From: Kineosporia mesophila
GTDB taxonomy: Bacteria > Actinomycetota > Actinomycetes > Actinomycetales > Kineosporiaceae
Reading direction: 5' to 3'
NCBI RefSeq assembly: GCF_021129235.1
Contig: NZ_JAJOMA010000001.1
Coordinates: 248,001 to 312,000, forward strand
DNA length: 64,000 bases
Part shown: positions 1 through 64,000 of the stretch, piece by piece
Position numbering within the stretch: position 1 is the stretch's first letter
Layout of the letters: each line of letters opens with the position of its first letter
Notes under the pieces: generated by a model
Database searches by the model: none
Seen by the model: only the letters and a program-made list of their open reading frames with translations
Told to the model about the DNA's origin: nothing
Program-made: the position numbers and the translations under genes

Positions 1-1
1 G

Positions 2-625
2 CTGGCCGTGGACGACCAGGGTCAGGGGGTGCGGCTCGTCGGGCCGGTGGGTGACCAGCACCGTATCCACCGCGACAACCTCCGGCTGCTCGCCGCGAAG
101 CCGGGCCTGCGGATGCTGGCGATCGCGCGGCCCCCGACCGGAGACGTCAACGGTTTCGCCGCTCCGGCGCGCTTTCTCGGGCTCCCGGGCACCCTGGAAC
201 TGATCGCGGTCGGAGGTGGCGACCTGCGGCTGCCGGCCGGCCTGGGAGGACGCGCCGATCTCGGGTTCGACCGCCTGTCGTCACGTTTCCTGCGTCCGTC
301 GGGGCCACCGCCACCGTTCCCGGCGACCGGCGAGGTGACCGATCCGCTCCTGGCCTACCGGCGGCGACTGGAACGGGTGGTGTCCGGAGGGAGACGCACG
401 CTGTCCGTGCCCGGTGTTCCCCGGGAGGTGCGCTCGGAGGCCGCGATGCTCCGCCGTGACCAGCTGGCCACGGCGTCCGTCCTGCTGGAGCGACTGCTCG
501 ATGCCGCCCAGCCCGCGGAGCGTGACGTGTTCGGCCGGCTCGCCACCGAGACCGGGGGCGACCTGGCCCGGGCCTGGCTGGCCGCGGGTACGTACCAGCG
601 TGAGCTCCTGGCGGCGCCGTTCTGA
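2..625 (+). CDS. Hypothetical protein, 5'-truncated by window edge
   Basis: The reading frame is open from the first bases of the window, so this is probably the C-terminal part of a longer gene. A GTG at 8 could be read as a start but has no visible ribosome binding site. The visible ~205 residues form an N-terminal beta-rich part (RLVGPVGDQHRIH, then PGTLELIAVGGG) and a C-terminal alpha-helical part rich in Arg, Leu and Ala (LLAYRRRLERVV, then RDQLATASVLLERLLDA). I recognise no family or catalytic motif. It ends 237 bases before the next same-strand gene, so it probably closes a transcription unit that begins outside the window. Confidence 0.5.
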   Translation: MAVDDQGQGVRLVGPVGDQHRIHRDNLRLLAAKPGLRMLAIARPPTGDVNGFAAPARFLGLPGTLELIAVGGGDLRLPAGLGGRADLGFDRLSSRFLRPSGPPPPFPATGEVTDPLLAYRRRLERVVSGGRRTLSVPGVPREVRSEAAMLRRDQLATASVLLERLLDAAQPAERDVFGRLATETGGDLARAWLAAGTYQRELLAAPF

Positions 626-715
626 GCGGGGGTGAACCCCAGATGCGGCGGAGCCAGTTGGACTGGCTGGGGCTTGGTGACCGTCGGGGGCGGTGACTTC
701 AGGCCGACGTTGGGC

Positions 716-771
716 GGCCACTTCACTGCGGCCACTTCACTGCGGCCACATCACTGCGGCCACATCACTGT
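716..771. repeat. 14-bp tandem repeat, four copies
   Basis: Four head-to-tail copies of the 14-mer GGCCACTTCACTGC. Copies 1 and 2 are identical. Copies 3 and 4 read GGCCACATCACTGC and GGCCACATCACTGT, and a degenerate fifth copy follows. The array lies in the 237-base gap between the truncated first gene and the SPOR-domain gene. No function is evident; 14 bp is not a codon multiple, so the array is unlikely to be coding. Confidence 0.75.
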
Positions 772-847
772 GGACACATCGCCGGGCCGAGCCCCGCCCG
801 GCCACCGGGTATCTCCTCGTTACGGCGGTAACTGAGGCAACAGGCCC

Positions 848-865
848 TAGACTGCGGGCATCGTG
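848..865 (+). promoter_or_regulatory. -10 box TAGACT close to GTG start
   Basis: TAGACT at 848-853 fits the actinobacterial TAnnnT -10 pattern. It lies 9 nt before the GTG at 863, and there is no Shine-Dalgarno sequence between them. This suggests a leaderless or nearly leaderless transcript for the SPOR-domain gene. No convincing -35 element is visible. Confidence 0.35.
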
Positions 866-1447
866 ACGGAGTTGAGCAGCAGCCCTCAGGTGAGGGCAGA
901 CCGACGGCAGCCCTCTGACGGCACCACCGTCACTCAGGTCACTCCAGTCCCTGAAGTGTCTGCATCGGGCGAGGCTGAAGGCACAGTCGAATCAGGCGGG
1001 ACCGTTACTCGGGAAGCCGGCTTTCTGTCCCGCTGGTCGCTGCAGACACCGGGTATCGACATCTTCTGGCCGATCCTCGCTGTGGTGCTGACCACGTTCG
1101 TGATAGTCGTGTCGACGGTCGCGCACTCGTCGATGGCCGCCGTCGGTGCGGGCAGCCCACGCACCGACTGGGCCTCGTCACCGACACCGAAGGCCGACGC
1201 CCCGTTCGTCGTCGTGCAGATCTCCAGCCGGCCCACCCGGGCCCAGGCCCAGACCGAGGCCCAGGAGCTGCGGCGGGCCGGGCTGGACGCCGGGGTGCTG
1301 CGGTCGGACCTCTACGCCCCGATGAACAAAGGCTGGTACGTGGTCTACGTGGGCCCGTTCCCGGACACGGCCGAGGGCCGGGCCAAGGCCGAGGCGATCA
1401 CCCTCGGCATCAAGGACTCACTCGTCCGCATTCTCCAGCGGCGCTGA
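863..1447 (+). CDS. SPOR-domain membrane protein
   Basis: This 194-residue protein has a Thr/Glu-rich cytoplasmic N-terminus (about 1-65), one membrane segment (about 67-92, PILAVVLTTFVIVV) and an extracytoplasmic C-terminus. Residues about 115-194 resemble a SPOR domain, with the typical start FVVVQISS, a middle helix (AQAQTEAQELRRAGLDAGVL) and a late WYVVYVGPF strand. SPOR domains bind denuded peptidoglycan, usually at division sites, so a cell-wall role is likely but inferred. The GTG at 863 is chosen because a -10-like TAGACT lies just upstream. The 3' end overlaps the convergent tetR gene by 30 bp. Confidence 0.7.
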   Translation: MTELSSSPQVRADRRQPSDGTTVTQVTPVPEVSASGEAEGTVESGGTVTREAGFLSRWSLQTPGIDIFWPILAVVLTTFVIVVSTVAHSSMAAVGAGSPRTDWASSPTPKADAPFVVVQISSRPTRAQAQTEAQELRRAGLDAGVLRSDLYAPMNKGWYVVYVGPFPDTAEGRAKAEAITLGIKDSLVRILQRR

Positions 1448-2071
1448 CAGCCCCACGGCGGGCAGGATCACCGTGTCGATGAGGTGGATGATCGACTCCC
1501 GCGACGGCGCCTGCTGCTCGTACATCGCCCGGTACATCGCCATCGCCGGGCCGAGCGAGGACAGCAGCTCGACATCGATATCGGGCCGGATCTCGCAGCG
1601 GTCGATCGCCCGCTGCATGACCACGCGGTAGGACTCGACCCGCGGCTTGACCATGATGGCGGTGAGGGCCTCGAACAGCTGCGGTTCCTGCGACATCATC
1701 GACGCCACGCCGATCATGATCTTCAGGTGGCGGTTGCTGTCGGTCACGGCCTTGGGCTTGACCATCGCGACCAGGTCGCCGCGTAGCGTGCCGGTGTCCG
1801 GCGGGACGTACGTGCCGTCCCGCTCCTGGGGCAGCGGCCGTTTCATGCAGGCGATGGCGTCGACCACCAGCTCGGCCTTGGACGACCAGCGGCGGTAGAG
1901 CGTGGCCTTACCGGCCTTGGCGCGCGTGGCCACCATGTCGACGGTCATGGTGTTGTAACCGACCTCGGCGAGCACGTCGAGCGCCGCGTCGAGGATGTCC
2001 TGATCGCGGGAGTGGTCGCGCTTGCGACCGAGCCGCGCAGGTTCGGCATCTCTCGCGGTCTCGGTGGTCAT
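1418..2071 (-). CDS. TetR/AcrR family transcriptional regulator
   Basis: A 217-residue TetR-type repressor. The N-terminal helix-turn-helix covers about residues 20-66 (ILDAALDVLAEVGYNTMTVD, then KAGKATLYRRWSSK, the classic TLYRRW recognition helix). The C-terminal two thirds form the ligand-binding and dimerisation domain. The ATG at 2071 is preferred over upstream starts because AGAGGTG lies just upstream and MTTETARD begins a normal TetR N-terminus. It is divergent from an MFS exporter gene, so it most likely represses that pump and itself. Four evenly spaced CGGAACT heptamers lie between the two genes. Confidence 0.85.
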   Translation of the reverse strand: MTTETARDAEPARLGRKRDHSRDQDILDAALDVLAEVGYNTMTVDMVATRAKAGKATLYRRWSSKAELVVDAIACMKRPLPQERDGTYVPPDTGTLRGDLVAMVKPKAVTDSNRHLKIMIGVASMMSQEPQLFEALTAIMVKPRVESYRVVMQRAIDRCEIRPDIDVELLSSLGPAMAMYRAMYEQQAPSRESIIHLIDTVILPAVGLSAPLENADE

Positions 2072-2180
2072 GGCCGTGGCACCTCTGTCTCGTTGTCGGT
2101 CCGGGACGTTGTCGCCCTCGGTGAGGACAACGACGCCCTGCGGCAAATCGTACCCGGATGGTGCGCGATTCACCTGGTTA

Positions 2181-2235
2181 CGGAACTCACACGTACCGGA
2201 ACTGATTATTCCCGGAACTTATTGGTTTCGGAACT
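2181..2235. promoter_or_regulatory. Four CGGAACT iterons at 16-bp spacing (probable TetR operator)
   Basis: The heptamer CGGAACT occurs at 2181, 2197, 2213 and 2229, with an exact 16-bp period and variable 9-bp spacers. The array lies in the 190-bp gap between the divergent tetR and MFS genes. The last copy overlaps the expected -35 region of the MFS promoter (TATGGT at 2249-2254 as -10, ATG at 2262). Direct repeats at one and a half helical turns are unusual for TetR proteins, which normally bind palindromes. Site 2 can also be read as GGAAC...ATTCC, a possible imperfect inverted pair. Confidence 0.6.
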
Positions 2236-2261
2236 GTCGAGTCTCGTATATGGTTGCCGTC

Positions 2262-3764
2262 ATGTCCCAGACCGCACCGGCGACGCCGTCCGCCTCCTCA
2301 GCCCGCTGGCTGACGCTGACGACGGTCGCGTTCGCTCAGCTGATGGTTGTGCTGGACACAACCGTCGTGAACATCGCACTGCCGTCCGCCCAGCTCGACC
2401 TCGGTTTCTCCGACGGCGACCGGCAGTGGATCGTCACCGCCTACTCGCTCACCTTCGGCAGCCTGCTGCTGCTCGGTGGCCGGCTCTCCGACCTGATCGG
2501 TCGCCGCCGCACGTTCATCACCGCGCTCATCGGCTTCGCCGCGGCATCCGCGCTGGGTGGTGCCGCACCGACGTTCGGCCTGCTCGTCGCGGCGCGCGCC
2601 CTGCAGGGTGTCTTCGGTGCGCTGCTCGCACCCACCGCTCTGGCCGTGCTGGCCACCACCTTCACCGACCCGGTGGAGCGTCGCCGGGCCTTCGGCATCT
2701 TCGGTGCCATCGCCGGTATGGGCGGCGCCATCGGCCTGCTGCTCGGCGGCATCCTCACCGAGAACCTGAACTGGCGCTGGAACCTGTACGTCAACTGCGT
2801 CATCGCGGTCATCGCCGTGATCGGGGCGCTCTTCTTCCTCCCGCACGTGCACCGCACCGGTCCGCGCCCGAAGCTCGATGTCCCCGGCACTGTCCTGGTT
2901 TCCGGCTCCCTGTTCGGCCTGGTCTACGGCTTCTCCCACGCCGAGACCCACGGCTGGGCCAACGCCGTGACCATCGGCCTGCTGATCGGCTCGGTCGTGC
3001 TCGGCACCGCCTTCGTGTACTGGCAGACCCGTGCCGAGCACCCGCTGATGCCGCTGTCGATCGTGCTCGACCGCAACCGCTCGGCGTCCTACCTCTCGGT
3101 GCTGCTGGCCGGCATCGGCATGTTCGGCATCTTCCTGTTCCTCACCTACTACCTGCAGCTCACGCTCGGGTACACGCCGATCAAGACCGGTCTCGCGTTC
3201 CTGCCGATGATCGTGGCCCTGGTGTTCACCGCGCAGATCGGCAGCAACTTCCTGCTGCCGCGGTTCGGCCCTCGCATCATGGTGCCCTCGGGCATGATCT
3301 TCGCCGCGGCCGGTGCGTTCTGGCTGACCGCGCTCGACCTGAACAGCTCGTACTGGCCCGGCATCGTGGTCCCGCTGGTCCTGATGGGCATGGGCTTCGG
3401 CCAGATGATGCCCGCGGCGATCCAGACCGCCACGCTGAATGTCGACCCGCGCTTCGCCGGCGTGGCCTCGGCGCTGGTGAACACCGGCCAGCAGGTGGGT
3501 GGTTCGCTCGGTACCGCGCTGATCAACACCCTGGCCGCCTCCGCTGCGACCTCCTACCTGGCCTCGCACCAGCCCGCCACGCAGCAGGTCCTGGCGCAGG
3601 CCCAGATCCAGAGCTACAGCACGGCCTACGCCTGGGTCGGCGGGTTCTTCGTGGCCGGTGCCGTCCTCGCCGGTCTCATGTACCGCTCCCGTAGCGCCAA
3701 TGCCCAGGTCACCGCCACGACCGGTGCTCCCGCGGAAGACGCCGAGCCGGTGATCATGCACTGA
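2262..3764 (+). CDS. MFS drug transporter, DHA2 (EmrB/QacA) type
   Basis: A 500-residue, probably 14-helix major facilitator. The N-terminal VVLDTTVVNIALP is the DHA2 motif (LDxTIVNVALP), and GGRLSDLIGRRR is the MFS loop 2-3 motif. Such pumps export toxic compounds in exchange for protons across the cytoplasmic membrane. ATG 2262 (MSQTAP) is chosen: a -10-like TATGGT lies 7 nt upstream and no ribosome binding site is visible, so translation may be leaderless. An in-frame ATG at 2250 is the alternative. It is divergent from a tetR gene, which probably controls it. A strong hairpin follows the stop codon. Confidence 0.88.
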   Translation: MSQTAPATPSASSARWLTLTTVAFAQLMVVLDTTVVNIALPSAQLDLGFSDGDRQWIVTAYSLTFGSLLLLGGRLSDLIGRRRTFITALIGFAAASALGGAAPTFGLLVAARALQGVFGALLAPTALAVLATTFTDPVERRRAFGIFGAIAGMGGAIGLLLGGILTENLNWRWNLYVNCVIAVIAVIGALFFLPHVHRTGPRPKLDVPGTVLVSGSLFGLVYGFSHAETHGWANAVTIGLLIGSVVLGTAFVYWQTRAEHPLMPLSIVLDRNRSASYLSVLLAGIGMFGIFLFLTYYLQLTLGYTPIKTGLAFLPMIVALVFTAQIGSNFLLPRFGPRIMVPSGMIFAAAGAFWLTALDLNSSYWPGIVVPLVLMGMGFGQMMPAAIQTATLNVDPRFAGVASALVNTGQQVGGSLGTALINTLAASAATSYLASHQPATQQVLAQAQIQSYSTAYAWVGGFFVAGAVLAGLMYRSRSANAQVTATTGAPAEDAEPVIMH

Positions 3765-3845
3765 CAGGCCGGCTGTGACACCGGCACGACGGCCGCTCGT
3801 CGACCGGCGCGAGCCGGGCCGCTCGTCAGGGCAGTCAGGCATCTG

Positions 3846-3881
3846 AAAGTCCCCGGTCCGCGTCTGCGGGCCGGGGACTTT
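3846..3881. terminator. Hairpin terminator after MFS gene
   Basis: A near-perfect 16-bp stem, AAAGTCCCCGG.../...CCGGGGACTTT, with a 4-nt loop and one G-T pair. It starts 82 bp after the MFS stop codon. There is no long T-tract beyond the TTT that closes the stem. Confidence 0.7.
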
Positions 3882-3905
3882 CGTGCGTGGGGCGAGGATC
3901 CCCGG

Positions 3906-3950
3906 AGTGTGTGCATTCGTTGCGGGTACAGCGCGACGAATGCACACACT
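3906..3950. repeat. 15-bp inverted repeat, member of a dispersed family
   Basis: AGTGTGTGCATTCGT and its exact reverse complement ACGAATGCACACACT flank a 15-nt loop. A 19-nt piece of this element (ending AACGAATGCACAC when read on the minus strand) recurs exactly at 50304-50322, upstream of cobK. It lies in the 402-bp gap between the MFS and GTPase genes. The rest of that gap holds the terminator hairpin and a half-copy of the other palindrome family, CATGATCACGAAC, at 4015-4027. Confidence 0.65.
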
Positions 3951-4166
3951 CCCGCCCGAGCCCTGAGACACAACCAGCCGGGACGCGTGCGGTCGCGCCC
4001 CCGTCGGGAGCGGGCATGATCACGAACAGTGCGGTGGGAAGGAATCGGGCCCGGATCACGCGAGGAAAGAAGGAACGTTCGCAGGGTTTGACGCGTCATC
4101 AGGCCAGTACACAAGCACACGGCGCTGCCAAGAGGCGGCCCACGGAACGGGTGGGAGGATCACGAC

Positions 4167-5318
4167 ATGGCACCCGCGCCCCGGGACTGGTTCAGCAAGC
4201 AGTTCGGCGACACGTTCGACGAGAAGGCCCGCGAGATCGGCCGGTTCAACCTGGCCATCTTCGGCAAGACCGGTGTGGGCAAGAGCACGCTGGTCAACGC
4301 CATCTTCGGGGAGGACGTGGCTGAGACGGGCATCGGGCAGCCGGTGACCCAGGGCAGTCATCTCTACATGCACGCGGACGGGCATTTCGGCGTGCTCGAC
4401 ACCCGTGGCCTGGAGATCGGTACGGACGACGAGACCATCCTGTCCGAGCTGGAGCAGTACATCCGGCAGATGCGCCGCCAGCCGCAGGCCGAGCAGGTAC
4501 ACGTGGCCTGGTATTGCGTGAGGGCGGGCGACCGGCGGTTCGAGGAGACGGAAGAGGCCTTCATCCGGGGGCTGGACCGACTCGGCCTGCCGGTGATGCT
4601 GGTGCTCACCCAGGTTCCGATGCGCGACGGCCGGCACCACCCCGACGCCCTGGCCCTGCGCGACGTGATCGCCGAGCGCGATCTGCCCCTGGCCGCGCAG
4701 TCGATCTTCCTGACCAACGCCAAGTCCGACGACTTCGCCGGCCTGGAGGCCCACGGCCTGCAGGAGCTGCTGGATGCCACGTTTCTCGTTGCCCCGGCAG
4801 GAGTTCAGGAAGCGCTCGTGGCTGCGCAGAAGATCGACCTGAAGCGCAAGCGCGAGCTCGCCGACAAGGCGATCCGCGCCGCGGTCGGAGCCGCCGCCGC
4901 AGCCGGCGCCACCCCCATCCCGTTCGCCGATGCCGCCGTGCTGGTCCCCATCCAGCTCACGATGATGGCCACGATCTCGCACATCTACGGCGTCGGGGTG
5001 GACCGCGCCACCGCCGCCGCGCTCGCGGCCACGGCAGCGGCCACGGCGGGTGGCCGCTCCCTGGTCACCAGCCTGATCAAGACGGTGCCGGGCGCCGGAA
5101 CCCTGGTGGGCGGCGGCATCGCGGCCGTGGTCGCCTCCAGCGTCACCTGGGCGGTGGGTCAGGCCTGGACCACGGTTTGCTCACGCCTGTCCCAGGGCAA
5201 GCTCACCGGTGTGTCGGGCGCACTCGACAGCGACGCGATCCGGGAGCTCTTCCTCGACGAGTTCCGCGGCAACATGCGCAAGAAGCTGCCGGGCGGTTTC
5301 AAGACCCTGGACAAGTAG
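4167..5318 (+). CDS. GTPase with C-terminal DUF697-like domain
   Basis: A 383-residue G protein. The P-loop GKTGVGKST is at 33-41, switch II DTRG at about 78-81, and the position of the G4 motif (normally NKxD) reads TQVP at 148-151, so base specificity may be relaxed or set differently. Residues about 230-330 contain Ala/Gly-rich helices (IPFADAAVLVPIQLTMMATI), typical of the DUF697 segment found in YcjX/Era-like stress GTPases. These helices probably associate with the membrane. The start has a GGGAGGATCAC-type ribosome binding site. The gene stands alone; the biological role is unknown. Confidence 0.75.
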   Translation: MAPAPRDWFSKQFGDTFDEKAREIGRFNLAIFGKTGVGKSTLVNAIFGEDVAETGIGQPVTQGSHLYMHADGHFGVLDTRGLEIGTDDETILSELEQYIRQMRRQPQAEQVHVAWYCVRAGDRRFEETEEAFIRGLDRLGLPVMLVLTQVPMRDGRHHPDALALRDVIAERDLPLAAQSIFLTNAKSDDFAGLEAHGLQELLDATFLVAPAGVQEALVAAQKIDLKRKRELADKAIRAAVGAAAAAGATPIPFADAAVLVPIQLTMMATISHIYGVGVDRATAAALAATAAATAGGRSLVTSLIKTVPGAGTLVGGGIAAVVASSVTWAVGQAWTTVCSRLSQGKLTGVSGALDSDAIRELFLDEFRGNMRKKLPGGFKTLDK

Positions 5319-5334
5319 ACGCGGATGACGCCCA

Positions 5335-5597
5335 GCTCTTGAGAGCAAGGAGTCATCGCAGGGTCGGTAGATCCAGCTGCCGCCGAGCTCGAGGTCGTGC
5401 AGGTGGTCGGGACACCAGTTCCCCATGAACCTCTCGTCGGGGTGCCTGAACGCGCTGTAGGCAACGAAGTCGGTCATCTGGGTGAACTGGCGTAGGTCTC
5501 TGGTCTCCGAACCTGGACCCGCGTCGCAGAGTATGCGGCCAATAGCGGTAGGCAACCAGACGATGTCAGTGATCCGTAATAGCGGGCGGTAAAACGG
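5335..5597 (-). pseudogene. Decayed gene remnant, DUF3800-like C-terminus
   Basis: The minus strand carries an open stretch without a start codon of its own. It reads ...PLLRITDIVWLPTAIGR, then LRQFTQMTDFVAYSAFRHPD and FMGNWCPDHLHDLELGG. The TQMTDFVAYSAFRH segment resembles the conserved Q-x-ADxVAYAxxRH end of DUF3800-type proteins that occur near mobile DNA. The N-terminal two thirds, including expected acidic motifs, are missing. Codon use is less GC-biased than in neighbouring genes. The 383-bp gap between the GTPase and PH-domain genes otherwise holds only a hairpin. The family assignment is from memory and uncertain. Confidence 0.35.
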
Positions 5598-5632
5598 AAG
5601 CGGCCCGGATGTCCGAGGACACGGGCCGCTTC
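5597..5632. terminator. Hairpin terminator
   Basis: GAAGCGGCCCG (5597-5607) pairs exactly with CGGGCCGCTTC (5622-5632), with a further GTCC/GGAC pairing inside the loop. It lies 70 bp beyond the stop codon of the convergent PH-domain gene and could serve both strands. Confidence 0.6.
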
Positions 5633-5701
5633 TGTTCGTTCAGCCCCCAACCACGGTTGTTCTCCTACGGGACGCGGTCAGGCGATTCACGTTTTACCGG
5701 T

Positions 5702-6298
5702 TCAGTTCTTCCTTCTCCACCAGGCCTGCTCAGGCTCGGAGATCGGCACCCGCGAACCGGGCGCGGTCGCCTTCTGCGTGAGCTTGCGCTCGGACGGCGC
5801 GAAGATGATCTGGGAGATCTGCTGGTAGTGCAGGTCGGAGTCGGGGATGTAGTTGATGGTGCTCAGCGCCTGGTCCTGACCGGCGGACTCCATCACGAAC
5901 TTGCCGTAGCCGAGGATCTGCCCGGTCACCGTGCGGTCGTACCGCATGTCGGTGACCTTGGACATCGGCATGATGTCGACCTGGCGGGTGACGATGCCGT
6001 GCACCAGCATGAGCCGGCGGTCGGTGGCGATGAACAGCTCGTCGTACCACTCCCAGGCCTTGAGCAGCAGCCGTGAGAGCAGCAGCAGCCAGAGCACCGT
6101 GAGGATCTGGACGAAGAGGCCGCTGGTCTGGTTGCTCACCCAGGCCAGGATGATCAGGCCGAGCACGCCCGTGGCGGTCGGCTCGGCGAGCACCACCCAG
6201 TGCCGGCGCAGCATGAAGACGATCTGCTCGCTCGGGATGAGGTAACGGTCCAGTTCCTTCGGAACACCCGGGCCGAAACGTTCTGAATGCCCCACCAT
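5702..6298 (-). CDS. Membrane protein with bacterial PH (YdbS-like) domain
   Basis: A 198-residue protein. Two membrane helices lie at about 40-58 (TGVLGLIILAWV) and 62-83 (FVQILTVLWLLLLSRLLL). They are followed by a PH-like domain (about 88-165: WYDELFIATDRRLMLVHGIV, then DIMPMSKVTDMRYDR) of the kind found in YdbS/YdbT proteins. Pfam calls this the bPH_2 domain. The role of such proteins is poorly defined; membrane-associated stress functions are suggested for relatives. ATG 6298 is chosen; a GTG nine bases upstream is also possible. Confidence 0.75.
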   Translation of the reverse strand: MVGHSERFGPGVPKELDRYLIPSEQIVFMLRRHWVVLAEPTATGVLGLIILAWVSNQTSGLFVQILTVLWLLLLSRLLLKAWEWYDELFIATDRRLMLVHGIVTRQVDIMPMSKVTDMRYDRTVTGQILGYGKFVMESAGQDQALSTINYIPDSDLHYQQISQIIFAPSERKLTQKATAPGSRVPISEPEQAWWRRKN

Positions 6299-6483
6299 GC
6301 GGACCACTCTAGGCGAGCGGCGATCAATTGTCGGGCTTCAACTCGGGAAAGTCTTGTCTCGTTATTCCCAGGGAGTGACTGCCGCCACTGCCGTGACGCC
6401 GCACCGCCCGGCGGGGGTGCGCACGATGCGGTCGGGAGGCCCCGCGAACAGGTTTCTATGCTGGTGACGGAACCATCGCATCC

Positions 6484-6497
6484 AGGAGGCAGTCATC
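6484..6497 (+). promoter_or_regulatory. Consensus Shine-Dalgarno before a possible AUC start
   Basis: AGGAGG at 6484-6489 is followed 5 nt later by ATC at 6495, in frame with the FAD-oxidase gene. The 21 codons between 6495 and the first canonical start (GTG 6558) have no stop and read ISTSPAGRLAALERALPGAK, a plausible N-terminus for this family. No ATG, GTG or TTG lies at the right distance from this site. This suggests initiation at a rare AUC codon. Confidence 0.45.
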
Positions 6498-6557
6498 AGT
6501 ACGTCACCCGCCGGACGGCTCGCAGCACTGGAACGCGCACTTCCCGGGGCCAAGCTG

Positions 6558-7895
6558 GTGGTGGACGCCGAGGTACTCGCCGGCCTGAGTCAGGACGACG
6601 CGGAATGGGCGCCGGTGGGAAAGCCGCTCGCAGCCCTGCGCGCACAATCGACGGACGAGGTCAGCCGGGCGGTCGCGGTCTGCGCCGAGCTGAACGTGCC
6701 GGTGGTGAGCCGGGGCGCGGGCACCGGGCTGTCGGGCGGCGCGAACGCGATCGACGGCTGCCTGGTGGTCGACCTGTCGCAGATGAACCAGGTGCTCGAG
6801 ATCGATGTGGACAACATGATCTGCGTGGTGCAGCCGGGCGTGGTGAACGATGACCTGAAGGCTGCGGTGGCCGAGCACGGTCTCTGGTACCCACCCGACC
6901 CGGCCAGCTCCCCGTGGTCGACGATCGGCGGCAACGTCAGCACCAACGCGGGCGGTCTGTGCTGCCTGAAGTACGGCGTCACCCGTGACTACGTGCTCGG
7001 TCTCGAGGTCGTGGTGGGCGGCCCGGCGGGGGAGTACGGCACGGTCACGCGCCTGGGCCGGCGCACCACCAAGGGCGTGGCCGGGTACGACCTGACCGGG
7101 TTGTTCGTCGGCTCGGAGGGCACGTTCGGCGTGGTCACCGAGGTCACGCTGCGCCTGCGCCCGGCCCGCCGGGAGGCCCCGCGCACCGTGGTCGGTGCCT
7201 TCCCGAGCCTGGTCGCCGCCGGTGACGCGGTCGCCGCGGTGACGCGGGCCGGACTGCTGCCGACCGCCCTGGAACTGCTCGACCGCGCCTGCCTCCAGGC
7301 CGTCGAGGACTGGAAGCACCTGGGTCTGGAGGCCGACGCCGAGGCGCTGCTGCTGGCCCAGATCGACACCCCGGGGGAGTCCGGGCAGGTCGAGGCCGCG
7401 GCGATGGCCGAGGTGTTCGAGAAGGCCGGCGCGCTGTGGGCGGCGGTCTCCACCGACGAGCAGGAGGCCGAGGCCCTGTTCGCCGCCCGCCGCCTGGCCT
7501 ACCCGGCGCTGGAGCGGCTCGGCCCGGTGCTGACCGAAGACGTCTGCGTGCCCCGCTCGAAGGTGCCGGCCATGCTCGCCGCGGTGGTCGAGATCGCGCA
7601 GCGGCACGGCGTCTCCATCGCCACGATCGCCCACGCCGGCGACGGCAACCTGCACCCGCTGATCCTGGTGCCGGCCGGTGACGACGCGGCCCGGGTCGCG
7701 GCCCAGGGCGCCTTCGAGGAGATCCTCGACGCGGCGATCGGGATGGGTGGCACGGTCAGCGGTGAGCACGGCATCGGGCTGCTCAAGCGGGAGGGCCTGC
7801 GCAAGGAACTCCCGCCGCCGGTGCAGGCCATGCAGGCCGCGCTCAAGCAGACCCTCGACCCCCTGAATCTCTTCAATCCGGGCAAGGCCGTCTAA
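6558..7895 (+). CDS. FAD-binding oxidase, GlcD / D-lactate dehydrogenase type
   Basis: At least 445 residues. The N-terminal half is an FAD-binding type 4 (PCMH) domain with the pyrophosphate-binding stretch SRGAGTGLSGGAN, then STIGGNVSTNAGG and FVGSEGTFGVVTEVTL. The C-terminal half is the GlcD-type cap with AHAGDGNLHPLI and GGTVSGEHGIGLLK, whose histidines and glutamate are typical of the catalytic and metal site. Such enzymes oxidise 2-hydroxyacids such as glycolate or D-lactate; the exact substrate cannot be read. GTG 6558 is the first canonical start but lacks a good ribosome binding site. Translation may begin at ATC 6495 behind a perfect AGGAGG, adding 21 residues. Confidence 0.85.
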   Translation: MVDAEVLAGLSQDDAEWAPVGKPLAALRAQSTDEVSRAVAVCAELNVPVVSRGAGTGLSGGANAIDGCLVVDLSQMNQVLEIDVDNMICVVQPGVVNDDLKAAVAEHGLWYPPDPASSPWSTIGGNVSTNAGGLCCLKYGVTRDYVLGLEVVVGGPAGEYGTVTRLGRRTTKGVAGYDLTGLFVGSEGTFGVVTEVTLRLRPARREAPRTVVGAFPSLVAAGDAVAAVTRAGLLPTALELLDRACLQAVEDWKHLGLEADAEALLLAQIDTPGESGQVEAAAMAEVFEKAGALWAAVSTDEQEAEALFAARRLAYPALERLGPVLTEDVCVPRSKVPAMLAAVVEIAQRHGVSIATIAHAGDGNLHPLILVPAGDDAARVAAQGAFEEILDAAIGMGGTVSGEHGIGLLKREGLRKELPPPVQAMQAALKQTLDPLNLFNPGKAV

Positions 7896-7938
7896 AGCCC
7901 CTTCCGTGACCCACGTCACTCGCGTGACACTGAGGGGC

Positions 7939-8709
7939 ATGCGGAGTTTCGTTGTCACCGGTGGTGGACGAGGTGTCGGGCGGGCGGTCGCCGAGAGACT
8001 GCTGGCGGACGGTCAGGCGGTGGTCGCGATCGAACTGGATGCCCGGGCCCTGGCCTGGGTGGCCGGTCATCCGGCGGGGTCGCGGGTGGTGGCGGTGCGC
8101 GGTGACGCCGCGCTGGAGGATGTCGCCGAGCACGCCGCGAAGCTGGCCGCCGCGATCGCCCCGCTCACCGGCTGGGTCAACAACGCCGCGCTCTTCCGTG
8201 ACGCCTCGCTCGACACCGACGACGCGGCAACCATTCTCGACCTGATCACGTCGAACGTCGCGGCCGCGGTGACCGGCTGCGCGGTGGCGGTCAAGCACTA
8301 CCTGGCGGCCGGCCGCGGTGGGGCGATCGTCAATGTGTCGAGCCACCAGGCGCAGCGTCCGGTGCGGGGTGCGCTGCCCTACGCCACGGCCAAGGCCGCG
8401 ATCGAGGGCCTGACCCGGGCCGCGGCCGTCGACCACGGCCCGGCCGGGATCCGGGTCAACGCGGTGGCCCTGGGCTCGATCGACACCGAGCGCTACGCGG
8501 CCTTCCTGGCCGGGCGGGACGCCCAGGAGGTGGCGGCGGTGACACGGCAGATGGCCGAGCTGCATCCGCTGGGCCGCGTCGGGCTGACCGCCGAGGTCGC
8601 CGACGCCGTGGTCTACCTGCTCTCCGACGCCGCCTCGTTCGTCACCGGCGCCGTGCTCCCGGTCGACGGGGGCCGGGCGGTCAGAGGGCCTGACCCGGAA
8701 GAGGGCTGA
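7939..8709 (+). CDS. SDR family oxidoreductase
   Basis: A 256-residue short-chain dehydrogenase. The dinucleotide-binding motif TGGGRGVG is at about 8-15, the structural motif is NNAA (WVNNAAL), the catalytic Ser lies in IVNVSSHQ, and Tyr and Lys in YATAKAA. The PxxxxT-like region is altered to ALGSIDTERY. VTGAVLPVDGG closes the fold. The ATG at 7939 (MRSFVVTGGG) follows TGAGGGG and is preferred over the GTG at 7906, which would add 11 unlike residues. It lies 43 bp after the FAD oxidase on the same strand, so the two may form an operon. The substrate is unknown. Confidence 0.8.
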   Translation: MRSFVVTGGGRGVGRAVAERLLADGQAVVAIELDARALAWVAGHPAGSRVVAVRGDAALEDVAEHAAKLAAAIAPLTGWVNNAALFRDASLDTDDAATILDLITSNVAAAVTGCAVAVKHYLAAGRGGAIVNVSSHQAQRPVRGALPYATAKAAIEGLTRAAAVDHGPAGIRVNAVALGSIDTERYAAFLAGRDAQEVAAVTRQMAELHPLGRVGLTAEVADAVVYLLSDAASFVTGAVLPVDGGRAVRGPDPEEG

Positions 8710-8815
8710 CCCTGGGTGCGGTGCTGGTTACCCCTAGTGGTCTAGGATTGCCGCGTAAAGGGTGACCAGACCAATTGACCAGAAAACGGACGCCTGTCAG
8801 GGGAGAGCAACCGAA

Positions 8816-9394
8816 ATGAGCGCAGACGCGACCATGGGCGCCGATCAGGCCGAGAGCTCGGACCTGACCGTTGGTTCAGACGTGAGCAAGGCCCGACTCG
8901 ACGCCGTACACAAGTACACCGAAGAGCTCGGTGCGCCGGAAGACGGTGCCTTCGACCGCATTGCTCAGATGGCGGCGAAAATTTTCGGTACGCCGATCGC
9001 GACCGTCAGTATCGTTGACGACGATCGGGTCTGGTTCGCTGCCACCCAGGGACTGGACGGGGTGCGTCAGGTGGGTACGGAGCCTGGCCTCTGCGCGTCG
9101 GTCGTGTGCCATGCCGGTCCGTATGTCGTGCAGGATGCCGAGCATGATCCGCGAACGACGGAGCATCCCCTGGTCAGGGGAGATCTCGGGCTGCGTTTCT
9201 ACGCCGCGGCGCCGATCGAGGTGGAGGGCCACTCACTGGGTACGGTCAACGTGATCGATCGGGTGAGCCGCCCGCAGGTCGACCCGATGCAGATCAGCCT
9301 TCTCGTCGACCTCGCGGCCACCGTGGCCCAGCTGATGGAGATTCGTCTGGTCGCCCTCACCGCGATGAAAGAGCGCAAGGTCGTCCAGGTCTGA
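8816..9394 (+). CDS. GAF-domain protein
   Basis: A 192-residue soluble protein formed largely by one GAF domain (about 35-175). Characteristic pieces are FDRIAQMAAKIFGTPIATVS, then VWFAATQGLDG and FYAAAPIEVEGHSLGTVNVID. A Cys pair (LCASVVCHAG) sits at the usual ligand or redox position of such domains. There is no output domain, so it probably acts as a stand-alone small-molecule or redox sensor that signals through a partner. ATG 8816 has GGGGAGAG upstream. A weak hairpin follows (9418-9446). Confidence 0.75.
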   Translation: MSADATMGADQAESSDLTVGSDVSKARLDAVHKYTEELGAPEDGAFDRIAQMAAKIFGTPIATVSIVDDDRVWFAATQGLDGVRQVGTEPGLCASVVCHAGPYVVQDAEHDPRTTEHPLVRGDLGLRFYAAAPIEVEGHSLGTVNVIDRVSRPQVDPMQISLLVDLAATVAQLMEIRLVALTAMKERKVVQV

Positions 9395-9417
9395 AATCAC
9401 CCGAATTTCCGGGCCGT

Positions 9418-9446
9418 CTGACGGGCGAGTGTTAAGAGCCCGTCAG
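9418..9446. terminator. Hairpin between convergent genes
   Basis: CTGACGGGC (9418-9426) pairs with GCCCGTCAG (9438-9446), with an 11-nt AT-rich loop. It lies 24 bp after the GAF gene stop. The rest of the 288-bp gap to 9683 is featureless apart from an AT-rich patch, CATATATAAA. Confidence 0.5.
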
Positions 9447-9682
9447 GCGGCATATATAAAGTCTCCACATGAATTGACCGCGGCGGTCCGGCGGTATTAC
9501 ATGAGCACCGAGTCCGCGGGTAAGCGGTCGATCAGTGGGTTTCCGCAGCCTCGGAATTCCACTGTCTTCGGCCGGTTTCATCGCGACTCACGATGCCGGC
9601 GGCGTGCTCCGGTCCGCGCGACGACCCTGACCGTCTCGTGCGCGGGAGCCGCCGCCGGCATTCGAACGATGTCCATGGAGAG

Positions 9683-10783
9683 TCAGTACTCGTCGGGTTC
9701 GCGGCGCTCGGAGGCGCTTTCACGCTGGGCCCGGGTGAGGTCGACGATCAGGCCCAGCCCCTGGGCCTCCTCCAGGGCCGCGCTCCGCCCGAACGCTGTG
9801 TGCAGCACCGACCCCGGATCGCCCTCGCGCCGGGAGACGCTCAGCCCGTCGACGCCCACCCCGCCCGGCCCCCGGCGCAGGTCGCCGAAGATCTGCGGCA
9901 GCACCCCCGGTCCGGTGTAGCGGATCAGCTGCCGCAGGATTGCGATGCGCCAGATGTCCTGGTGCCCGGCGTCGTCGCGCAGCCGGCCGAAGAGAGCGTC
10001 GAAAAGCGCCAGCAGCTCGGCGAACCGGTCGGTGTCGAGCCCCTGACCGTGCTGCCGCGGCACGAATGCCACCGCACTCTCGATCGTTCTCCTCAGCTCG
10101 TCGTCTGCCATCCGGCGGGCCTGCGGCAACAACGCGTGCGCGAGGTCCGCGACCTGGTCGCGCGCGTCCTGCTGGCCGGCGTGCGAACGCATCAGCAGTG
10201 CCCGGTCCAGGATCTCGAACTCCGACGGGCAGTCCGGATCGAGAATGGCGTACGACGACAACGGCAGCAGCCACCGCGCGATCCGGGCCACCAGCAGGCG
10301 CGGACGGCGCCCGGGATCGTGGGCGAGCAGATACAGCAACAGCCCGAACCCCCCGACCACGGCCACGGCCGGCGCGTAGGGCAGCCAGCCCAGCGGGGCG
10401 AGAGCGCCCGGCCCGGTGCCGCGCGACGAACGCAGCCACCACAGCCCGGCGCTGGTCAGCACGGACAGGGCGGCGACCCAGGCGAGCAGGTCGAGCACGA
10501 CGACCGCATAACCGCGCCGCCCGCGCCGCACGTGGCGCTCGCTGATCACCTCACCGGCCAGCGCGGCGCCGGGGTCGAGGTCGGCCAGCCGGTAGGGCCG
10601 GATCGCGGCCCTGATCCTGTCGGCGGCGAGGGCCCGGCGCAGCCGTCCGATCCCGAAGGCGCACGCCGCGAAGACCGGCAGGGCGCAGGCGGGCACGACC
10701 CCCAGCCAGAACGTCCCGTCGGCGGTCAGGTAGCCGGCCAGATCGGTGAGGAGGTCGGCCAGGTCGGTGAGCCGGCTGGACAT
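9683..10783 (-). CDS. Hypothetical membrane protein
   Basis: A 366-residue protein with three hydrophobic helices: about 24-48 (FWLGVVPACALPVFAACAFG), 92-117 (YAVVVLDLLAWVAALSVL) and 133-153 (YAPAVAVVGGFGLLLYLL). These are followed by a ~200-residue soluble helical region rich in Arg, Asp and Leu. I recognise no family. The gene starts 2 bp after the stop codon of the disordered wHTH-like protein (10786-12231), so they are almost certainly co-translated and perhaps partners. The C-terminus ends ASERREPDEY. Confidence 0.6.
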   Translation of the reverse strand: MSSRLTDLADLLTDLAGYLTADGTFWLGVVPACALPVFAACAFGIGRLRRALAADRIRAAIRPYRLADLDPGAALAGEVISERHVRRGRRGYAVVVLDLLAWVAALSVLTSAGLWWLRSSRGTGPGALAPLGWLPYAPAVAVVGGFGLLLYLLAHDPGRRPRLLVARIARWLLPLSSYAILDPDCPSEFEILDRALLMRSHAGQQDARDQVADLAHALLPQARRMADDELRRTIESAVAFVPRQHGQGLDTDRFAELLALFDALFGRLRDDAGHQDIWRIAILRQLIRYTGPGVLPQIFGDLRRGPGGVGVDGLSVSRREGDPGSVLHTAFGRSAALEEAQGLGLIVDLTRAQRESASERREPDEY

Positions 10784-10785
10784 CG

Positions 10786-12231
10786 TCAGGTCGCCGCGTA
10801 CGAGTAGCAGACCCGGTCACCACGCAGGTGGCTCCGGACCCGGCCGGTCTGCTGCAGCACGATCAGCGCGTGCGCCACGTCGTCGCGATCGAACTGGGTG
10901 CCCAGGATGATGTCGACGACGTCCAGCTGCAGCCAGGGCCGGCGGGCCAGATAGGTCATCACCTCGCGCGCCGTGCTCACCCGGTCCTGGCTGGGCACGA
11001 ACCCCCGGGCCGCGACCGTGGGCCGGCGTTGCGCCTGGCGGCGCGGCGGGATCCCCCCGAACGGGGCGCGGGCGGGTTTCGGGGCCGGCTTGCGGGCGGC
11101 GGTCGGCGGGGGCGTCGATGAAGGACGAGGTACCTGGCGCTGCGCCGGGATCGGCCCGGTGAACGGTGCCTGGGTCGCCGAGAACGTCGGGCGGTCCGCC
11201 GGTGGGGGAGTCCAGGTGCGGGGGCGCTTCGCGGTGGTGGCCGGGTTCTCGCCCGGGGTCCCCGAAGAGCTTCCAGCAATGGACGAGGAAACCGCCGCGG
11301 TGTCCTCCCGCGGCTGGAACCGGTTGCCGGGTAAGGAAGGCCGGGACGGCGCGGCCGGCTGGAGCGATGCCGCCGGGGCCGGCCGGGCGATGTCGTCGCT
11401 CATCCCGTTCAGGGCGTAGGCCTGCTGGGCGGTACTGCGCCGGCCGGTCTGGAGGCCGGTGTCGTAGCCGGCGGCCCGGACCGGCTCCGGCCCGGGGGCC
11501 GGTTCGTCCTCCAGGTCGTCCTCAGGTTCGTCGTCGAGGGCGTCGAACTCCTCGAACTCACCCTCCCCGAAGTCCTCGCCGAAGTCGTCCTCGTCGAAAT
11601 CCGCGAAGTCGCCGGACTCGTCCTCGTCCACCACGCCGGCCACCGGAAGGTCCGGACGGTCTGGGTGGTCCGGACGGTCCGGGTGGTCCGGACGGTCCGG
11701 GTGGTCCGGGCGGCCCGGACGCACCGGCCCGTTCTGGTCGCGCTGCACCGTGCGCCGGAAGTCGGCCTGGTACGCCGCCCGCTCGTCCTCCCGCAGGCTG
11801 TAGGAGCCGTAGGCGTCGTAGAGCACCTCGGCATCGCCGGCCCCCACATACTCGGCCTCGGGCTCCACCGTGGGCCACGGATAGGCGTACTGCGGCTGCG
11901 GATCCTCGTACGCCTGCCCGTACTGCTGGGCGTATCCCCGGTCCGGCACCTCGGCCGGGCCGGCGGCGTAACCGTGGGCGTCCGGGGCCGGGTCGTCGGC
12001 GAACTGATCGACAACGGCCTGACCGAAGGGGGCCTGATCGAAGGGGGCCTGACCGTAGGTGGCCTGCCCGTAGGCGACCGGGGCGCCGGGGTGCCCGTAC
12101 GCGTCCTCAATTCCCCCGCCGGAGGCGACATCACCGTTCGGCCCGGGCATCGGTTCCGGACGGCGAAGGGCGCGACGGTCCCGGCGGTGCTGATAGGGCG
12201 GACCCGAAGCGGGCGCGGGGTACTCCGACAC
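10786..12231 (-). CDS. Long disordered protein with C-terminal winged-helix-like domain
   Basis: A 481-residue protein, mostly low complexity. The N-terminal quarter has YGQA/FDQA/FGQA repeats, followed by a run of PDHPDR-type repeats (about 182-205) and an acidic block (about 205-260, rich in DE and FGED). Next comes a long Pro/Ala/Thr linker. Only the last ~65 residues look folded (REVMTYLARRPWLQLDVVDI, then DRDDVAHALIVLQQTGRVRS), resembling a winged helix. GTG 12231 is chosen because TATAGT lies 6 nt upstream and there is no ribosome binding site. It is co-transcribed with the membrane protein that follows 2 bp later. The function is unknown. Confidence 0.65.
   Translation of the reverse strand: MSEYPAPASGPPYQHRRDRRALRRPEPMPGPNGDVASGGGIEDAYGHPGAPVAYGQATYGQAPFDQAPFGQAVVDQFADDPAPDAHGYAAGPAEVPDRGYAQQYGQAYEDPQPQYAYPWPTVEPEAEYVGAGDAEVLYDAYGSYSLREDERAAYQADFRRTVQRDQNGPVRPGRPDHPDRPDHPDRPDHPDRPDLPVAGVVDEDESGDFADFDEDDFGEDFGEGEFEEFDALDDEPEDDLEDEPAPGPEPVRAAGYDTGLQTGRRSTAQQAYALNGMSDDIARPAPAASLQPAAPSRPSLPGNRFQPREDTAAVSSSIAGSSSGTPGENPATTAKRPRTWTPPPADRPTFSATQAPFTGPIPAQRQVPRPSSTPPPTAARKPAPKPARAPFGGIPPRRQAQRRPTVAARGFVPSQDRVSTAREVMTYLARRPWLQLDVVDIILGTQFDRDDVAHALIVLQQTGRVRSHLRGDRVCYSYAAT
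11652..11718. repeat. 18-bp in-frame tandem repeat
   Basis: About three and a half copies of an 18-bp unit (GGACGGTCCGGGTGGTCC and variants) lie inside the disordered-protein gene. They encode PDHPDR hexapeptides on the minus strand. Because 18 is a codon multiple, copy number can change without frameshift, so this is a likely length-variable site. Confidence 0.7.
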
Positions 12232-12243
12232 GCCGCGACTATA
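12231..12243 (-). promoter_or_regulatory. -10 box TATAGT 6 nt before GTG start
   Basis: On the minus strand TATAGT (12243-12238) stands 6 nt before the GTG at 12231. No Shine-Dalgarno sequence is present, so a leaderless transcript is likely. No strong -35 is seen. Confidence 0.4.
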
Positions 12244-12351
12244 GCTCTGGGTATTTCGATCGTGGCGTTGTGTGTTCGCGACACAGCTACAGGTTTTCTG
12301 CGCACCCGTCGAGAAGACCGGTAGAACTCGACGCTCACAGGAGGACATTCG

Positions 12352-14613
12352 GTGCTGGCCGGCCGTCGTGCCTCGTATCTCGTCGTCATGGTCGGCGTCG
12401 TCCTGTCGGGGATCTACGCCCTGGACCTGGGTTCCGGCGTGAACAGCCGCATCAGTGGCGTGATGGGTTTCGGCACGGTCGCCGCGCAGATCGTGGGGGT
12501 GTGGCGCAACCGTCCCTCCGACCGCACGCCCTGGATCCTCCTGATCCTGTCCAGCCTGAGTTTCTGCACCGGTATGGGTGTTCGCGGCTGGGCCACCCGG
12601 CAGAGCGGCCTGGCCACCCTCACCGGCGACATGTTCTCGATCGGCGGGTACCTGCTCGCCGGTCTGGGGATCAGCGTCATCCTGCGCCGGCGCGTGGGCG
12701 CGCAGCGGCACGCCGTGGTCGACGGCATCATCGTGGCGCTCGGGGCCGGACTGATCGCCACCGAGTTCTTCGCACTGCCCGCCGTCCGGATCGGCGAACG
12801 CCCGCAGCTGGTCTCGCTGCTGGCCGGCCTCTACCCGCTGTGGGACATCGTCCTCCTGCTGCTCGTGCTCAATCTCGGCTTCTCCACCGCGTCGGGCCTG
12901 GCGAGCTTCCGGTTCATCGCCCTGTCGATGACCGGCCTGCTGGCCGGCGACATCGGCTACGCGATCATCGGCGCCCAGGGTGACAACGTCAGCTCCGCCC
13001 TGCTCGACCTGCCGTTCCTGCTCGGCTTCACGGCGCTCGCGGCAGCCGCCCTGCACCCCTCGATGGCCGAGATGAGCTCGGTGCGGCCCCGGCCGGTGCA
13101 GTCCTGGTCGGCAACCCGCCTCAGCCTGATCGTGCCCGCCCTGGCCACGCCCGTCGCGGTCCTGCTCGCCACCGGCGGTACCCCGCACAACAACGTCCCG
13201 CTCGCCCTGACCACCGCCGGCCTGATCGGGGCACTGGTGTTCCGCTCGGTCTCGGCCGTGCGCAGTAATGCCGAGATCCAGCGCGGCCTGCTCTACCGCG
13301 CCACCCACGACCCGCTCACCGGCCTGCCCAACCGTGACGCGCTCACCCAGCACATGGCCGAGATGATGTCGTCGCGGCGGTCGGACGGCGTCTGGGTGGT
13401 GTACCTCGACCTGAACGGCTTCAAGCTGGTCAACGACCACTGGGGACACGAGGCCGGCGACCTGCTGCTGGTCGAGGTGGCCCGGCGGCTGGGCGAACTT
13501 ACCCGCGACAGCGCGATGTTCGCCCGGATCTCGGGGGACGAGTTCGCGGTGGCCGACAGCGGGCAGACCATTCACGCCGCCGCCCTGGCCGAGCGCATTC
13601 AGACCGAGCTGAGCCGGCCGATCGAACTGCCCGGCATCGAGCTGATGACCGTCGCCTCCATCGGTATCGCCCTGCTCACCGATCAGCGCGATGCCGAATC
13701 CCTGCTGCGGGACGCCGATCTGGCGATGTACCGGGCCAAGGCCGAGGGCCGGGTCCGGGTGTTCGACTCCGGGATGCGCCAGACGGTGAACGAGCGGGTC
13801 GAGATCGAGCTCGCCCTGCGGGCCGCCGTGCAGCGCAACGAACTCTGGGTCTCCTACCAGCCGATCGTCGACACCCGCACCGGCCGGGCGATGGGCGCCG
13901 AGGCCCTGGTGCGCTGGACCCACCCGGTGCGGGGACCGATCTCACCGGTCGAGTTCATCCCGGTCGCCGAGGAGACCGGCCTGATCGAGGAGATCGGCAC
14001 CTTCGTGCTCGAGGAGGCCCTGCGGCAGATGGCCCTCTGGCGGGACGAGGGCCTGCTGCCCGAGAACTTCTACGTGTCGGTGAACGCCTCGGCCCGGCAA
14101 CTGCGCGACCACAGCCTGGGCCGTACGATCTCCGACGGTCTGCGGGTGTACCGGCTGGGCGGCGACCGGCTCACGATGGAGATCACCGAGTCCATCCTGA
14201 TGGGCGATCACCAGCAGGTCATCGAGGTGCTCACCGGCCTGCGCGGCCTGGGCATCGGCCTGTCGGTCGACGACTTCGGCACCGGCTACTCGTCCCTGAG
14301 CTACCTCAGCCGCTTCCCGGTGACCACGGTGAAGGTGGACCGGGCCTTCGTCACCGGCCTCGGCGTGGACCCCGGGGACGAGGCGATCGTGCGGGCCATC
14401 GTCGCCATGTCGACCGCGCTGCACCTGAACGTGATCGCCGAGGGGGTCGAGACCGAGCAGCAGCGTGACGTCCTGGCCGGCCTCGACGTCACCCGCTGCC
14501 AGGGCTGGCTGTGGGGAAAAGCCGTGGCCCACGACGAGTTCGCCACGAAGCACCTGCGTCCGCTCGTGGAGGACCCGGCCCGGCCGGCCCAGCACGAGGC
14601 GGGTGCGGCCTGA
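12352..14613 (+). CDS. Membrane GGDEF-EAL cyclic-di-GMP signalling protein
   Basis: A 753-residue protein. The first ~310 residues hold eight or nine membrane helices. The GGDEF domain follows, with the active-site motif written SGDEF at about 394. The EAL domain has EAL at about 517, and its catalytic set looks complete: VSVNAS, MEITES, DDFGTG, VKVDRAF and IAEGVET. The phosphodiesterase is therefore probably active. Cyclase activity is uncertain, although SGDEF is often tolerated. The protein would adjust c-di-GMP in response to a membrane signal. The GTG start is 7 nt after a perfect AGGAGG. It is divergent from the disordered-protein gene. Confidence 0.9.
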   Translation: MLAGRRASYLVVMVGVVLSGIYALDLGSGVNSRISGVMGFGTVAAQIVGVWRNRPSDRTPWILLILSSLSFCTGMGVRGWATRQSGLATLTGDMFSIGGYLLAGLGISVILRRRVGAQRHAVVDGIIVALGAGLIATEFFALPAVRIGERPQLVSLLAGLYPLWDIVLLLLVLNLGFSTASGLASFRFIALSMTGLLAGDIGYAIIGAQGDNVSSALLDLPFLLGFTALAAAALHPSMAEMSSVRPRPVQSWSATRLSLIVPALATPVAVLLATGGTPHNNVPLALTTAGLIGALVFRSVSAVRSNAEIQRGLLYRATHDPLTGLPNRDALTQHMAEMMSSRRSDGVWVVYLDLNGFKLVNDHWGHEAGDLLLVEVARRLGELTRDSAMFARISGDEFAVADSGQTIHAAALAERIQTELSRPIELPGIELMTVASIGIALLTDQRDAESLLRDADLAMYRAKAEGRVRVFDSGMRQTVNERVEIELALRAAVQRNELWVSYQPIVDTRTGRAMGAEALVRWTHPVRGPISPVEFIPVAEETGLIEEIGTFVLEEALRQMALWRDEGLLPENFYVSVNASARQLRDHSLGRTISDGLRVYRLGGDRLTMEITESILMGDHQQVIEVLTGLRGLGIGLSVDDFGTGYSSLSYLSRFPVTTVKVDRAFVTGLGVDPGDEAIVRAIVAMSTALHLNVIAEGVETEQQRDVLAGLDVTRCQGWLWGKAVAHDEFATKHLRPLVEDPARPAQHEAGAA

Positions 14614-14631
14614 GAGCTCACCCCTTCTTCG

Positions 14632-14702
14632 TTCGTGATCAGGTCATCCCCCGGCCTTCGGCCGGGCGGTGCACCCATTCCCCGGGCCTGCCTGATTACG
14701 AA
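14632..14702. repeat. Dispersed palindrome, copy A
   Basis: The outer arms TTCGTGATCAGG (14632-14643) and CCTGATTACGAA (14691-14702) match as inverted repeats with one mismatch. An inner hairpin CCCGGCC-ttc-GGCCGGG lies at 14650-14666. The same left arm and inner hairpin occur in the copy at 34273. It sits between two convergent genes, where it could also terminate transcription. Confidence 0.7.
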
Positions 14703-14732
14703 CCGGGAAAGATGAGCGCAGCGCCGGCCGGG

Positions 14733-15527
14733 TCAGAGGGCGAACAGGGGCGGCAGGGTCAACAGCATGATCGCCGACCAGGTCACGTGGGTCGCGATCG
14801 GGGCCAGGATGCCGCCGCTGGCCCGGCGTTCCAGCCCCAGGGCGGCGCCGAGCAGGAAGGCCGCGAAGACCAGCATCGGGTTGCGGGTCGCGATCGTGGC
14901 CACGGCGTAGACGACCGTCGAGATCAGCACCGGGTGCCGCCGCCCGATCGCCGCGAACAGGGCCCCGCGGAAGAACACCTCCTCGGCCAGGCCGTTCAGC
15001 AGGGTCACGACGGCGATGAGCCAGGCCGAACCCTCCGTCTGGTGGGCCAGCACGTGCGTCACCAGATCCCGCAGCGGGGGGATCTCGCGCACGATCAGTG
15101 CCCCGACGACAAAGATCGCCCCGGCCGCGAGCCCCAGCGCGATCCCGTGCAGCAGGGGACGGCGCAGGGCTCCCCGGTACGGCGTCCAGCCCAGGTGCAG
15201 GGGGCCGGAGGCCAGGCCCCCGGCGATCCAGACCGCCGCCACGAGCAGCGTGAGCGGGTAGAACACGGTGGCGCCGGGTGCGACCGACAGGGAGATGCCG
15301 AGCAGCACGGCGCCGAGCACCAGCGTGACGGCGGTGACGACGCGTCGGCGCCGGAACCGGTCGTCGGACTCGGTGTGGTCGCGCGGCACCCGTTCGATCA
15401 GGGTCGAGCGCAGCAGGTTCTCCACCGCCCGGCCGGTCGCGGTGCGGCGCAGGGTCGACGCGGCGAAGCGCTCCAGCCGCCGGCTGGCCCGGGCCTCGAA
15501 AGCGGTCCTGGTGGGGTGTTCGGTCAT
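14733..15527 (-). CDS. CPBP family intramembrane metalloprotease
   Basis: A 264-residue membrane protein with about seven helices. The diagnostic motif LAEEVFFRG (EExxxR) and a later HVTWS histidine match the CPBP (CAAX protease and bacteriocin-processing) family. Such proteins cleave substrates within the membrane or protect against bacteriocins; the substrate here is unknown. An unusual ~60-residue basic N-terminal extension (RRLERFAASTLRRTATGR) precedes the first helix. The start codon lies 4 bp after the stop of the upstream epimerase gene, so both are in one operon. Confidence 0.85.
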   Translation of the reverse strand: MTEHPTRTAFEARASRRLERFAASTLRRTATGRAVENLLRSTLIERVPRDHTESDDRFRRRRVVTAVTLVLGAVLLGISLSVAPGATVFYPLTLLVAAVWIAGGLASGPLHLGWTPYRGALRRPLLHGIALGLAAGAIFVVGALIVREIPPLRDLVTHVLAHQTEGSAWLIAVVTLLNGLAEEVFFRGALFAAIGRRHPVLISTVVYAVATIATRNPMLVFAAFLLGAALGLERRASGGILAPIATHVTWSAIMLLTLPPLFAL

Positions 15528-15531
15528 CGGA

Positions 15532-16479
15532 TCAGCGGACGGGGTGCTCGCCGGCGTCGGGAGCCGCCGCTTGCGCGGCGCTCTCCTCCTCGGCCCGTTC
15601 CCGATCGGCCAGGGCCAGGCGCACCGACTCGTCGTAGCCGATCGTCGGGCCGGGTACGACCTCCTCGATCGCGTGGTCGTGCACGATCACCTCGTTGATC
15701 ATCGAATCCACCAGGTTGCGGGCGGTGGCGGTGTCCACGTCGGTGACCAGGGCCAGCCAGTGCGACGACAGCCCCGGGGTGAGCAGCGGGACGGTGACGT
15801 TCGGCAGCCGCTTGCCCATCACCGCGGCGGCCCGGGCCAGCATGTCCTTGTAGCGCAGCACCTCGGGGCCGCCGATCTCGAACACCCGGCCGCGCGCGGC
15901 CTCGGGCTCCAGCACGCCCTCGAGGTAGCGGATCACGTCGGGCAGGGCGATCGGCTGGGTGCGGGTGCTGACCCAGTGCGGGGTCACCATGGCCGGCAGG
16001 TGGTGGACGAGCTGGCGGGTGATCTCCCAGCTGATGCCGCCGTGGCCGATCACCACGGCCGCGCGCAGCACGGTCACCGGCACCCCGGCCAGCGGCAGCA
16101 ACTGCTCGACCTGGCGCCGGGAGCGCAGATGGGGCGAGAGATTCTCGTCGTCCACGCCCAGGCCGCCCAGATAGACGATGCGCTCCAGGCCGGCCCGGTG
16201 TGCCGCCTCGCCGAAGTTGAGGGCGGCCTCGGCGTCCTTCTCCTCGAAATCGTCCGACTCCAGGGAGTGCACGAGGTAGTACGCGGCGTCGCAGCCGGCC
16301 ATCGCGGCGGCCAGACTGTCGGTGTCCGAGACCTCGCCGAAGACCGGTTCACCCGCTCCCACATAACTTTCCGGGTGTCGAGTCATAGCCCTGACGGTGT
16401 GCCCGTCGCGCACCAGCCGCTGCGCGAGATGGGAGCCGATGAAACCGGAAGCGCCTGTGACCAGGACTGTTCTCGCCAT
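15532..16479 (-). CDS. NAD(P)-binding epimerase-like protein (atypical SDR)
   Basis: A 315-residue protein. The N-terminal TGASGFIGSH is a Rossmann-fold nucleotide-binding motif, followed by YYLVHSLES and RIVYLGGLG, as in the NAD(P)H-binding NmrA/YbjT-like atypical SDR group. The YxxxK catalytic pair is absent in its usual form, so it may be a redox sensor or a quinone-linked reductase rather than a sugar epimerase. ATG 16479 (MARTVLVTGA) is preferred over a start 48 bp upstream because it begins exactly at the fold. The gene leads an operon with the CPBP protease. Confidence 0.75.
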   Translation of the reverse strand: MARTVLVTGASGFIGSHLAQRLVRDGHTVRAMTRHPESYVGAGEPVFGEVSDTDSLAAAMAGCDAAYYLVHSLESDDFEEKDAEAALNFGEAAHRAGLERIVYLGGLGVDDENLSPHLRSRRQVEQLLPLAGVPVTVLRAAVVIGHGGISWEITRQLVHHLPAMVTPHWVSTRTQPIALPDVIRYLEGVLEPEAARGRVFEIGGPEVLRYKDMLARAAAVMGKRLPNVTVPLLTPGLSSHWLALVTDVDTATARNLVDSMINEVIVHDHAIEEVVPGPTIGYDESVRLALADRERAEEESAAQAAAPDAGEHPVR

Positions 16480-16715
16480 GGGCCCAGTGTCGCCGGGTTG
16501 GGCGAAGACGCCAGCCGGGGTACCCACCTCGTCCGCCGTTGGTCCGAAAGGTCCCGGAACTACAAAGACTGGTGAGCTTGGTGCGGGCTGTGGGGCACAA
16601 TAGTTCGCTCACCGGACATACCTCGTTCACCGCGCCGCCACGGATGGCGTTCGCGGCGAACATGAGGCGTGACCTGGCCCGATGCTGCCCCTGCCCTCTT
16701 ACGGAGCTCAGTTCA

Positions 16716-17117
16716 ATGACGACAGTGATCACCTTCGGCACCTTCGATGTCCTGCACATCGGTCACCTGCGCATTCTCGAGCGGGCGAAGGCGCACGGCG
16801 ACCGGCTCGTCGTCGGGGTGTCGTCGGACGCACTGAACATGAGCAAGAAGGGCCGCAACCCGATCTTCAGCGAGAACGAGCGCACCGCCCTGATCCAGGC
16901 GCTCGAGGTCGTGGACGAGGTCTTCATCGAGGAGTCGCTGGAGCTGAAGGCCGACTACGTGAAGAAGTTCGGCGCCGACATCCTGGTGATGGGTGACGAC
17001 TGGACCGGTCGCTTCGACTGGATCAAGGAACACTGCGAGGTCGTCTACCTGCCGCGCACGCCCTCCATCTCCACCACCGCGGTCATCGAGAAGATCTCCA
17101 AGCTGCCCTCCGCCTGA
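16716..17117 (+). CDS. tagD: Glycerol-3-phosphate cytidylyltransferase-like protein
   Basis: A 133-residue protein, the usual size for TagD. GTFDVLHIGHL carries the nucleotidyltransferase HxGH signature, and RTPSISTT matches the RTxGISTT signature. It would make CDP-glycerol (or a related CDP-alcohol) from CTP and glycerol-3-phosphate for teichoic-acid-type polymers. No polymerase or exporter lies nearby, so the end product is unclear. ATG 16716 has ACGGAG upstream. It is followed by a textbook terminator. Confidence 0.85.
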   Translation: MTTVITFGTFDVLHIGHLRILERAKAHGDRLVVGVSSDALNMSKKGRNPIFSENERTALIQALEVVDEVFIEESLELKADYVKKFGADILVMGDDWTGRFDWIKEHCEVVYLPRTPSISTTAVIEKISKLPSA

Positions 17118-17147
17118 ACGACCTGAGCGGAACCGGCGCAGCCTGAG

Positions 17148-17190
17148 TCGGGCACGGAGTGTGGGCCAGCCACTCCGTGCCCGATTTTTT
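17148..17190 (+). terminator. Rho-independent terminator
   Basis: A perfect 14-bp stem, TCGGGCACGGAGTG / CACTCCGTGCCCGA, with a 9-nt loop, followed by six T residues. It lies 30 bp after the tagD stop codon. Confidence 0.9.
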
Positions 17191-17258
17191 GCCCGCGACT
17201 CTTCTCCCGCGAACCGGACCCTCAGGACCGGGCGAGAACGACGTCCACCATGGTTGAT

Positions 17259-19313
17259 CTAGGTATTCGGAAGACGGCGGCCCACCAGGTGCCGCCAGAC
17301 CCAGCTCTCGGGCATGCGCGTGCCGGTCACCACGTACTGCGCGGTGCCCTCGCTGAGCAGGATGGTCTGGAGCTCCCGCTGGGCCACCCGGGTGCCGGCG
17401 ACCAGGAGCTCGTCGTCGAGGTGCAGTTCGGTGTCGTCGGACGGGGCGATCGTGGCCTCCCCGTCACGCAGCAGCATCAGGGGCACCACCGGCAGGCGCT
17501 CGTCGCGGTCGTCGGGATCGCGGAACAGATCACCGATGGTGAGGGCCACCCGCCCGGTCTGCCCGGCGTGGCGGCGCTGCCGCTGCCGTGGTGACACCGA
17601 CTCCGGGTCGAGGTAACCGGCCAGAGCCGGGGCCTGCCAGGCCGTCAGCTCGACGTTCCAGACGTCTTTCAGGTACTGGCCGCAGCGGTCCTTGATGCGG
17701 TGGACGAGGGCGATGGCCTCGTCCTCACCGCGCTGGGGCATCTCCTCGAGGAAGCGCCACAGCAGCGGCGTGGAGAGCCGGGCGTAGGCCTCGCGGGCCA
17801 CGATGTCGGCGGGCACGAGCAGCATGTCCAGGTGCATCGCGGCGAACAGCGAGCGGTTGGTGGGCAGGTTCTGGCGTCCGGCGACGTAGAGGTCGGGGTT
17901 GCGGCGGCGGGCGGCGGCGATCAGCGACAGGTTGGTGGTGTCGTTGTCGGTGCCGGCCACGAAGCCCACGGCCTGCTCGATGCGGGCCTCGTCGAGCACC
18001 TCCGGCTCGGACCCCTCACCGTGGATCACCTGGGGCAGTTGCCTGACCGGCAGGTCGAGCTCGGCGGCGAGGAATTCGTCCGAGGGCGGGTCGGGCTCGA
18101 TCACCACCACGTCGAGACCCTCGGCGAGCAGGTCGCCCACCACCTCCTGGCCGAACCGGCCGTACCCGCAGACCACCCACAGCCCCTTGGCCGGGGGCGA
18201 TCCGGGCGGCGGCTGCTCCGAGCCCGGACCGGCCTCCAGCCAGGAGTAGAGGCGGAACGAGGCGGGGGAGCGCAGGGCCATGCGCAGGTGGTCGCCGAAC
18301 CGGTCGAACGGGTTGATCACGGTCGGCGTGCCCCAGGCCAGCATCAGGTCTTCCACCGGCGCCGAGATGGTGCGGGCGATCACCGGCAGGTCGGGGCGCA
18401 GCAGGGCGGCGGACATGGTGATGGCCAGGTTCACGTCGTCGTCGTCCGTCATCGCCAGCACGGCCTGGCAGTGCGGGTTCTTCAGCCCGGCCAGCTTGAG
18501 GTTGAACGGGTTGGACGCGTCGGCGGTCAGGCCCGGCGGGTCGGCGAAGTACTGGTCCACCTCGAGCGACTCGATCTGCGAGGGCTCGATGTCGACGGCC
18601 ACGAAGTTGCGGCCCAGGTGGTCCCAGGCCCGGCCGAGGCGCTGCCCGGTGTGCCCGTAACCGGCGATCAGCAGGAACGGGTCGCGCATGCGCTGCACGC
18701 GGCGGGTGAAGCGGCGCATGTCCAGGGCGTTGCGGAAGCCGCGGTCCTGGAGCAGCGACAGCAACGTACCGAGCGCGTACGCCCAGCCGATGACGGTCAG
18801 GTAGATGCTGACCGTCATCCACATCCGCTGTGCGGGGGTGAACGGGAACGGGATCTCGCCGAAGCCGATGGTGCTGGCGGTGTAGCTCATCACGTAGAAG
18901 GCGTTGAACAGGCCCATCCGGTGCGGTTCGCCCTCGGGCGTCTCGCCGGGGGCCAGCGCCAGACCGAACGTGGTGATCGCGAAGATGATGATGAGCACGA
19001 TCAGCGGCGTGCGCATGCGCCGCATGATCAGGAAGATCGGGGCCGAGCCGGTATCCGCCCCGCGGGAGCTGAGGGGGCCGCCCTCCGGGCCGGGCACGTC
19101 ACCGGCCTGCCGGAACCGGGAGACCGCGGCCCAGCGGTGTTCACCGGTGATGAGCGCGTTCGTGGCGGCCGGGTCCTGCCCGGTGAGCTGGGGGTCGAGC
19201 GGCTCCCCGGGCTTGCGGATGCGGGTGGCGGGGCGGCTCTTGCCGGGCCGCCGCCCCGGATGCCGTTCGTGCCACAGCGCCTGGTCGGAGCGGGGTCTCT
19301 CGGGCGGGTGCAT
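17259..19313 (-). CDS. Potassium channel protein with two RCK (TrkA) domains
   Basis: A 684-residue protein. After a ~100-residue polar N-terminus come a membrane helix (about 103-122), a pore loop with the selectivity filter TIGFGE (148-153) and a second helix (about 165-189). Two RCK/TrkA-N domains follow: the first begins FLLIAGYGHTGQ (about 214) and the second GLWVVCGYGRFGQE (about 365). A C-terminal RCK-C-like part ends the protein. It should be a ligand-gated K+ channel in the cytoplasmic membrane. ATG 19313 overlaps the upstream stop codon (TGATG), so it is translationally coupled to the small membrane protein before it. Confidence 0.88.
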   Translation of the reverse strand: MHPPERPRSDQALWHERHPGRRPGKSRPATRIRKPGEPLDPQLTGQDPAATNALITGEHRWAAVSRFRQAGDVPGPEGGPLSSRGADTGSAPIFLIMRRMRTPLIVLIIIFAITTFGLALAPGETPEGEPHRMGLFNAFYVMSYTASTIGFGEIPFPFTPAQRMWMTVSIYLTVIGWAYALGTLLSLLQDRGFRNALDMRRFTRRVQRMRDPFLLIAGYGHTGQRLGRAWDHLGRNFVAVDIEPSQIESLEVDQYFADPPGLTADASNPFNLKLAGLKNPHCQAVLAMTDDDDVNLAITMSAALLRPDLPVIARTISAPVEDLMLAWGTPTVINPFDRFGDHLRMALRSPASFRLYSWLEAGPGSEQPPPGSPPAKGLWVVCGYGRFGQEVVGDLLAEGLDVVVIEPDPPSDEFLAAELDLPVRQLPQVIHGEGSEPEVLDEARIEQAVGFVAGTDNDTTNLSLIAAARRRNPDLYVAGRQNLPTNRSLFAAMHLDMLLVPADIVAREAYARLSTPLLWRFLEEMPQRGEDEAIALVHRIKDRCGQYLKDVWNVELTAWQAPALAGYLDPESVSPRQRQRRHAGQTGRVALTIGDLFRDPDDRDERLPVVPLMLLRDGEATIAPSDDTELHLDDELLVAGTRVAQRELQTILLSEGTAQYVVTGTRMPESWVWRHLVGRRLPNT

Positions 19314-19699
19314 CAGCGGCGGTGGAAGGACACGGTCTCGATCACCAGGAGCACCACCGAGACCAGGTTGGCCAGCAGGGCTCCGCCGGACAGCGACACG
19401 ATGCTCGACATCGCGTGCGCGTCCAGGCCGGAGCTGGACACGTAGTCGGCGTAGACCCAGACGATCGTGGCCGCGATCAGCTGCAGGTCGGCGACCAGGC
19501 TGGTGGCCAGGTGCACGGCACCGATCTGGGTGCGGTCGCCGAACTTGAGCACGGTGGTGATCAGGCTGACCACCACGGCCGCGTAGAGCTCGTACTCGCT
19601 GTGCAGGTTGGCGTCGGCGATGTCACCGATGAAGAAACCCAGGTTCATCGTGGCTGCCAGTAGTACGAAGAAGCCGAAGATCACTTTCTCGAGGTTCAT
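19313..19699 (-). CDS. Small four-helix membrane protein
   Basis: A 128-residue protein with four predicted membrane segments: VIFGFFVLLAATMNLGFFIG, LYAAVVVSLITTVL, VADLQLIAATIVWVYA and LLANLVSVVLLVIETV. Its size and layout resemble small integral membrane proteins of unknown role in actinobacteria (DUF6394-like, from memory). It is locked between two genes: its ATG overlaps the MFS stop (ATGA) and its stop overlaps the K+ channel start (TGATG). GGAGGGG stands before its ATG. The constant coupling suggests it works with the K+ channel, perhaps as an accessory subunit. Confidence 0.7.
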   Translation of the reverse strand: MNLEKVIFGFFVLLAATMNLGFFIGDIADANLHSEYELYAAVVVSLITTVLKFGDRTQIGAVHLATSLVADLQLIAATIVWVYADYVSSSGLDAHAMSSIVSLSGGALLANLVSVVLLVIETVSFHRR

Positions 19700-20970
19700 C
19701 GACCCCTCCGGTCGGTGGTGCGGGTGCCGGACTTCCAGGGGGTCCGGCGCCCCGACAGTGTGTCCGATGTGCGGCTTCCGATGGCCGCCGACCCACCGGC
19801 GGCCATCAGCACGATCATTCCCGCGATGACGAGAATCGGCACGTTCCAGGTGCCGGTCGCCGAGTGCACGGCCCCGACCATCATCGGCCCGAGCGCGCCC
19901 AGGACATAACCGATGCCCTGGACCGCGGCCGACATCCGGCGCGCGTCGTCGGTGCTGACGGCCCGGGCCACCACCACGCTGAAGATCACTGTGAAGCCGC
20001 CGCCCTGGGCGAAACCGCCCAGGCACGACCACAGCACCCACAGCGAGGGGGCGAAGGCCAGGCCCAGCGGCAGACTGATCCAGCAGGCGCAGACCAGCAG
20101 CAGAGCGGCCCGGCCGGACACCCCCCGGTTGATCAGGAAGGGCACCCCGAACGCCGCGACCAGGGCCAGGGCCTGGAAGAACGCGGAGCTGCCACCGGCC
20201 TGGGCCGCGGTGAGCCCCTGTTCGTCGGAGAGCAGGGTGGGTAGCCAGGCGGTGATGCCGTAGTAGCTGAACGACTGCCCGGCGAACGCCAGCACCATGC
20301 CCACGACCAGCTTGCGGCGCCACAGCGGGGTGGTGTCGGTCTCCTGCGCAGGAGGGTTGCGGACCAGGCGTTCCTGGGTGTGGGGGACGGCGAAGGCCCA
20401 GGCCACCGCCGCGATCAGCACGATCAGCACCCAGACGGCGAGGGCGCCGCGCCAGGTCAGCCGGTCGGTGAGGGGTGCTCCGAGGGAGGTGGCGGACAGC
20501 GCGCCGATGTTGATCGCGGCCGTGTAGTAGCCGGTGACCTGGGTGGTGCGGCCGGGGAAGTCCCGCCCGATGATCGCCGGGATGACGATGTTGCCGATCG
20601 TGATGCCGAACCCGAGCACCAGCGTCCCGGTCAGGGCCGCGGTCAGGCCGCCCGCCGAGCGCAGCAGGATGCCGGCGGCCATGATCGCCAGGGCGATGTA
20701 CACGGACGCGTTGATGCCTGATCGCCGGGTGAGCACCAGTACCAGCGGGGTGGCCAGGCCGAAACAGATCACCGGGATGCTGGTGAGCAGACCCGCCGTG
20801 CCGCTGCCGATGTCCAGGTCGCGCTGGATCTCGCCGATCGCCGGGGCCACCGCCACGAACGGGCCGCGCATCGTGACGGCGACGACGAACAGGCCGGTCA
20901 GCACCGCGAGGGGCATCGCCGCGCGCTGTACGGGGGTACGGATCGCCGGGGTCGGCTCGGTCGTGGTCAC
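19696..20970 (-). CDS. MFS transporter, CynX/NimT type
   Basis: A 424-residue, 12-helix major facilitator. The N-terminal VAVTMRGPFVAVAPAIGEIQ and later features (TIGNIVIPAIIGRDFP, QSFSYYGITAWLPTLL) match the CynX/NimT group, which moves cyanate-like or nitroimidazole compounds; the substrate here is unknown. It is first in a three-gene overlapping operon with a small membrane protein and a K+ channel. The GTG start lies 8 nt after TAGACT with no ribosome binding site, so translation may be leaderless. A near-perfect AT-rich inverted repeat lies at 20988-21008. Confidence 0.85.
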   Translation of the reverse strand: MTTTEPTPAIRTPVQRAAMPLAVLTGLFVVAVTMRGPFVAVAPAIGEIQRDLDIGSGTAGLLTSIPVICFGLATPLVLVLTRRSGINASVYIALAIMAAGILLRSAGGLTAALTGTLVLGFGITIGNIVIPAIIGRDFPGRTTQVTGYYTAAINIGALSATSLGAPLTDRLTWRGALAVWVLIVLIAAVAWAFAVPHTQERLVRNPPAQETDTTPLWRRKLVVGMVLAFAGQSFSYYGITAWLPTLLSDEQGLTAAQAGGSSAFFQALALVAAFGVPFLINRGVSGRAALLLVCACWISLPLGLAFAPSLWVLWSCLGGFAQGGGFTVIFSVVVARAVSTDDARRMSAAVQGIGYVLGALGPMMVGAVHSATGTWNVPILVIAGMIVLMAAGGSAAIGSRTSDTLSGRRTPWKSGTRTTDRRGR

Positions 20971-20978
20971 GTGTCACG

Positions 20979-21008
20979 AGTCTAAATCAAATTCATAGGA
21001 CGAATTGG
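20979..21008 (-). promoter_or_regulatory. Promoter and candidate operator for the MFS operon
   Basis: TAGACT (20984-20979, minus strand) is a TAnnnT -10 box 8 nt before the GTG at 20970. Immediately upstream, CAAATTC (20988-20994) and GAATTGG (21002-21008) form an inverted repeat with one mismatch and a 7-nt spacer. It is an AT-rich island in GC-rich DNA, positioned to overlap the -35 region. The cognate regulator is not in the window. Confidence 0.4.
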
Positions 21009-21067
21009 CCGGCTGGTCGTCCTCGGGACACCGCGCCGTAGTCTTCGGTCATGCCCGTGAGCCCCCG

Positions 21068-21922
21068 ATGACCTACCTGCATCCCAGCTGGGAGTTGTCC
21101 GCGACCGGCGCCGTGCTCCTGGCCCTGCTCTGGGGCGCGCTGTCGCTGGCCCCGCGGGCCGGTCTGGTCGAGCTGGTGCGGTCGTTCGCCCGTGAGTTCG
21201 CCGTGGTGATGACGCTGCTCGGGGTCTGGCAGTACGTCGGCCGGTTCGTGCGCACCCACGTCGAGGGCGCCTACTCGCACGCGGCCTGGGTGCAGGACAC
21301 CCAGGCCTGGCTGCACCTGCCCGACGAGCTGAAGCTCCAGCACCTCGTCCTGCCGCACGAGTGGCTGGTGCGCTCGATGAATTCCTACTACGCCTTCGCC
21401 CACCTCAACGGCATGGCGCTGTTCCTGATCTGGGTCTGGTGGCGGCGCCGCCCCGCGTTCCGTTCCGTGCGCAACACGGTCGTCGGAACCACGCTGATCT
21501 GCCTACTCGTGCAGAGCATCCCGGTCGCCCCACCGCGCCTGCTGCCGAACTCCGGCTACGTCGACACCGCCCTGCTCTACGGCCAGTCGGTCTACGGCGA
21601 GTACGCCACCGGGGTCGCGTCGCAGCTCACGGCCATGCCCTCGGTACACGTGGCCTGGGCGGCGATCGTCGGCTGGTACGTCACCAGGCTCGGGCGCGGC
21701 CCGCTGCGCGTGATCGGCGCCGTGCACCTGGTGTTCACGGTGCTCGTGGTCGCGGCGACCGCGAACCACTGGTGGCTCGACGGCATCGTGGCGGCGGCGA
21801 TCATGCTGGTCGTCATCGGTGGTCAGTGGCTGGTTGCGCGGTGGTGGGCCTCGCGGTCAATGGTGGACGTCGGTGAGCCCCTCCGCGGGCCGGCGGCGGT
21901 CCCCGAGACCTCAGCCCCCTGA
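21068..21922 (+). CDS. PAP2 superfamily membrane phosphatase/transferase
   Basis: A 284-residue protein with five or six membrane helices. AMPSVHVAWAA and NHWWLDGIVA match the second and third PAP2 active-site motifs (SxxH and the H..D pair). The layout resembles the inositol-phosphorylceramide synthase-like PAP2_3 group in actinobacteria. It probably hydrolyses or transfers a phospho-head group at the outer membrane face. ATG 21068 is chosen from the start of the first helix; no strong ribosome binding site is visible. It is convergent with a LysR gene, with palindrome copy B between them. Confidence 0.8.
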   Translation: MTYLHPSWELSATGAVLLALLWGALSLAPRAGLVELVRSFAREFAVVMTLLGVWQYVGRFVRTHVEGAYSHAAWVQDTQAWLHLPDELKLQHLVLPHEWLVRSMNSYYAFAHLNGMALFLIWVWWRRRPAFRSVRNTVVGTTLICLLVQSIPVAPPRLLPNSGYVDTALLYGQSVYGEYATGVASQLTAMPSVHVAWAAIVGWYVTRLGRGPLRVIGAVHLVFTVLVVAATANHWWLDGIVAAAIMLVVIGGQWLVARWWASRSMVDVGEPLRGPAAVPETSAP

Positions 21923-21946
21923 GCTGAGCTCCCCCACCCTTCTGTT

Positions 21947-22029
21947 CGTGATCATGCAAAACCTCCCCGGACTTCTAGAACTCTCCGGCCTGGAGTTCTA
22001 GAACGCCGGGGAGATTCTGCATGATCACG
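21947..22029. repeat. Dispersed palindrome, copy B (complete)
   Basis: An 83-nt nested palindrome. The outer arms CGTGATCATGCA... (21947-21970) and ...TGCATGATCACG (22006-22029) pair over 24 nt with few mismatches. The inner arms TTCTAGAACTC (21973-21983) and GAGTTCTAGAA (21993-22003) are perfect. It sits between convergent PAP2 and LysR genes, and the LysR stop codon lies within the right end. A 23-nt piece of it recurs exactly at 49937-49959 inside cobK. Confidence 0.85.
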
Positions 22030-22882
22030 GGAGGTTGTAGAGGTTCTTGGCCAGGGCGGTCAGGGCCCTCGTCAGTGGGGGAGCCTCGTCCTTCCGCCAG
22101 GCCAGCCACACCGGTAGCCGGGGGGCGTCGCGCACCGGGCGGTAGACGACCCCGGGCCTGGGGTACTGGGCGACCGTGGCCTCGGTGGTCATGCCGATCG
22201 CCTGGCCCGCGGCGATCATCGTGAGCCAGTCGTCCACCGAGTTGGAGTCGACGAACCGGGCCGGCCCGGTGCCGTCCGGCCAGAGGTCGGGGGTGGTGGT
22301 GCCGGTGCGGTGGTCGATCGAGACGGTACGACCGGCGAAGTCGGCCAGGCGCACGAAACGGCGCCGGGCCCAGGGGTCGTCGGCCGGGACCGCGACGTGG
22401 CGAGCCTCGGTGGCGATCTGCTCGGTGGAGAACCGGGCGTCGTGCAGCGGGCGGCGCACCACGGCGAGGTCGGCCGCGCCCTCGCTGAGCCCGGCCGTCG
22501 GGGTGTTGAACTGGATCAGCAGCAGACGGGTGGCGGGATGGTCGCGGGCCCAGGCGCGCTGCAGGGCGGTCGTGTGCCGGCCCAGGGCCGACCAGGAGTA
22601 GCCCAGGCGCAGTTCCGGGCGGGTCTCGTCGACGGCCCGGCGCAGCTCCGCCACCTCGGCCAGGATCCTTCGCGCGCGGGTGATCACCGCGGCCCCGGCG
22701 GGGGAGACGTCGACCCGGCGGGTGGTGCGCCGCAGCAGCGTGACGCCGAGCTCGGCCTCCAGGGCGGCGACGGACCGGGACACGGCGGCCTGCGACACCC
22801 CCAGCTCGATCGCGGCGTCGGTGAACGTGCCGCAGTCGGCCACGGCGACCAGGTGGCGCAGCTGACGCAGCTCCAGACTCAT
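22025..22882 (-). CDS. LysR family transcriptional regulator
   Basis: A 285-residue LysR protein. The N-terminal helix-turn-helix is at about 4-62 (LRQLRHLVAVADCGTFTDAA, then VSQAAVSRSVAALEAELG), followed by a periplasmic-binding-like effector domain (about 90-280). ATG 22882 begins directly at the HTH. It is divergent from the EamA transporter gene with 70 bp between them, so it probably regulates that exporter. The last residues (YNLP) and the TGA stop run into palindrome copy B, whose CCGTGATCA supplies the stop. Confidence 0.88.
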   Translation of the reverse strand: MSLELRQLRHLVAVADCGTFTDAAIELGVSQAAVSRSVAALEAELGVTLLRRTTRRVDVSPAGAAVITRARRILAEVAELRRAVDETRPELRLGYSWSALGRHTTALQRAWARDHPATRLLLIQFNTPTAGLSEGAADLAVVRRPLHDARFSTEQIATEARHVAVPADDPWARRRFVRLADFAGRTVSIDHRTGTTTPDLWPDGTGPARFVDSNSVDDWLTMIAAGQAIGMTTEATVAQYPRPGVVYRPVRDAPRLPVWLAWRKDEAPPLTRALTALAKNLYNLP

Positions 22883-22952
22883 GAGCAGATCGTATGAATC
22901 CCGCGGGCCCCGCATTTCCCGGATCACCGGCCGGCGCCGCACATTGACCCGT

Positions 22953-23876
22953 ATGACGACGCTCGAGGCAGTTCCGCAGGTCCGCCCGACCGGGTTCGGC
23001 GCCTCGATCGCCACCATGCTCTTCAGCGGTACGAGCACCCAGGTCGGCGCGGCGGTGGGCGCCCACGCCTTCAGCGCGATCGGGCCGGTCGGGGTGGTCG
23101 CCGTGCGCCAGCTGGTGGCGGCCTGCGTGCTGCTGCCCGTGGCCCGGCCGCCGATGCACCGCTTCACCTGGCGGCAGTGGTGGCCCACGCTGCTGCTCGG
23201 CCTGGTGTTCGCCGTGATGAACCTCGGGCTCTACACGGCCGTCGACCGGCTCGGGCTGGCCCTGGCCGTCACCCTGGAGTTCCTCGGGCCGCTGGGCGTG
23301 GCGCTGGTGCGCTCGCGCACCCGGCTGGACGCGGTCTGCGCGGTGTTCGCCGGGGCCGGGGTGGTGGTGCTGATGGCCCCGGGGCCGAGCACCGACTGGC
23401 CCGGGATCGCGGCGGGGCTGGTCGGGGCGGCCTGCTGGGCGGCCTACATCCTGCTCAACGCCGAGGTGGGTGCCCGGATCCCCGGACTCCAGGCGCCGGC
23501 CGCCGCGTCCACCATCTCGGTCGTGCTCTGCCTGCCGGTGCTGATCACGCTGGGCGTGCAGGGGAGGTTCACCGCCACGGCCCTCGCGGCCGCGATCGGG
23601 GCGGGCATCTGCTCGTCGGTGGTGCCCTACGCCTGCGACGTGATGATGCTCCGGCGCGTGCCGGCGCAGTTCTTCGGGGTCTTCATGAGCGTCAATCCGG
23701 TGCTGGCCTCCCTCGTGGGCATCGTGCTGCTCGGGGAGGTGCTCGAGGCCCGCGAATGGCTCGGCGTGGTCATGGTGATCGCGGCCAACGTGGTCACGAC
23801 GAGCCGGACGGCGGCCCGCGCCCGAACGTGGTCGGCCCACCCGTCCGGCCCAGCCGGGCCCACCGGCCGCCGGTGA
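22953..23876 (+). CDS. EamA/RhtA-type exporter
   Basis: A 307-residue membrane protein with ten predicted helices arranged as two EamA repeats. GTSTQVGAAVGAHAFSAIGP, AVDRLGLALAVTLEFLGPLG and QFFGVFMSVNPVLASLVG fit the RhtA/YdcZ-like drug and metabolite exporter group, which exports amino acids such as threonine or homoserine. ATG 22953 (MTTLEAVP) is chosen; the ORF is open further upstream but that part overlaps the divergent lysR start. No clear ribosome binding site is visible. Confidence 0.85.
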   Translation: MTTLEAVPQVRPTGFGASIATMLFSGTSTQVGAAVGAHAFSAIGPVGVVAVRQLVAACVLLPVARPPMHRFTWRQWWPTLLLGLVFAVMNLGLYTAVDRLGLALAVTLEFLGPLGVALVRSRTRLDAVCAVFAGAGVVVLMAPGPSTDWPGIAAGLVGAACWAAYILLNAEVGARIPGLQAPAAASTISVVLCLPVLITLGVQGRFTATALAAAIGAGICSSVVPYACDVMMLRRVPAQFFGVFMSVNPVLASLVGIVLLGEVLEAREWLGVVMVIAANVVTTSRTAARARTWSAHPSGPAGPTGRR

Positions 23877-24027
23877 CGCCGAACCGGGCGGTCCACCGGG
23901 CGGGCCCGGATCCCTCAGGACCGCACCGGTTCCGGCCGATGAAACCCTCTGGCAGCTCCCTGCGCGCCTTCTTGCGCACCGGTGAGGCCGGTGGCGGTGT
24001 GCGGCGAGTGAGCGAAAGGCATCTCAG

Positions 24028-26433
24028 GTGGTGGATCCGGGACGCGACGGAGAAGCAGACTTCGTCACCGCTGCGCGAGGCGTTCTTTCGGACCTTCAGG
24101 GCTGGATCGGTCTTGAGTCGTGGGCGATCCTGCGCAAGGACGACGAGGAACTCGTCGTGATGCTCACGAACGACGAGCGGTTCGGCCTGTACGACGGCCT
24201 GACGCTGCCCTGGGAGGACTCGTACTGCTCCCAGGTGGTGGAGTGGGGCCGCCCGGAGGTCGTGGCGGACTCGAAGGACTCCTTCATGCTGACGCGTGGC
24301 TCCGAGGGCCTGATCTCCGAGGTGCGCTCCGTGATCCTGGTGCCGCTGCGGTCACCGGACGGCAAGAAGCAGCTCGGCGCGATCGCCGGGATGCACCCCG
24401 ACCCGGTGTCCGACCTGGAACGCCACCTGCCCGCGGTCCGACGGCAGGCCGCCCTGCTCGGCGCCCTTCTCGGCCACGAGCTGTCCGCGCAGCAGGACCA
24501 CCGCCGTGAGCACACCCCGCACGCCGAGTTCACCGACCTGCTCACCGGCCTGGCCAACCGCCGCGCCTGGGACGACGCGCTGCGCTCGGAGGACGCCCGG
24601 GCCGCCCGCTACGCCAGCTCCGCCGCCGTGCTGGTGCTGGACATCGACGGCCTGCGCCGGGTCAACGCCGGGGCCGGGCACACCATCGGTGACGACCTGC
24701 TGATCACCACCGCGGCCGTGCTCTCCGGGCGGATGCGCTCGGTGGACTTCATCGCCCGGATCGGCGGTGACGAGTTCGGGGTGCTGATGCCCGAGACCAC
24801 CGCCGAGGAGGCCGGCACCGTCATGGGTGACCTGCGCAAACAGCTCACCTCGGCGGGTATCTCGGCCTCGTTCGGCATCGGCCAGCGCCGCAGCAACACC
24901 GGGCTGCCGGCCGCCTGGCGGGCCGCCGACGTCGAGATGTACGCCGACAAGCTCCAGGCCGCGGGCCGCCGGATCCCGCGCCAGACCTCGGTGCCGGTGG
25001 AGGGCGAGGAACGTCCCGCCCCGGCCGACCAGAAGGACCGGGAGCCGTACAGCGGTCCCGAGCGGCGCAAGGGCCGGCCCCGCCGCGACGGCGACCTGAT
25101 GGGACCCGAGGAGATCGAGGCCGCGGTCACCGAACTGACCGACGCGGAGGCCGAGTTCCTCGACCCGCAGGCCAAGGTCGTCAATGTCGACGCCCAGGCG
25201 GAGAAGGAGGGCAAGGACGCCGTGGTCGCCGCGGCGGCCGTGCTCGGCCGCCGGCTCACCAGTGTCGACGCCCTGCTCCAGCTGGCGAGGGACCAGCTCG
25301 GCATGCAGGTGGCCTTCCTCAGCACGTTCGAGGGCACCACCGGCCAGCAGCGGGTGCGCAACCTGATCTCCTCGATCCCGGTGCCGCTCACGGCGGGCCA
25401 GTTGCAGCCCGTCGACGACACCTACTGCAAGGCCATCACCGACGGACGCATGCCCGCCGTCATCGCCGACACCACCAAGGACCCGTACGCCCGGGCCATG
25501 CAGGTCACCCGCGACCTGAACATCGGCTCGCACGTAGGGGTCCCGCTGCACCGCCGGGACGGGCGCCTCTACGGCACCCTCTGCACCTGGTCGCCCGACG
25601 CCGACGAGGCGCTGCGCGATCGCGACGCCGACGTGCTGCGCGCCATCGGCAACGTGGTCATGGACCTCGTCGACATGGAGGACCGCACCGAGCGCGACCG
25701 GCACAAGATGCTCGACCGGATGGACCGGCTGATGGCCAACGGCGGGCCCGGCGTGGTGTTCCAGGCCGTGCACTCGCTGGACGGCCTGGACACGGTCGGG
25801 GTCGAGGCGCTGAGCCGGTTCCCCATCGGCAGCGGCCGCCCCGACGAGTGGTTCACCTCCGCCACCCGGGCCGGTGTCGGCCTGGAGCTGGAGCTGGCCG
25901 CCGTGCGCAACGCCCTCACCATCCTGCCCGCGCTGCGGGGATTCCTCGGCATCAACGTCTCACCGCGCACGCTGGTCTCGCCCGCGTTCGGCCGCCTGGT
26001 CACGTCCCTGCCGCTGAAGAGCATCGTCATCGAGGTCACCGAGCACGAGGCCGTCGACGACTACGACGCGCTCAACGAGGTGCTGCGGCCCTGGCGCGAG
26101 CGGGGCATGCGGATCGCGGTGGACGACGCCGGTGCCGGTTTCGCCAGCATGCGGCACGTGCTCACCCTGGTGCCGGACTTCATCAAGCTCGACATCTCGC
26201 TGGTGCGGGGCGTCGACACCGACCCGGCCAAGCGCGCCCTGGCCGGGGCTCTCGCGGCATTCGCCCAGAAGATCGGCAGCAGTGTGATCGCCGAGGGCAT
26301 CGAGACCGCGGCCGAGCTGAGTGTGCTGCGGGGTCTCAAGGTCGAGTTCGGCCAGGGGTACCACCTGAGCCTGCCCGGCCCGCTGGCCAACGAGATGCGT
26401 AAGGACGACGAGGTCGTCCCCGAACCCGCCTGA
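24028..26433 (+). CDS. GAF-GGDEF-GAF-EAL cyclic-di-GMP signalling protein
   Basis: An 801-residue soluble protein. It has an N-terminal GAF-like domain (about 10-155), a GGDEF domain with an intact GGDEF at about 246, and a charged linker with a YSGPERRKGRPRR segment (about 341-353). A second GAF-like domain (about 415-560) and an EAL domain (EAL at 593, INVSPRTL, IEVTEHE, VDDAGAGFAS, IKLDISLV, IAEGIET) follow. Most catalytic residues are kept in both enzyme domains, so it could make and destroy c-di-GMP under control of two sensors. The GTG start has GAAAGG upstream. It has no membrane segment, unlike the other GGDEF-EAL protein in the window. Confidence 0.9.
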   Translation: MVDPGRDGEADFVTAARGVLSDLQGWIGLESWAILRKDDEELVVMLTNDERFGLYDGLTLPWEDSYCSQVVEWGRPEVVADSKDSFMLTRGSEGLISEVRSVILVPLRSPDGKKQLGAIAGMHPDPVSDLERHLPAVRRQAALLGALLGHELSAQQDHRREHTPHAEFTDLLTGLANRRAWDDALRSEDARAARYASSAAVLVLDIDGLRRVNAGAGHTIGDDLLITTAAVLSGRMRSVDFIARIGGDEFGVLMPETTAEEAGTVMGDLRKQLTSAGISASFGIGQRRSNTGLPAAWRAADVEMYADKLQAAGRRIPRQTSVPVEGEERPAPADQKDREPYSGPERRKGRPRRDGDLMGPEEIEAAVTELTDAEAEFLDPQAKVVNVDAQAEKEGKDAVVAAAAVLGRRLTSVDALLQLARDQLGMQVAFLSTFEGTTGQQRVRNLISSIPVPLTAGQLQPVDDTYCKAITDGRMPAVIADTTKDPYARAMQVTRDLNIGSHVGVPLHRRDGRLYGTLCTWSPDADEALRDRDADVLRAIGNVVMDLVDMEDRTERDRHKMLDRMDRLMANGGPGVVFQAVHSLDGLDTVGVEALSRFPIGSGRPDEWFTSATRAGVGLELELAAVRNALTILPALRGFLGINVSPRTLVSPAFGRLVTSLPLKSIVIEVTEHEAVDDYDALNEVLRPWRERGMRIAVDDAGAGFASMRHVLTLVPDFIKLDISLVRGVDTDPAKRALAGALAAFAQKIGSSVIAEGIETAAELSVLRGLKVEFGQGYHLSLPGPLANEMRKDDEVVPEPA

Positions 26434-26497
26434 ACCCTGGTCTCGACCCGCGTCTGAACCCCCGCCCGAACTGACGCCCGTTCCAGGCCTGGACAAT

Positions 26498-26516
26498 CTC
26501 TATCGAATAGATAGAG
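26498..26516. promoter_or_regulatory. Perfect AT-rich operator-like palindrome
   Basis: CTCTATC-gaata-GATAGAG is a perfect 7+5+7 inverted repeat in otherwise GC-rich DNA, 114 bp upstream of the ketopantoate reductase-like gene. Its size and symmetry are typical of a dimeric repressor site. No regulator gene is adjacent. Confidence 0.45.
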
Positions 26517-26573
26517 TAAATGTCGCCAGGCGGGTCCGGCCGTTGAGGCCGCCACCTCGTCCGCCCTCGTCCC

Positions 26574-26617
26574 GCAGAAGTCGATGCTCCTCGGGGAGCT
26601 TCTGCGTGATCACGAAC
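26574..26617. repeat. Dispersed palindrome, degenerate copy C
   Basis: CGGGGAG.TTCTGC.TGATCACGAAC (26593-26617) matches the right arm of the palindrome family. The left arm is replaced by GCAGAAG...GCTCC, which still pairs with GGAGC and CTTCTGC to form a hairpin. It ends 12 bp before the start codon of the next gene, so it could affect its translation. Confidence 0.5.
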
Positions 26618-26629
26618 GAAGTGGGGCCC

Positions 26630-27667
26630 ATGACGAACCGGTATGTGATCATCGGCGCCGGAGCCATCGGTGCCCTGCTCGCCGCGCAGTTCGAACTGGC
26701 CGGGAGATCGGTGGTTCTCGTGGCGCGAGGGATGAACCTGGCGGCGATCCGCGAGAACGGTGTGGTGGTGCGCCGACCGCGCAGCACCGAGACCGTGCGC
26801 GTGCCGGTGGTCGGGGGCCCGGAAGAGCTCCAGCTGACCCACGACGACGTGCTGGTACTCGCGACCAGGACGCAGGACGCGGAGGAGGCGCTGAGCCGCT
26901 GGGCCTGGCTGCCGGTCTCGGACGCGGCCGGTCGGCCCACCCTGCTGGCCGCCGACCTGCCCGTGCTCACCTTCCAGAACGGCCTGGCCACCGAGGATCT
27001 CGCGCTGCGCCGGTTCCGCCGGGTGTACGGCGTGTCGATCGGTGTGGCCGCCAGCTACCTGACGCCGGGTGAGGTGGTCTCCCCGTCCTACCCGGTGATC
27101 GGCGTGGTCCGGCTCGGCCGTCACCCGGCTCCCGGCCGGCCGGACGGGCGGTTCGGGCGTCGGGACGTGCCGGCCGAGCAGTTCGTCCACGACCTGCGCG
27201 AGGCCGGGTACGAGGTGGAACAGGTCGGTGACGTACATGCCTACAAGGCCCGCAAGCTGCTGGTGAACGTGGCCGACGGCCTGGATGTGCTGATCGGCAC
27301 CGACGATGAGCGCCGCCGGGCCCGGGCCCTGCTCGTGGAGGAGACGGTCGCGGTGTTCGCGGCCGCCGGCATCGAGGTGGCCCCGGCCGTCCCGGCCCAG
27401 CTCGTGGTCGAGCCGGTGCCCGGGCACGAGGCCGGCCGGCTCTCGACCTGGCCGGGTTCCGCCCGCGGCGCCGCCGGCGAGGTGGACTACCTGAACGGTG
27501 AGGTGGTGCAGCTCGGGCGGCGTCACGGCGTCCCGGCGCCGGTCAACGAGCGGCTCCAGCGACTGCTCGGTGCCCAGGAGACGGCCGGTCTGCCGCCGGG
27601 CACGAACAACGTCGGTGACGTGCTGGTCCCGGAGCCCGGCACCGTCAGAGCGGTGGCGACGACGTGA
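26630..27667 (+). CDS. Ketopantoate reductase-like (ApbA/PanE) oxidoreductase
   Basis: A 345-residue protein. The N-terminal VIIGAGAIGALLAAQFELAG is a Rossmann GxGxxG motif, followed by TFQNGLATED, as in ApbA/PanE proteins. The conserved Lys lies in YKARKLLVNV. The C-terminal helical domain holds the substrate-binding part. PanE reduces 2-dehydropantoate to pantoate with NADPH in CoA synthesis; paralogues act on other 2-keto acids, so the substrate is uncertain. ATG 26630 (MTNRYVIIGAG) follows GTGGGG. Downstream rhodanese genes are on the same strand, 96 bp away. Confidence 0.78.
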   Translation: MTNRYVIIGAGAIGALLAAQFELAGRSVVLVARGMNLAAIRENGVVVRRPRSTETVRVPVVGGPEELQLTHDDVLVLATRTQDAEEALSRWAWLPVSDAAGRPTLLAADLPVLTFQNGLATEDLALRRFRRVYGVSIGVAASYLTPGEVVSPSYPVIGVVRLGRHPAPGRPDGRFGRRDVPAEQFVHDLREAGYEVEQVGDVHAYKARKLLVNVADGLDVLIGTDDERRRARALLVEETVAVFAAAGIEVAPAVPAQLVVEPVPGHEAGRLSTWPGSARGAAGEVDYLNGEVVQLGRRHGVPAPVNERLQRLLGAQETAGLPPGTNNVGDVLVPEPGTVRAVATT

Positions 27668-27763
27668 GCGGAGTACTTCGTCCGGCCGGGGAATCTTGGC
27701 CTGATCGCGGACCGGGTGAAGGGTAGTGGCGCACCGTTGTCGGCCTACCCGTGAGGAAACGCG

Positions 27764-28609
27764 ATGAACCCCCTGATCACCGTCGACGAGCTGCTCGCCC
27801 TGGAGAGCCCCCGCCTGCTCGACGTGCGCTGGAAGCTGGGTGGCCCGCCCGGCGACCAGGAGTTCCGGGCCGGGCACCTGCCCGGCGCCGTGTACGTCGA
27901 CCTGGACGAGCAACTCGCCGCACCCGGCGGGCCGGAGCTCGGGCGGCACCCGCTGCCGGACGCCGCGAAGTTCCAGCGGGACGCCCGCGGCTGGGGCCTG
28001 GACGACGGCGACACGGTCGTGGCCTATGACGACTCCGGGCTGCTGTCGGCCGCCCGGGTGTGGTGGCTGTTGCGCTGGGCCGGGTTCGACGGCCAGGTGA
28101 AACTGCTCGACGGCGGCCTGCGCGCCTGGAAGGAAGCCGGACAGTCGCTGGACGAGGGTGACGCGCCGACTCCGGAGCCGGGGAACGTGACCCTCGGCCA
28201 GGGGCATCTTCCGACGATCGACGTGGACGACGTGCTGGCGTTCGTGGACGGCGGCGGACTGCTGCTCGACGCCCGCCCGGCCGGCCGGTACACCGGTGAG
28301 GTGGCGTCGGTCGATCCGCGGCCCGGCCACATCCCCGGTGCGGTGAGTGCCCCGGCTCCCGGGAATCTCGGTGAGGACGGGCGTTTCGCCCCGGCGGCGG
28401 AGCTGGCCGGGAAGTTCGCAACCTTGGGTGCGGACAGTGGCCGGCCGCTGGGCATCTACTGCGGGTCGGGCGTCACGGCCACGCACGACCTGGTCGCCCT
28501 GGCGGTCGCCGGTATCGATCCGGACCGGGTGGCCCTGTATCCCGGTTCGTACTCGCAGTGGGCGTCCCGGCCGGGCGCCCCGGTGGTCACGGGCAGCGAA
28601 CCAGGCTGA
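27764..28609 (+). CDS. Sulfurtransferase (thiosulfate/3-mercaptopyruvate), two-domain rhodanese
   Basis: A 281-residue tandem rhodanese protein. The N-terminal inactive domain has LDVRWKLGG and AGHLPGAVYVDLD. The C-terminal active domain has LLDARPAGRYTGE and PGHIPGAVSAP, with the catalytic loop YCGSGVTATH holding the cysteine at about residue 235. The CGSGVTA loop is the 3-mercaptopyruvate sulfurtransferase type (CGSGVTAC) rather than the CRKGVT of thiosulfate enzymes. It begins a run of three rhodanese genes, 36 bp before the second. Confidence 0.88.
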   Translation: MNPLITVDELLALESPRLLDVRWKLGGPPGDQEFRAGHLPGAVYVDLDEQLAAPGGPELGRHPLPDAAKFQRDARGWGLDDGDTVVAYDDSGLLSAARVWWLLRWAGFDGQVKLLDGGLRAWKEAGQSLDEGDAPTPEPGNVTLGQGHLPTIDVDDVLAFVDGGGLLLDARPAGRYTGEVASVDPRPGHIPGAVSAPAPGNLGEDGRFAPAAELAGKFATLGADSGRPLGIYCGSGVTATHDLVALAVAGIDPDRVALYPGSYSQWASRPGAPVVTGSEPG

Positions 28610-28645
28610 CCGGTAAGAAGTTTCACGAACACACAAGGAGAGATG

Positions 28646-28990
28646 ATGAGCGAGACCTTGCCCGAGGCGCCCCTGGTGGACGCGTCGCAGGCGCGTGAGC
28701 GCGTGGCGGCGGGGGCGGTGCTGCTGGACACCCGCAGCCCGGGTGGCCGGGAGAAGAGCGGGCCGATCGACGGCGCGATCATCGTCGACCGCGACAATCT
28801 CGACGCCGAGTTCGATTTCGACTCCCCGGGGCGGCACCCCGAGGTGAAGGCCCTGGACACGCCGATCGTGGTGATCTGCGGTTCGATCGCCGGGTCGGGG
28901 CCGGTCGCGGCGAGCCTGATCGCGCGCGGTTTCACCAACGTGGTTCACGTCGAGGGCGGGGCCCCGGCCTGGCACGAGCAGGACCGGTAG
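28646..28990 (+). CDS. Single-domain rhodanese-like protein
   Basis: A 114-residue rhodanese. LLDTRSPGGREKSGPIDGAI and the loop VICGSIAGSGPVA, with a candidate catalytic cysteine, define one domain; FTNVVHVEGGAPAWHEQDR is the usual C-terminal end. ATG 28646 is chosen over 28643 because AAGGAG ends 5 nt before it. It lies 4 bp before the third rhodanese gene, so they are co-translated. It could pass persulfide sulfur between the proteins of this cluster; this is inference. Confidence 0.82.
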   Translation: MSETLPEAPLVDASQARERVAAGAVLLDTRSPGGREKSGPIDGAIIVDRDNLDAEFDFDSPGRHPEVKALDTPIVVICGSIAGSGPVAASLIARGFTNVVHVEGGAPAWHEQDR

Positions 28991-28994
28991 GCCG

Positions 28995-29711
28995 ATGCCG
29001 ACGAGCACCCCGATGCGCCCGCACGAGCTGGGACGGCGACTGGACGTGGGGGAGTGGGTCTTCGACGTCCGGGACCCGCGGTCCTTCGCCGAGGAACACC
29101 TCTACGGCACGGTGAACGTCACCGTGCCGCAGCTGACCCATCTGGTCGGGGTGCTCCCCGCGGGCGCGCCGTTCTCGGTGATCGGCGGCACCGCGCACGA
29201 GCTGGACGAGGCGCTGGACCGGCTGGCGGTGCTCGGGCTGACTCCCCGGGAGACTGCCGTCGGCCGGCCCGCCGACCTCGGCCCGGCACTGGCCACCTAT
29301 CCCCGGGTGACGTTCCGCGACCTGGTCCGGGCCCGCCGCGAGACGAACAGCCGGCAGGACCCGGCCGGCCGGGGATGGGACGACGAGCCGGTCCGGCGCG
29401 CCGTGGTGGTCGACGCGCGGGACGCGGCCGAGTACGCGCGGGGTCATCTGCGCGGCGCGGTCCACGCACCGCTGCGGCCGGGGACATCCATGATCAGAGA
29501 AGGTCTTCCGGGCAGAATTCGCCGTCCGCTCAGGAAGACCCTGCCGCTGCCCACCGCCGGTACGAGGCTCTGGGTGCACTGCGCCGACGGCACCCGGGCG
29601 TCGGTGGCGGCCGGTCTACTGGAGCGCGCCGGGCACGAAGTTGCCTGGCTGGACGATGATCTCGAAACGGCTTGCCGGGACGGCGTGCTGCGGCTGACCT
29701 CGCTCTTCTGA
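28995..29711 (+). CDS. Tandem rhodanese-like protein with one degenerate domain
   Basis: A 238-residue protein with two rhodanese-like halves. In the first (about 1-105), WVFDVRDPRSFAEEHLYGTV is typical, but the loop where the cysteine belongs reads FSVIGGTAHELDEA, so no catalytic Cys is present. In the second (about 125-235), VVVDARDAAEYARGHLRGAV is followed by LWVHCADGTRASVAAGLLER, with a candidate active Cys. This order (inactive then active) is normal for two-domain sulfurtransferases, but the spacing and sequence are divergent. It ends the three-gene rhodanese cluster. Confidence 0.72.
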   Translation: MPTSTPMRPHELGRRLDVGEWVFDVRDPRSFAEEHLYGTVNVTVPQLTHLVGVLPAGAPFSVIGGTAHELDEALDRLAVLGLTPRETAVGRPADLGPALATYPRVTFRDLVRARRETNSRQDPAGRGWDDEPVRRAVVVDARDAAEYARGHLRGAVHAPLRPGTSMIREGLPGRIRRPLRKTLPLPTAGTRLWVHCADGTRASVAAGLLERAGHEVAWLDDDLETACRDGVLRLTSLF

Positions 29712-29790
29712 CGTGGTGTGATGATTCGTACACTCACGGTCGCACGCTTCGAGAGGCGGCTCATAGGGTCCTTGGGCACCATGGGTCATC

Positions 29791-31791
29791 ATGACGAGCA
29801 CTGCCGGGTGGACCACTCGCACCGTAGGCGACGCGTCCGCACCTTCCCGGCCCGGGTCGGCCCAGCGGGCAGACATCCAGGGGCTGCGAGCGATCGCCGT
29901 GGCCATGGTGGTCGTCTATCACGCGAATTTGCCGCTGCCGGCGGGCTTTGCCGGTGTCGACGTGTTCTTCGTGATCTCCGGGTTCGTGATCACCGGGCAG
30001 CTCGGACGGCTGCGCGAGACCGGCACCTTCTCGTTCGCCGGCTTCTACGCGCGCCGCATCCGGCGCCTGCTGCCGGCCATGGTCGTGATGCTGCTGGTCG
30101 TGCTGCTCCTGGCCTTCCTGTTCCAGTCACCGATCGGGGCGCAGTCCTCCACGGCCGGCACGGCCCGGGCGGCGATCCTGCTGGTCGGGAACTTCAACAT
30201 CCTCAGCACCTCGGGCGACTATTTCGCGGCCGGCGCGGTGATGAACCCGCTGCTGCACGTCTGGTCACTCAGCGTCGAAGAGCAGTTCTACCTGGTCTTC
30301 CCCCTGCTGATCGCCCTGGCCGGGAAGTTCGGCGGCCGGGCCCAGGCGATCGCGCTGGGCCTGCTCACCGCGGTCAGCTTCGCGGCGTCGATGTGGTTGT
30401 CGTTCGGCCTGTTCCGCATCCACAGCTACCCCTCCGCCGACGTGGCGTTCTACTCCTCGCCGACCCGGGCCTGGGAATTCGGTGCCGGCGCCCTGCTCGC
30501 GCTCTGGGTGGCCTCCCGCGCGAGGCGTGAAACCACCTCTCCCACCTGGCTTGCCACCGTACTGGGAGCCGCGGGACTGACGCTCCTCGTCGTCCTCAAT
30601 CTGACCGTGGACAGCACCACCATCTGGCCCGGCGCCGCCGCACTGATCCCGGTGGCCGCGACGACCCTGCTCATCCTGGCCGGAAGTCTGGGCGGCGGGC
30701 CGATTCAGCGGCTGTTCTCCTCGAAACCCTTCGTGGTGACCGGAGATCTGTCGTACAGCATCTACCTGTGGCACTGGCCGCTCATCGTGATGGCCACCCT
30801 GCTGTGGCCGGGCACCTGGACCCCGGTGTTCGCCGCGGTGTTCTCGCTGGTCCCGGCCTACCTGAGCTACCGATTCGTGGAACAGCCGCTGCGCCACGGC
30901 ACCCTGCGGCTGCCCCGGGTCTACCTGGGCGGTGTGGTCGCGGCCGCGATGGTCGTGCTGCTGGCGGTGACCCTCCAGGTGGCCGGCCCGTGGGCGATCC
31001 CGAACGCCGCCGCGTACGCCGGGCAGCGGGGTGAGCTCACCTACGGCCGCGAGAACGGCTGTCTGGTGCGCAACCGCGCGTTCGACGAGTCCGACCTGGC
31101 CAAGTGCACCGTCACGGTGCCCGATGCCAAGGGCTGGGTGATGCTCGCCGGTGACTCGCACGCCGAGGCCCTCTCGACCGGCCTGATCGAGGCCGGCAAG
31201 GAGCTCGGCTACAGCACGATGGCGCTGACCGGGGCCAGCTGCCCGTTCATGCGCACCGCCGCGGCCAGCCGAGAGGTTTCGAACTGCGGCCCCCTGGCCT
31301 CGGCCCTGCTCGACCGCGCGACCAAGAGCGACGACCCGCCCTCGCTCGTGGTGATCGGCGAGTGGGCCCTGCCCCGGTACGACACCGACGGCCAGTGGCC
31401 CGCGCAGCTGAAGCCCGCGCTGAAGGAACTCACCGACGCCGGGATCCCGGTGATCTACGCCATGGACGTGCCCAACTACGCCACGCAGGACATGAATCGC
31501 CAGACCGCGTGCAGCGGCGGGTTCCTGAACTTCGTCTGCGACAAGAGCGAGAAGGACATCCTCGACTACCAGGCCGACTCCCGGCAGGCCGAGTACGACG
31601 TGGTCAGCAGCGTCCCGGGGGTCACGATCTACGATCCCTGGGACCGCTTCTGCTCCGGGAGCACGTGCAGCCCGCTGATCGACGGCCGGCTGGCCTACTG
31701 GGACTTCAACCACCTGAACCGCATCGGTTCGCAGGCCCTGACGTCCGACCTCAAGGAAGCCGCCGGCCAGATCCTCAGCCGCCGCGACTGA
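29791..31791 (+). CDS. Acyltransferase-3 / SGNH hydrolase fusion (OafA-like)
   Basis: A 666-residue protein. Residues about 25-395 form an acyltransferase-3 domain with ten or eleven membrane helices (IQGLRAIAVAMVVVYHAN, GVDVFFVISGFVITG, VWSLSVEEQFYLVFP). An extracytoplasmic SGNH-type domain follows from about 440 (LAGDSHAEALSTG, late motif WDFNHLN). Such proteins O-acetylate cell-surface polysaccharides or peptidoglycan. ATG 29791 is followed by a short polar N-terminus. It stands 79 bp after the rhodanese cluster and is probably a separate unit. Confidence 0.88.
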   Translation: MTSTAGWTTRTVGDASAPSRPGSAQRADIQGLRAIAVAMVVVYHANLPLPAGFAGVDVFFVISGFVITGQLGRLRETGTFSFAGFYARRIRRLLPAMVVMLLVVLLLAFLFQSPIGAQSSTAGTARAAILLVGNFNILSTSGDYFAAGAVMNPLLHVWSLSVEEQFYLVFPLLIALAGKFGGRAQAIALGLLTAVSFAASMWLSFGLFRIHSYPSADVAFYSSPTRAWEFGAGALLALWVASRARRETTSPTWLATVLGAAGLTLLVVLNLTVDSTTIWPGAAALIPVAATTLLILAGSLGGGPIQRLFSSKPFVVTGDLSYSIYLWHWPLIVMATLLWPGTWTPVFAAVFSLVPAYLSYRFVEQPLRHGTLRLPRVYLGGVVAAAMVVLLAVTLQVAGPWAIPNAAAYAGQRGELTYGRENGCLVRNRAFDESDLAKCTVTVPDAKGWVMLAGDSHAEALSTGLIEAGKELGYSTMALTGASCPFMRTAAASREVSNCGPLASALLDRATKSDDPPSLVVIGEWALPRYDTDGQWPAQLKPALKELTDAGIPVIYAMDVPNYATQDMNRQTACSGGFLNFVCDKSEKDILDYQADSRQAEYDVVSSVPGVTIYDPWDRFCSGSTCSPLIDGRLAYWDFNHLNRIGSQALTSDLKEAAGQILSRRD

Positions 31792-31922
31792 CGTCGGACT
31801 GACGTCGCTCTGCGTTGCTCCGAACGGTGGTCACCCGGCACTCATCACTCAACTGGGTCTCTTTCCCGGCGATGAACCTCACTGTCAGCTACATCGCTAC
31901 ACGGCAGAACTGAGGCTTGCGG

Positions 31923-32291
31923 ATGGCACAGGTGCTCGTCGTCGAGGACGACCCGGACAACAGGCTGCTCCTCGAGCTGAGGCTGCAGCGCATGGGTCAC
32001 GACGTACGCAGCGCGGCCAACGCGGGTGAGGCCCTGGCCCTGATCGGGATGCACGGTGTGCCCGACCTGGCGCTCCTCGACATCGTGATGGAGGGCCTCG
32101 ACGGCCTGGACCTGCTGACGATCCTGCGCCGCCTGCCGACCACCGTGCGGATGCCGGCGATCATGCTCACCGCCCGGCAGATGGTGGGCGATCAGCAGGC
32201 GGCCGAGGACCTCAACGCCGCGTACCTGCTCAAGCCGGTGGTCGCGGCCGACCTCACACGGGTGGTCGACCTGGCGCTGACCGGGGTCTGA
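31923..32291 (+). CDS. Single-domain response regulator
   Basis: A 122-residue receiver domain without output domain. It has the acidic pair VVEDD, the phospho-acceptor Asp in LALLDIVMEG, Thr in MLTARQ and the conserved Lys in YLLKPV. It would relay a phosphate to a partner or bind a kinase, as CheY- or DivK-like proteins do. ATG 31923 is chosen over a TTG six bases upstream. It is convergent, with a 1-bp gap, to a second, similar receiver gene. Confidence 0.88.
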   Translation: MAQVLVVEDDPDNRLLLELRLQRMGHDVRSAANAGEALALIGMHGVPDLALLDIVMEGLDGLDLLTILRRLPTTVRMPAIMLTARQMVGDQQAAEDLNAAYLLKPVVAADLTRVVDLALTGV

Positions 32292-32292
32292 C

Positions 32293-32664
32293 CTAGGCCG
32301 GGGTGCCCAGCACCCGGTCGAGCGTGCGGGTCAGGATCGCCGTCTCGATCGGCTTCTTCATCAGGTGCGCGTGCAGCTCGCGGGCGACCTGGTCGTCTTC
32401 CTCCAGGTCGCGGGCCGTGAGCAGCAACACCGGCATCTCGCGGGACGCCGGGTCGTCGCGGAACCTCCGCAGCAGATCGAGGCCCGACGCACCCTGCATG
32501 ACGATGTCCAGCACCACCAGGTCGGGCACCCCGTACAGCCGCACGGCCTCCAGGGCGTCGTCGGCCGACGACACACTGATCACGGTGTGCCCGATCTGCG
32601 ACAGCCGGATCTCGAGCAGCTTGCGGTTGTCAGCGTCGTCATCGACGACCAGAACTTTCGACAC
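32293..32664 (-). CDS. Single-domain response regulator
   Basis: A 123-residue receiver domain: acidic pair VVDDD, phospho-acceptor in LVVLDIVMQG, Thr in LLTARDL, Lys in LMKKPI. It resembles the convergent receiver ending at 32291 (shared DADNRKLLE / DPDNRLLLE and YGVPDL / HGVPDL), suggesting an inverted duplication. There is no output domain and no histidine kinase nearby. Confidence 0.88.
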   Translation of the reverse strand: MSKVLVVDDDADNRKLLEIRLSQIGHTVISVSSADDALEAVRLYGVPDLVVLDIVMQGASGLDLLRRFRDDPASREMPVLLLTARDLEEDDQVARELHAHLMKKPIETAILTRTLDRVLGTPA

Positions 32665-32757
32665 GCCTTCCCGCCTCCGCTTGATGGGGTACCGGGTAGA
32701 GGATCGAGTCGTGCGGCGTGCGCCTTGAGCCGGGTGGGCTGTGAGGTTGAGGCGCGG

Positions 32758-33357
32758 TCAGCTCGCCAGGATCTCGCCCAGGTGGGCCATCGGGTCGGCG
32801 GCCGGGGGCGGAGAGCTCGCCTCCAGCGGATCCAGCACGTCCTGCATCCAGATCCGCAGGGCTGCCAGCCCCTGGGCGACGAGCAGGCGGGTGCGCCAGT
32901 CCGGCTCCTGGACCTTTCCGCCCGGGGACATCGCGCGGTTGACCAGGTCGGTCGCCAGCCGGCGCTCGCGGTCGGCCAGCCGCAGGTGCGGACTCACCCG
33001 GGAGGCCTGGGCCGCAGCGTCTTGCAGCACGACGAGCTGCTCGCGGTGCTCGAGCACGTAGTCGCCGAGATCGCGCAGGGCCAGGGAGAGCACCGCGGCG
33101 TCGTCGAGTTCCAGCGGCGCGACGGCGAAGATCTCCCGGATGCGCGCGGCCATCACCCGCGCCGGCTCGGCCAGCAGCTCTTCCTTGGTGGCGAAGTACC
33201 GGAAGAACGTACGGGGCGCGATGTCGGCGGCGGCGCAGATGTCGGCCACCGTCACATTCTCGTAGCCGTGCTCCGCGAACAACCGCAGGGCCGCCTCCAC
33301 GGTGAACGCCCGGGAGGCCGCACGCTTCCGCTCGCGAAGTCCCTGGCCAGTCGCCAC
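32758..33357 (-). CDS. TetR/AcrR family transcriptional regulator
   Basis: A 199-residue TetR protein. The N-terminal HTH is at about 12-58 (AFTVEAALRLFAEHGYENVT, then ADIAPRTFFRYFATKEELL, of the RTFFRYF type). The C-terminal domain carries ALRDLGDYVLEHREQLVVLQ and a MftR-like tail. A perfect 8-bp inverted repeat upstream of its start (33383-33404) is a likely auto-operator. The gene it controls is not obvious, since the next gene upstream is the same-strand MDMPI gene. Confidence 0.85.
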   Translation of the reverse strand: MATGQGLRERKRAASRAFTVEAALRLFAEHGYENVTVADICAAADIAPRTFFRYFATKEELLAEPARVMAARIREIFAVAPLELDDAAVLSLALRDLGDYVLEHREQLVVLQDAAAQASRVSPHLRLADRERRLATDLVNRAMSPGGKVQEPDWRTRLLVAQGLAALRIWMQDVLDPLEASSPPPAADPMAHLGEILAS

Positions 33358-33382
33358 CGCTCGTCCTCACTCCCGATCGCCG

Positions 33383-33404
33383 TCCGTCGTGGATGTACGA
33401 CGGA
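33383..33404. promoter_or_regulatory. Candidate TetR operator
   Basis: TCCGTCGT-ggatgt-ACGACGGA is a perfect 8+6+8 inverted repeat located 26 bp before the TetR start codon at 33357. Position and symmetry fit an autoregulatory TetR site. Confidence 0.5.
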
Positions 33405-33496
33405 TCGAAAGGTGGAACGAGTTGGAGGGGTTTGTCGTCCCCGGGCTGTTTGTGGCGGCGGTCACTCAGCCCCTGATCGGGGACGCGTGGGTTGCC

Positions 33497-34222
33497 CTAC
33501 TGGGTGGCTTCCGTCAGGAGGTCCTTGATCACTCCCACACCCATCAGGTCACCGGTGTACTTCAGGTTCGCGCCCGCCGCGCGGTTGTAGAGCCACAGCT
33601 CCAGGTCCGACGCCGGGCCCTGGATCACCGTGGTGGCCCGGCCCTCGTCACTGACCCGCAGACTCTCGGGCTCGAAGTGGACGAACCAGGAGCGGGCGGG
33701 GGAGCGCAGCTCGATGTCGGGGCGGCCGATCCGGTACTCGTGCGGCTCGATGTCGGCCACCAGCATGACCGCGAGCAGCTCGTCCAGGCCGTCCTCGGCG
33801 AGCTCGGCCCCGATCTCGCTCGCGTCGTTCACGGCCAGCTCGGCGTCGACGCGGTGCACGGTGGTCTCGTGGGCCATCCGCCGGATCCAGAAGCCGACGC
33901 TCTGGTCGGGCGCGAACCAGGTCCAGGCCGGATCCTGCGGCTGGTGCTCGTCGAAAGTCTGGTTCAGCAGCGCGAACCCGCGCTCGAGCACGTCGAGGGG
34001 GCTCAGGCCCGTCCGGTCCGGCACCTGGGTCGGGCGGGCGTTCAGGCGGATGCAGTCCACCTTGTGCAGGTACACCTCACCGACGTGCCGCACCAGGTCG
34101 GCGAACGACCACTCCGGGCAGGACGGCACGGTGATCCCGGTCAGGTCCTCCGCATCCGGGATCACCGACCGCAGACGGGCGTACTCGGTCTCGAGATGGC
34201 GCCGTAGTTCGGAAGTCTCCAT
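33497..34222 (-). CDS. Maleylpyruvate isomerase-family (mycothiol-dependent) protein
   Basis: A 241-residue protein with a DinB-like N-terminal MDMPI domain: VPSCPEWSFADLVRHVGEVY with the first metal His, and RRMAHETTVHRVDAELA with the second His and Glu. A C-terminal MDMPI-C-like domain ends with DLELWLYNRAAG. Family members use mycothiol and zinc, but many are uncharacterised and should not be taken as true maleylpyruvate isomerases. ATG 34222 begins METSELRRHLE. It stands between the TetR gene and palindrome copy D. Confidence 0.8.
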   Translation of the reverse strand: METSELRRHLETEYARLRSVIPDAEDLTGITVPSCPEWSFADLVRHVGEVYLHKVDCIRLNARPTQVPDRTGLSPLDVLERGFALLNQTFDEHQPQDPAWTWFAPDQSVGFWIRRMAHETTVHRVDAELAVNDASEIGAELAEDGLDELLAVMLVADIEPHEYRIGRPDIELRSPARSWFVHFEPESLRVSDEGRATTVIQGPASDLELWLYNRAAGANLKYTGDLMGVGVIKDLLTEATQ

Positions 34223-34272
34223 GGGGAACGATCCTGGCAGCCGGCACGAGTGCGAGCACCCCGATTATTCGT

Positions 34273-34378
34273 CCGTGATCAGGCCGATCCCCCGGCCTTC
34301 GGCCGGGAAGTGCCCCCGCTCTCCGGCGTTCCAGAACCGAGAGTTCTAGAACGCCGGGGAGGTTTTGCATGATCACGG
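34273..34378. repeat. Dispersed palindrome, copy D (composite)
   Basis: The left end carries CCGTGATCAGG and the hairpin CCCGGCC-ttc-GGCCGGG (34291-34307), as in copy A. The right end carries the TTCTAGAA core (GGCGTTCcAGAAC / GTTCTAGAACGCC) and TTTTGCATGATCACGG, as in copy E. The 27 nt at 34354-34380 are identical to 41612-41638. It lies between the MDMPI gene 5' end and the fcl 3' end. Confidence 0.8.
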
Positions 34379-34393
34379 AAAGGTTCTTGGCGA

Positions 34394-35425
34394 CTACCCC
34401 GGGAGGCCGACCAGGCCGTCCTCGATGCGAATGCTGTTCAGGTTGCTCGTGAACCAGCGGTAGGTGCTCTCCACACCGTCGCGCAGCGAGACCTCCGGGG
34501 CCCAGCCCAGGCCGCGCAGGCGTGAGACGTCGAGCAGCTTGCGCGGGGTGCCGTCGGGCTTGGAGGTGTCGAACCGCAGGTTGCCCTGCCAGCCCACGAC
34601 ATCGGCGATGGTCTCGGCCAGTTCGCGGATGGTGACGTCGGTGCCGGTGCCCACGTTGACGGTGTCGGGTGAGTCGTAGTTCTCCAGCAGGAAGACCAGG
34701 GCCGAGGCCAGGTCGTCGACGTGCAGGAACTCGCGCCGCGGCGTGCCCGATCCCCAGATCGTGACCTCTTGCGCGCCGGTCAGTTTCGCCTCGTGGAAGC
34801 GGCGGATCAGGGCCGGCATCACGTGCGAGTTGGTGGCGTCGAAGTTGTCGCCCTGGCCGTAGAGGTTGGTCGGCATGGCGCTGATGTAGGGCAGGCCGAA
34901 CTGCCTGCGGATCGACTGCACCTGCATGATGCCGGCGATCTTGGCGATGGCGTAGGCGTCGTTCGTCGGCTCCAGGGCGCCGGTGAGCAGCGACGACTCC
35001 TTGATCGGCTGCTCGGCGAACTTGGGGTAGATGCACGAGGAGCCCAGGAACAGCAGGCGCTGCACGCCGAACTGCCGGGCCGCGTCCATCAGGTTGACCT
35101 GGATCCGCAGGTTGTCGCTGAGGAAGTCGGCCGGGTAGGTGTCGTTGGCCAGGATCCCACCGACCCGGGCCGCGGCCACGATCATCACGTCGGGCCGGTT
35201 CGCGGAGACGAAGTCCATCGTCGCCGTCCGGTCGCGCAGGTCCACCTCGGAGGAGGAGGCACCGATCAGGCCGGTGAATCCACGCTTGCTCAGCGCGCGC
35301 CAGACGGCGGAACCGGCCAGGCCGCGGTGGCCGGCGACATAGACGCTGAGATCGGGGGTGAGACGCGCGGGCGTGTGCTCGACCGAGAGGTCCGCCGCGG
35401 TGGGGGAGGACGGAAGCGTGGTCAT
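34394..35425 (-). CDS. fcl: GDP-L-fucose synthase
   Basis: A 343-residue NAD(P)-binding epimerase/reductase. VYVAGHRGLAGSAVWR is the GDP-fucose synthase N-terminal GxxGxxG motif. LLFLGSSCIYPKFAEQPIKE, YAIAKIAGI (YxxxK) and MPTNLYGQGDNFD are highly characteristic of Fcl/WcaG. It converts GDP-4-keto-6-deoxymannose to GDP-L-fucose, the step after Gmd. ATG 35425 (MTTLPSSPTA) is chosen, giving ~30 polar residues before the fold. It is divergent from gmd with 251 bp between, so the two pathway genes may share control. Confidence 0.92.
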   Translation of the reverse strand: MTTLPSSPTAADLSVEHTPARLTPDLSVYVAGHRGLAGSAVWRALSKRGFTGLIGASSSEVDLRDRTATMDFVSANRPDVMIVAAARVGGILANDTYPADFLSDNLRIQVNLMDAARQFGVQRLLFLGSSCIYPKFAEQPIKESSLLTGALEPTNDAYAIAKIAGIMQVQSIRRQFGLPYISAMPTNLYGQGDNFDATNSHVMPALIRRFHEAKLTGAQEVTIWGSGTPRREFLHVDDLASALVFLLENYDSPDTVNVGTGTDVTIRELAETIADVVGWQGNLRFDTSKPDGTPRKLLDVSRLRGLGWAPEVSLRDGVESTYRWFTSNLNSIRIEDGLVGLPG

Positions 35426-35676
35426 GACGCGGAACGGTACTGCAGAACGAGCACCTTGCGTGCCTGTTCGGTGACTATCGGTGCATCTCGTCCTTGCGGG
35501 GCCGTCACGCATCGGGCAAACGCCGGAGGTTGCCGGAACTGATCGACAATGCCCCTCCGTGATCGTCCCATCACGCTACGGTACGGACTGAATCGGCTAC
35601 TCAGCGAGTCCGGCACATTGCCGTCAGTGACGACGGTAGGGGCGGTCTTGCGTCCACCATTTCTGGGGGCGGCACG

Positions 35677-36687
35677 TTGGAGACACCTAAGAAGGCTCTG
35701 ATCACCGGGATCACCGGTCAGGACGGCTCGTACCTGGCCGAGCTCCTGCTCCAGAAGGGCTACGAGGTGCACGGCATCGTGCGCCGGTCGTCCCAGTTCA
35801 ACACCGGCCGGATCGACCACCTCTACGTCGACTCCCACGACCCGCGGGCGCGCCTGTTCCTGCACTACGGCGACCTGACCGACGGCTCGCGCCTGGTCAC
35901 GCTGCTGGAGAAGGTGCAGCCGGCCGAGGTGTACAACCTGGCCGCGCAGTCGCACGTGCGGGTCTCGTTCGACGAACCGGAGTTCACCGGTCTCTCGACG
36001 GGTGTGGGCAGCACGCGTCTGCTCGAGGCGATCCGGATGATCGGTCTGGAGTGCCGTTACTACCAGGCCTCCAGCTCGGAGATGTTCGGCGCGACCCCGC
36101 CGCCGCAGAACGAGGCCACGCCGTTCTGGCCGCGCAGCCCGTACGGCGCCGCGAAGGTGTACGCGTACTGGATGACGCGCAACTACCGTGAGGCGTACGG
36201 GATGTTCGCCACCAACGGCATCCTGTTCAACCACGAGAGTCCGCGCCGCGGTGAGACGTTCGTGACCCGCAAGATCTCGATGGCGGTCGCGAACATCGTG
36301 GCGGGTAAGCAGGACTACCTCTACATGGGCAACCTCGACGCGGTGCGCGACTGGGGCTACGCCAAGGACTACGTCGAGGCGATGTGGATGATGCTCCAGG
36401 CCGACAAGGCCGAGGACTTCGTCGTGGCGACCGGAACCGCCTACACGGTCAAGGATTTTCTGCAGTTCGCGTTCGAGCACGTGAATCTGGACTGGGAGAA
36501 GTACGTGCGCTTCGACGAGCGCTACCTGCGCCCGACCGAGGTGGACTCACTGATCGGTGACGCCTCCAAGGCCCGCGACGTGCTCGGCTGGACCCCGAAG
36601 GTGCTGCCCCCGGAGCTGGCGAAGCTGATGGTCGACGCCGACATGAGCACCATCGACCTGCGCACGAAGCTGCCCGCGCAGCTGTGA
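35677..36687 (+). CDS. gmd: GDP-mannose 4,6-dehydratase
   Basis: A 336-residue extended [73 protein letters not shown] (YxxxK) and [18 protein letters not shown] are all Gmd hallmarks. It makes GDP-4-keto-6-deoxy-D-mannose from GDP-mannose. The start is TTG 35677 ([11 protein letters not shown]) with GGGGGCGG upstream; no ATG fits better. The stop overlaps the GTG of the GT9 gene (GTGA), so the two are translationally coupled. Confidence 0.93.
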
Positions 36688-38123
36688 CCGGACCGGCCGT
36701 TGCGGGCACGTCGCCGACGGCCGGGGAATCGACCGCCCAGGCCCGGGCGCGCCGGGCACTGGGGGTGGAGAACCTGTGGCCGGCCCGCGTGATCGACGAA
36801 TCCGGGCCGGCCCGGCTCCCCTCCCGTACCCGGTTGTCGCCCGGGCTCTTCCGGCGCCTGGCGGACTCGTTGCGGCCGGTCGTGGAAGCACGGCCGGATC
36901 TGCGCGAGGTACCCCCGCGCACGGTGCTGATGATCCGCACCGACGAGGTCGGCGACCTGATGATGACCCTGCCGTTGCTGACGGCGATGCGCGTGGCCTG
37001 GCCGCAGGCCCGCGTCACCCTGGTCACCCGGGGTCTGCGGGGCCAGGTCATGCGCGGCGGTTCGATGGTGGACGACGTGGTCACCTGGCCCGCGAGACCC
37101 TGGCGGGAGTCGCTGGCGGGGCAGTTGCGGTGCTGGCGGTTCGCCCGCCGGCTGCTGCGCCGCGCGCGCCCCGCCCAGGGGCGTTTCGACCTGGCCGTGC
37201 TGCCGCGCCGCGACGCCGAGCACTTCGGCGCCCGGTACGTCGCCGCCGCGGCCGCCGACCGGGTGGCCGCCTTCGACCCGGCCGACCGGCTGGGGCCGAT
37301 CGGGTCGATCGGGCAGGAGCGCGAACGTGACCTCGTCTCCGACCTGGTCTGTGCCGGCGAGCCACTGACTCATGTTCTGCGGCAAGGAGAACGGCTCGCC
37401 GCGGCACTGGGGGTGACGATCACGCCGGATGCCTACGACGCTCCCGGCCTGGCGCTGATCGGGCCGTCCGACCACGCGGCGGCCCGCACCCTGCTCTCGC
37501 CCTTGACGGCGCCGGCCCCGGCCACCGGTCCGCTGGTCGCGGTGATGCTGAACAGCCCGCACGCCCGGGGGTCCTGGCCGGGCTACGCCGAGGCCGTCAA
37601 CCAGGTGCACCAGCGTCTCGGGATTCGCGTGGTGCTGCTCGGTGGGCCGGACGACGAGCAGCTCGGGGACGACTTCATCCGCACCCTGAACCCGTCGGTA
37701 CCGATCGTGAGTGCCGTCGGCCGGGCGCCGCTGCGCACCACCCTGGCCCTGCTGGCCAGCAGCGATCTCTATCTCGGGGGCATCGGCGACGCGATGCACC
37801 TGGCCTGTGCGGTGGCGACCCCGTGCGTGGCGGTGACCTGTCATCCGGCCGGCGGGAACCCGGCGGACGACGATGCCCCGAACCGGATCGGCCCGTGGTC
37901 GGCCGACTCCCGGGTGGTGGGACCGGCCCGGCCCGCGGCGGGGTGCCAGGACACCTGCGTCAGCGACGTCGCGCACTGCATCACCGGGGTCGGCACCGCG
38001 CTGGTGGCCCGGACGGTCGCCGACGTCCTGCTCGGCCTGACCTCCCGGGCCGTTGTTCCCACGGCACCTCAGGTGCCTCAGCAAGCCCGGCACGCCGAGC
38101 AGGCCGGGTTCGCGACCGCCTGA
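36684..38123 (+). CDS. Glycosyltransferase family 9 (heptosyltransferase-like)
   Basis: A 479-residue GT9 protein. [20 protein letters not shown] is the GT9 N-terminal signature. The C-terminal half has [17 protein letters not shown] and [20 protein letters not shown], where GT9 enzymes bind the sugar nucleotide. It has an extra ~75-residue polar N-terminus and a C-terminal extension. Actinobacteria lack LPS heptose, so it probably transfers another sugar to a surface or wall glycan, perhaps linked to the gmd product it is coupled with (4-nt overlap). Confidence 0.85.
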
Positions 38124-38287
38124 GGTGCGCAGACGCGTCCTCCATTCGGGCCGCTCCGCATCGGCGGGTGATGAGCGGACTTGAGCACGGCCCGTCACCC
38201 TTCACCCGATCGGCGGTCGCCCACCCGGGGGCCGGCGGGTGACCCTTGGCCGGACAGTGCGCCGACGGCAAGAGGGTGAGGACTTCG

Positions 38288-38668
38288 ATGGGGGCACGAC
38301 GGTGCGTCGTCATCCCGGTCATCGAGCGTCCCAACGGGATGGTCATGACTCCGTCGTCGACGGACGGCGGGTACTTCCCGCGGGTCATCGTCGAGGGGCA
38401 GGTGCGGTACTCGCGCCTCGTCGTCGACGGGACCGACGAGGTCTGGGGCCCGACCCTGGCCGACGCCCAGGAGCGCGCGGCCGCCCAGAATTCCGCCTGG
38501 GGTCTGAGCAGTGACGACGTCCTGCAGATCCTGCTCGGCTGGCAGGTGGCCCGGGACCAGGAGGACGCCCGGGTGTTCTGCCCGTCCTGCCACCGTCAGT
38601 ACGACTGGGGTTCCGGCGGCCCGTGCCGCGCCTGCGGGGGCGACGGGCCGGTTTCCGGTAGCAACTAA
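38288..38668 (+). CDS. Hypothetical protein with C-terminal zinc ribbon
   Basis: A 126-residue protein. The N-terminal ~85 residues form a mixed alpha/beta part (RRCVVIPVIERPNGMVM, RYSRLVVDGTDEVWGP) of no recognised family. The C-terminus carries FCPSCHRQYDW and PCRACGG, two CxxC knuckles that should bind zinc as a rubredoxin-like ribbon. ATG 38288 has GAGGA upstream. It stands alone after the GT9 gene. Confidence 0.65.
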   Translation: MGARRCVVIPVIERPNGMVMTPSSTDGGYFPRVIVEGQVRYSRLVVDGTDEVWGPTLADAQERAAAQNSAWGLSSDDVLQILLGWQVARDQEDARVFCPSCHRQYDWGSGGPCRACGGDGPVSGSN

Positions 38669-38742
38669 TTTTCCCAGTATTTTCCTTCTGTAACCGGATC
38701 AGCGCGTAGGGTGGGCGGCCTGTCAAGTTGGAGGGACTTGTC

Positions 38743-38940
38743 GTGGGTGCTCTGATGGTGGGCGAAGGTCGATGGGTGAAGATCGCGCTGATCGCGGCCA
38801 TGGCCATCGTGATCGGCTCGACCATGCTGGTGACGTCGCACCGGGCCAAAACCGGCGCCGTCGACCTCGACCAGCAGTCGGACCAGTGCGCACTGCCGAT
38901 CGGGGAACGCGTCGGCGGCTGGGTCTGCCCGGCCGACTGA
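38743..38940 (+). CDS. Small single-helix membrane protein
   Basis: A 65-residue peptide: short N-terminus, one membrane helix (about 13-33, KIALIAAMAIVIGSTMLV) and an outward tail with two cysteines (DQCALPIGE and GWVCPAD). GGAGGG precedes the GTG at 38743 by 8 nt, and TAGGGT (38707-38712) may be its -10 box. It is convergent with cbiO, with an 8-bp gap. No family is recognised; the paired cysteines could form a disulfide outside the membrane. Confidence 0.55.
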   Translation: MGALMVGEGRWVKIALIAAMAIVIGSTMLVTSHRAKTGAVDLDQQSDQCALPIGERVGGWVCPAD

Positions 38941-38948
38941 TGTGCTGC

Positions 38949-39686
38949 TCAGGCCGTGGGCACGCTGAAGCCGAAAGGTAGTTCCAGCCGGTACTTCGCC
39001 AGCTGCTCGTCGTCGGCGAGCAGCTGGGCGGTCGGGGCGTCGGCCTGGATGCGGTGGTCGGCGAGCACCACCGAGCGCGGGCACAGCTGTAACGCGTAGG
39101 GCAGGTCGTGGGTGATCATCAGGATGGTCACGTCCAGGCTCAGCAGCACCTCGGCGAGCTCGCGGCGGGCAGCCGGGTCGAGGTTGCTGGAGGGCTCGTC
39201 GAGCACCAGGATGTCCGGATCCATCGCCAGCACGGTCGCCACGGCCGCGCGGCGCCGCTGGCCGAACGACAGGTGGTGCGGCGGCCGGTCGGCCACGTCG
39301 TGCAGCCGTACCTGGGTCAGCGCCTGATCGACCCGCTGCGCGACCTCGGCCTGGCCCAGCCCGAGATTGCGGGGACCGAACGCCACGTCGTCGCGCACGG
39401 TCGGCATGAACAGCTGGTCGTCGGGATCCTGGAAGACGATCCCGACCCGGCGCCGGATCTCCGCGAGATTGCCCTTGTCCACCGGCATTCCGCTGATCTC
39501 GACGGATCCCGAGGTGGCCGTGTGGATGCCGTTCAGGTGCAGGGCCAGGGTGGTCTTGCCGGCGCCGTTCGGGCCGAGCAGGGCCACCCGCTCACCCTGC
39601 TGCACGGTCAGGTCCACGCCGTCCAGCGCCAGGTGGCCGTCGGGGTAGCTGAAACTCAGGCCCCGCAGCCGTAAGGCGTCGCTCAT
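38949..39686 (-). CDS. cbiO: ECF-type cobalt/nickel transporter, ATPase subunit
   Basis: A 245-residue ABC ATPase. Walker A is GPNGAGKTT, the Q-loop VFQDPDDQLF (the ECF-type FQDPDDQ), the signature LSFGQRRRAA (Gly-Gly changed to Phe-Gly, normal for CbiO), Walker B ILVLDEPSSNLD, and the switch His MITHDLP. It powers the CbiM/CbiQ transporter. Its ATG overlaps the cbiQ stop (4 nt). It is last in the cbiM-PDGLE-cbiQ-cbiO operon. Confidence 0.92.
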   Translation of the reverse strand: MSDALRLRGLSFSYPDGHLALDGVDLTVQQGERVALLGPNGAGKTTLALHLNGIHTATSGSVEISGMPVDKGNLAEIRRRVGIVFQDPDDQLFMPTVRDDVAFGPRNLGLGQAEVAQRVDQALTQVRLHDVADRPPHHLSFGQRRRAAVATVLAMDPDILVLDEPSSNLDPAARRELAEVLLSLDVTILMITHDLPYALQLCPRSVVLADHRIQADAPTAQLLADDEQLAKYRLELPFGFSVPTA

Positions 39687-40450
39687 GTCAGAACTGCTGC
39701 TGTCAGACTCACGGCAGCGAACAGTACCGGCAGGCTGAGGGCCAGGCCCCAGGTGGTCATCGTGGCGCCGTCGCCCTCCGGCTGGGGCATGCGGCCGGTG
39801 TACCCGCGCGACAGCATGGCCAGGTGCACCCGCTCGCCGCGCTCGAAGCAGCGCACGAACAACGCGCCCGCGCTGCGCCCCAGCACCGGCCAGTGGCGAA
39901 TGTTGCTCGCCACGAAACCTCTTGATTCCCGGGCGATCCGCATGCGCCGCAGCTCGTCGGCGACGACGTCGGCATAACGGATCATGAAGCTCATGATCTG
40001 CACGATCAGGGTCGGCATCCGCAGCCGTTCCAGGCCGGTCAGCACCTCGCGCAGGGGAGTGGTGGAGGCCAGCAGGATCGAGACCGACACGCCGAGCGTG
40101 GCCGTGGCCAGCAGTTCCCAGGCACCCCAGAGGCCGTCGGTGCTCAGGTGCAGCCCGAGCACGTCGGTGCGCTCACCGCTCGCCACGAAGGGCAGCAGCA
40201 GGGCGAAACCGATGAACGGGAGCTCAATCAGGAGACGCCGGGCGATCAGGAGCAGGGGAATCCCCGCGGTGACCGCCAGAATCACGATCACGACCGCGAA
40301 AACGCCGAAGGCCCAGAACTGCTCACGGGGTGCGGCGACAATCGCGAGCACTGCCAGCACCGCGGCCACGAGTTTCACCTGGGCCGGCAGACGGTGCAGG
40401 ACCGACGTCCCCGGCAGGTAGAGCGTGTGGTGTGCGTGCCCGCCACTCAC
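39683..40450 (-). CDS. cbiQ: ECF-type cobalt/nickel transporter, transmembrane subunit
   Basis: A 255-residue membrane protein with about six helices. LHRLPAQVKLVAAVLAVLAI, FMIRYADVVADELRRMRIAR (the ARESRG coupling region that contacts the ATPase) and LFVRCFERGERVHLAMLSRG match CbiQ/EcfT. It joins CbiO to the substrate-binding CbiM. The GTG start at 40450 overlaps the stop of the PDGLE gene, and its stop overlaps cbiO, so expression is tightly coupled. Confidence 0.92.
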   Translation of the reverse strand: MSGGHAHHTLYLPGTSVLHRLPAQVKLVAAVLAVLAIVAAPREQFWAFGVFAVVIVILAVTAGIPLLLIARRLLIELPFIGFALLLPFVASGERTDVLGLHLSTDGLWGAWELLATATLGVSVSILLASTTPLREVLTGLERLRMPTLIVQIMSFMIRYADVVADELRRMRIARESRGFVASNIRHWPVLGRSAGALFVRCFERGERVHLAMLSRGYTGRMPQPEGDGATMTTWGLALSLPVLFAAVSLTAAVLT

Positions 40451-40785
40451 GGGCGGGGAGCAGAGGACGACACGGTCTCGTCGGTCGCCTGGTTGCTCTT
40501 GCGGCGACGGGTCACGAGCACGAGGGAGGAGGCGGCCAGGAAGACCACGGCGACACCGATCACCCCGGCCAGGCCACCGGAGAGCCGGGCGTTGCCGACG
40601 CCGCTGACCCCGTAGCCGGCCAGGGGCGAGCCGTCGAGGTCGTGGTTCTTGGCGTTGGCCGCGATGCCGTGGTCCTGGCTGACCTTCTCCAGGCCGTCGG
40701 GAGAGCTGCTGGCGTAGTAGCTGACCACGCCGGCGAAGAGCAGGCTGACGAGGAACAGGCCGATCAGGAGGTTACGGGTGCGCAT
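40447..40785 (-). CDS. PDGLE-domain protein (CbiN-like component)
   Basis: A 112-residue protein with an N-terminal helix (NLLIGLFLVSLLFAGVVSYY), the diagnostic loop SSPDGLEKVSQDHGI, then a second helix (LAGVIGVAVVFLAASSLVLV) and a basic tail. PDGLE proteins replace or resemble CbiN/NikN, the small membrane component that aids metal loading by CbiM. It lies between cbiM and cbiQ with 5 bp and a 4-nt overlap, respectively. Confidence 0.88.
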   Translation of the reverse strand: MRTRNLLIGLFLVSLLFAGVVSYYASSSPDGLEKVSQDHGIAANAKNHDLDGSPLAGYGVSGVGNARLSGGLAGVIGVAVVFLAASSLVLVTRRRKSNQATDETVSSSAPRP

Positions 40786-40790
40786 GACGG

Positions 40791-41486
40791 TCAGACCTCC
40801 TGGACCATCGGGGCGGCCGGGACCGCAGCGGCTTCCCGCTTCCGGAAGCGGTTGAGATACACCAGGTCCGGCCGGGCCGAGAGAATGGCGGCGACGGTCA
40901 TGGCGGTGATCAGCCCCTCGCCGATGCCGATCAGCACGTGCACGCCGACCATGGCCGCGGCGACGGTGGTGAGCGACACGTCGGTGGTGCCGCCCAGCGC
41001 GTAGAAGCCGACGAAGACCAGCGATGCGGCGGGCACCGAGATCCCGGCGGCGATCCCGGCCGCGACCGGCAGCCAGCCCTTCGCCCGGGGCAGCGCTCGT
41101 ACCAGCAGCAGGGCCAGTGGGAAGCCGACGAGCACCGTGGCCAGGGACATGTCGGTGATGTTCACACCGAGTGCGGTGAGACCGCCGTCGGCGAACAGCA
41201 GACCCTGGACCAGCAGCACCACCGCTACGCACAAGGCGCCGGTGTAGGGCCCGACCAGCACCGCGGCGAGGGTGCCACCGAGCAGGTGACCACTGGTGCC
41301 GCCGGCGACGGGGAAGTTCAGCATCTGCACGGCGAACACGTAGACCGCGACCAGCCCGGCCAGCGGTGCGGTGCGGTCGTCGAGTTCACGGCGGGCGCCC
41401 CGCAGGCACAGGGCCAGGCCGCCGGCCGCGACGACGCCGGCCGCGATGGAGACCGGGGCATCGATGAAGCCGTCGGGTGCATGCAT
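40791..41486 (-). CDS. cbiM: ECF-type cobalt/nickel transporter, substrate-binding subunit
   Basis: A 231-residue membrane protein. It begins MHAPDGFIDAP, the strictly conserved N-terminus whose His2 and amino group bind Co2+ or Ni2+ in CbiM/NikM. FPVAGGTSGHLLGGTLAAVL is the second conserved metal-site region. Whether it prefers Co or Ni cannot be read; the cob genes 8 kb away favour cobalt. It leads the four-gene operon. A short inverted repeat 19 bp upstream may bind a metalloregulator. Confidence 0.92.
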   Translation of the reverse strand: MHAPDGFIDAPVSIAAGVVAAGGLALCLRGARRELDDRTAPLAGLVAVYVFAVQMLNFPVAGGTSGHLLGGTLAAVLVGPYTGALCVAVVLLVQGLLFADGGLTALGVNITDMSLATVLVGFPLALLLVRALPRAKGWLPVAAGIAAGISVPAASLVFVGFYALGGTTDVSLTTVAAAMVGVHVLIGIGEGLITAMTVAAILSARPDLVYLNRFRKREAAAVPAAPMVQEV

Positions 41487-41504
41487 GAAGGACAGGTTCG
41501 CTCA

Positions 41505-41523
41505 ATTGCAGACTCTTGGCAAT
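41505..41523. promoter_or_regulatory. Candidate metal-regulator site upstream of cbiM
   Basis: ATTGC-agactcttg-GCAAT, a 5-bp inverted repeat, lies 19 bp before the cbiM start. It loosely resembles the TTGCAA-type half sites of the nickel regulator Nur in Streptomyces, but the match is poor. No cobalamin riboswitch is seen in the short leader. Confidence 0.25.
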
Positions 41524-41552
41524 AACGCGACGCGCGCCCCCATCCCTTTGTT

Positions 41553-41635
41553 CGTGATCATGCAAAACCTCCCCAGTGTTCTAGAACTCTCGAGCCTACA
41601 GTTCTAGAACTCCGGGGAGGTTTTGCATGATCACG
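41553..41635. repeat. Dispersed palindrome, copy E (best preserved)
   Basis: The outer arms of 22 nt (41553-41574 and 41614-41635; core GTGATCATGCAAAACC) pair perfectly. The inner GTTCTAGAAC occurs at 41578-41587 and 41601-41610. It lies between the lysR 3' end and the cbiM 5' end, and supplies the TGA stop of the LysR gene. Confidence 0.88.
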
Positions 41636-42515
41636 GAAGGTTGGGGGGTTTTAGGGTTGCCTGGGCGTACTTGCGGAAGGCCGTGACCAGGCGGCCGTTG
41701 TCCCCGGCGCGGGTGGCGAGGACCACGTGGCTGGGTGGGGCGTCGCTCAGCGGGATGCCGACGAGGTCGGGGCGGCCGTAGCTGCCGACGGCGGGCACGA
41801 TCGCGATCGCCCGGCCGGAGGCGACGATCTCGAACTTGTCCTCGACGCTGTTGATCAGCGGACCGTCGGGGGCGCGGCGCCCGTCGGGGCGGGGGTCGAT
41901 GAGCCAGTAGGCACTCCACTGCGGGTCGCCGCCGTCCCGGAGCCGGGGCATCGGCTCGTCGGCGATGTCGGCCAGGGTCAGCGACTCGCGCCCGGCCAGC
42001 CGGTGGCCGGTGCTCAACAGCACGGCGCGGGGCTGGTCGTACAGCACCGTCACGTGCAGGCCCTCGGTGATCAGGGGCAGCCGGGTGACCACCACGTCCG
42101 CCTGGCGTTCCAGCAAGGCCTCCCGCCCGGCGTTCCAGGCCACGAAGCGGGTCTCGATCCCGGCGTCCGGATGGCGTCGCTGCATCTGCGCGACGACCGG
42201 CGTGACGATCAGGCCGGAGATGTAACCGACCACCAGGCGGCTCGGTTCGGCGGCGGCCCGGGCCTCGCCGCCGGCCTGGGAGGCCAGTCGCAGCAGCGAC
42301 CTGGCCCGGGGCAGGAAGGCGGTGCCGGCCGTGGTGAGCTGGGTGCCCTGCGGGGTGCGGTCGAGCAGCCGGGCGCCGACGGAGTCTTCGAGCCGCCGGA
42401 TCTGGCGGCTCAGTGACGGCTGGCCCACCCGCAGCTCTTGTGCCGCCCGCCCGAAGTGCCGATGCTCGGCCACCGTCACGAAGTACCGCACGAGGCGCAG
42501 GTCGAGATCGGTCAT
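41631..42515 (-). CDS. LysR family transcriptional regulator
   Basis: A 294-residue LysR protein: HTH at about 4-62 (LRLVRYFVTVAEHRHFGRAA, then VGQPSLSRQIRRLEDSVG) and effector domain with VGYISGLIVTPVVAQMQRRH and INSVEDKFEIVASGRAIAIV. ATG 42515 starts directly at the HTH. It is divergent from an epimerase gene with 153 bp between, which it probably regulates. The C-terminal residues (PPNLP) and stop run into palindrome copy E, as in the LysR gene at 22025. Confidence 0.88.
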   Translation of the reverse strand: MTDLDLRLVRYFVTVAEHRHFGRAAQELRVGQPSLSRQIRRLEDSVGARLLDRTPQGTQLTTAGTAFLPRARSLLRLASQAGGEARAAAEPSRLVVGYISGLIVTPVVAQMQRRHPDAGIETRFVAWNAGREALLERQADVVVTRLPLITEGLHVTVLYDQPRAVLLSTGHRLAGRESLTLADIADEPMPRLRDGGDPQWSAYWLIDPRPDGRRAPDGPLINSVEDKFEIVASGRAIAIVPAVGSYGRPDLVGIPLSDAPPSHVVLATRAGDNGRLVTAFRKYAQATLKPPNLP

Positions 42516-42668
42516 GTCTGTGAGAGTAAGCCCCGGCATCGGCCGGCAGACCACTCGATGGCTGATGGCCTGCGGTGATGCCTGATCTACATGCCGCCAT
42601 GAGGAATGGGCCTTGGACCCCGGGCGGCCCCGGGACCCACAGTGAAGGCACCTACCAGAAGGAGCATC

Positions 42669-43541
42669 ATGCGCGTCTTCGTCACCGGGGCCACCGGCTT
42701 CATCGGCAGCCACGTCGCCCGTGAACTGCTGGCCCACGGTCACCAGGTGCTCGGCCTCACCCGCTCCGACGCCGGGGCGGCGAAGCTCGAGGCCGCCGGC
42801 ATCGAGCCCTACCGCGGCACCATCGACGACCCGGACGGCCTGCGGGAGGGTGCCCGCACGAGCGACGGCGTCATCCACACCGCCTTCGACCACAGCAACA
42901 TGGCCGACCTGCCCGCCGCGGCTGTCAAGGACCTGGCCGTGGTGCAGGCGCTGGGCGAGGAACTGGCCGGCAAGCCGTTCGTCACCACCTACGGCACCAC
43001 GGCGCTGAACCCCGGGCACCGGCTCACCGAGGACTTCCGCCCGACCCCGCCCCAGGCCCGGGGGATTGTCGAGGCCCACACCCTCGCGCTGGCCGAGAAG
43101 GACGTGCGTGCGGTGTCTGTCCGGCCCTCGACCGTGGTGCACGGTTTCGGGAACGCCGGTTTCGTCTCGATACTCATCGGTCTGGCGCGGGAGAAGGGCA
43201 TTTCGGGATATCCCGGCGACGGATCGAGCCGCTGGCCGGCCGTGCACGTGCTGGACGCCGCGGTGCTCTACCGCCTGGCCTTCGAGAAGGCCCCGGCCGG
43301 AAGCGTTCTCCACGCCGTGCAGGATGAGGGGGTGACCGTGCGACAGATCGCCGAGGCGGTCGGGAGGGGCACCGGACTGCCCGTGGAATCCGTTGCCCCG
43401 GAACACTTCGGCTGGTTGGGTCCGCTGCTCTCGCTGGACCTGCCGGCTTCGTCGGCCATCACCCGGGAACTGACCGGCTGGCTGCCGGAGCAGTCCGGCC
43501 TGATCGAAGATGTCGACGCCGGGCTGCCTTTCAAGAGCTAA
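42669..43541 (+). CDS. NAD-dependent epimerase/dehydratase-like (atypical SDR5-type)
   Basis: A 290-residue protein. RVFVTGATGFIGSHVARELL is the Rossmann motif, with GVIHTAFDHSNMADLPAAAV and SVRPSTVVHGFGNAGFVSIL typical of the atypical SDR group often annotated as NAD-dependent epimerases. The catalytic Tyr-x-x-x-Lys is not obvious. AGAAGGAGCATC precedes ATG 42669, an excellent ribosome binding site. It is divergent from lysR, whose typical target it would be, and overlaps the convergent cebR 3' end by 4 bp. Confidence 0.8.
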   Translation: MRVFVTGATGFIGSHVARELLAHGHQVLGLTRSDAGAAKLEAAGIEPYRGTIDDPDGLREGARTSDGVIHTAFDHSNMADLPAAAVKDLAVVQALGEELAGKPFVTTYGTTALNPGHRLTEDFRPTPPQARGIVEAHTLALAEKDVRAVSVRPSTVVHGFGNAGFVSILIGLAREKGISGYPGDGSSRWPAVHVLDAAVLYRLAFEKAPAGSVLHAVQDEGVTVRQIAEAVGRGTGLPVESVAPEHFGWLGPLLSLDLPASSAITRELTGWLPEQSGLIEDVDAGLPFKS

Positions 43542-44554
43542 GCAGAATTACGGACGACGAGGTGCGTCGGGAGGACCACGTCGGGTACCGCTTCGGCGGG
43601 CTTCTCGATCAATTGCCCGAGCATCTCCACCATCCGGACGCCCATGTCCTCGACCGGCTGGTGCACCGTGGTCAGGCTGGGCACGGTGTGCCGGCTGATG
43701 GGGGAGTCGTCGAAGCCGATCACGGCGACGTCGTCCGGCACCCGGCGCCCGGCGGCGGCCAGTTCGGTCATCGCGCCGATCGCCATCTGGTCGGAGGCGC
43801 AGAAGATCGCGTCCAGGTCGGGAGCCCGTTCCAGCAGGGCCCGGGCTGATCGTCGTCCACTGTTCTCGCTGAAGTCCCCGGACTCGACCAGAGGCCGGAA
43901 GTCGTGGCCCACCAGCGCCTGGTGGTACCCCTCCAGCCGCTGGCGACCGGCGCTCATGTCCACCGGACCCGTGATCGAGGCGACCCGGCGTCGTCCACTG
44001 CTGATCAGGTGCTCCACCGCGAGAGCCGCGCCGCCCTCGTTGTCCATGTCCACGAAGGGCAGCGTGACCTCGGAGTGCGGCCGGCCCCCGAGCACCGCGG
44101 GCACCCCGCGGGCCGTGAGCTGACCCGGCAGCGGGTCGTCGTCGTGCAGCGAGAGCAGCAGCACGCCGTCGACGTGCTGCCGGCTCAGGTAGTCGTTGAG
44201 CCGGCCCCGGTCGGCCTCCCGGTGGGTCATGGTGAGCAGGAGCTGTCGCGGCGTACGCGCCATCGCGTTGGTGACCCCTCGCACCACCTGCGCGAAGAAC
44301 GGTTCGCCGAACAGCCGGTCTTCCGACTCCGAGACCACCAGTGCCACCACGTCGGTGTGCTGCGTGACCAGGGAGCGGGCCGCCCGGTTGGGCACGTAGC
44401 CGAGCTCTTCCACGGCCTGCAGTACGGCATTCCGGGCGGCATCGCTCACCTGCACCGAGCCGTTGATCACCCGGGAGGCCGTACCCCGCCCGACTCCGGC
44501 CCGCTCCGCCACTTCTTCCAGCGTCGGGGGCCGGTTCGGGCTTCGCCTGTTCAT
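43538..44554 (-). CDS. cebR: LacI family repressor, probable cellobiose regulator CebR
   Basis: A 338-residue LacI protein. The HTH and hinge are at about 11-66 (TLEEVAERAGVGRGTASRVI, then YVPNRAARSLVTQ) and the periplasmic-binding-like effector domain is at about 70-330. It is the last gene of the sugar operon, 11 bp after the beta-glucosidase. In Streptomyces, CebR represses cebEFG-bglC by binding TGGGAGCGCTCCCA and is released by cello-oligosaccharides; that exact sequence lies upstream of this operon at 49172. The match of gene set and operator supports the name. Confidence 0.85.
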   Translation of the reverse strand: MNRRSPNRPPTLEEVAERAGVGRGTASRVINGSVQVSDAARNAVLQAVEELGYVPNRAARSLVTQHTDVVALVVSESEDRLFGEPFFAQVVRGVTNAMARTPRQLLLTMTHREADRGRLNDYLSRQHVDGVLLLSLHDDDPLPGQLTARGVPAVLGGRPHSEVTLPFVDMDNEGGAALAVEHLISSGRRRVASITGPVDMSAGRQRLEGYHQALVGHDFRPLVESGDFSENSGRRSARALLERAPDLDAIFCASDQMAIGAMTELAAAGRRVPDDVAVIGFDDSPISRHTVPSLTTVHQPVEDMGVRMVEMLGQLIEKPAEAVPDVVLPTHLVVRNSA

Positions 44555-44565
44555 CTGGAGAATTA

Positions 44566-45951
44566 TTACTGCTGTTCCAGTGAACGGGTCCGTATCACCG
44601 ACGAATACCAGTGCGCGCTGTCCTTCGGCGTGCGGACCTGGGTCTCGTAGTCCACGTGCACCGCACCGAAGCGCTTGGCGTAACCCTCGGCCCACTCGTA
44701 GTTGTCGAAGATCGACCAGAGGAAGTACCCCGTCAGCGGCACTCCCGCGGCGATCGCCCGCTCGCAGGCGGCGAGGTGGCCCCAGACGAAGTCGATGCGG
44801 TCGGCGTCGTGCACCACCCCGTCCTCACTGATCGGGTCGGCGAACGCCGCACCGTTCTCGGTGATCACGATCGGCACGGCGGGGTACTCCCGCTTCAGCC
44901 GGGCGAGCACGTCGACCAGGCCGTCCGGGTCGATCTCCCAGCCCAGGTCGGTCAGCGGCATGCCGTGCCGCACCTCGCGGGCGCCGGCCGCGCCCGGGTA
45001 GGGCGAGTGGAGCTGGCCGGTGCGCTCGCCGACCAGGTCGGGATGGTCCTCGCGGCCGGTGATGACGTACCGGGTGTAGTAGTTCACGCCCAGCAGGTCG
45101 AGCGGCCGGCTGATGATCTCCAGGTCGCCGTCCTGCACGTCACCCAGGCCGCCGAACTCCGCCACGTCGTGCAGGATGTCTTGCGGGTAGCGGCCTTTCA
45201 GTACCGGGTCGAGGAACAGCCGGTTGTGGAAGCCGTCCACGCGACGGGCGGCGTCGGTGTCCACGGGGTCGTCCGAGGCCGGTTCCACCGCGTACAGGTT
45301 GAGCGTGATGCCGACGTTCTCGACCTTCTGCGCCCGCAGGGCGTCCACCGCCAGGCCGTGGCCCAGCAGCAGGTGGTGCACCGAGGCCAGCGCGGCCGAC
45401 GGGTCTTCCAGGCCGGGTGCGTGCCGGCCCGAGGCGTGCCCGATCAGGCTGGAGCAGAACGGCTCGTTCAGCGTGATCCAGTGCTTCACCCGGTCGCCGA
45501 GGTGCTCGTGCACGATGGCTGAGTAGTCGGCGAAACGGTAGGCCGTGTCGCGGTTCGGCCAGCCCCCGGCCTCCTGCAGGGCCTGCGGCAGGTCCCAGTG
45601 GTAGAGCGTGATCCACGGGTCGATATCGGCGTTCAGCAGCTCGTCGGTCAGCCGGGAGTAGAAGTCCAGGCCGGCCTCCAGGCCCCGGCCGCGGCCGTCG
45701 GGCTGGATCCGCGGCCAGGAGACCGAGAACCGGTAGGCCTCCAGGCCCAGCGAGGCCATGATCGCCACGTCGTCCTTGTAGCGGTGGTAGTGGTCGATCG
45801 CCACGTCGCCGGAATCGCCGTTCACCGTGCGGCCCGGGGTGTGGGAGAAGACGTCCCAGATCGACAGGCCACGGCCGTCAGCGGCGGCGGCGCCCTCGAT
45901 CTGGTAGGCCGCGGTGGCCCCGCCGAAGACGAAATCCTCAGGGAAAGTCAT
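44566..45951 (-). CDS. bglC: Beta-glucosidase, glycoside hydrolase family 1
   Basis: A 461-residue GH1 enzyme of usual size. The acid/base is Glu163 in TLNEP (160-164) and the nucleophile Glu365 in ITENG (363-367). FVFGGATAAYQIEGAAAADG and the late FLWSIFDNYEWAEGY are also diagnostic. There is no signal peptide, so it acts in the cytoplasm on imported cellobiose or cellotriose, releasing glucose. Its ATG overlaps the stop of the cebG-like permease (ATGA). Confidence 0.93.
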   Translation of the reverse strand: MTFPEDFVFGGATAAYQIEGAAAADGRGLSIWDVFSHTPGRTVNGDSGDVAIDHYHRYKDDVAIMASLGLEAYRFSVSWPRIQPDGRGRGLEAGLDFYSRLTDELLNADIDPWITLYHWDLPQALQEAGGWPNRDTAYRFADYSAIVHEHLGDRVKHWITLNEPFCSSLIGHASGRHAPGLEDPSAALASVHHLLLGHGLAVDALRAQKVENVGITLNLYAVEPASDDPVDTDAARRVDGFHNRLFLDPVLKGRYPQDILHDVAEFGGLGDVQDGDLEIISRPLDLLGVNYYTRYVITGREDHPDLVGERTGQLHSPYPGAAGAREVRHGMPLTDLGWEIDPDGLVDVLARLKREYPAVPIVITENGAAFADPISEDGVVHDADRIDFVWGHLAACERAIAAGVPLTGYFLWSIFDNYEWAEGYAKRFGAVHVDYETQVRTPKDSAHWYSSVIRTRSLEQQ

Positions 45952-46850
45952 GCTTTCACGGCTCCATCCATGATTCCGCTGATCAGCTGACGGCCGAACA
46001 GCACAATGACGACCAGCAGCGGCAGCGTAGCCATGAAAGTACCTGCCATCACCAGGGACTGGTCGGTGTAGTAACCACTGGACAACCGGGACAGGGCGAC
46101 CTGCACGGTCGGGTGCTCCGGGCTCAAGGCCACGTAGGGCCAGAGGAAGTCGTTCCAGTAGGTCATGAAGGTGAACAGGCCCAGGATCGCGGCCGCCGGG
46201 CGCAGCGCCGGCAGGACGACCGACCAGAAGATCCGGATCGTGGTGGCACCGTCGACCCGGGCCGCCTCGATCAGCTCGTCGGGCACCGCCTGGCTGGCGT
46301 ACTGCCGCATCAGGAACACCCCGAATCCGCTGGCCAGGTAGGGCAGGATCACGGTCGGCAGAGTGCCTTGGATGCCGAACCAGTCCATCATCATGTAGAG
46401 CGGCACGGCGCCGAGCTGTACCGGGACCATCATGGTCAGGACGACCAGGCCGATCAAGACATTGCTGCCACGAAAGCGCAGTTTGGCGAAGGCGAAGCCG
46501 GCCAGCGCCGAGAAGATCACCACGAAGAGCGTGATCGACCCGGCCACGATGAACGAGTTGAGCAGGGCCTTGGCGAACATCACGTCGGGGTTGTCGAACA
46601 GCGCCCCGACGTGTTCGCCGAGGTGGCTGCCCGGGATGAGTTTCGGCGGGATCTGGACGATCTCGTCGTTGGTGCGCGAGGCCATCACGAGCATCCAGTA
46701 CAGCGGGAACACCGACAGGAAGAACGTGAGCACCAGCACCAGGTAGTTCAGCGGGCTGGCCCGGAACAGCTGGTTGTTGCTCTCGACGACTTTGGTGCGG
46801 AGCGGTTTCCGGGGCGCTTCGGGCTCCGGATCAGCGATGACTGTGGTCAT
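45948..46850 (-). CDS. cebG: Sugar ABC transporter permease (MalG type, CebG-like)
   Basis: A 300-residue permease with six helices. The cytoplasmic EAA loop reads ELIEAARVDGATTIRIFWSV and contacts the (distant) ATPase; FAKLRFRGSNVLIGLVVLTM and MTYWNDFLWPYVAL are typical of the CUT1 family. It pairs with the MalF-type permease encoded just upstream. As in other actinobacteria, no ATPase gene is in the operon; a shared MsiK-type ATPase elsewhere is likely. Confidence 0.88.
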   Translation of the reverse strand: MTTVIADPEPEAPRKPLRTKVVESNNQLFRASPLNYLVLVLTFFLSVFPLYWMLVMASRTNDEIVQIPPKLIPGSHLGEHVGALFDNPDVMFAKALLNSFIVAGSITLFVVIFSALAGFAFAKLRFRGSNVLIGLVVLTMMVPVQLGAVPLYMMMDWFGIQGTLPTVILPYLASGFGVFLMRQYASQAVPDELIEAARVDGATTIRIFWSVVLPALRPAAAILGLFTFMTYWNDFLWPYVALSPEHPTVQVALSRLSSGYYTDQSLVMAGTFMATLPLLVVIVLFGRQLISGIMDGAVKA

Positions 46851-46868
46851 GGTGGTTTCTCCCGGTCC

Positions 46869-47819
46869 TCAGTCGGCGCCGCTGATCCGGCGGACGAGCA
46901 GGATGTTGATGAGCGAGATGATCAGCACCAGGAGGAAGATCATCCAGGCGACGGCCCCGGCGTACCCGAACTCGAAGCGGGTGAACCCGTTCTCGATCAG
47001 GTACATGGTCAGTGTCTGGAACTGCCGCAGCGTGCCGCCCTGGATGGCCCCGGCGCCCGGTGCGAACAGCAACGGCTCGGTGAACAGCTGCACGCCGCCG
47101 ATGATCGACGTGATCGTGGTGAAGAGGAGCGTCGGGCGCAGCATCGGCAGGGTGATCGACCAGAACTGGCGGGTCCGGGTGGCTCCGTCGATGGCGGCGG
47201 CCTCGTAGAGCTCGGACGAGATGGCCTGCATCGCGGCCAGGAAGATGAGCGCGTTGTAACCGGTCCAGCGCCAGTCGACCATCATCGAGATGGCCAGCCA
47301 CGACGACCAGGTGTGGGCGGTCCAGTCGACCGCCTCCAGGCCGAACCAGCCGATGATCCAGTTGGCCAGGCCGAAGCCCTTGGCGAAGATCATGCTGAAG
47401 ATCAGGGTCACCGCCGCCACCGAGGTGATGTTCGGGATCACCACGCCGACCCGGAACAGGGTGCGGGCCATGATCTTGCGGTTCAGCGTCACGGCCAGCC
47501 AGAGGGCCAGCACGTACTGCGGCACGGTCGAGACCAGGAACAGCCCCAGCGTGTTCTTGGCGGCGTTCCAGAACTGCGGGTCCTGCAGGAGCTTCTGGTA
47601 GTTGTCCAGCCCGGTGAAGGTGTGCTCACCGAGCAGGGGCCAGGAGTGCAGCGACACCCAGAAGGTGTAGAGCAGAGGGAAGGCCCCGAAGATCCCGAAG
47701 AGGATGAAGAACGGCGAGACGAAGGCGTAGGGCGACCCCTTCTGGTCCCACCGGCTCAGGCGGCTCCGCCAGGGGGAGCGCGCCCGAGCCGGTGTCACCG
47801 GGGCGGTGATGTCAGACAC
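46869..47819 (-). CDS. cebF: Sugar ABC transporter permease (MalF type, CebF-like)
   Basis: A 316-residue permease with six membrane helices. SPYAFVSPFFILFGIFGAFP starts the membrane part, and the EAA loop reads ELYEAAAIDGATRTRQFWSI. It forms the heterodimeric channel with the MalG-type permease. Its start overlaps the 3' end of the binding-protein gene by 8 nt. Confidence 0.88.
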   Translation of the reverse strand: MSDITAPVTPARARSPWRSRLSRWDQKGSPYAFVSPFFILFGIFGAFPLLYTFWVSLHSWPLLGEHTFTGLDNYQKLLQDPQFWNAAKNTLGLFLVSTVPQYVLALWLAVTLNRKIMARTLFRVGVVIPNITSVAAVTLIFSMIFAKGFGLANWIIGWFGLEAVDWTAHTWSSWLAISMMVDWRWTGYNALIFLAAMQAISSELYEAAAIDGATRTRQFWSITLPMLRPTLLFTTITSIIGGVQLFTEPLLFAPGAGAIQGGTLRQFQTLTMYLIENGFTRFEFGYAGAVAWMIFLLVLIISLINILLVRRISGAD

Positions 47820-49128
47820 CCGCCGCGGCCTTGGCGCTCTTGATCGCGTTCTGCCAGCCCTCTTCCGAGGTGCGCTGGCCCTGCTCGACCGAGCGCAGGT
47901 CGTTCTCGATCGCGTCGCGCACGGCCTGGTTCTTGGCGCCCAGGTAGACCGGCTTCAGGTTCTTGGCGCCCTCGACGAAGATGTCCGCCACCGGGGCGTC
48001 GCTGAAGTACTCGTTCTTGAAGTCCTTCAGCGCCGGGTTGTCGAAGTCCTTCGGCGAGGACGGAAGGTTGCCCGCCTCGTCGAACGCCGAGAGCTGGCCC
48101 TCCGGGCTGCTCAGGAACTTGGCCAGCTCGACAGCCGCTTTCTGGTGCTTACCCTGGGTCGGGACGCCGAGGAACGAGCCGCCCCAGCTGCCGCTGCCGC
48201 CGGGCACCGTGGCGATGTCCCACTTGCCCGCGCCGGCGTCGCCGCCGTCACCCTTGATGTTCGCGGTCATCCAGGCGGGGCAGGCGAGCGTGGCGAAGCC
48301 GCCGTTCTTGATGGCCGCGCTCCACTCGGCGGTGAAGCTCTTCAGGTTGGCCGACAGACCGGCGTCGAGCACCTTGGCCGTGGTGTCCCAGGAGCTGCGG
48401 ACGGCCGGGTTGCTGTCGAACACCAGGTTGTTGTCCCGGTCGAAATACGTGTAGCCGGGCGCTTCCCCGGCCTCCTGCATGAGGATCGAGTTGTAGGTGT
48501 TGGTGGCCGAGTCGACGAACTTGGCGTCACCCTTGGTGCCGGCCTGGAACTTCTTGCCGGTGGCGATGTAGTCGTCCCAGGTGGGCCACAGCTTCGAGAC
48601 CTCTTCGCGGTCCGTCGGCAGGCCCGCGGCCTTGAACAGGTCGGTGCGGTAGCACATCGCCAGACCACCGACATCGGTACCGAAACCGATCGTGGTCTTC
48701 CCGTCGGCGGTGGTGGCCTGGGCGTTCTTCCAGTCCAGCCAGTTGCCCTTGATCTCGTTGAAACCCTCGTCCTGGAGGTTCACGAACTTGTCCGGGGCCT
48801 TCAGGAAGTTGACGATCGCGCCCTCTTCGATCGCGACCACGTCACCGGCACCGCTGCCGGCGGCGATCCGCTGGGTCAGGGCGGTCGTGTACTTGCCGAG
48901 GTCACCCTCGTTGGACTCGACGATCTTGATGTTGGGGTGTGACGCCTCGTACTTCTTGTAGAGGGCGTCGTACCCGAACGTGCCGAAGGTCGAGACCTTG
49001 AGCGTGATCTTCTCGTTCGAGCCGGATCCGCCTTCGTCGTCCGAGCCGCAGGCGGCCATCGACAGCGCGACTCCTGCGACTGCGGCGACGGCGATCATAC
49101 GCCGGGTGCCGCGCATGGAGGGGCTCAT
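47812..49128 (-). CDS. cebE: Sugar-binding lipoprotein, CebE-like
   Basis: A 438-residue solute-binding protein of the CUT1 group. The signal peptide has a basic start (RGTRRM), a hydrophobic core and the lipobox SMAAC with Cys27 as the lipidated residue. The mature part shows ITLKVSTFGTFGYDALYKKY, AGSGAGDVVAIEEG, a GDAGAGKWDIATVPGGSGSW segment and AVELAKFLSSPEGQ, all typical. It would capture cello-oligosaccharides outside the membrane. ATG 49128 has AAGGAG 6 nt upstream. It leads the five-gene operon. Confidence 0.88.
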   Translation of the reverse strand: MSPSMRGTRRMIAVAAVAGVALSMAACGSDDEGGSGSNEKITLKVSTFGTFGYDALYKKYEASHPNIKIVESNEGDLGKYTTALTQRIAAGSGAGDVVAIEEGAIVNFLKAPDKFVNLQDEGFNEIKGNWLDWKNAQATTADGKTTIGFGTDVGGLAMCYRTDLFKAAGLPTDREEVSKLWPTWDDYIATGKKFQAGTKGDAKFVDSATNTYNSILMQEAGEAPGYTYFDRDNNLVFDSNPAVRSSWDTTAKVLDAGLSANLKSFTAEWSAAIKNGGFATLACPAWMTANIKGDGGDAGAGKWDIATVPGGSGSWGGSFLGVPTQGKHQKAAVELAKFLSSPEGQLSAFDEAGNLPSSPKDFDNPALKDFKNEYFSDAPVADIFVEGAKNLKPVYLGAKNQAVRDAIENDLRSVEQGQRTSEEGWQNAIKSAKAAAGV

Positions 49129-49171
49129 GACTTTCTCCTTTCGGGGCCTCTTCGACCCGAGGTGAGCGTTA

Positions 49172-49185
49172 TGGGAGCGCTCCCA
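49172..49185. promoter_or_regulatory. CebR-type operator, perfect
   Basis: TGGGAGCGCTCCCA is a perfect 14-bp palindrome, identical to the CebR operator known from Streptomyces. It lies 44 bp before the cebE start codon. Confidence 0.85.
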
Positions 49186-49209
49186 AAGGTGCGCCCCAGG
49201 GATATGAGC

Positions 49210-49237
49210 CGTCAAGGGTTCCGTGGGAACGCTCCCA
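49210..49237. promoter_or_regulatory. Second CebR-type operator and possible -35
   Basis: TGGGAACGCTCCCA (49224-49237) differs from the perfect operator by one base. Between the two operators the minus strand reads TTGACG (49215-49210), a good -35; the matching -10 near 49190 is weak (GCACCT). Two sites flanking the promoter suggest looping or cooperative repression. The remaining ~225 bp to cobK (49238-49463) shows nothing recognisable. Confidence 0.65.
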
Positions 49238-49463
49238 TGGTGTTACTTACTTGTAATAAATGGGGGACGCGGTCGGCCTCCGGTGCCCTGTCTCACGTTG
49301 TCGAGGTGGTGGGGTCTGATTGTTCAGTGCTGCGGCTCAGGGCTTTTCGTTGTCCGTGAGCCGTTCCTGGTCCGGTGGATACAGGTCATCCACCCTTCGG
49401 GCACCGCTTGGTGGCGCTCGATGGAGGGCCGTCCTGCGGGGTGAAGCCTGGCGGTGGGGATCT

Positions 49464-50282
49464 TCAGGCGCCAAGCCGTTCGTCGAGCCAGTCGACGGCC
49501 TCGGTCACCTGCTGCACGACCGGAATGCCGCCGGGAAGGGGCGGGCGCTCGACCATGACCACCTCGATGCCCCGCTCGCGCGCCGCGGTCAGCTTGGCCG
49601 CCGTCATCGGCCCCCCGCTGTTCTTGGTGACGAGAACATCCATGTGCCGCAGAAGTTCCCGCTCGGCGTCGAGGGTGAAGGGCCCCCGGTCGAGGATGAT
49701 GTCGCAGCGTTCCGGAAGGGGCCCGTCGGGCGCTTCGACGGCCCGCAGCCAGAACCGCTGGGGGAGTGCGGCGAAGGCGGCGGTCTCCTGGCGGCCGGTG
49801 GTCAGGAGCACCCGGGCACCGGCTGGGTAGTGGGAAAGGTGCGCCGCGGCAGACGACATATCCGCAACCCGGACCCACCGATCACCGGCCCGGGCCTGCC
49901 ACCCCGGCCGCCGCAGCACCAGAAACCCCACCCCGCCGTGATCATGCAGAATCTCCCCGAGGGAGGGCCGGTCGGGGGGTGGGGTGGTCGCCTGGGTTGC
50001 GATGACGGCATTGGCCGTGATGCGCGCCGCGAACGGGTGCGTGGCGTCGACGACCGCGAAAATACGCTCGGACCGGAGGTATTCGGCCAGACCCGCAGCC
50101 CCGCCGAACCCACCGACGCGCACCTCGCCCACCGGGAGCCGCGGCGAGGAGACCCGGCCGGCCAAGGACGAGATCGCCGGGATGCCACGAGCAACGAGGG
50201 CGGCGGCCAGCTCCCGCGCCTCACCGGTCCCACCGAGAATCAGAACACGGCGGCTCCAGTGGGCCGCACCCGACCTCGTCAT
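49464..50282 (-). CDS. cobK: Cobalt-precorrin-6A/precorrin-6A reductase
   Basis: A 272-residue protein. RVLILGGTGEARELAAALVA, VVDATHPFAARITANAV, FLVLRRPGWQARAGDRWVRV and VLVTKNSGGPMTAAKL are CobK/CbiJ signatures. It reduces precorrin-6A to dihydro-precorrin-6B in cobalamin synthesis. Between the HPFAA motif and RRPGW it carries ~20 extra residues (TTPPPDRPSLGEILHDHGGV) compared with the family as I know it. That stretch is encoded by a copy of the dispersed palindrome. ATG 50282 has GGAGAGAG 8 nt upstream; a GTG 9 bases further up is the alternative. Confidence 0.88.
   Translation of the reverse strand: MTRSGAAHWSRRVLILGGTGEARELAAALVARGIPAISSLAGRVSSPRLPVGEVRVGGFGGAAGLAEYLRSERIFAVVDATHPFAARITANAVIATQATTPPPDRPSLGEILHDHGGVGFLVLRRPGWQARAGDRWVRVADMSSAAAHLSHYPAGARVLLTTGRQETAAFAALPQRFWLRAVEAPDGPLPERCDIILDRGPFTLDAERELLRHMDVLVTKNSGGPMTAAKLTAARERGIEVVMVERPPLPGGIPVVQQVTEAVDWLDERLGA
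49937..49959. repeat. Dispersed palindrome, half copy F inside cobK
   Basis: The 23 nt beginning CGTGATCATGCAGAATC are identical to the reverse complement of 22007-22029 (copy B). They lie in frame within cobK and encode GEILHDH on the minus strand. Confidence 0.8.
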
Positions 50283-50325
50283 CGTGTGCACTCTCTCCGC
50301 TCCACCCGCAACGAATGCACACGAT
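50281..50325. repeat. Inverted repeat overlapping the cobK start
   Basis: ATCGTGTGCA (50281-50290) and TGCACACGAT (50316-50325) pair perfectly around a 25-nt loop. The loop holds most of the cobK ribosome binding site, and the stem includes part of its ATG. The segment 50304-50322 is an exact match to the minus strand of the 3906-3950 element. Confidence 0.65.
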
Positions 50326-50340
50326 CTCTCCTAGCGCCCC

Positions 50341-51102
50341 TCACGCCCGGCGGCGGCGCAGGAGGTAGGTGTCCATCACCCAGCCTTTGCGTTCACGGGC
50401 CTGGGCCCGGGCCTTCTCGATCTGCGGCCCGACCTCCACCACCGGCCCACTGAAGAGGATCTCGTCTTTCGTTCCGAGGTAAGCGCCCCAGTAGATGTCC
50501 ACGTCGTTATCTTTCACGTGCCGGAAGGCGCAGTCGCCGTCGAGCATGACCACCACGTTGTCCTGGCCGGCGGGCATGCCGTCGGCCAGCAGCCGGCCGG
50601 GCGTGATGTGGATGGGCTCGCCGATGCGGTTGAGCGGGATGCGGTGCCGGGCCGTGAGGGAATGCAGGCTGCTCACTCCCGGGATCACGTCGTAGTCGAA
50701 GGCCACGTTGCCGCGGTCGAGCAGCTCCTCGACGATGCGGATCGTGCCGTCGTACAGCGAGGGATCGCCCCAGACCAGGATGGCGCCGACACCGTCGTCC
50801 GTGAGTTCGTCCGCAATCATCCGCTCGAAGATCTCGGCTCGACGGTGGTGCCAGTCCTTCACCGCGTCGCCGTAGGCGTCGGCGGTGCGGTCCCGCTCCG
50901 GGTCGGTGGCCTGCACGAATCGGTACGGGTGCCCGGTGATGTGCTGCTCGCAGATGTCCCGGCGCAACTGCACCAGATCGTCCTTGGCGCTGCCCTTGTC
51001 GATGAGGAAGAAGGCGTCCACGGTGTTCAGGGCCTTGACCGCCTGCACGGTGACGTAGTCCGGGTCACCGGCACCCACCCCGATGATCAGTACTTTCCGC
51101 AT
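50341..51102 (-). CDS. cobF: Precorrin-6A synthase (deacetylating)
   Basis: A 253-residue SAM-dependent methyltransferase. KVLIIGVGAGDPDYVTVQAV is the N-terminal tetrapyrrole methylase motif. LIDKGSAKDDLVQLRRDICE, WHHRRAEIFERMIADEL and VIPGVSSLHSLTARHRIPLN are specific to CobF. It methylates C1 and removes acetate from precorrin-5, a step of the aerobic (oxygen-dependent) route. Its start and the cobM stop share one base. Its presence argues for the aerobic pathway. Confidence 0.9.
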   Translation of the reverse strand: MRKVLIIGVGAGDPDYVTVQAVKALNTVDAFFLIDKGSAKDDLVQLRRDICEQHITGHPYRFVQATDPERDRTADAYGDAVKDWHHRRAEIFERMIADELTDDGVGAILVWGDPSLYDGTIRIVEELLDRGNVAFDYDVIPGVSSLHSLTARHRIPLNRIGEPIHITPGRLLADGMPAGQDNVVVMLDGDCAFRHVKDNDVDIYWGAYLGTKDEILFSGPVVEVGPQIEKARAQARERKGWVMDTYLLRRRRA

Positions 51103-51845
51103 CAGTGCCGGCCCCTTTCGGTCGAATAGAGATGGCTGTCGGGAAATTCGCTCGCGGTCAGCACCGGACCGACGACAATAACCGCCGTGCGCCGGATTCC
51201 GGCCTCGTGCACCTGGGCGGCGATAGTGGCCAGGGTGCCGCGCAGGATCTCCTCGTCGTCGCGGCTGGCCCTGGCCACCACGGCGACCGGACCCGCGGGG
51301 CCGTAGAACGGTACGAGGGTGGTCACCACGTCGTCGATCTCCTGGACGGCCAGGTGCAGCACCAGGGTCGAGCGGCTGGCCGCCAGCGACGCCAGGTCCT
51401 GCCCCTGCGGCATCGCGGTGGCCCGGCGGGAGATCCGGGTGAGGATGACCGACTGGCCCACGCCGGGCACCGTGAGCTCCCGCTTCAGAGCCGCGGCCGC
51501 GGCCGCGAAAGCAGGTACGCCGGGTACGATCTCGTACGGAACGCCGAGTTCGTCGAGCCGCCGCATCTGCTCGGCCACGGCGCTGAACACCGACGGGTCG
51601 CCGGAGTGCAACCGGGCCACGTCGTCCCCTCGTTCGTGGGCCTGGTGCAGTTCGGTGCTGATCTGGTCGAGGTCGAGGTTCGCCGTGTCGATCAACCGAG
51701 CCCCGGGCGGGCATTCACTCAGCAACTCGACCGGAACCAGCGATCCCGCGTAGAGGCAGACCGGGCTCTTCTGCATGATCCGCAGCCCGCGAACGGTCAG
51801 CAGGTCAGCTGCCCCCGGACCGGCTCCGATGAAATGGACTGTCAT
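51102..51845 (-). CDS. cobM: Precorrin-4 C11-methyltransferase
   Basis: A 247-residue tetrapyrrole methylase. VHFIGAGPGAADLLTVRGLR, YAGSLVPVELLSECPPGARL, VARLHSGDPSVFSAVAEQMR and VPGVPAFAAAAAALKRELT match CobM/CbiF. It methylates C11 of precorrin-4 using SAM. ATG 51845 overlaps the cobL stop by 4 nt and is preferred over a start 24 bases upstream inside cobL. Confidence 0.92.
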   Translation of the reverse strand: MTVHFIGAGPGAADLLTVRGLRIMQKSPVCLYAGSLVPVELLSECPPGARLIDTANLDLDQISTELHQAHERGDDVARLHSGDPSVFSAVAEQMRRLDELGVPYEIVPGVPAFAAAAAALKRELTVPGVGQSVILTRISRRATAMPQGQDLASLAASRSTLVLHLAVQEIDDVVTTLVPFYGPAGPVAVVARASRDDEEILRGTLATIAAQVHEAGIRRTAVIVVGPVLTASEFPDSHLYSTERGRH

Positions 51846-53104
51846 GGCGCAACCTTCCAGGCGACCCACTGGGTGACCGGCATGGCGGGGCGCCAGCCGG
51901 TGAATCGCCCGATCGTCGTGGCTTTCGTGATGTCGATCTTCGTCAGGGTTCCGCCGTAGTTCGAGCGGGCCTGGGCCAGAACCATTTCCGACTCCAGCGT
52001 GGTCACGTTCGCCACCATCCGCCCACCCGGCGCCAGTGCCTCCCAGCAGAGGTCCACCAGGCCCGGCGCGGTCAGCCCACCGCCCACGAAAATGGCGTCG
52101 GGAGTGGGTAGCCCGTCCAGTTCGGCGGGTGCCTCACCGATGCGCACATCCACATGAGGGACGCCCAGAAGCTCGGCATTGCGGGTGATCCGGGCCGCCC
52201 GCTCCCCGTCGCGCTCGATACTGATGGCCCGGCACGACGGATGGGACCGCAACCATTCGATACCGACGCTCCCCGCGCCACCACCGACGTCCCACAGCAA
52301 TTCTCCGGGCTCGGGGGCGAGGGCCGACAGCGTGACCGCGCGCACGTGGCGTTTCGTCAGCTGCCCGTCGTTCTCGTAGGCGTCGTCGGGCAACCCGGGA
52401 ACCCGCGAAAGTCGTTTCGCCGCAGGGCCGGGACGGCACACCACCGCGAGCACGGTCAGCGCCCCCGACCCTTCGGGAGCGTGCGGCGGATACCCCGCGG
52501 CGGGCCATTCGCCGGCGGAAGCCGATACCCGGGAGGCGTCCTGCGCGCCCAGATTGCTCAGGGCCGTCAGCTCGCTGGGACCGAACCCGCGCTCCCGCAG
52601 CAGTGCCGCGACCTGGGCGGGTGAATCCTCGCCGGGCACCAGCACGAGCAGGCGCCGGCCGGGGGAGACCACGGGGTGCACCGTCGCGAGGTGCCGGCCG
52701 ACCAGGCTGATCACCTCGGTGTCCTGCTGCGCCCAGCCCATCGCCGCGCAGGCCAGGGACACGCTCGAGGGATGCGGCAGCACGCTCAGCTCGAAGCCGG
52801 GCGCCACCCGGGCAATGGTTGTCGCAATGCCGAAGAACGTCGGATCGCCACTGGCCAGCACCACCTTGCGCGCACCGGGAGTCTTCACCAGCAACAGCGG
52901 CAGCGCCCGGACCAGCCCCGGGGGCCACGCGACCTGCTGCCCGGCGACCTCACCCGGCAGCAACGCGAGCTGACGATCCCCGCCGAACACCACGTCCGCC
53001 TGTCGCAGTACTTTCTGGGCGGCGGGCGGTAGACCGGGCCACCCGTCCGCCCCGATCCCGACGACGACGAGATGTTCGGGGGCAGGCGGCGGAGCGGTAG
53101 ACAC
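51842..53104 (-). CDS. cobL: Precorrin-6Y C5,15-methyltransferase (decarboxylating)
   Basis: A 420-residue fusion of CbiE-like (about 1-215) and CbiT-like (about 230-420) domains, the usual CobL arrangement. VVVGIGADGWPGLPPAAQKV and LASGDPTFFGIATTI belong to the first. LTKRHVRAVTLSALAPEPGE, LLWDVGGGAGSVGIEWLR and FVGGGLTAPGL belong to the second. It methylates C5 and C15 and removes the C12 carboxylate. The GTG start lies 6 nt after a TAGGGT -10 box with no ribosome binding site, so the operon may be leaderless. Confidence 0.93.
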   Translation of the reverse strand: MSTAPPPAPEHLVVVGIGADGWPGLPPAAQKVLRQADVVFGGDRQLALLPGEVAGQQVAWPPGLVRALPLLLVKTPGARKVVLASGDPTFFGIATTIARVAPGFELSVLPHPSSVSLACAAMGWAQQDTEVISLVGRHLATVHPVVSPGRRLLVLVPGEDSPAQVAALLRERGFGPSELTALSNLGAQDASRVSASAGEWPAAGYPPHAPEGSGALTVLAVVCRPGPAAKRLSRVPGLPDDAYENDGQLTKRHVRAVTLSALAPEPGELLWDVGGGAGSVGIEWLRSHPSCRAISIERDGERAARITRNAELLGVPHVDVRIGEAPAELDGLPTPDAIFVGGGLTAPGLVDLCWEALAPGGRMVANVTTLESEMVLAQARSNYGGTLTKIDITKATTIGRFTGWRPAMPVTQWVAWKVAP

Positions 53105-53116
53105 CCCGTCACCCTA
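53104..53116 (-). promoter_or_regulatory. -10 box TAGGGT of the cob operon
   Basis: On the minus strand TAGGGT (53116-53111) precedes the cobL GTG by 6 nt, the geometry of a leaderless mRNA. A possible -35 (TTGGGG) lies at a poor 19-nt spacing. I see no B12-box or cobalamin riboswitch in the upstream 200 bp. Confidence 0.4.
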
Positions 53117-53179
53117 GTTGAGCCCTCCTCGACGACCCCAAACCCGGAAGAGGTGGGCGCATGCCCAGGCGCGCCGAAA

Positions 53180-53210
53180 GGGCCCCCGACGCCTACGGCG
53201 TCAGGGGCCC
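53180..53210. terminator. Hairpin terminator upstream of cob operon
   Basis: GGGCCCC-c-GACGCC (53180-53193) pairs with GGCGTC-a-GGGGCCC (53197-53210) around a 3-nt loop with one mismatch. It lies ~100 bp downstream of the proline-rich gene stop. Confidence 0.65.
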
Positions 53211-53308
53211 CGTGCCTACGGTGCTGTCCTACGGTTCACGGCGCTCGGCAGCGGGCTCTTCCGTGCCGCGGCTCGGCCCGTAGCCACCTGTTCAGCGGGG
53301 TGAAACAG

Positions 53309-53542
53309 TCAGAACGTTGGTTCCGGTCTGCCCGGAGGCGCCGGTGCCGGATCCGTCCCCGGCCCCGGAATGGGAGGCGTGGGGGTCGGCGGCCCCGGAA
53401 CCGGCCCCGGACGGGGCGGTTCCAGCGGCGGTTCCGGCTCGGCGGGCGGCAGGGTGCTGTCGCCCGGGGCCAGCCCGGGGCGCGGCAGGACGGTGTCGTC
53501 CGGGGGCAGGGTGATCCCGTCGTTCGGAACGGTCATTTTCAT
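53309..53542 (-). CDS. Small proline-rich protein
   Basis: A 77-residue peptide made almost wholly of Pro, Gly, Asp and Thr (ITLPPDDTVLPRPG, PPLEPPRPGPVPGPPTPTPP), with no signal peptide or membrane segment. AAAGGGGG stands before ATG 53542 (MKMTVPNDG), giving it a good ribosome binding site, and a terminator-like hairpin lies downstream. Composition alone could be a chance open frame in GC-rich DNA, but these signals favour a real gene. It follows the GH13 gene by 35 bp. Confidence 0.5.
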   Translation of the reverse strand: MKMTVPNDGITLPPDDTVLPRPGLAPGDSTLPPAEPEPPLEPPRPGPVPGPPTPTPPIPGPGTDPAPAPPGRPEPTF

Positions 53543-53577
53543 TCCCCCTTTCGTTGGTGCGAAGCCGGTGGGAACGC

Positions 53578-55209
53578 TCAGTCCGTCACGATCCACGCCG
53601 CCGCGTCGGGCGGCAGCAGCCCACCCTCGACCGGTGAGCTCGACAGGACCACCCTGCCGGGCGGCAGCGGGATCGCAACCTCACCCGTGTTCAGCACACA
53701 GACGAAGCCGGTGCCGCGGGTCAGCCCGAGCACCTGCTCCTCCTCGCCCGTCCAGACCAGCGGCCCGCCATCGGCACCCAGCTGCGGCAGCTCACGGCGC
53801 AGGCGCAGGGCCTCGCGGTAGAGGGAGAGCATCGAGCCCGGGTCGGCCTGCTCCGCCTCGACGCAGAGCCCGGCGAAGGTGGACGGCTGGGGCAGCCAGC
53901 CCTCCACATCGCCGAAGCCCAGCGACGGGCCGGTACGGCGCCAGGGCAGTGGCACCCGGCACCCGTCCCGCCCGCGCTGGGTGTGGCCGGAGCGCTTCCA
54001 GGTCGGGTCCTGCAGCAGCTCGTCGGGCAGGTCTTCCACCTCGGGCAGCCCGAGTTCCTCACCCTGGTAGAGGTACACGCCGCCGGGCAGCGCCAGCACG
54101 TAGAGGATCGCCGCCCGGGCCCGGCGGGTGCCGAGCTCCAGGTCGCTCTCGCCCTCCGGCCAGGCGTGCGGATCGGCGCCGGGCGTGCGCCGCTGGGGCC
54201 GCCCCAGCCGGGTGACGTGCCGGGTGACGTCGTGGTTCGACATCGTCCAGGTCACCGGGGCGCCGACCGAGTCGTGGGCCTGGAGCGACCGCCGGGCCGT
54301 CTCGCGCAGCTCCCGCGCGTTCCACCGGGCGCGCATCAGCTCGAAGTCGAACGCCGTGTGCAGCCGGTTCGGCCGCAGGTACTCGGCCAGGCGGGTCGAG
54401 CTCTCCACCCAGGCCTCGGCCACGAACACCTTGGGCGGGTCGTAGGAGTCGCCCACGTGCCGCCACTGCTCCCAGATCTCGAGCACGCCGGGCCGGTCCC
54501 AGTACGGGTGCCCGGTCGCCTTCACCCGGTCGAGCATCTGGGCCTGATCGAGGTTCAGGTTCGGCAGGGCCGGGTCTTTGATCAGGCCGTGCGCCACGTC
54601 GATGCGGAAACCGTCGGCGCCGAGGTCGAACCAGAACCTCAGCACACTCTCGAACTCGGCCCTCACCTGCGGGTTGTCCCAGTTCAGGTCGGGCTGGCGG
54701 ACGTCGAACAGGTGCAGGTACCAGGTGCCGTCGGCGACCTGCTGCCAGGCACTGCCGCCGAACACGGACTGCCAGTCGTTGGGCGGCAGCTCACCCTTCT
54801 CACCCTGACCCGGCCGGAAGACGAAGCGCTCGCGTGCCCCGGGCTCGTCGGCCAGCGCGGCGACGAACCACGGGTGCTCGTCGGAGGTGTGGTTGGGCAC
54901 GATGTCGAGCAGGACCTTCAGCCCGGCCGCGTGCGCCTCGTCGATGAGGGCCGTGGCCTGGGCGAGGTCGCCGAACGGGGCGTACACGTCGCGGTAGTCG
55001 GTGACGTCGTACCCGCCGTCGGCCTGGGGCGACGGGTACCAGGGGTTGATCCAGACCGCGTCGGCGCCGAGCGCGGCCAGGTAGGGCAGGCGGGAGCGGA
55101 TACCCCCGATGTCTCCCAGGCCGTCGCCGTCGGAATCGGCGAACGACCTGATGTACAGCTGGTAGGTGACGGCGGATCGGTACCAGTCGGTGGGCTCTGC
55201 GCTAGTCAC
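53578..55209 (-). CDS. Alpha-glucosidase, glycoside hydrolase family 13
   Basis: A ~543-residue GH13 enzyme. AVTYQLYIRSFADSDGDGLG and DAVWINPWYPSPQADGGYDV begin the barrel. The nucleophile Asp is in GFRIDVAHG, the acid/base Glu in VFVAEAW, and the transition-state Asp in MSNHDVTRH. VPNHTSDEHPWF is the oligo-1,6-glucosidase/alpha-glucosidase type. There is no signal peptide, so it acts on imported malto-oligosaccharides or trehalose-like sugars; which cannot be read. GTG 55209 is preferred; the frame is open to 55245. No transporter for such sugars is adjacent. Confidence 0.85.
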   Translation of the reverse strand: MTSAEPTDWYRSAVTYQLYIRSFADSDGDGLGDIGGIRSRLPYLAALGADAVWINPWYPSPQADGGYDVTDYRDVYAPFGDLAQATALIDEAHAAGLKVLLDIVPNHTSDEHPWFVAALADEPGARERFVFRPGQGEKGELPPNDWQSVFGGSAWQQVADGTWYLHLFDVRQPDLNWDNPQVRAEFESVLRFWFDLGADGFRIDVAHGLIKDPALPNLNLDQAQMLDRVKATGHPYWDRPGVLEIWEQWRHVGDSYDPPKVFVAEAWVESSTRLAEYLRPNRLHTAFDFELMRARWNARELRETARRSLQAHDSVGAPVTWTMSNHDVTRHVTRLGRPQRRTPGADPHAWPEGESDLELGTRRARAAILYVLALPGGVYLYQGEELGLPEVEDLPDELLQDPTWKRSGHTQRGRDGCRVPLPWRRTGPSLGFGDVEGWLPQPSTFAGLCVEAEQADPGSMLSLYREALRLRRELPQLGADGGPLVWTGEEEQVLGLTRGTGFVCVLNTGEVAIPLPPGRVVLSSSPVEGGLLPPDAAAWIVTD

Positions 55210-55295
55210 GTCAGGGACGCTACCGGCGCCCACCGACAGGACCACCGCAGATCGGGCCGGACGGCAGGTCCACCGGTTCTACCGGATCGGAGTAG

Positions 55296-55811
55296 TCAGA
55301 TGCTGCCGTAGGGAACCTGCCGGTCGAGCCACTGCAGCCGGAACTCGTGTTCCTGCTGCAGACGCTGGCTCAGCGACTCGGCGACCTCGGGCCCACCCTT
55401 GCGGCCCAGTCGGCCGTGCGTCTCCAGCTGGACGGCGATGGAGAAGCGCGTGCCCACCGTGCCGGCCGGCTCGAGGGCCAGCTGACCCACGATCGTCACC
55501 TGGGGTGCGGCGGCCAGCTCGACGGAGTACTCGCCCGAGCGCGCCCCGCTCCATTCCGGCTGCTGCCAGACCAGGGACTCGGTCAGCATCGACTTGCCGC
55601 CGAAGAAACGCCGGGCGGGCATGATGTCCGCCGCCTGGCGTTCGGAGACCTGACGGAACTCTCCCGCGCGTTCCCGGAGTTCGAGAACGTGGAAGTCTTC
55701 GTAGCTGAGCTGCCTCGCCTTCTCGGCGAGGTGCTCGAGCCGGGTCATCATCCGGAACGTCACCACTGGTGAGACGCCGTAGACCCAGCCCAGTTCGAAC
55801 TGCGCTGACAT
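55296..55811 (-). CDS. DUF2505 family protein
   Basis: A 171-residue protein. SPVVTFRMMTRLEHLAEKAR, then SYEDFHVLELRERAGEFRQV, AARRFFGG-type middle and a beta-rich second half (TRFSIAVQLETHGRLGRKGG) match the actinobacterial DUF2505 family, which looks like a START/SRPBCC-fold lipid- or ligand-binding protein. The function is unknown. The C-terminal QEHEFRLQWLDRQV is a helix. It is divergent from ettA with 154 bp between. Confidence 0.7.
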   Translation of the reverse strand: MSAQFELGWVYGVSPVVTFRMMTRLEHLAEKARQLSYEDFHVLELRERAGEFRQVSERQAADIMPARRFFGGKSMLTESLVWQQPEWSGARSGEYSVELAAAPQVTIVGQLALEPAGTVGTRFSIAVQLETHGRLGRKGGPEVAESLSQRLQQEHEFRLQWLDRQVPYGSI

Positions 55812-55952
55812 GGCTGAGTGTCCTCCTTGACGCGGACTCTAGGACATGATCGCCAGGTGTGGGACAACAGGGCATGGCCAAGGCCTGCACAGTTACGGTC
55901 GTGGAACCGCCAGTCACCGGTTGACGCGAGCGGCGGACGGCTGTCTCTGGGA

Positions 55953-55965
55953 TAGCCTGTCGGCC

Positions 55966-55968
<3 letters not shown>
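55953..55968 (+). promoter_or_regulatory. -10 box TAGCCT before ettA GTG
   Basis: TAGCCT (55953-55958) lies 7 nt before the GTG at 55966, and no Shine-Dalgarno sequence intervenes. This fits leaderless initiation. Confidence 0.35.
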
Positions 55969-57648
<1,680 letters not shown>

Positions 57649-57657
57649 TCCGAACAC

Positions 57658-57709
57658 AAATTGAAGACGCGGTTGCGCACCCATGGGTGCGCAACCGCGT
57701 CCTCAATTT
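57658..57709. terminator. Bidirectional palindromic terminator
   Basis: A 52-nt near-perfect palindrome centred on CCCATGGG: 26-bp arms with one mismatch, AAATTGA at one end and TCAATTTT at the other. T-tracts on both strands serve ettA and the convergent flippase gene. Confidence 0.88.
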
Positions 57710-57718
57710 TGCTGGCTT

Positions 57719-58717
57719 TTACACCGCTGCCTGACGCCTGAGAGCTACCAGAGCCAGCCACCCGATGGGCACCCGCAGCCAGAAGGTGAACACGCGGAAC
57801 AGCACGGCGGCGGACACGGCGACTTCGTAATCATCCACGCCGGCGACCTTCAGCCCGCCGGCGAGGGCGGCCTCGGCCGCGCCGATCCCACCCGGCACCG
57901 GCACCGACCCCGCGATCGCCGACCCCGCGATCACCACGACGGCCAGCAGCACCAGGGGAACACCCGCGTCGAAGGCGTGCAGCGCGGCGCCGAGCACCCC
58001 GATGAACCCCAGCGTCACGGTCAGATGCCCGAGCGTGGCCAGGGCCAGGCGCTTGCGGTTCGTGACGATGTCCCGCAGCTGAGGGCCGGCGTCGCGGAAC
58101 GGCTTCACCACGTACCGCACGGCCAGGGCCCGGCCCCACGGCCAGAACCGCAGCAGCACCACCGCGATCAGGAAGATCCCGGCCGCGATCAGCACGGTCA
58201 GCCAGGGAACGTGCGGGGCGTCGCTGAACGACCGCCCCGAGGCCCCCAGCAGCACGACCACCAGTACCGCGGTGACCACGATCGACATGGTCTGGACCAG
58301 CCCCACCACCGTCACCGCGACGGCCAGCGGAATGTCCCGCCGGGTCAGGTAGCGCACGTTCAGGGCCAGGCCCCCGGCGCTGGCCGGGGTGATCAGGTTC
58401 ACGAAGGATGTAGCCAGCTGGACCAGCGTCATCTGCCCGAACGGGACGCGCCCGGGGGCGAACGCGAGAAAACTGAGGGCGCTGCCGACGACCGGCAGCA
58501 CCGCGGCCAGGGCGGCCAGCAGCAGCCAGAGGGGGTCGGCGCCGCGCAGGCGCTGCCAGAGATCGGCGAAATCGACCTGCTGCGAGAGCACGTATACGGC
58601 CAGGACCGAGGCCACGACGAGCAGGACCCGCCCGACCAGAGCTCGCCAGCGAGGCGCCGGCGACTGCTCCGGCGCAGGTAGAGGCTGCGCGGCGGGTGTT
58701 TCGGGGGCGGACGACAC
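57719..58717 (-). CDS. Flippase-like membrane protein (LPG synthase TM / UPF0104 family)
   Basis: A ~332-residue protein with eight or nine helices. LWLLLAALAAVLPVVGSALS, FVNLITPASAGGLALNVRYL and SVPVPGGIGAAEAALAGGLK are hallmarks of the lysylphosphatidylglycerol synthase TM-region (AglD/UPF0104) family. Without the catalytic LPG domain, relatives are thought to translocate lipids or lipid-linked sugars. GTG 58717 has GAAGG 7 nt upstream; starts at 58723 and 58744 are possible. Confidence 0.8.
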   Translation of the reverse strand: MSSAPETPAAQPLPAPEQSPAPRWRALVGRVLLVVASVLAVYVLSQQVDFADLWQRLRGADPLWLLLAALAAVLPVVGSALSFLAFAPGRVPFGQMTLVQLATSFVNLITPASAGGLALNVRYLTRRDIPLAVAVTVVGLVQTMSIVVTAVLVVVLLGASGRSFSDAPHVPWLTVLIAAGIFLIAVVLLRFWPWGRALAVRYVVKPFRDAGPQLRDIVTNRKRLALATLGHLTVTLGFIGVLGAALHAFDAGVPLVLLAVVVIAGSAIAGSVPVPGGIGAAEAALAGGLKVAGVDDYEVAVSAAVLFRVFTFWLRVPIGWLALVALRRQAAV

Positions 58718-58889
58718 GCTCACACCTTCGCACAGCGTGCTCACGGCCAGGAAAATAGGGGCAGAAGTTCAGGGTGGAACCAGGGTGAGCGCGCGCTCGG
58801 CTGGTGGGGGCAGATCGTGCCGCGGAACCGGATCAGGACCGTGAGTGTGTGTGCAGATGGTGCGGTGGGAGCGCACTGTCTGGCCACGA

Positions 58890-59192
58890 TCATGTTTCGG
58901 CGAGGAGCGCGGCGAGTTCTTCCATCTGGCTGTAGAAGGACTCGCCGGCCTCCGGGAGCACGGTTCTCGCCAGGGCGGGGAGTTTTCGGGCGGCGATCAC
59001 GAAATCCTGTTGCTGTGCCTCGGAGAGCTGTTTCACGTCGAGAAGACCGACGTTGTTCTCGGAGAGCTCCTGGAGCCAGGTTGCCAAATCCGGGTCCTGG
59101 ACCTGTTCGGCGAGGGTGTCGAGGGTCCAGAAGAAGATTCCGGACCGAGCGTCCCAGCCACGGCCGTCGGGCAGAAAAATTGTTCCAGCCAC
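58890..59192 (-). CDS. Putative immunity-type protein
   Basis: A 100-residue acidic, helical protein (LPDGRGWDARSGIFFWTLDT, then LQELSENNVGLLDVKQLSEA). I recognise no named family, but it is small and acidic and starts on the last base of the toxin-like gene (TAGTG overlap), which is the usual layout of an immunity partner. The GTG at 59192 is fixed by that overlap. It would neutralise the toxin; this is inferred from context only. Confidence 0.5.
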   Translation of the reverse strand: MAGTIFLPDGRGWDARSGIFFWTLDTLAEQVQDPDLATWLQELSENNVGLLDVKQLSEAQQQDFVIAARKLPALARTVLPEAGESFYSQMEELAALLAET

Positions 59193-59551
59193 TACTCACC
59201 CACCATGAAGACTCGAGGGCCCAGCGGTGCGATGAACCTCTGAACCCGATCTATTTGGTCCGCCCGGAACTGCGACACATCGATCGGCACCAGCTCGGCC
59301 TTACCCAGGTGACGCCGGATCTGCCCGAAGAAATGGTCCCACTGCCCGTCCAGGTACTGCCCGGGGAACCCGCCGACGGCGTCGTACGTACGACCGTCCA
59401 TGTCGACCCAGTCCCAGCTGTCGTCCTCTCCCGCCCGGGTGAGTCGCACGTTCCGCTCTTCCATGACACGGATCGCCGTGCGGTACTCACCCTTACGGAA
59501 CTTCTTGATCTGCGGATCGAGGCCGAGGCTGTGCTCCCACGTTCCCGGCAC
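59192..59551 (-). CDS. Toxin-like protein (polymorphic toxin C-terminal domain-like)
   Basis: At least 119 residues. The C-terminal part (GRTYDAVGGFPGQYLDGQWD, then HLGKAELVPIDVSQFRADQI and VQRFIAPLGPRVFMVGE) resembles, from memory, the CdiA-type nuclease C-terminal module with a YDAVG.FP..Y.D.QW core; there are few residues before it. The GTG at 59551 is the first canonical start. The frame stays open upstream as a Gly/Pro-rich stretch (GAPQGGGAPGPG) across a 62-bp gap into the end of the helical-protein gene, so a rare CTG start overlapping that stop is possible. It lacks any secretion or pre-toxin domain. Confidence 0.45.
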   Translation of the reverse strand: MPGTWEHSLGLDPQIKKFRKGEYRTAIRVMEERNVRLTRAGEDDSWDWVDMDGRTYDAVGGFPGQYLDGQWDHFFGQIRRHLGKAELVPIDVSQFRADQIDRVQRFIAPLGPRVFMVGE

Positions 59552-59613
59552 CGGCGTCCGGGGCCACGGATATCCCGGGCCGGGTGCTCCCCCTCCCTGG
59601 GGAGCACCCGCGC

Positions 59614-60225
59614 TCAGTTTCCCGGTGCGCGTCCTTCGTCCTGGTCGTCGTCCGGGTCCCGGCCGTCATGGTCGCGGTCCTGGTCGGGCTTCTGGTCGCG
59701 CTGGGTCTCGTCGCCCTCGCCCTGGCCCATGCTCTGGGCCTCCTCGTGCTCGGCCTCGATGTCGGAGCGGGACTGGGCCAGGCGCTCGAAGAGACCCTCC
59801 ACGTTCTCGCGCAGGAGCTGGAGGCGGTTGGCGAGGGCCTCGTGCTCGGCCTGCTCGGCGCCCTGCATCGCCTCGTCGACGAGGTTGACGGTGCTCTCCA
59901 GGGCCTCCTGGGTACCCTCCAGCGCGGTCAGGCTGAGGGTGAGGTGCTGACTGACCTCGGAGCGGCTCATCTGCTCGGTGATCTGGTCGAGCGTGGAGGC
60001 GGCGCTCTCGAAGGAGTCGTCGAGGCCGGACAGTTCCGCGGAGATCTTCTCGAGAGCCTCGCTGGTGATGCTGATGGACTGGCCGATGCCGTCCCAGCCG
60101 TGCTCGATGGAGATCTCGATCTGCTCGCGGGCGTACTCCAGGGCCTCGTCGGCGCGGGTGCCGGCCTCGGTGGCCGCCTCGTTCACCGCCTTGACCTCTG
60201 AGCTGATTTCTTCGGTGCGCGACAT
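59614..60225 (-). CDS. Helical coiled-coil protein, WXG-like in character
   Basis: A 203-residue, almost wholly alpha-helical acidic protein (SSEVKAVNEAATEAGTRADE, then ALEKISAELSGLDDSFESAA), ending in a disordered Asp/Gln/Arg tail (DQDRDHDGRDPDDDQDEGR). No cysteine, no membrane segment. Its heptad-rich helices and a central HGWDGIG resemble the helical N-terminal modules that carry actinobacterial polymorphic toxins to type VII secretion. It lies directly before the toxin-like gene, so it may be its separate carrier or adaptor. AAGGGAGA precedes ATG 60225. Confidence 0.55.
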   Translation of the reverse strand: MSRTEEISSEVKAVNEAATEAGTRADEALEYAREQIEISIEHGWDGIGQSISITSEALEKISAELSGLDDSFESAASTLDQITEQMSRSEVSQHLTLSLTALEGTQEALESTVNLVDEAMQGAEQAEHEALANRLQLLRENVEGLFERLAQSRSDIEAEHEEAQSMGQGEGDETQRDQKPDQDRDHDGRDPDDDQDEGRAPGN

Positions 60226-60256
60226 TGGTCTCCCTTGGGGCGAGTTGGGAGGAAGT

Positions 60257-61006
60257 TTAGGACGCCGTCGGCGGCAGTTGGGTGGGCGCGCCGAGGCGGT
60301 ACGCCACCACGACACCACTGATCGCCTGAGCGTGGATCAGGGCGCAGAGCACGACGAGCTGGAAGCGGGCGGCGTCCATCGGATCGGCGCCACCGAGCAG
60401 GGCGCCGATGAACGCGCCGGGCAGCGTCACCAGGCCGGTGGTGCGGGTCTGGTCGATGACGGGCATCATCGCCTCGGCCACGCTGCGGCGGCAGATCCGG
60501 GCTGTGGCCTGGCGCGGCGTGGCGCCGAGGGCGAGCAGACCCTCGATCTCGTCGCGTTCGGACTCCAGGCCGGCCGCCAGCCGACGGCCGGTCAGGGTCG
60601 CCGCGAGCATGGTGCCGCCGATGACGATCCCGCCCAGGGCCACGAGATAGCGGGCCGAGAGGTCGAGCATGCCGAGGGCGAAGATCACCACCAGCGTGCC
60701 GATGGCGGCGCTCGAGCAGGCCAGCGCCACGGCGCTCAGCGCCCCCGGCAGCGCCTTCAGGCGCCGGGCCGCGGTGTGGATCGCCACGGTCAGCATCATC
60801 GTCAGGGCCAGCGCCACGAACGGTGGGGCGTTGAAGACGCCACGCAACGCCAGCCCCACCAGGGCGAGCTGGGCGGCACCCCGGACGACGGCCCAGGCCG
60901 GGCCCCAGCCCAGCGGCACCCGGGCCACCCGCAGCACCAGCCAGGTCAGGCCGATGAGCGTGAGAACACCGAGGCCGAGCCGGACGTCGGGGTGCAACAG
61001 GGTCAC
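60257..61006 (-). CDS. FetB-like ABC permease (UPF0014 family)
   Basis: A 249-residue membrane protein with seven predicted helices. RVPLGWGPAWAVVRGAAQLA, VALGGIVIGGTMLAATLTGR, GLLALGATPRQATARICRRS and TTGLVTLPGAFIGALLGGAD are UPF0014/FetB signatures. FetB with the ATPase FetA exports iron in E. coli; no FetA-like ATPase is adjacent here, so the partner must lie elsewhere. GTG 61006 overlaps the thioesterase stop by 4 nt, and the upstream extension of the frame is a shadow. Confidence 0.82.
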   Translation of the reverse strand: MTLLHPDVRLGLGVLTLIGLTWLVLRVARVPLGWGPAWAVVRGAAQLALVGLALRGVFNAPPFVALALTMMLTVAIHTAARRLKALPGALSAVALACSSAAIGTLVVIFALGMLDLSARYLVALGGIVIGGTMLAATLTGRRLAAGLESERDEIEGLLALGATPRQATARICRRSVAEAMMPVIDQTRTTGLVTLPGAFIGALLGGADPMDAARFQLVVLCALIHAQAISGVVVAYRLGAPTQLPPTAS

Positions 61007-61872
61007 TGCGGCACTCGGAACATGCCTTCCTGGCCGACCGTCGCGACCAGCGTGCCGTCGGCGGAGTAGATCCGGGCCAGGCCGAGACCTCGCGCCCCCG
61101 AGGCCGAAGGGCTCTCCTCGACGAACAGGAACCAGTCGTCGAACGTGACCGGCCGGTGGAACCACATGGCGTGGTCCAGGCTGGCGGTCTTCATGCCCGG
61201 CGTGGTCCAGGCCAGGCCGTGGGCGCGCAGGGTGGGCTCGAGCACGGTGTAGTCACTGACGTAGGCCAGCACCACGGCGTGCAGCAGCGGGCCGGGCGGC
61301 AGCGGGGCGATGGGCCGGATCCACACGGCCTGCTCGGCGACCTTCTCCGGGCCCGGGGCGAGGAACAGCGGACTCTGCACGTGCCGCAGCTCGAACGGCT
61401 GCGACCTCAGCAGCGGGCCCAGGTCGTCCGGACGGTGCCCGGCCTCGGCCAGGCGCTCGCTGAACGTGGGCAGCTCGTGCGGACGCGGTACCTCGGGCAT
61501 GGGGGCCTGGTGGTCCAGGCCCTGCGCGGGGGTCTGGAACGACGCGATCATCGACAGGATCGGCTGGCCGTGCTGCACGGCCTGCACCCGGCGGGCGCTG
61601 AACGACCGGCCGTCCCGCAGCCGCTCCACGGCCAGCTCGATCGGCACCGAGGGGTCGCCCGGGCGCAGGAAATAGCCGTGGAAGGAATGCGGTGGGCGGT
61701 CGCCCCCGACCGTCTTGGTGGCCGCGGCGAGAGCCTGCGCTAGGACCTGCCCGCCGAAGATCCGGCCGTGCGGTGCGTGGTAGTTCTGCCCCACGTACTG
61801 GTCCTCGCCGGCCTCCTCGAGTGCGAGCACCCGCATCAGTTCGTCGATCGGGACGTCTGAACCGGTGGTCAC
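61003..61872 (-). CDS. tesB: Acyl-CoA thioesterase II
   Basis: A 289-residue double hot-dog protein. GRIFGGQVLAQALAAATKTV, PHSFHGYFLRPGDPSVPIEL, SMIASFQ and the second-half ASLDHAMWFHRPVTFDDW, then GRGLGLARIYSADGTLVATV-like end match TesB, with the catalytic Asp in SLDHAMWF. It hydrolyses medium- and long-chain acyl-CoA. Its start overlaps the tetR stop by 4 nt and its stop overlaps the fetB-like start, so all three are one operon. Confidence 0.9.
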   Translation of the reverse strand: MTTGSDVPIDELMRVLALEEAGEDQYVGQNYHAPHGRIFGGQVLAQALAAATKTVGGDRPPHSFHGYFLRPGDPSVPIELAVERLRDGRSFSARRVQAVQHGQPILSMIASFQTPAQGLDHQAPMPEVPRPHELPTFSERLAEAGHRPDDLGPLLRSQPFELRHVQSPLFLAPGPEKVAEQAVWIRPIAPLPPGPLLHAVVLAYVSDYTVLEPTLRAHGLAWTTPGMKTASLDHAMWFHRPVTFDDWFLFVEESPSASGARGLGLARIYSADGTLVATVGQEGMFRVPQ

Positions 61873-62552
61873 GTACGTTCTCCTTCGGGCGGGGCCGGCG
61901 GCCGGGCACTCACCATCCGGGTGGCCAGGTCCGCGTACAGGTCCCCGATCTGCGCGGCGGTGCGGCTGCCCCGGGGGTCGTACCAGCGGGCCACGTCGAC
62001 GCTCAGGGAGAGCAGGGCCCGCGCCACCGCCCGGGTGTCGGGTACGTCCATCTCACCACTCGCGTTCCCGGCGCTGAGCTGGGCCTCCACCACACCCTCG
62101 ATCTTGCGGCGCACGTCGAGCACCCGGCTCTGGTCGGTGTCGGCCAGCGCGGCGATCTCGTGGTGCACGACCCGGGCCACCCGGTAGCGCTCGGCGTGCC
62201 AGGCGGTGAAGTCGCGGATCACCGCCCGCAGCCGGTCCACGCTCCCGGTCTGCGTGGCCGCGGACCGTTCGACCAGGTCCAGTGCGGCCTCGTGCCCGAC
62301 CACGCTGATCTCGGCCAGCAGCGCCTGCTTCGAGGGGAAGTGCACGTAGAGAGCGGCCGGGCTCAGTCCGACGCGGGTCGCGATGTCCCGGGTGGTGGTG
62401 GCGTGGAAGCCACGATCGGCGAAGGCCTCGATCGCGGCCTCGATCAGCCGCCGCGACGAATCACCCGACCTGGTGGGGGCCGCTTCGCCGCCCGGGTCGT
62501 CGTTCGGCTCGTCGCCGTCGTCCGTCCAGCTCATCGCCGACCGGGTCGCCAT
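61869..62552 (-). CDS. TetR family regulator, probably of fatty-acid genes
   Basis: A 227-residue TetR protein. After a ~32-residue acidic leader comes the HTH (about 33-80: LIEAAIEAFADRGFHATTTR, then VGLSPAALYVHFPSKQALLA). The C-terminal domain contains HAERYRVARVVHHEIAALAD and KIEGVVEAQLSAGNASGEMD. Its layout is like KstR2/acyl-CoA-responsive regulators. It heads an operon with thioesterase II and is divergent from an SDR gene. A perfect GAACG-gg-CGTTC palindrome lies 16 bp before its start. Confidence 0.85.
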   Translation of the reverse strand: MATRSAMSWTDDGDEPNDDPGGEAAPTRSGDSSRRLIEAAIEAFADRGFHATTTRDIATRVGLSPAALYVHFPSKQALLAEISVVGHEAALDLVERSAATQTGSVDRLRAVIRDFTAWHAERYRVARVVHHEIAALADTDQSRVLDVRRKIEGVVEAQLSAGNASGEMDVPDTRAVARALLSLSVDVARWYDPRGSRTAAQIGDLYADLATRMVSARPPAPPEGERT

Positions 62553-62568
62553 GGCGGGAGCATGTCAC

Positions 62569-62580
62569 GAACGGGCGTTC
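62569..62580. promoter_or_regulatory. Candidate TetR operator between tetR and SDR genes
   Basis: GAACG-gg-CGTTC is a perfect 12-bp palindrome, 16 bp upstream of the tetR start and 135 bp before the SDR start, placed to control both divergent units. Confidence 0.5.
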
Positions 62581-62714
62581 CGTCAAGAACAGAGCCCGGA
62601 TCGTTGCAGGCCGAACGGCCCGTGATGTGACGGTGATCATGTGCCAGGCTGGCGGGGGAATCGTGCAACTCGGGCGCGGTGCGACGGAGCACCGGCGGGA
62701 CGAGGAGGGGCCAG

Positions 62715-63524
62715 ATGCGTCTCGACGAGGAGACCGGCATTCAGGTCGAGCAGGGACCGTCGGCTGATCGCCGGTTCGAGGGGCGGGTCGCCGTGGTCAC
62801 CGGTGCCAGCCGGGGGATCGGGCTGGCGATCGCGCGGCGACTGATCTCCGAGGGTGCCCGGGTGTGCGTCACCGCCCGCAAACCCGGTCCGCTGGAGGAC
62901 GCGGTGGAGCAGCTGGGTGGCCCGGGGGTCGCGGTCGGGGTGGCCGGCCGGGCCGACGACGCCGAGCACCGTGCCCATGCGGTGCGGGCCACCATCGACG
63001 CCTTCGGGCGGATCGACGTGCTGGTCAACAACACCGGCATCAATCCCGTCTACGGGCCGATGACGGAGACGGACACCGGGGCCGCGGCCAAGGTGTTCGA
63101 CGTCAACGTGATCGCGGCGCTCTCCTGGACCGACGAGGTGCGCAAGCTCGGGCTGGGGCATCACGGCGGGGCCGCGATCGTGAACGTGGCGTCCATCGCC
63201 GGGCTGCGGCCGTCGCCGGGCATCGGGGTGTACGGCGCCAGCAAGGCCGCGCTGATCCACGTCACCTCCCAGCTGGCGCTCGAGCTGGCCCCGCGGATCC
63301 GGGTCAACGCGGTGGCCCCGGCCGTGGTGAAGACCCGCTTCGCCACGGCGCTCTACGAGGGCCGGGAGCGGGAGCTGGCCGCCGGGTACCCGCTCGGCCG
63401 GCTCGGCGTCCCGGACGACGTGGCCGCGGCGGTGGCCTTCCTCGCCAGTGACGACGCCTCGTGGATCACCGGGCAGACCCTCACCCTGGACGGTGGGGTC
63501 GGGCTCGGCGGTGCGATCGGCTAG
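62715..63524 (+). CDS. SDR family oxidoreductase (FabG-like)
   Basis: A 269-residue classical SDR. VAVVTGASRGIGLAIARRLI binds the cofactor, VLVNNTGIN is the NNAG-type motif, the Ser is in IVNVASIAG, and YGASKAALIHVTSQLA gives Tyr and Lys. RVNAVAPAVVKTRFATAL and SWITGQTLTLDGGVGLGG close the fold. Likely role: 3-oxoacyl or hydroxyacyl reduction, fitting the TesB/TetR neighbours. ATG 62715 follows GAGGAGG (6-nt spacing). Confidence 0.88.
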   Translation: MRLDEETGIQVEQGPSADRRFEGRVAVVTGASRGIGLAIARRLISEGARVCVTARKPGPLEDAVEQLGGPGVAVGVAGRADDAEHRAHAVRATIDAFGRIDVLVNNTGINPVYGPMTETDTGAAAKVFDVNVIAALSWTDEVRKLGLGHHGGAAIVNVASIAGLRPSPGIGVYGASKAALIHVTSQLALELAPRIRVNAVAPAVVKTRFATALYEGRERELAAGYPLGRLGVPDDVAAAVAFLASDDASWITGQTLTLDGGVGLGGAIG

Positions 63525-63541
63525 CGCCGGCCACATCCCCT

Positions 63542-63590
63542 GTTCGTGATCGGGCAAACTTCCCCGGGGAAACTTCGCATGATCACGAAC
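63542..63590. repeat. Dispersed palindrome, short copy G
   Basis: A 49-nt palindrome: outer GTTCGTGATC / GATCACGAAC perfect, centre AACTTCCCC / GGGGAAACTT. It lacks the TTCTAGAA inner part. It lies 18 bp after the SDR stop and before the next gene. Confidence 0.75.
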
Positions 63591-63630
63591 GAGGTGTGAG
63601 GGTCCGTGGTCCCGGTTGACCCGGCATGTG

Positions 63631-63645
63631 ACTGAACGGTTCAGT
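63631..63645. promoter_or_regulatory. Operator-like palindrome ACTGAACGGTTCAGT
   Basis: A perfect 7+1+7 palindrome, typical of TetR-type sites. TTGACC (63616-63621) lies 9 bp upstream as a plausible -35, so a bound repressor would cover the -10 region of the promoter for the gene at 63701. Confidence 0.55.
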
Positions 63646-63700
63646 GTGTTCCGCATGATGCCGGGAGTCAGCCGGGATTCACCAGCAGGCGGAGGTACGA

Positions 63701-64000
63701 GTGAGCACCGAGGCATCGGCCGAGCCCATCGAGCCCATCGAGCCCATCGAGCCCATCGAGTCCATCGAGTCAGGGGACCGCTCGGCGACCCTGGACACCG
63801 GCAGCACGATGCAGGCCTGGCGGATCATCGGCGCCGGGGACCCGTTGCAGGTGATGCGCCGGGAAGACGTCCCGCTGCCCTCACCGGGCCCCGGGCAGGT
63901 GCTGGTGCAGGTCGCGGCGGCCGGGCTCGGCCTGACCGATGCCACGCTGGCACAAGGGCTTTCGGTGAACGCCCCACCACCCCCGTTCACCCCCGGCCTG
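63701..64000 (+). CDS. Medium-chain dehydrogenase (alcohol dehydrogenase-like), 3'-truncated
   Basis: The first 100 codons of a gene running off the window end. GTG 63701 has GGAGG 5 nt upstream. After a tag with four to five EPI repeats (about 8-22) comes MQAWRIIGAGDPLQVMRRED, then VPLPSPGPGQVLVQVAAAGL and TDATLAQGL, the GroES-like N-terminal domain of zinc-dependent or quinone-type medium-chain dehydrogenases. The usual C (GICGTD) is replaced by LGLTDAT, so the catalytic zinc ligand may be missing. The NAD-binding half is not in the window. Confidence 0.75.
   Translation, partial: MSTEASAEPIEPIEPIEPIESIESGDRSATLDTGSTMQAWRIIGAGDPLQVMRREDVPLPSPGPGQVLVQVAAAGLGLTDATLAQGLSVNAPPPPFTPGL
63722..63766. 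repeat. 9-bp tandem repeat, in frame
   Basis: Four exact copies of GAGCCCATC and a fifth GAGTCCATC encode (EPI)n at the N-terminus of the dehydrogenase gene. The repeat keeps the frame, so its length can vary without loss of the gene. Confidence 0.8.

What the first reader, a model, noticed from the sequence alone, without database searches (positions are those of the whole stretch)
14632..63590. Dispersed family of nested palindromes with a TGATCATGCA / TTCTAGAA core
Seven or more related elements lie in this one window: 14632-14702, 21947-22029, 26574-26617, 34273-34378, 41553-41635, 49937-49959 (half copy) and 63542-63590, plus a fragment at 4015-4027. The complete copies B and E have outer arms of 22-24 nt, which are perfect in copy E, and inner arms containing TTCTAGAA. 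34354-34380 and 41612-41638 are identical over 27 nt. 22007-22029 and 49937-49959 are identical over 23 nt on opposite strands. Copies A and D share a second module (CCCGGCC-ttc-GGCCGGG), so the family is modular. Full copies sit between genes and often next to stop codons, like REP/BIME elements or tiny MITEs. I know no named family with this core.
Basis: seen in the sequence. Interest (0 to 1): 0.75.

Follow-up and report, generated by a model that had tools for sequence, protein, structure and literature searches.

The report
Palindromic repeats paired with Vsr-like nuclease
Short hairpin-forming repeats scattered through this actinobacterial genome share their ends with a single gene for an uncharacterised nuclease, and in other genera versions of that nuclease are bracketed by their own, different repeats, which points to a second, independent kind of the known REP-repeat systems.

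Summary
CGTGATCATGCA occurs 341 times in the 7.78 Mb genome, its reversed control 0 times. In 605,556 nt examined, 43 copies are inverted pairs, mostly 83 or 44 nt; 40 of 43 are intergenic, median 23 nt from a stop codon. No RAYT-type (Y1) transposase was found in this genome. Instead the same ends bracket one gene, about 102 kb before the window, encoding an AbiEi-like part plus a Vsr-like PD-(D/E)XK nuclease part. Of 52 close homologues with enough flank, 42 have inverted flanking repeats of at least 14 identical nt, against 8 of 696 control frames. Motifs differ between genes, even within one genome. Three motifs tested are numerous mainly where the nuclease carries them. The gene keeps its chromosomal slot across genera while repeats mostly change. 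This is the architecture of REP/RAYT systems with an unrelated nuclease. That the nuclease moves or maintains the repeats is inferred, not shown; one repeat-rich genome (G007) lacks a close nuclease. My paper searches listed nothing describing the pairing.

The parts
21947..22029 (.). Copy B: complete 83-nt element (22-nt arms CGTGATCATGCA+10, two inner TTCTAGAA units)
   Evidence: exact tags both ends; 20 of 22 outer pairs; fold z -11.7
41553..41635 (.). Copy E: complete 83-nt element, perfect 22-nt arms
   Evidence: z -12.0
34273..34378 (.). Copy D: composite element with extra module CCCCCGGCCTTCGGCCGGG and the inner TTCTAGAA unit; left tag variant CGTGATCAGG
   Evidence: z -7.0
14632..14702 (.). 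Copy A: element with CCCGGCC-ttc-GGCCGGG module and diverged tags (TTCGTGATCAGG / CCTGATTACGAA)
   Evidence: z -3.5
63542..63590 (.). Short (44-nt class) element, left tag diverged (CGTGATCGGGCA)
   Evidence: z -2.5
26574..26617 (-). Copy C: one-sided copy, tag CGTGATCACGCA at 26603-26614 beside an unrelated small palindrome
49937..49959 (+). Half copy (single arm)
   Evidence: identical over 23 nt to the right arm of copy B on the other strand
4013..4027 (-). Half-copy remnant CGTGATCATGCC with flanking GTT

Best explanation
The palindromes are the non-autonomous, multi-copy partners of a single-copy chromosomal nuclease gene: a REP/RAYT-like system built on a different enzyme. The nuclease (about 300 aa: AbiEi-type winged-helix part followed by a Vsr-like PD-(D/E)XK part) most likely recognises its own cognate repeat: the AbiEi-like part reads the variable part of the arm, and the nuclease part acts at or near the shared 5' tag (YGA; CGTGATCA here). 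Two inverted tags form the unit it acts on. Nicking or cutting at both tags of a hairpin, cruciform or duplex pair would free or duplicate a short palindrome, or flip the enclosed stretch, and occasional copying or re-insertion at intergenic sites spreads palindromes. SHOWN: shared ends of gene element and palindromes; gene-specific flanking repeats; repeat number linked to gene presence; fixed gene slots with changing repeats; presence/absence between species; in-place inversions; paired changes in the arms. INFERRED: binding, cutting, cleavage position, and that the nuclease causes the spread.
For: (1) Gene element and palindromes share ends: a 40-nt inverted match flanks the G000 gene, and a 2.6-kb piece with the gene gives 151 matches in G000 and 142 in G005 but 1-3 in the four genus mates without the close gene. 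(2) Of 52 distinct close homologues (profile score >=220, enough flank), 42 have an exact inverted match of at least 14 nt between 320 nt upstream and 250 nt downstream; control frames with the same windows: 8 of 696. (3) Repeats differ by gene: four motifs for four genes in G019 (two share their first 11 bases), three for three in G027. (4) Among 396 genomes of the order, 8 of the 10 with >=15 exact 12-mers carry the close nuclease, against 18 of the other 386 (Fisher p 4.6e-9); in one of the 8, G088, the gene's own motif is a relative (GGTGATCTTGCAC), not the 12-mer. (5) CGTGATCATGG: 221/159/128 in the three genomes whose genes carry it, 5-37 in 12 others; CTCGCGAGAGAC: 58/37 in its two, 0-2 in 13 others. 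(6) Same slot: nine genomes between a DUF349-like gene and relA/spoT, and G013, G019, G088, Quadrisphaera at valS-clpX, with mostly different repeats. (7) 15 of 17 mappable sites have no recognisable tag in G003; lineage-specific copies and two in-place inversions between G000 and G005. (8) Compensated arm changes exceed shuffles at nt 13-18.
Against: G007 has 139 exact 12-mers (those read are mostly 42-nt palindromes) but its best homologue scores only 90 bits and has other flanks. G082 has 27 copies without the close gene; the array I read there is a tandem repeat of another kind. 10 of 52 close homologues miss the 14-nt criterion. Palindromes around a distant homologue in G007 are not dispersed. 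At arm positions 13-18 uncompensated changes are also common (6, 3, 9, 8, 4, 5 of 43). The protein-motif correlation (Mantel r 0.56) uses hand-picked, hand-aligned motifs and shared ancestry alone would give part of it. No direct evidence of cleavage or transposition; inversions could come from ordinary recombination between inverted arms. Dispersal was tested for three motifs only.
Confidence: 0.66

Rival explanations
1. Operator/terminator reading: the flanking repeats are operators through which the AbiEi-like domain autoregulates the gene, and the dispersed palindromes are its regulon or bidirectional terminators kept by selection.
For: AbiEi antitoxins regulate themselves through inverted repeats (start of the abstract of PMC7319586 in the listing). 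40 of 43 copies are intergenic, median 23 nt from a stop, 15 of 39 classified ones between convergent genes, as expected of terminators.
Against: Repeats lie on both sides of the gene, after its stop as well as before its start; copies avoid divergent gaps (2 of 39), unlike operators; copy number ranges from 0 to 371 within the order; most mapped sites lack the element in G003.
Confidence: 0.12
2. Homing-type or sequence-marking nuclease: the enzyme cuts DNA at unoccupied or foreign cognate sites; the gene sits at the axis of its own site as a homing gene does, and repeats are resistant or marked self sites rather than mobile units.
For: In G000 the gene splits an 83-nt-type palindrome at its axis; one of the better fold matches is the catalytic domain of the homing endonuclease I-Bth0305I (prob 0.82, E 0.24).
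Against: 17 of 26 carriers hold a single close gene (only 5 candidates per genome were scored), and G000 holds one despite 341 tags, whereas homing should have filled sites; no mechanism for palindrome multiplication.
Confidence: 0.1
3. Ordinary MITE family of an unidentified DDE transposase; the nuclease is a passenger captured between two copies.
For: Terminal inverted repeats, few length classes, modular interior; gene-sized gaps between tags enclose other open frames at two loci (L048, L049, whose output was cut).
Against: A passenger would not be bracketed by a different repeat in each of many homologues over several families, nor keep one slot while the repeats change. No target duplication evident.
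Confidence: 0.05
4. Host-function reading: repeats and nuclease form a vertically inherited chromosome-maintenance module (for example palindrome processing at replication forks) and spread of the repeats is a side effect.
For: Fixed slots across genera; no relative found in the viral collection and one weak hit in the plasmid collection, on an 11.85-Mb record; TGTGGA (DnaA-box-like by recall) upstream in 29 of 38 genes vs 40 of 618 control frames.
Against: Patchy presence within one genus, with an empty slot in G003; motif turnover seems too fast for a conserved host role.
Confidence: 0.1

Closest known systems
REP/REPIN elements with RAYT (TnpA-REP) transposases
   Same: High-copy short palindromes, inverted pairs as the unit, intergenic, short conserved tag, compensated changes; a chromosomal gene bracketed by inverted repeats; several gene-specific repeat classes in one genome (passages of PMC2817692; passages of PMC3116915).
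   Different: The enzyme has a Vsr-like PD-(D/E)XK part with an AbiEi-type part, not a HUH/Y1 fold; PF01797 not found in this genome; tag is YGA... rather than GTAG; hosts are Actinomycetota, whereas the RAYTs of PMC2817692 were found only in gammaproteobacteria (passage).
GTAG- and CGTC-tagged REPs (Di Nocera 2013, PMC3733652)
   Same: Tagged palindromes; [quoted passage not shown]
   Different: The word actinobacteri- does not occur in its text; this family's tag is CGTGATCA; I did not test whether CGTC REPs have a similar nuclease.
AbiEi antitoxin (type IV TA system AbiE)
   Same: Best fold match of the model is AbiEi 6y8q (E 3.5e-5; aligned range not listed); Pfam AbiEi_4 or AbiEi_1 in 2 of 4 proteins scanned.
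   Different: Continues into a nuclease-like part; neighbours in the slots examined are housekeeping genes, not a DUF1814 toxin.
REase_MTES_1575 / Vsr-family nucleases; I-Bth0305I homing endonuclease
   Same: C-terminal part matches PF18741 (E 1.8e-6 to 1.7e-3 in 4 of 4, all below the curated cut-off); weaker fold matches to I-Bth0305I, PvuRts1I, Vsr. Passages of PMC3710099 name MTES_1575 a novel Vsr-REase.
   Different: No link to dispersed repeats in the passages read; no mismatch-repair partner considered here.

Membership tests
REP/RAYT | Short intergenic palindromes in more than about 100 copies | tested here: met
   341 exact tags; 40 of 43 paired copies intergenic
REP/RAYT | Inverted pair as the replicating unit (REPIN) | tested here: met
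   as to arrangement only: 43 pairs in few length classes and 37 single tags in 605,556 nt, tags counted at up to 1 mismatch; replication not testable
REP/RAYT | Associated Y1/HUH (PF01797) transposase | tested here: not met
   0 hits in the own genome, 5 of 14 control genomes positive; not tested in other carriers
REP/RAYT | Dedicated gene bracketed by inverted copies of the repeat | tested here: met
   met by the Vsr-like nuclease instead: 42 of 52 close homologues, motifs
REP/RAYT | GTAG (or CGTC) tag | tested here: not met
   tag in this genome is CGTGATCATGCA; 42 hand-read cognates were aligned at YGA
MITE of a DDE transposon | Target-site duplication | tested here: inconclusive
   none evident by eye at the presence/absence sites compared, but flanks have diverged
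MITE of a DDE transposon | Full-length transposon with the same ends | tested here: inconclusive
   the gene-carrying copy found with the same complete ends encodes the nuclease; only the first 100 of 341 tag places were listed; DDE families were not searched
AbiE toxin-antitoxin system | Adjacent DUF1814 AbiEii toxin | tested here: inconclusive
   neighbours named by Pfam in two loci: RelA/SpoT, class I tRNA synthetase; others (DUF349-like, ClpX, B12 genes) named by reading only; most slots not checked
Vsr-like nuclease superfamily | PD-(D/E)XK/Vsr-like fold with conserved catalytic residues | tested here: met
   pLDDT 94 model, fold matches of modest score, invariant D225, E236, D238, H243 in 27 sequences; catalysis itself not testable
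Homing endonuclease | Gene interrupts its own recognition site and copies itself into empty sites | tested here: inconclusive
   gene at the palindrome axis in G000, but one close copy only

The most novel reading that the evidence does not exclude
A second, independently evolved class of REP-like systems: in Actinomycetota, a family of vertically inherited AbiEi-Vsr nucleases each recognises and spreads its own palindromic repeat by hairpin or cruciform cutting, showing that hundreds-copy palindrome populations do not require HUH/Y1 chemistry.
Probability: 0.55. Interest if true: 0.92.

Novelty: new variant of a known kind. Interest (0 to 1): 0.84.

Why it matters
RAYT-REP systems are the standard case of a lone chromosomal nuclease coexisting with hundreds of its palindromes, and why hosts keep them is open. 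A convergent system with unrelated chemistry would let one ask which features are general (single gene, tag, inverted pair, vertical slot, fast motif turnover) and which belong to HUH enzymes. It also gives a testable partner for proteins annotated only as AbiEi / MTES_1575 / DUF559-type, and dozens of natural nuclease-repeat pairs for specificity work.

Tried and rejected
RAYT: PF01797 not found in G000. Rfam: no match in the window at gathering thresholds; no tRNA. Phage or plasmid origin: no viral relative confirmed, one weak hit in PLSDB. NCBIfam: no match for 4 proteins. Solved structures by sequence: only PvuRts1I at E 0.27. Extending the claim to distant homologues: 14 of 42 rows scoring below 220 reach 13 nt (some rows are fragments of one gene), but the one palindrome tested is not dispersed, so I keep the claim to the close family. 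G016 C7 and G034 C18 gene-sized gaps between tags enclose other open frames. Literature: the listings (some showing only part of the hits: 20 of 45, 25 of 118, 12 of 631) held no paper linking these nucleases to palindromes; most subscription journals and all bioRxiv preprints are not covered. The motif list was read and aligned by hand, so the shared YGA is by construction; homologues left out of it for lack of a clear two-sided motif, as fragments, or as repeats of one record include L107/L217, L108, L111, L113, L115, L118, L119, L123, L124/L218, L127, L128, L212, L226, L227.
Full report
OBSERVATION. The repeats are real. CGTGATCATGCA with at most one mismatch occurs 11 times in the 64-kb window against 0.26 expected. 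Copies B and E fold into strong nested hairpins (z -11.7 and -12.0). Copy C is one-sided and 4013-4027 is a remnant. In the whole genome (7,783,199 nt, 61 contigs; window = C1:248001-312000) the exact 12-mer occurs 341 times, its reversed control 0 times.

ANATOMY. In 605,556 nt of this genome, chosen largely because tags were listed there, I found 43 inverted pairs and 37 single tags, allowing one mismatch per tag. Length classes: 83 nt (21 of 43), 44 (10), 60-62 (4), 112-113 (3), and 43, 50, 72, 73, 89 (one each). The minimal form is CGTGATCATGCA plus ten arm bases and its inverse; larger forms add, towards the symmetry axis, one or two TTCTAGAA units and a CCCAGCCTTCGGCCGGG module. The tag (nt 1-12) is nearly invariant. 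Arm bases 13-18 vary with compensating changes (5, 2, 12, 10, 9, 2 compensated against shuffle means 1.0, 0.1, 2.4, 3.4, 1.5, 0.4) but also with uncompensated ones (6, 3, 9, 8, 4, 5). By a home-made gene caller 40 of 43 pairs are intergenic (random 957 of 6300), the median distance to a stop is 23 nt, and of 39 classified intergenic copies 2 lie between divergent genes, 15 between convergent ones, 22 in tandem.

THE PARTNER GENE. PF01797 was not found in this genome. The G000 tag pair at C1:144962/146075 encloses one gene, and equivalent tag clusters in three other genomes enclose its homologue; two further gene-sized gaps enclose other open frames. The protein matches REase MTES_1575 (4 of 4 scanned, below the curated cut-off) and, in 2 of 4, AbiEi_4 or AbiEi_1 above it. 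A model of the Quadrisphaera homologue L116 has mean pLDDT 94 and pTM 0.90. Its fold matches are AbiEi antitoxin 6y8q (E 3.5e-5) and, much weaker, I-Bth0305I (prob 0.82, E 0.24), PvuRts1I and Vsr; which part each covers is inferred. Asp225, Glu236, Asp238 and His243 are invariant in 27 sequences. In G000 the gene sits at the axis of an 83-nt-type element with complete arms on both sides.

GENE-REPEAT PAIRING. Twelve close genes from seven genomes are each bracketed by inverted copies, one to several per side, of a repeat; G019 has four genes with four repeats (two share their first 11 bases), G027 three with three. A scan of a named genome collection gave 45 loci (Quadrisphaera, Kineococcus, Aeromicrobium, Mumia, Kribbella, Motilibacter, Nocardioidaceae MAGs and others), and the pattern recurs in many of them with other motifs, as in most of 19 more genes fetched from the order (four repeat earlier records). 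With one fixed criterion (exact inverted match of at least 14 nt between 320 nt upstream and 250 nt downstream) 42 of 52 distinct homologues scoring 220 bits or more pass (45 at 13 nt), against 8 of 696 control reading frames. Of the 10 failures some have visibly similar but imperfect repeats (L057, L107, L222), one has an array on one side only (L212), and in L108 and L111 no clear one was found.

DISPERSAL FOLLOWS THE GENE. In 396 genomes of the order, 26 carry the close nuclease (E <= 1e-60). Ten have at least 15 copies of CGTGATCATGCA: 8 carry the gene, while 18 of the remaining 386 do (Fisher p 4.6e-9). In one of the 8 (G088) the gene's own motif is GGTGATCTTGCAC, a relative of the counted 12-mer. 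CGTGATCATGG counts 221, 159, 128 in the three genomes whose genes carry it and 5-37 in 12 others; CTCGCGAGAGAC counts 58 and 37 in its two and 0-2 in 13 others. Against: G007 has 139 copies, mostly 42-nt palindromes among those read, and no close nuclease in its assembly, and G082 has 27 copies, those read being tandem repeats of another kind. The palindrome next to a distant homologue in G007 occurs only there, so I do not extend the claim to distant homologues. In two carrier assemblies (L123/L124, Streptomyces sp. NP160; L128, MAG M60) genes read as split frames, yet the motif is numerous there.

HISTORY. G000 and G005 are syntenic, mostly at 90-94% identity, over about 210 kb. Of 11 G000 tag clusters there, 9 (two of them the gene's ends) have a counterpart in G005, one (154645) is only a remnant in G005, and one could not be mapped; of 14 G005 clusters, 1559782-1559865, 1600592-1600653 and 1432417 are absent from G000. 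Two elements are inverted in place, one being the nuclease gene itself. In G003, a genus mate without the close gene, 17 of 19 G000 sites tried could be mapped: 15 (the gene slot among them) hold no tag within 2 mismatches, one has a diverged 44-nt-class element and one a remnant; some of these intervals are long and otherwise diverged. The gene slot holds 16 nt instead of 1179. The 340 kb of G003 hold no exact tag. Elsewhere the gene is a long-term resident: nine genomes (three Aeromicrobium, Mumia, Kribbella, Motilibacter, three Nocardioidaceae MAGs) share both neighbours, a DUF349-like gene (named by reading) and relA/spoT (Pfam in one of them), and G013, G019, G088 and Quadrisphaera share valS (class I tRNA synthetase by Pfam in G013) and clpX (named by reading), while the repeats mostly differ (two of the nine share CTCGCGAGAGAC). 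Protein and repeat distances correlate (Mantel r 0.56, 0 of 9999 permutations as high; 42 hand-read motifs), which shared ancestry alone would also produce in part.

MECHANISM. I judge a REP-like mode most likely: the nuclease recognises an inverted pair of its own tags and nicks or cuts there, so that palindromes are occasionally copied, lost or flipped. Shown: architecture, pairing, copy-number link, turnover, inversions, arm covariation. Inferred: binding, cutting and causation. Rivals are operators/terminators, homing or self-marking, a passenger in an unknown MITE, and a host maintenance role; none explains two-sided, gene-specific repeats in fixed slots as well.

NOVELTY. The arrangement matches what is described for RAYTs (passages of PMC2817692, and PMC3116915), but the enzyme class differs and no Y1 gene was found in this genome, so it is not filed as a RAYT system. 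PMC3733652 (abstract and passages seen) states that CGTC REPs lack a dedicated transposase; whether a nuclease like this one serves them is untested. The searches listed under Tried and rejected showed no description of this pairing.

Noticed in passing
Upstream of the nuclease genes, e.g. L033, L045, L088 (39-111 nt before the first conserved codon): TGTGGA (often CCTGTGGATGA, DnaA-box-like by recall) lies within 200 nt upstream in 29 of 38 nuclease genes against 40 of 618 control frames.
   Followed up: partly
L166 around 5823-6668 (G007:C34:25822-26667): A distant homologue is flanked on each side by a different palindrome family (GAGTGGGCAGATTCGCAC type); its 16-nt core is not dispersed in the genome.
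   Followed up: partly
G007, e.g. L180-L208: 139 tags, among those read mostly near-identical 42-nt palindromes CGTGATCATGCACTTTCGA..TCGAAAGTGCATGATCACG, with no close nuclease in the assembly.
   Followed up: partly
L228 (G082:C1:401500-404500): Tandem 54-nt direct repeats beginning CTCGTGATCATGCAGAAGCGCTG; unrelated array or another element type.
   Followed up: no
window 3749-3760: GGTGATCATGCA, also in G003 at 3835732 with similar neighbouring bases; probably a conserved coding coincidence.
   Followed up: partly
L123, L124 (Streptomyces sp. NP160 record) and L128 (MAG M60): Close nuclease genes read as two split frames although the cognate motif is numerous in those genomes.
   Followed up: partly
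G003 at the site matching G000:C1:24776: G003 holds an unrelated long palindrome (GAACCAAGGCGGCTTGAGGACGTTC...) at a slot where G000 and G005 have a 112-nt element.
   Followed up: no
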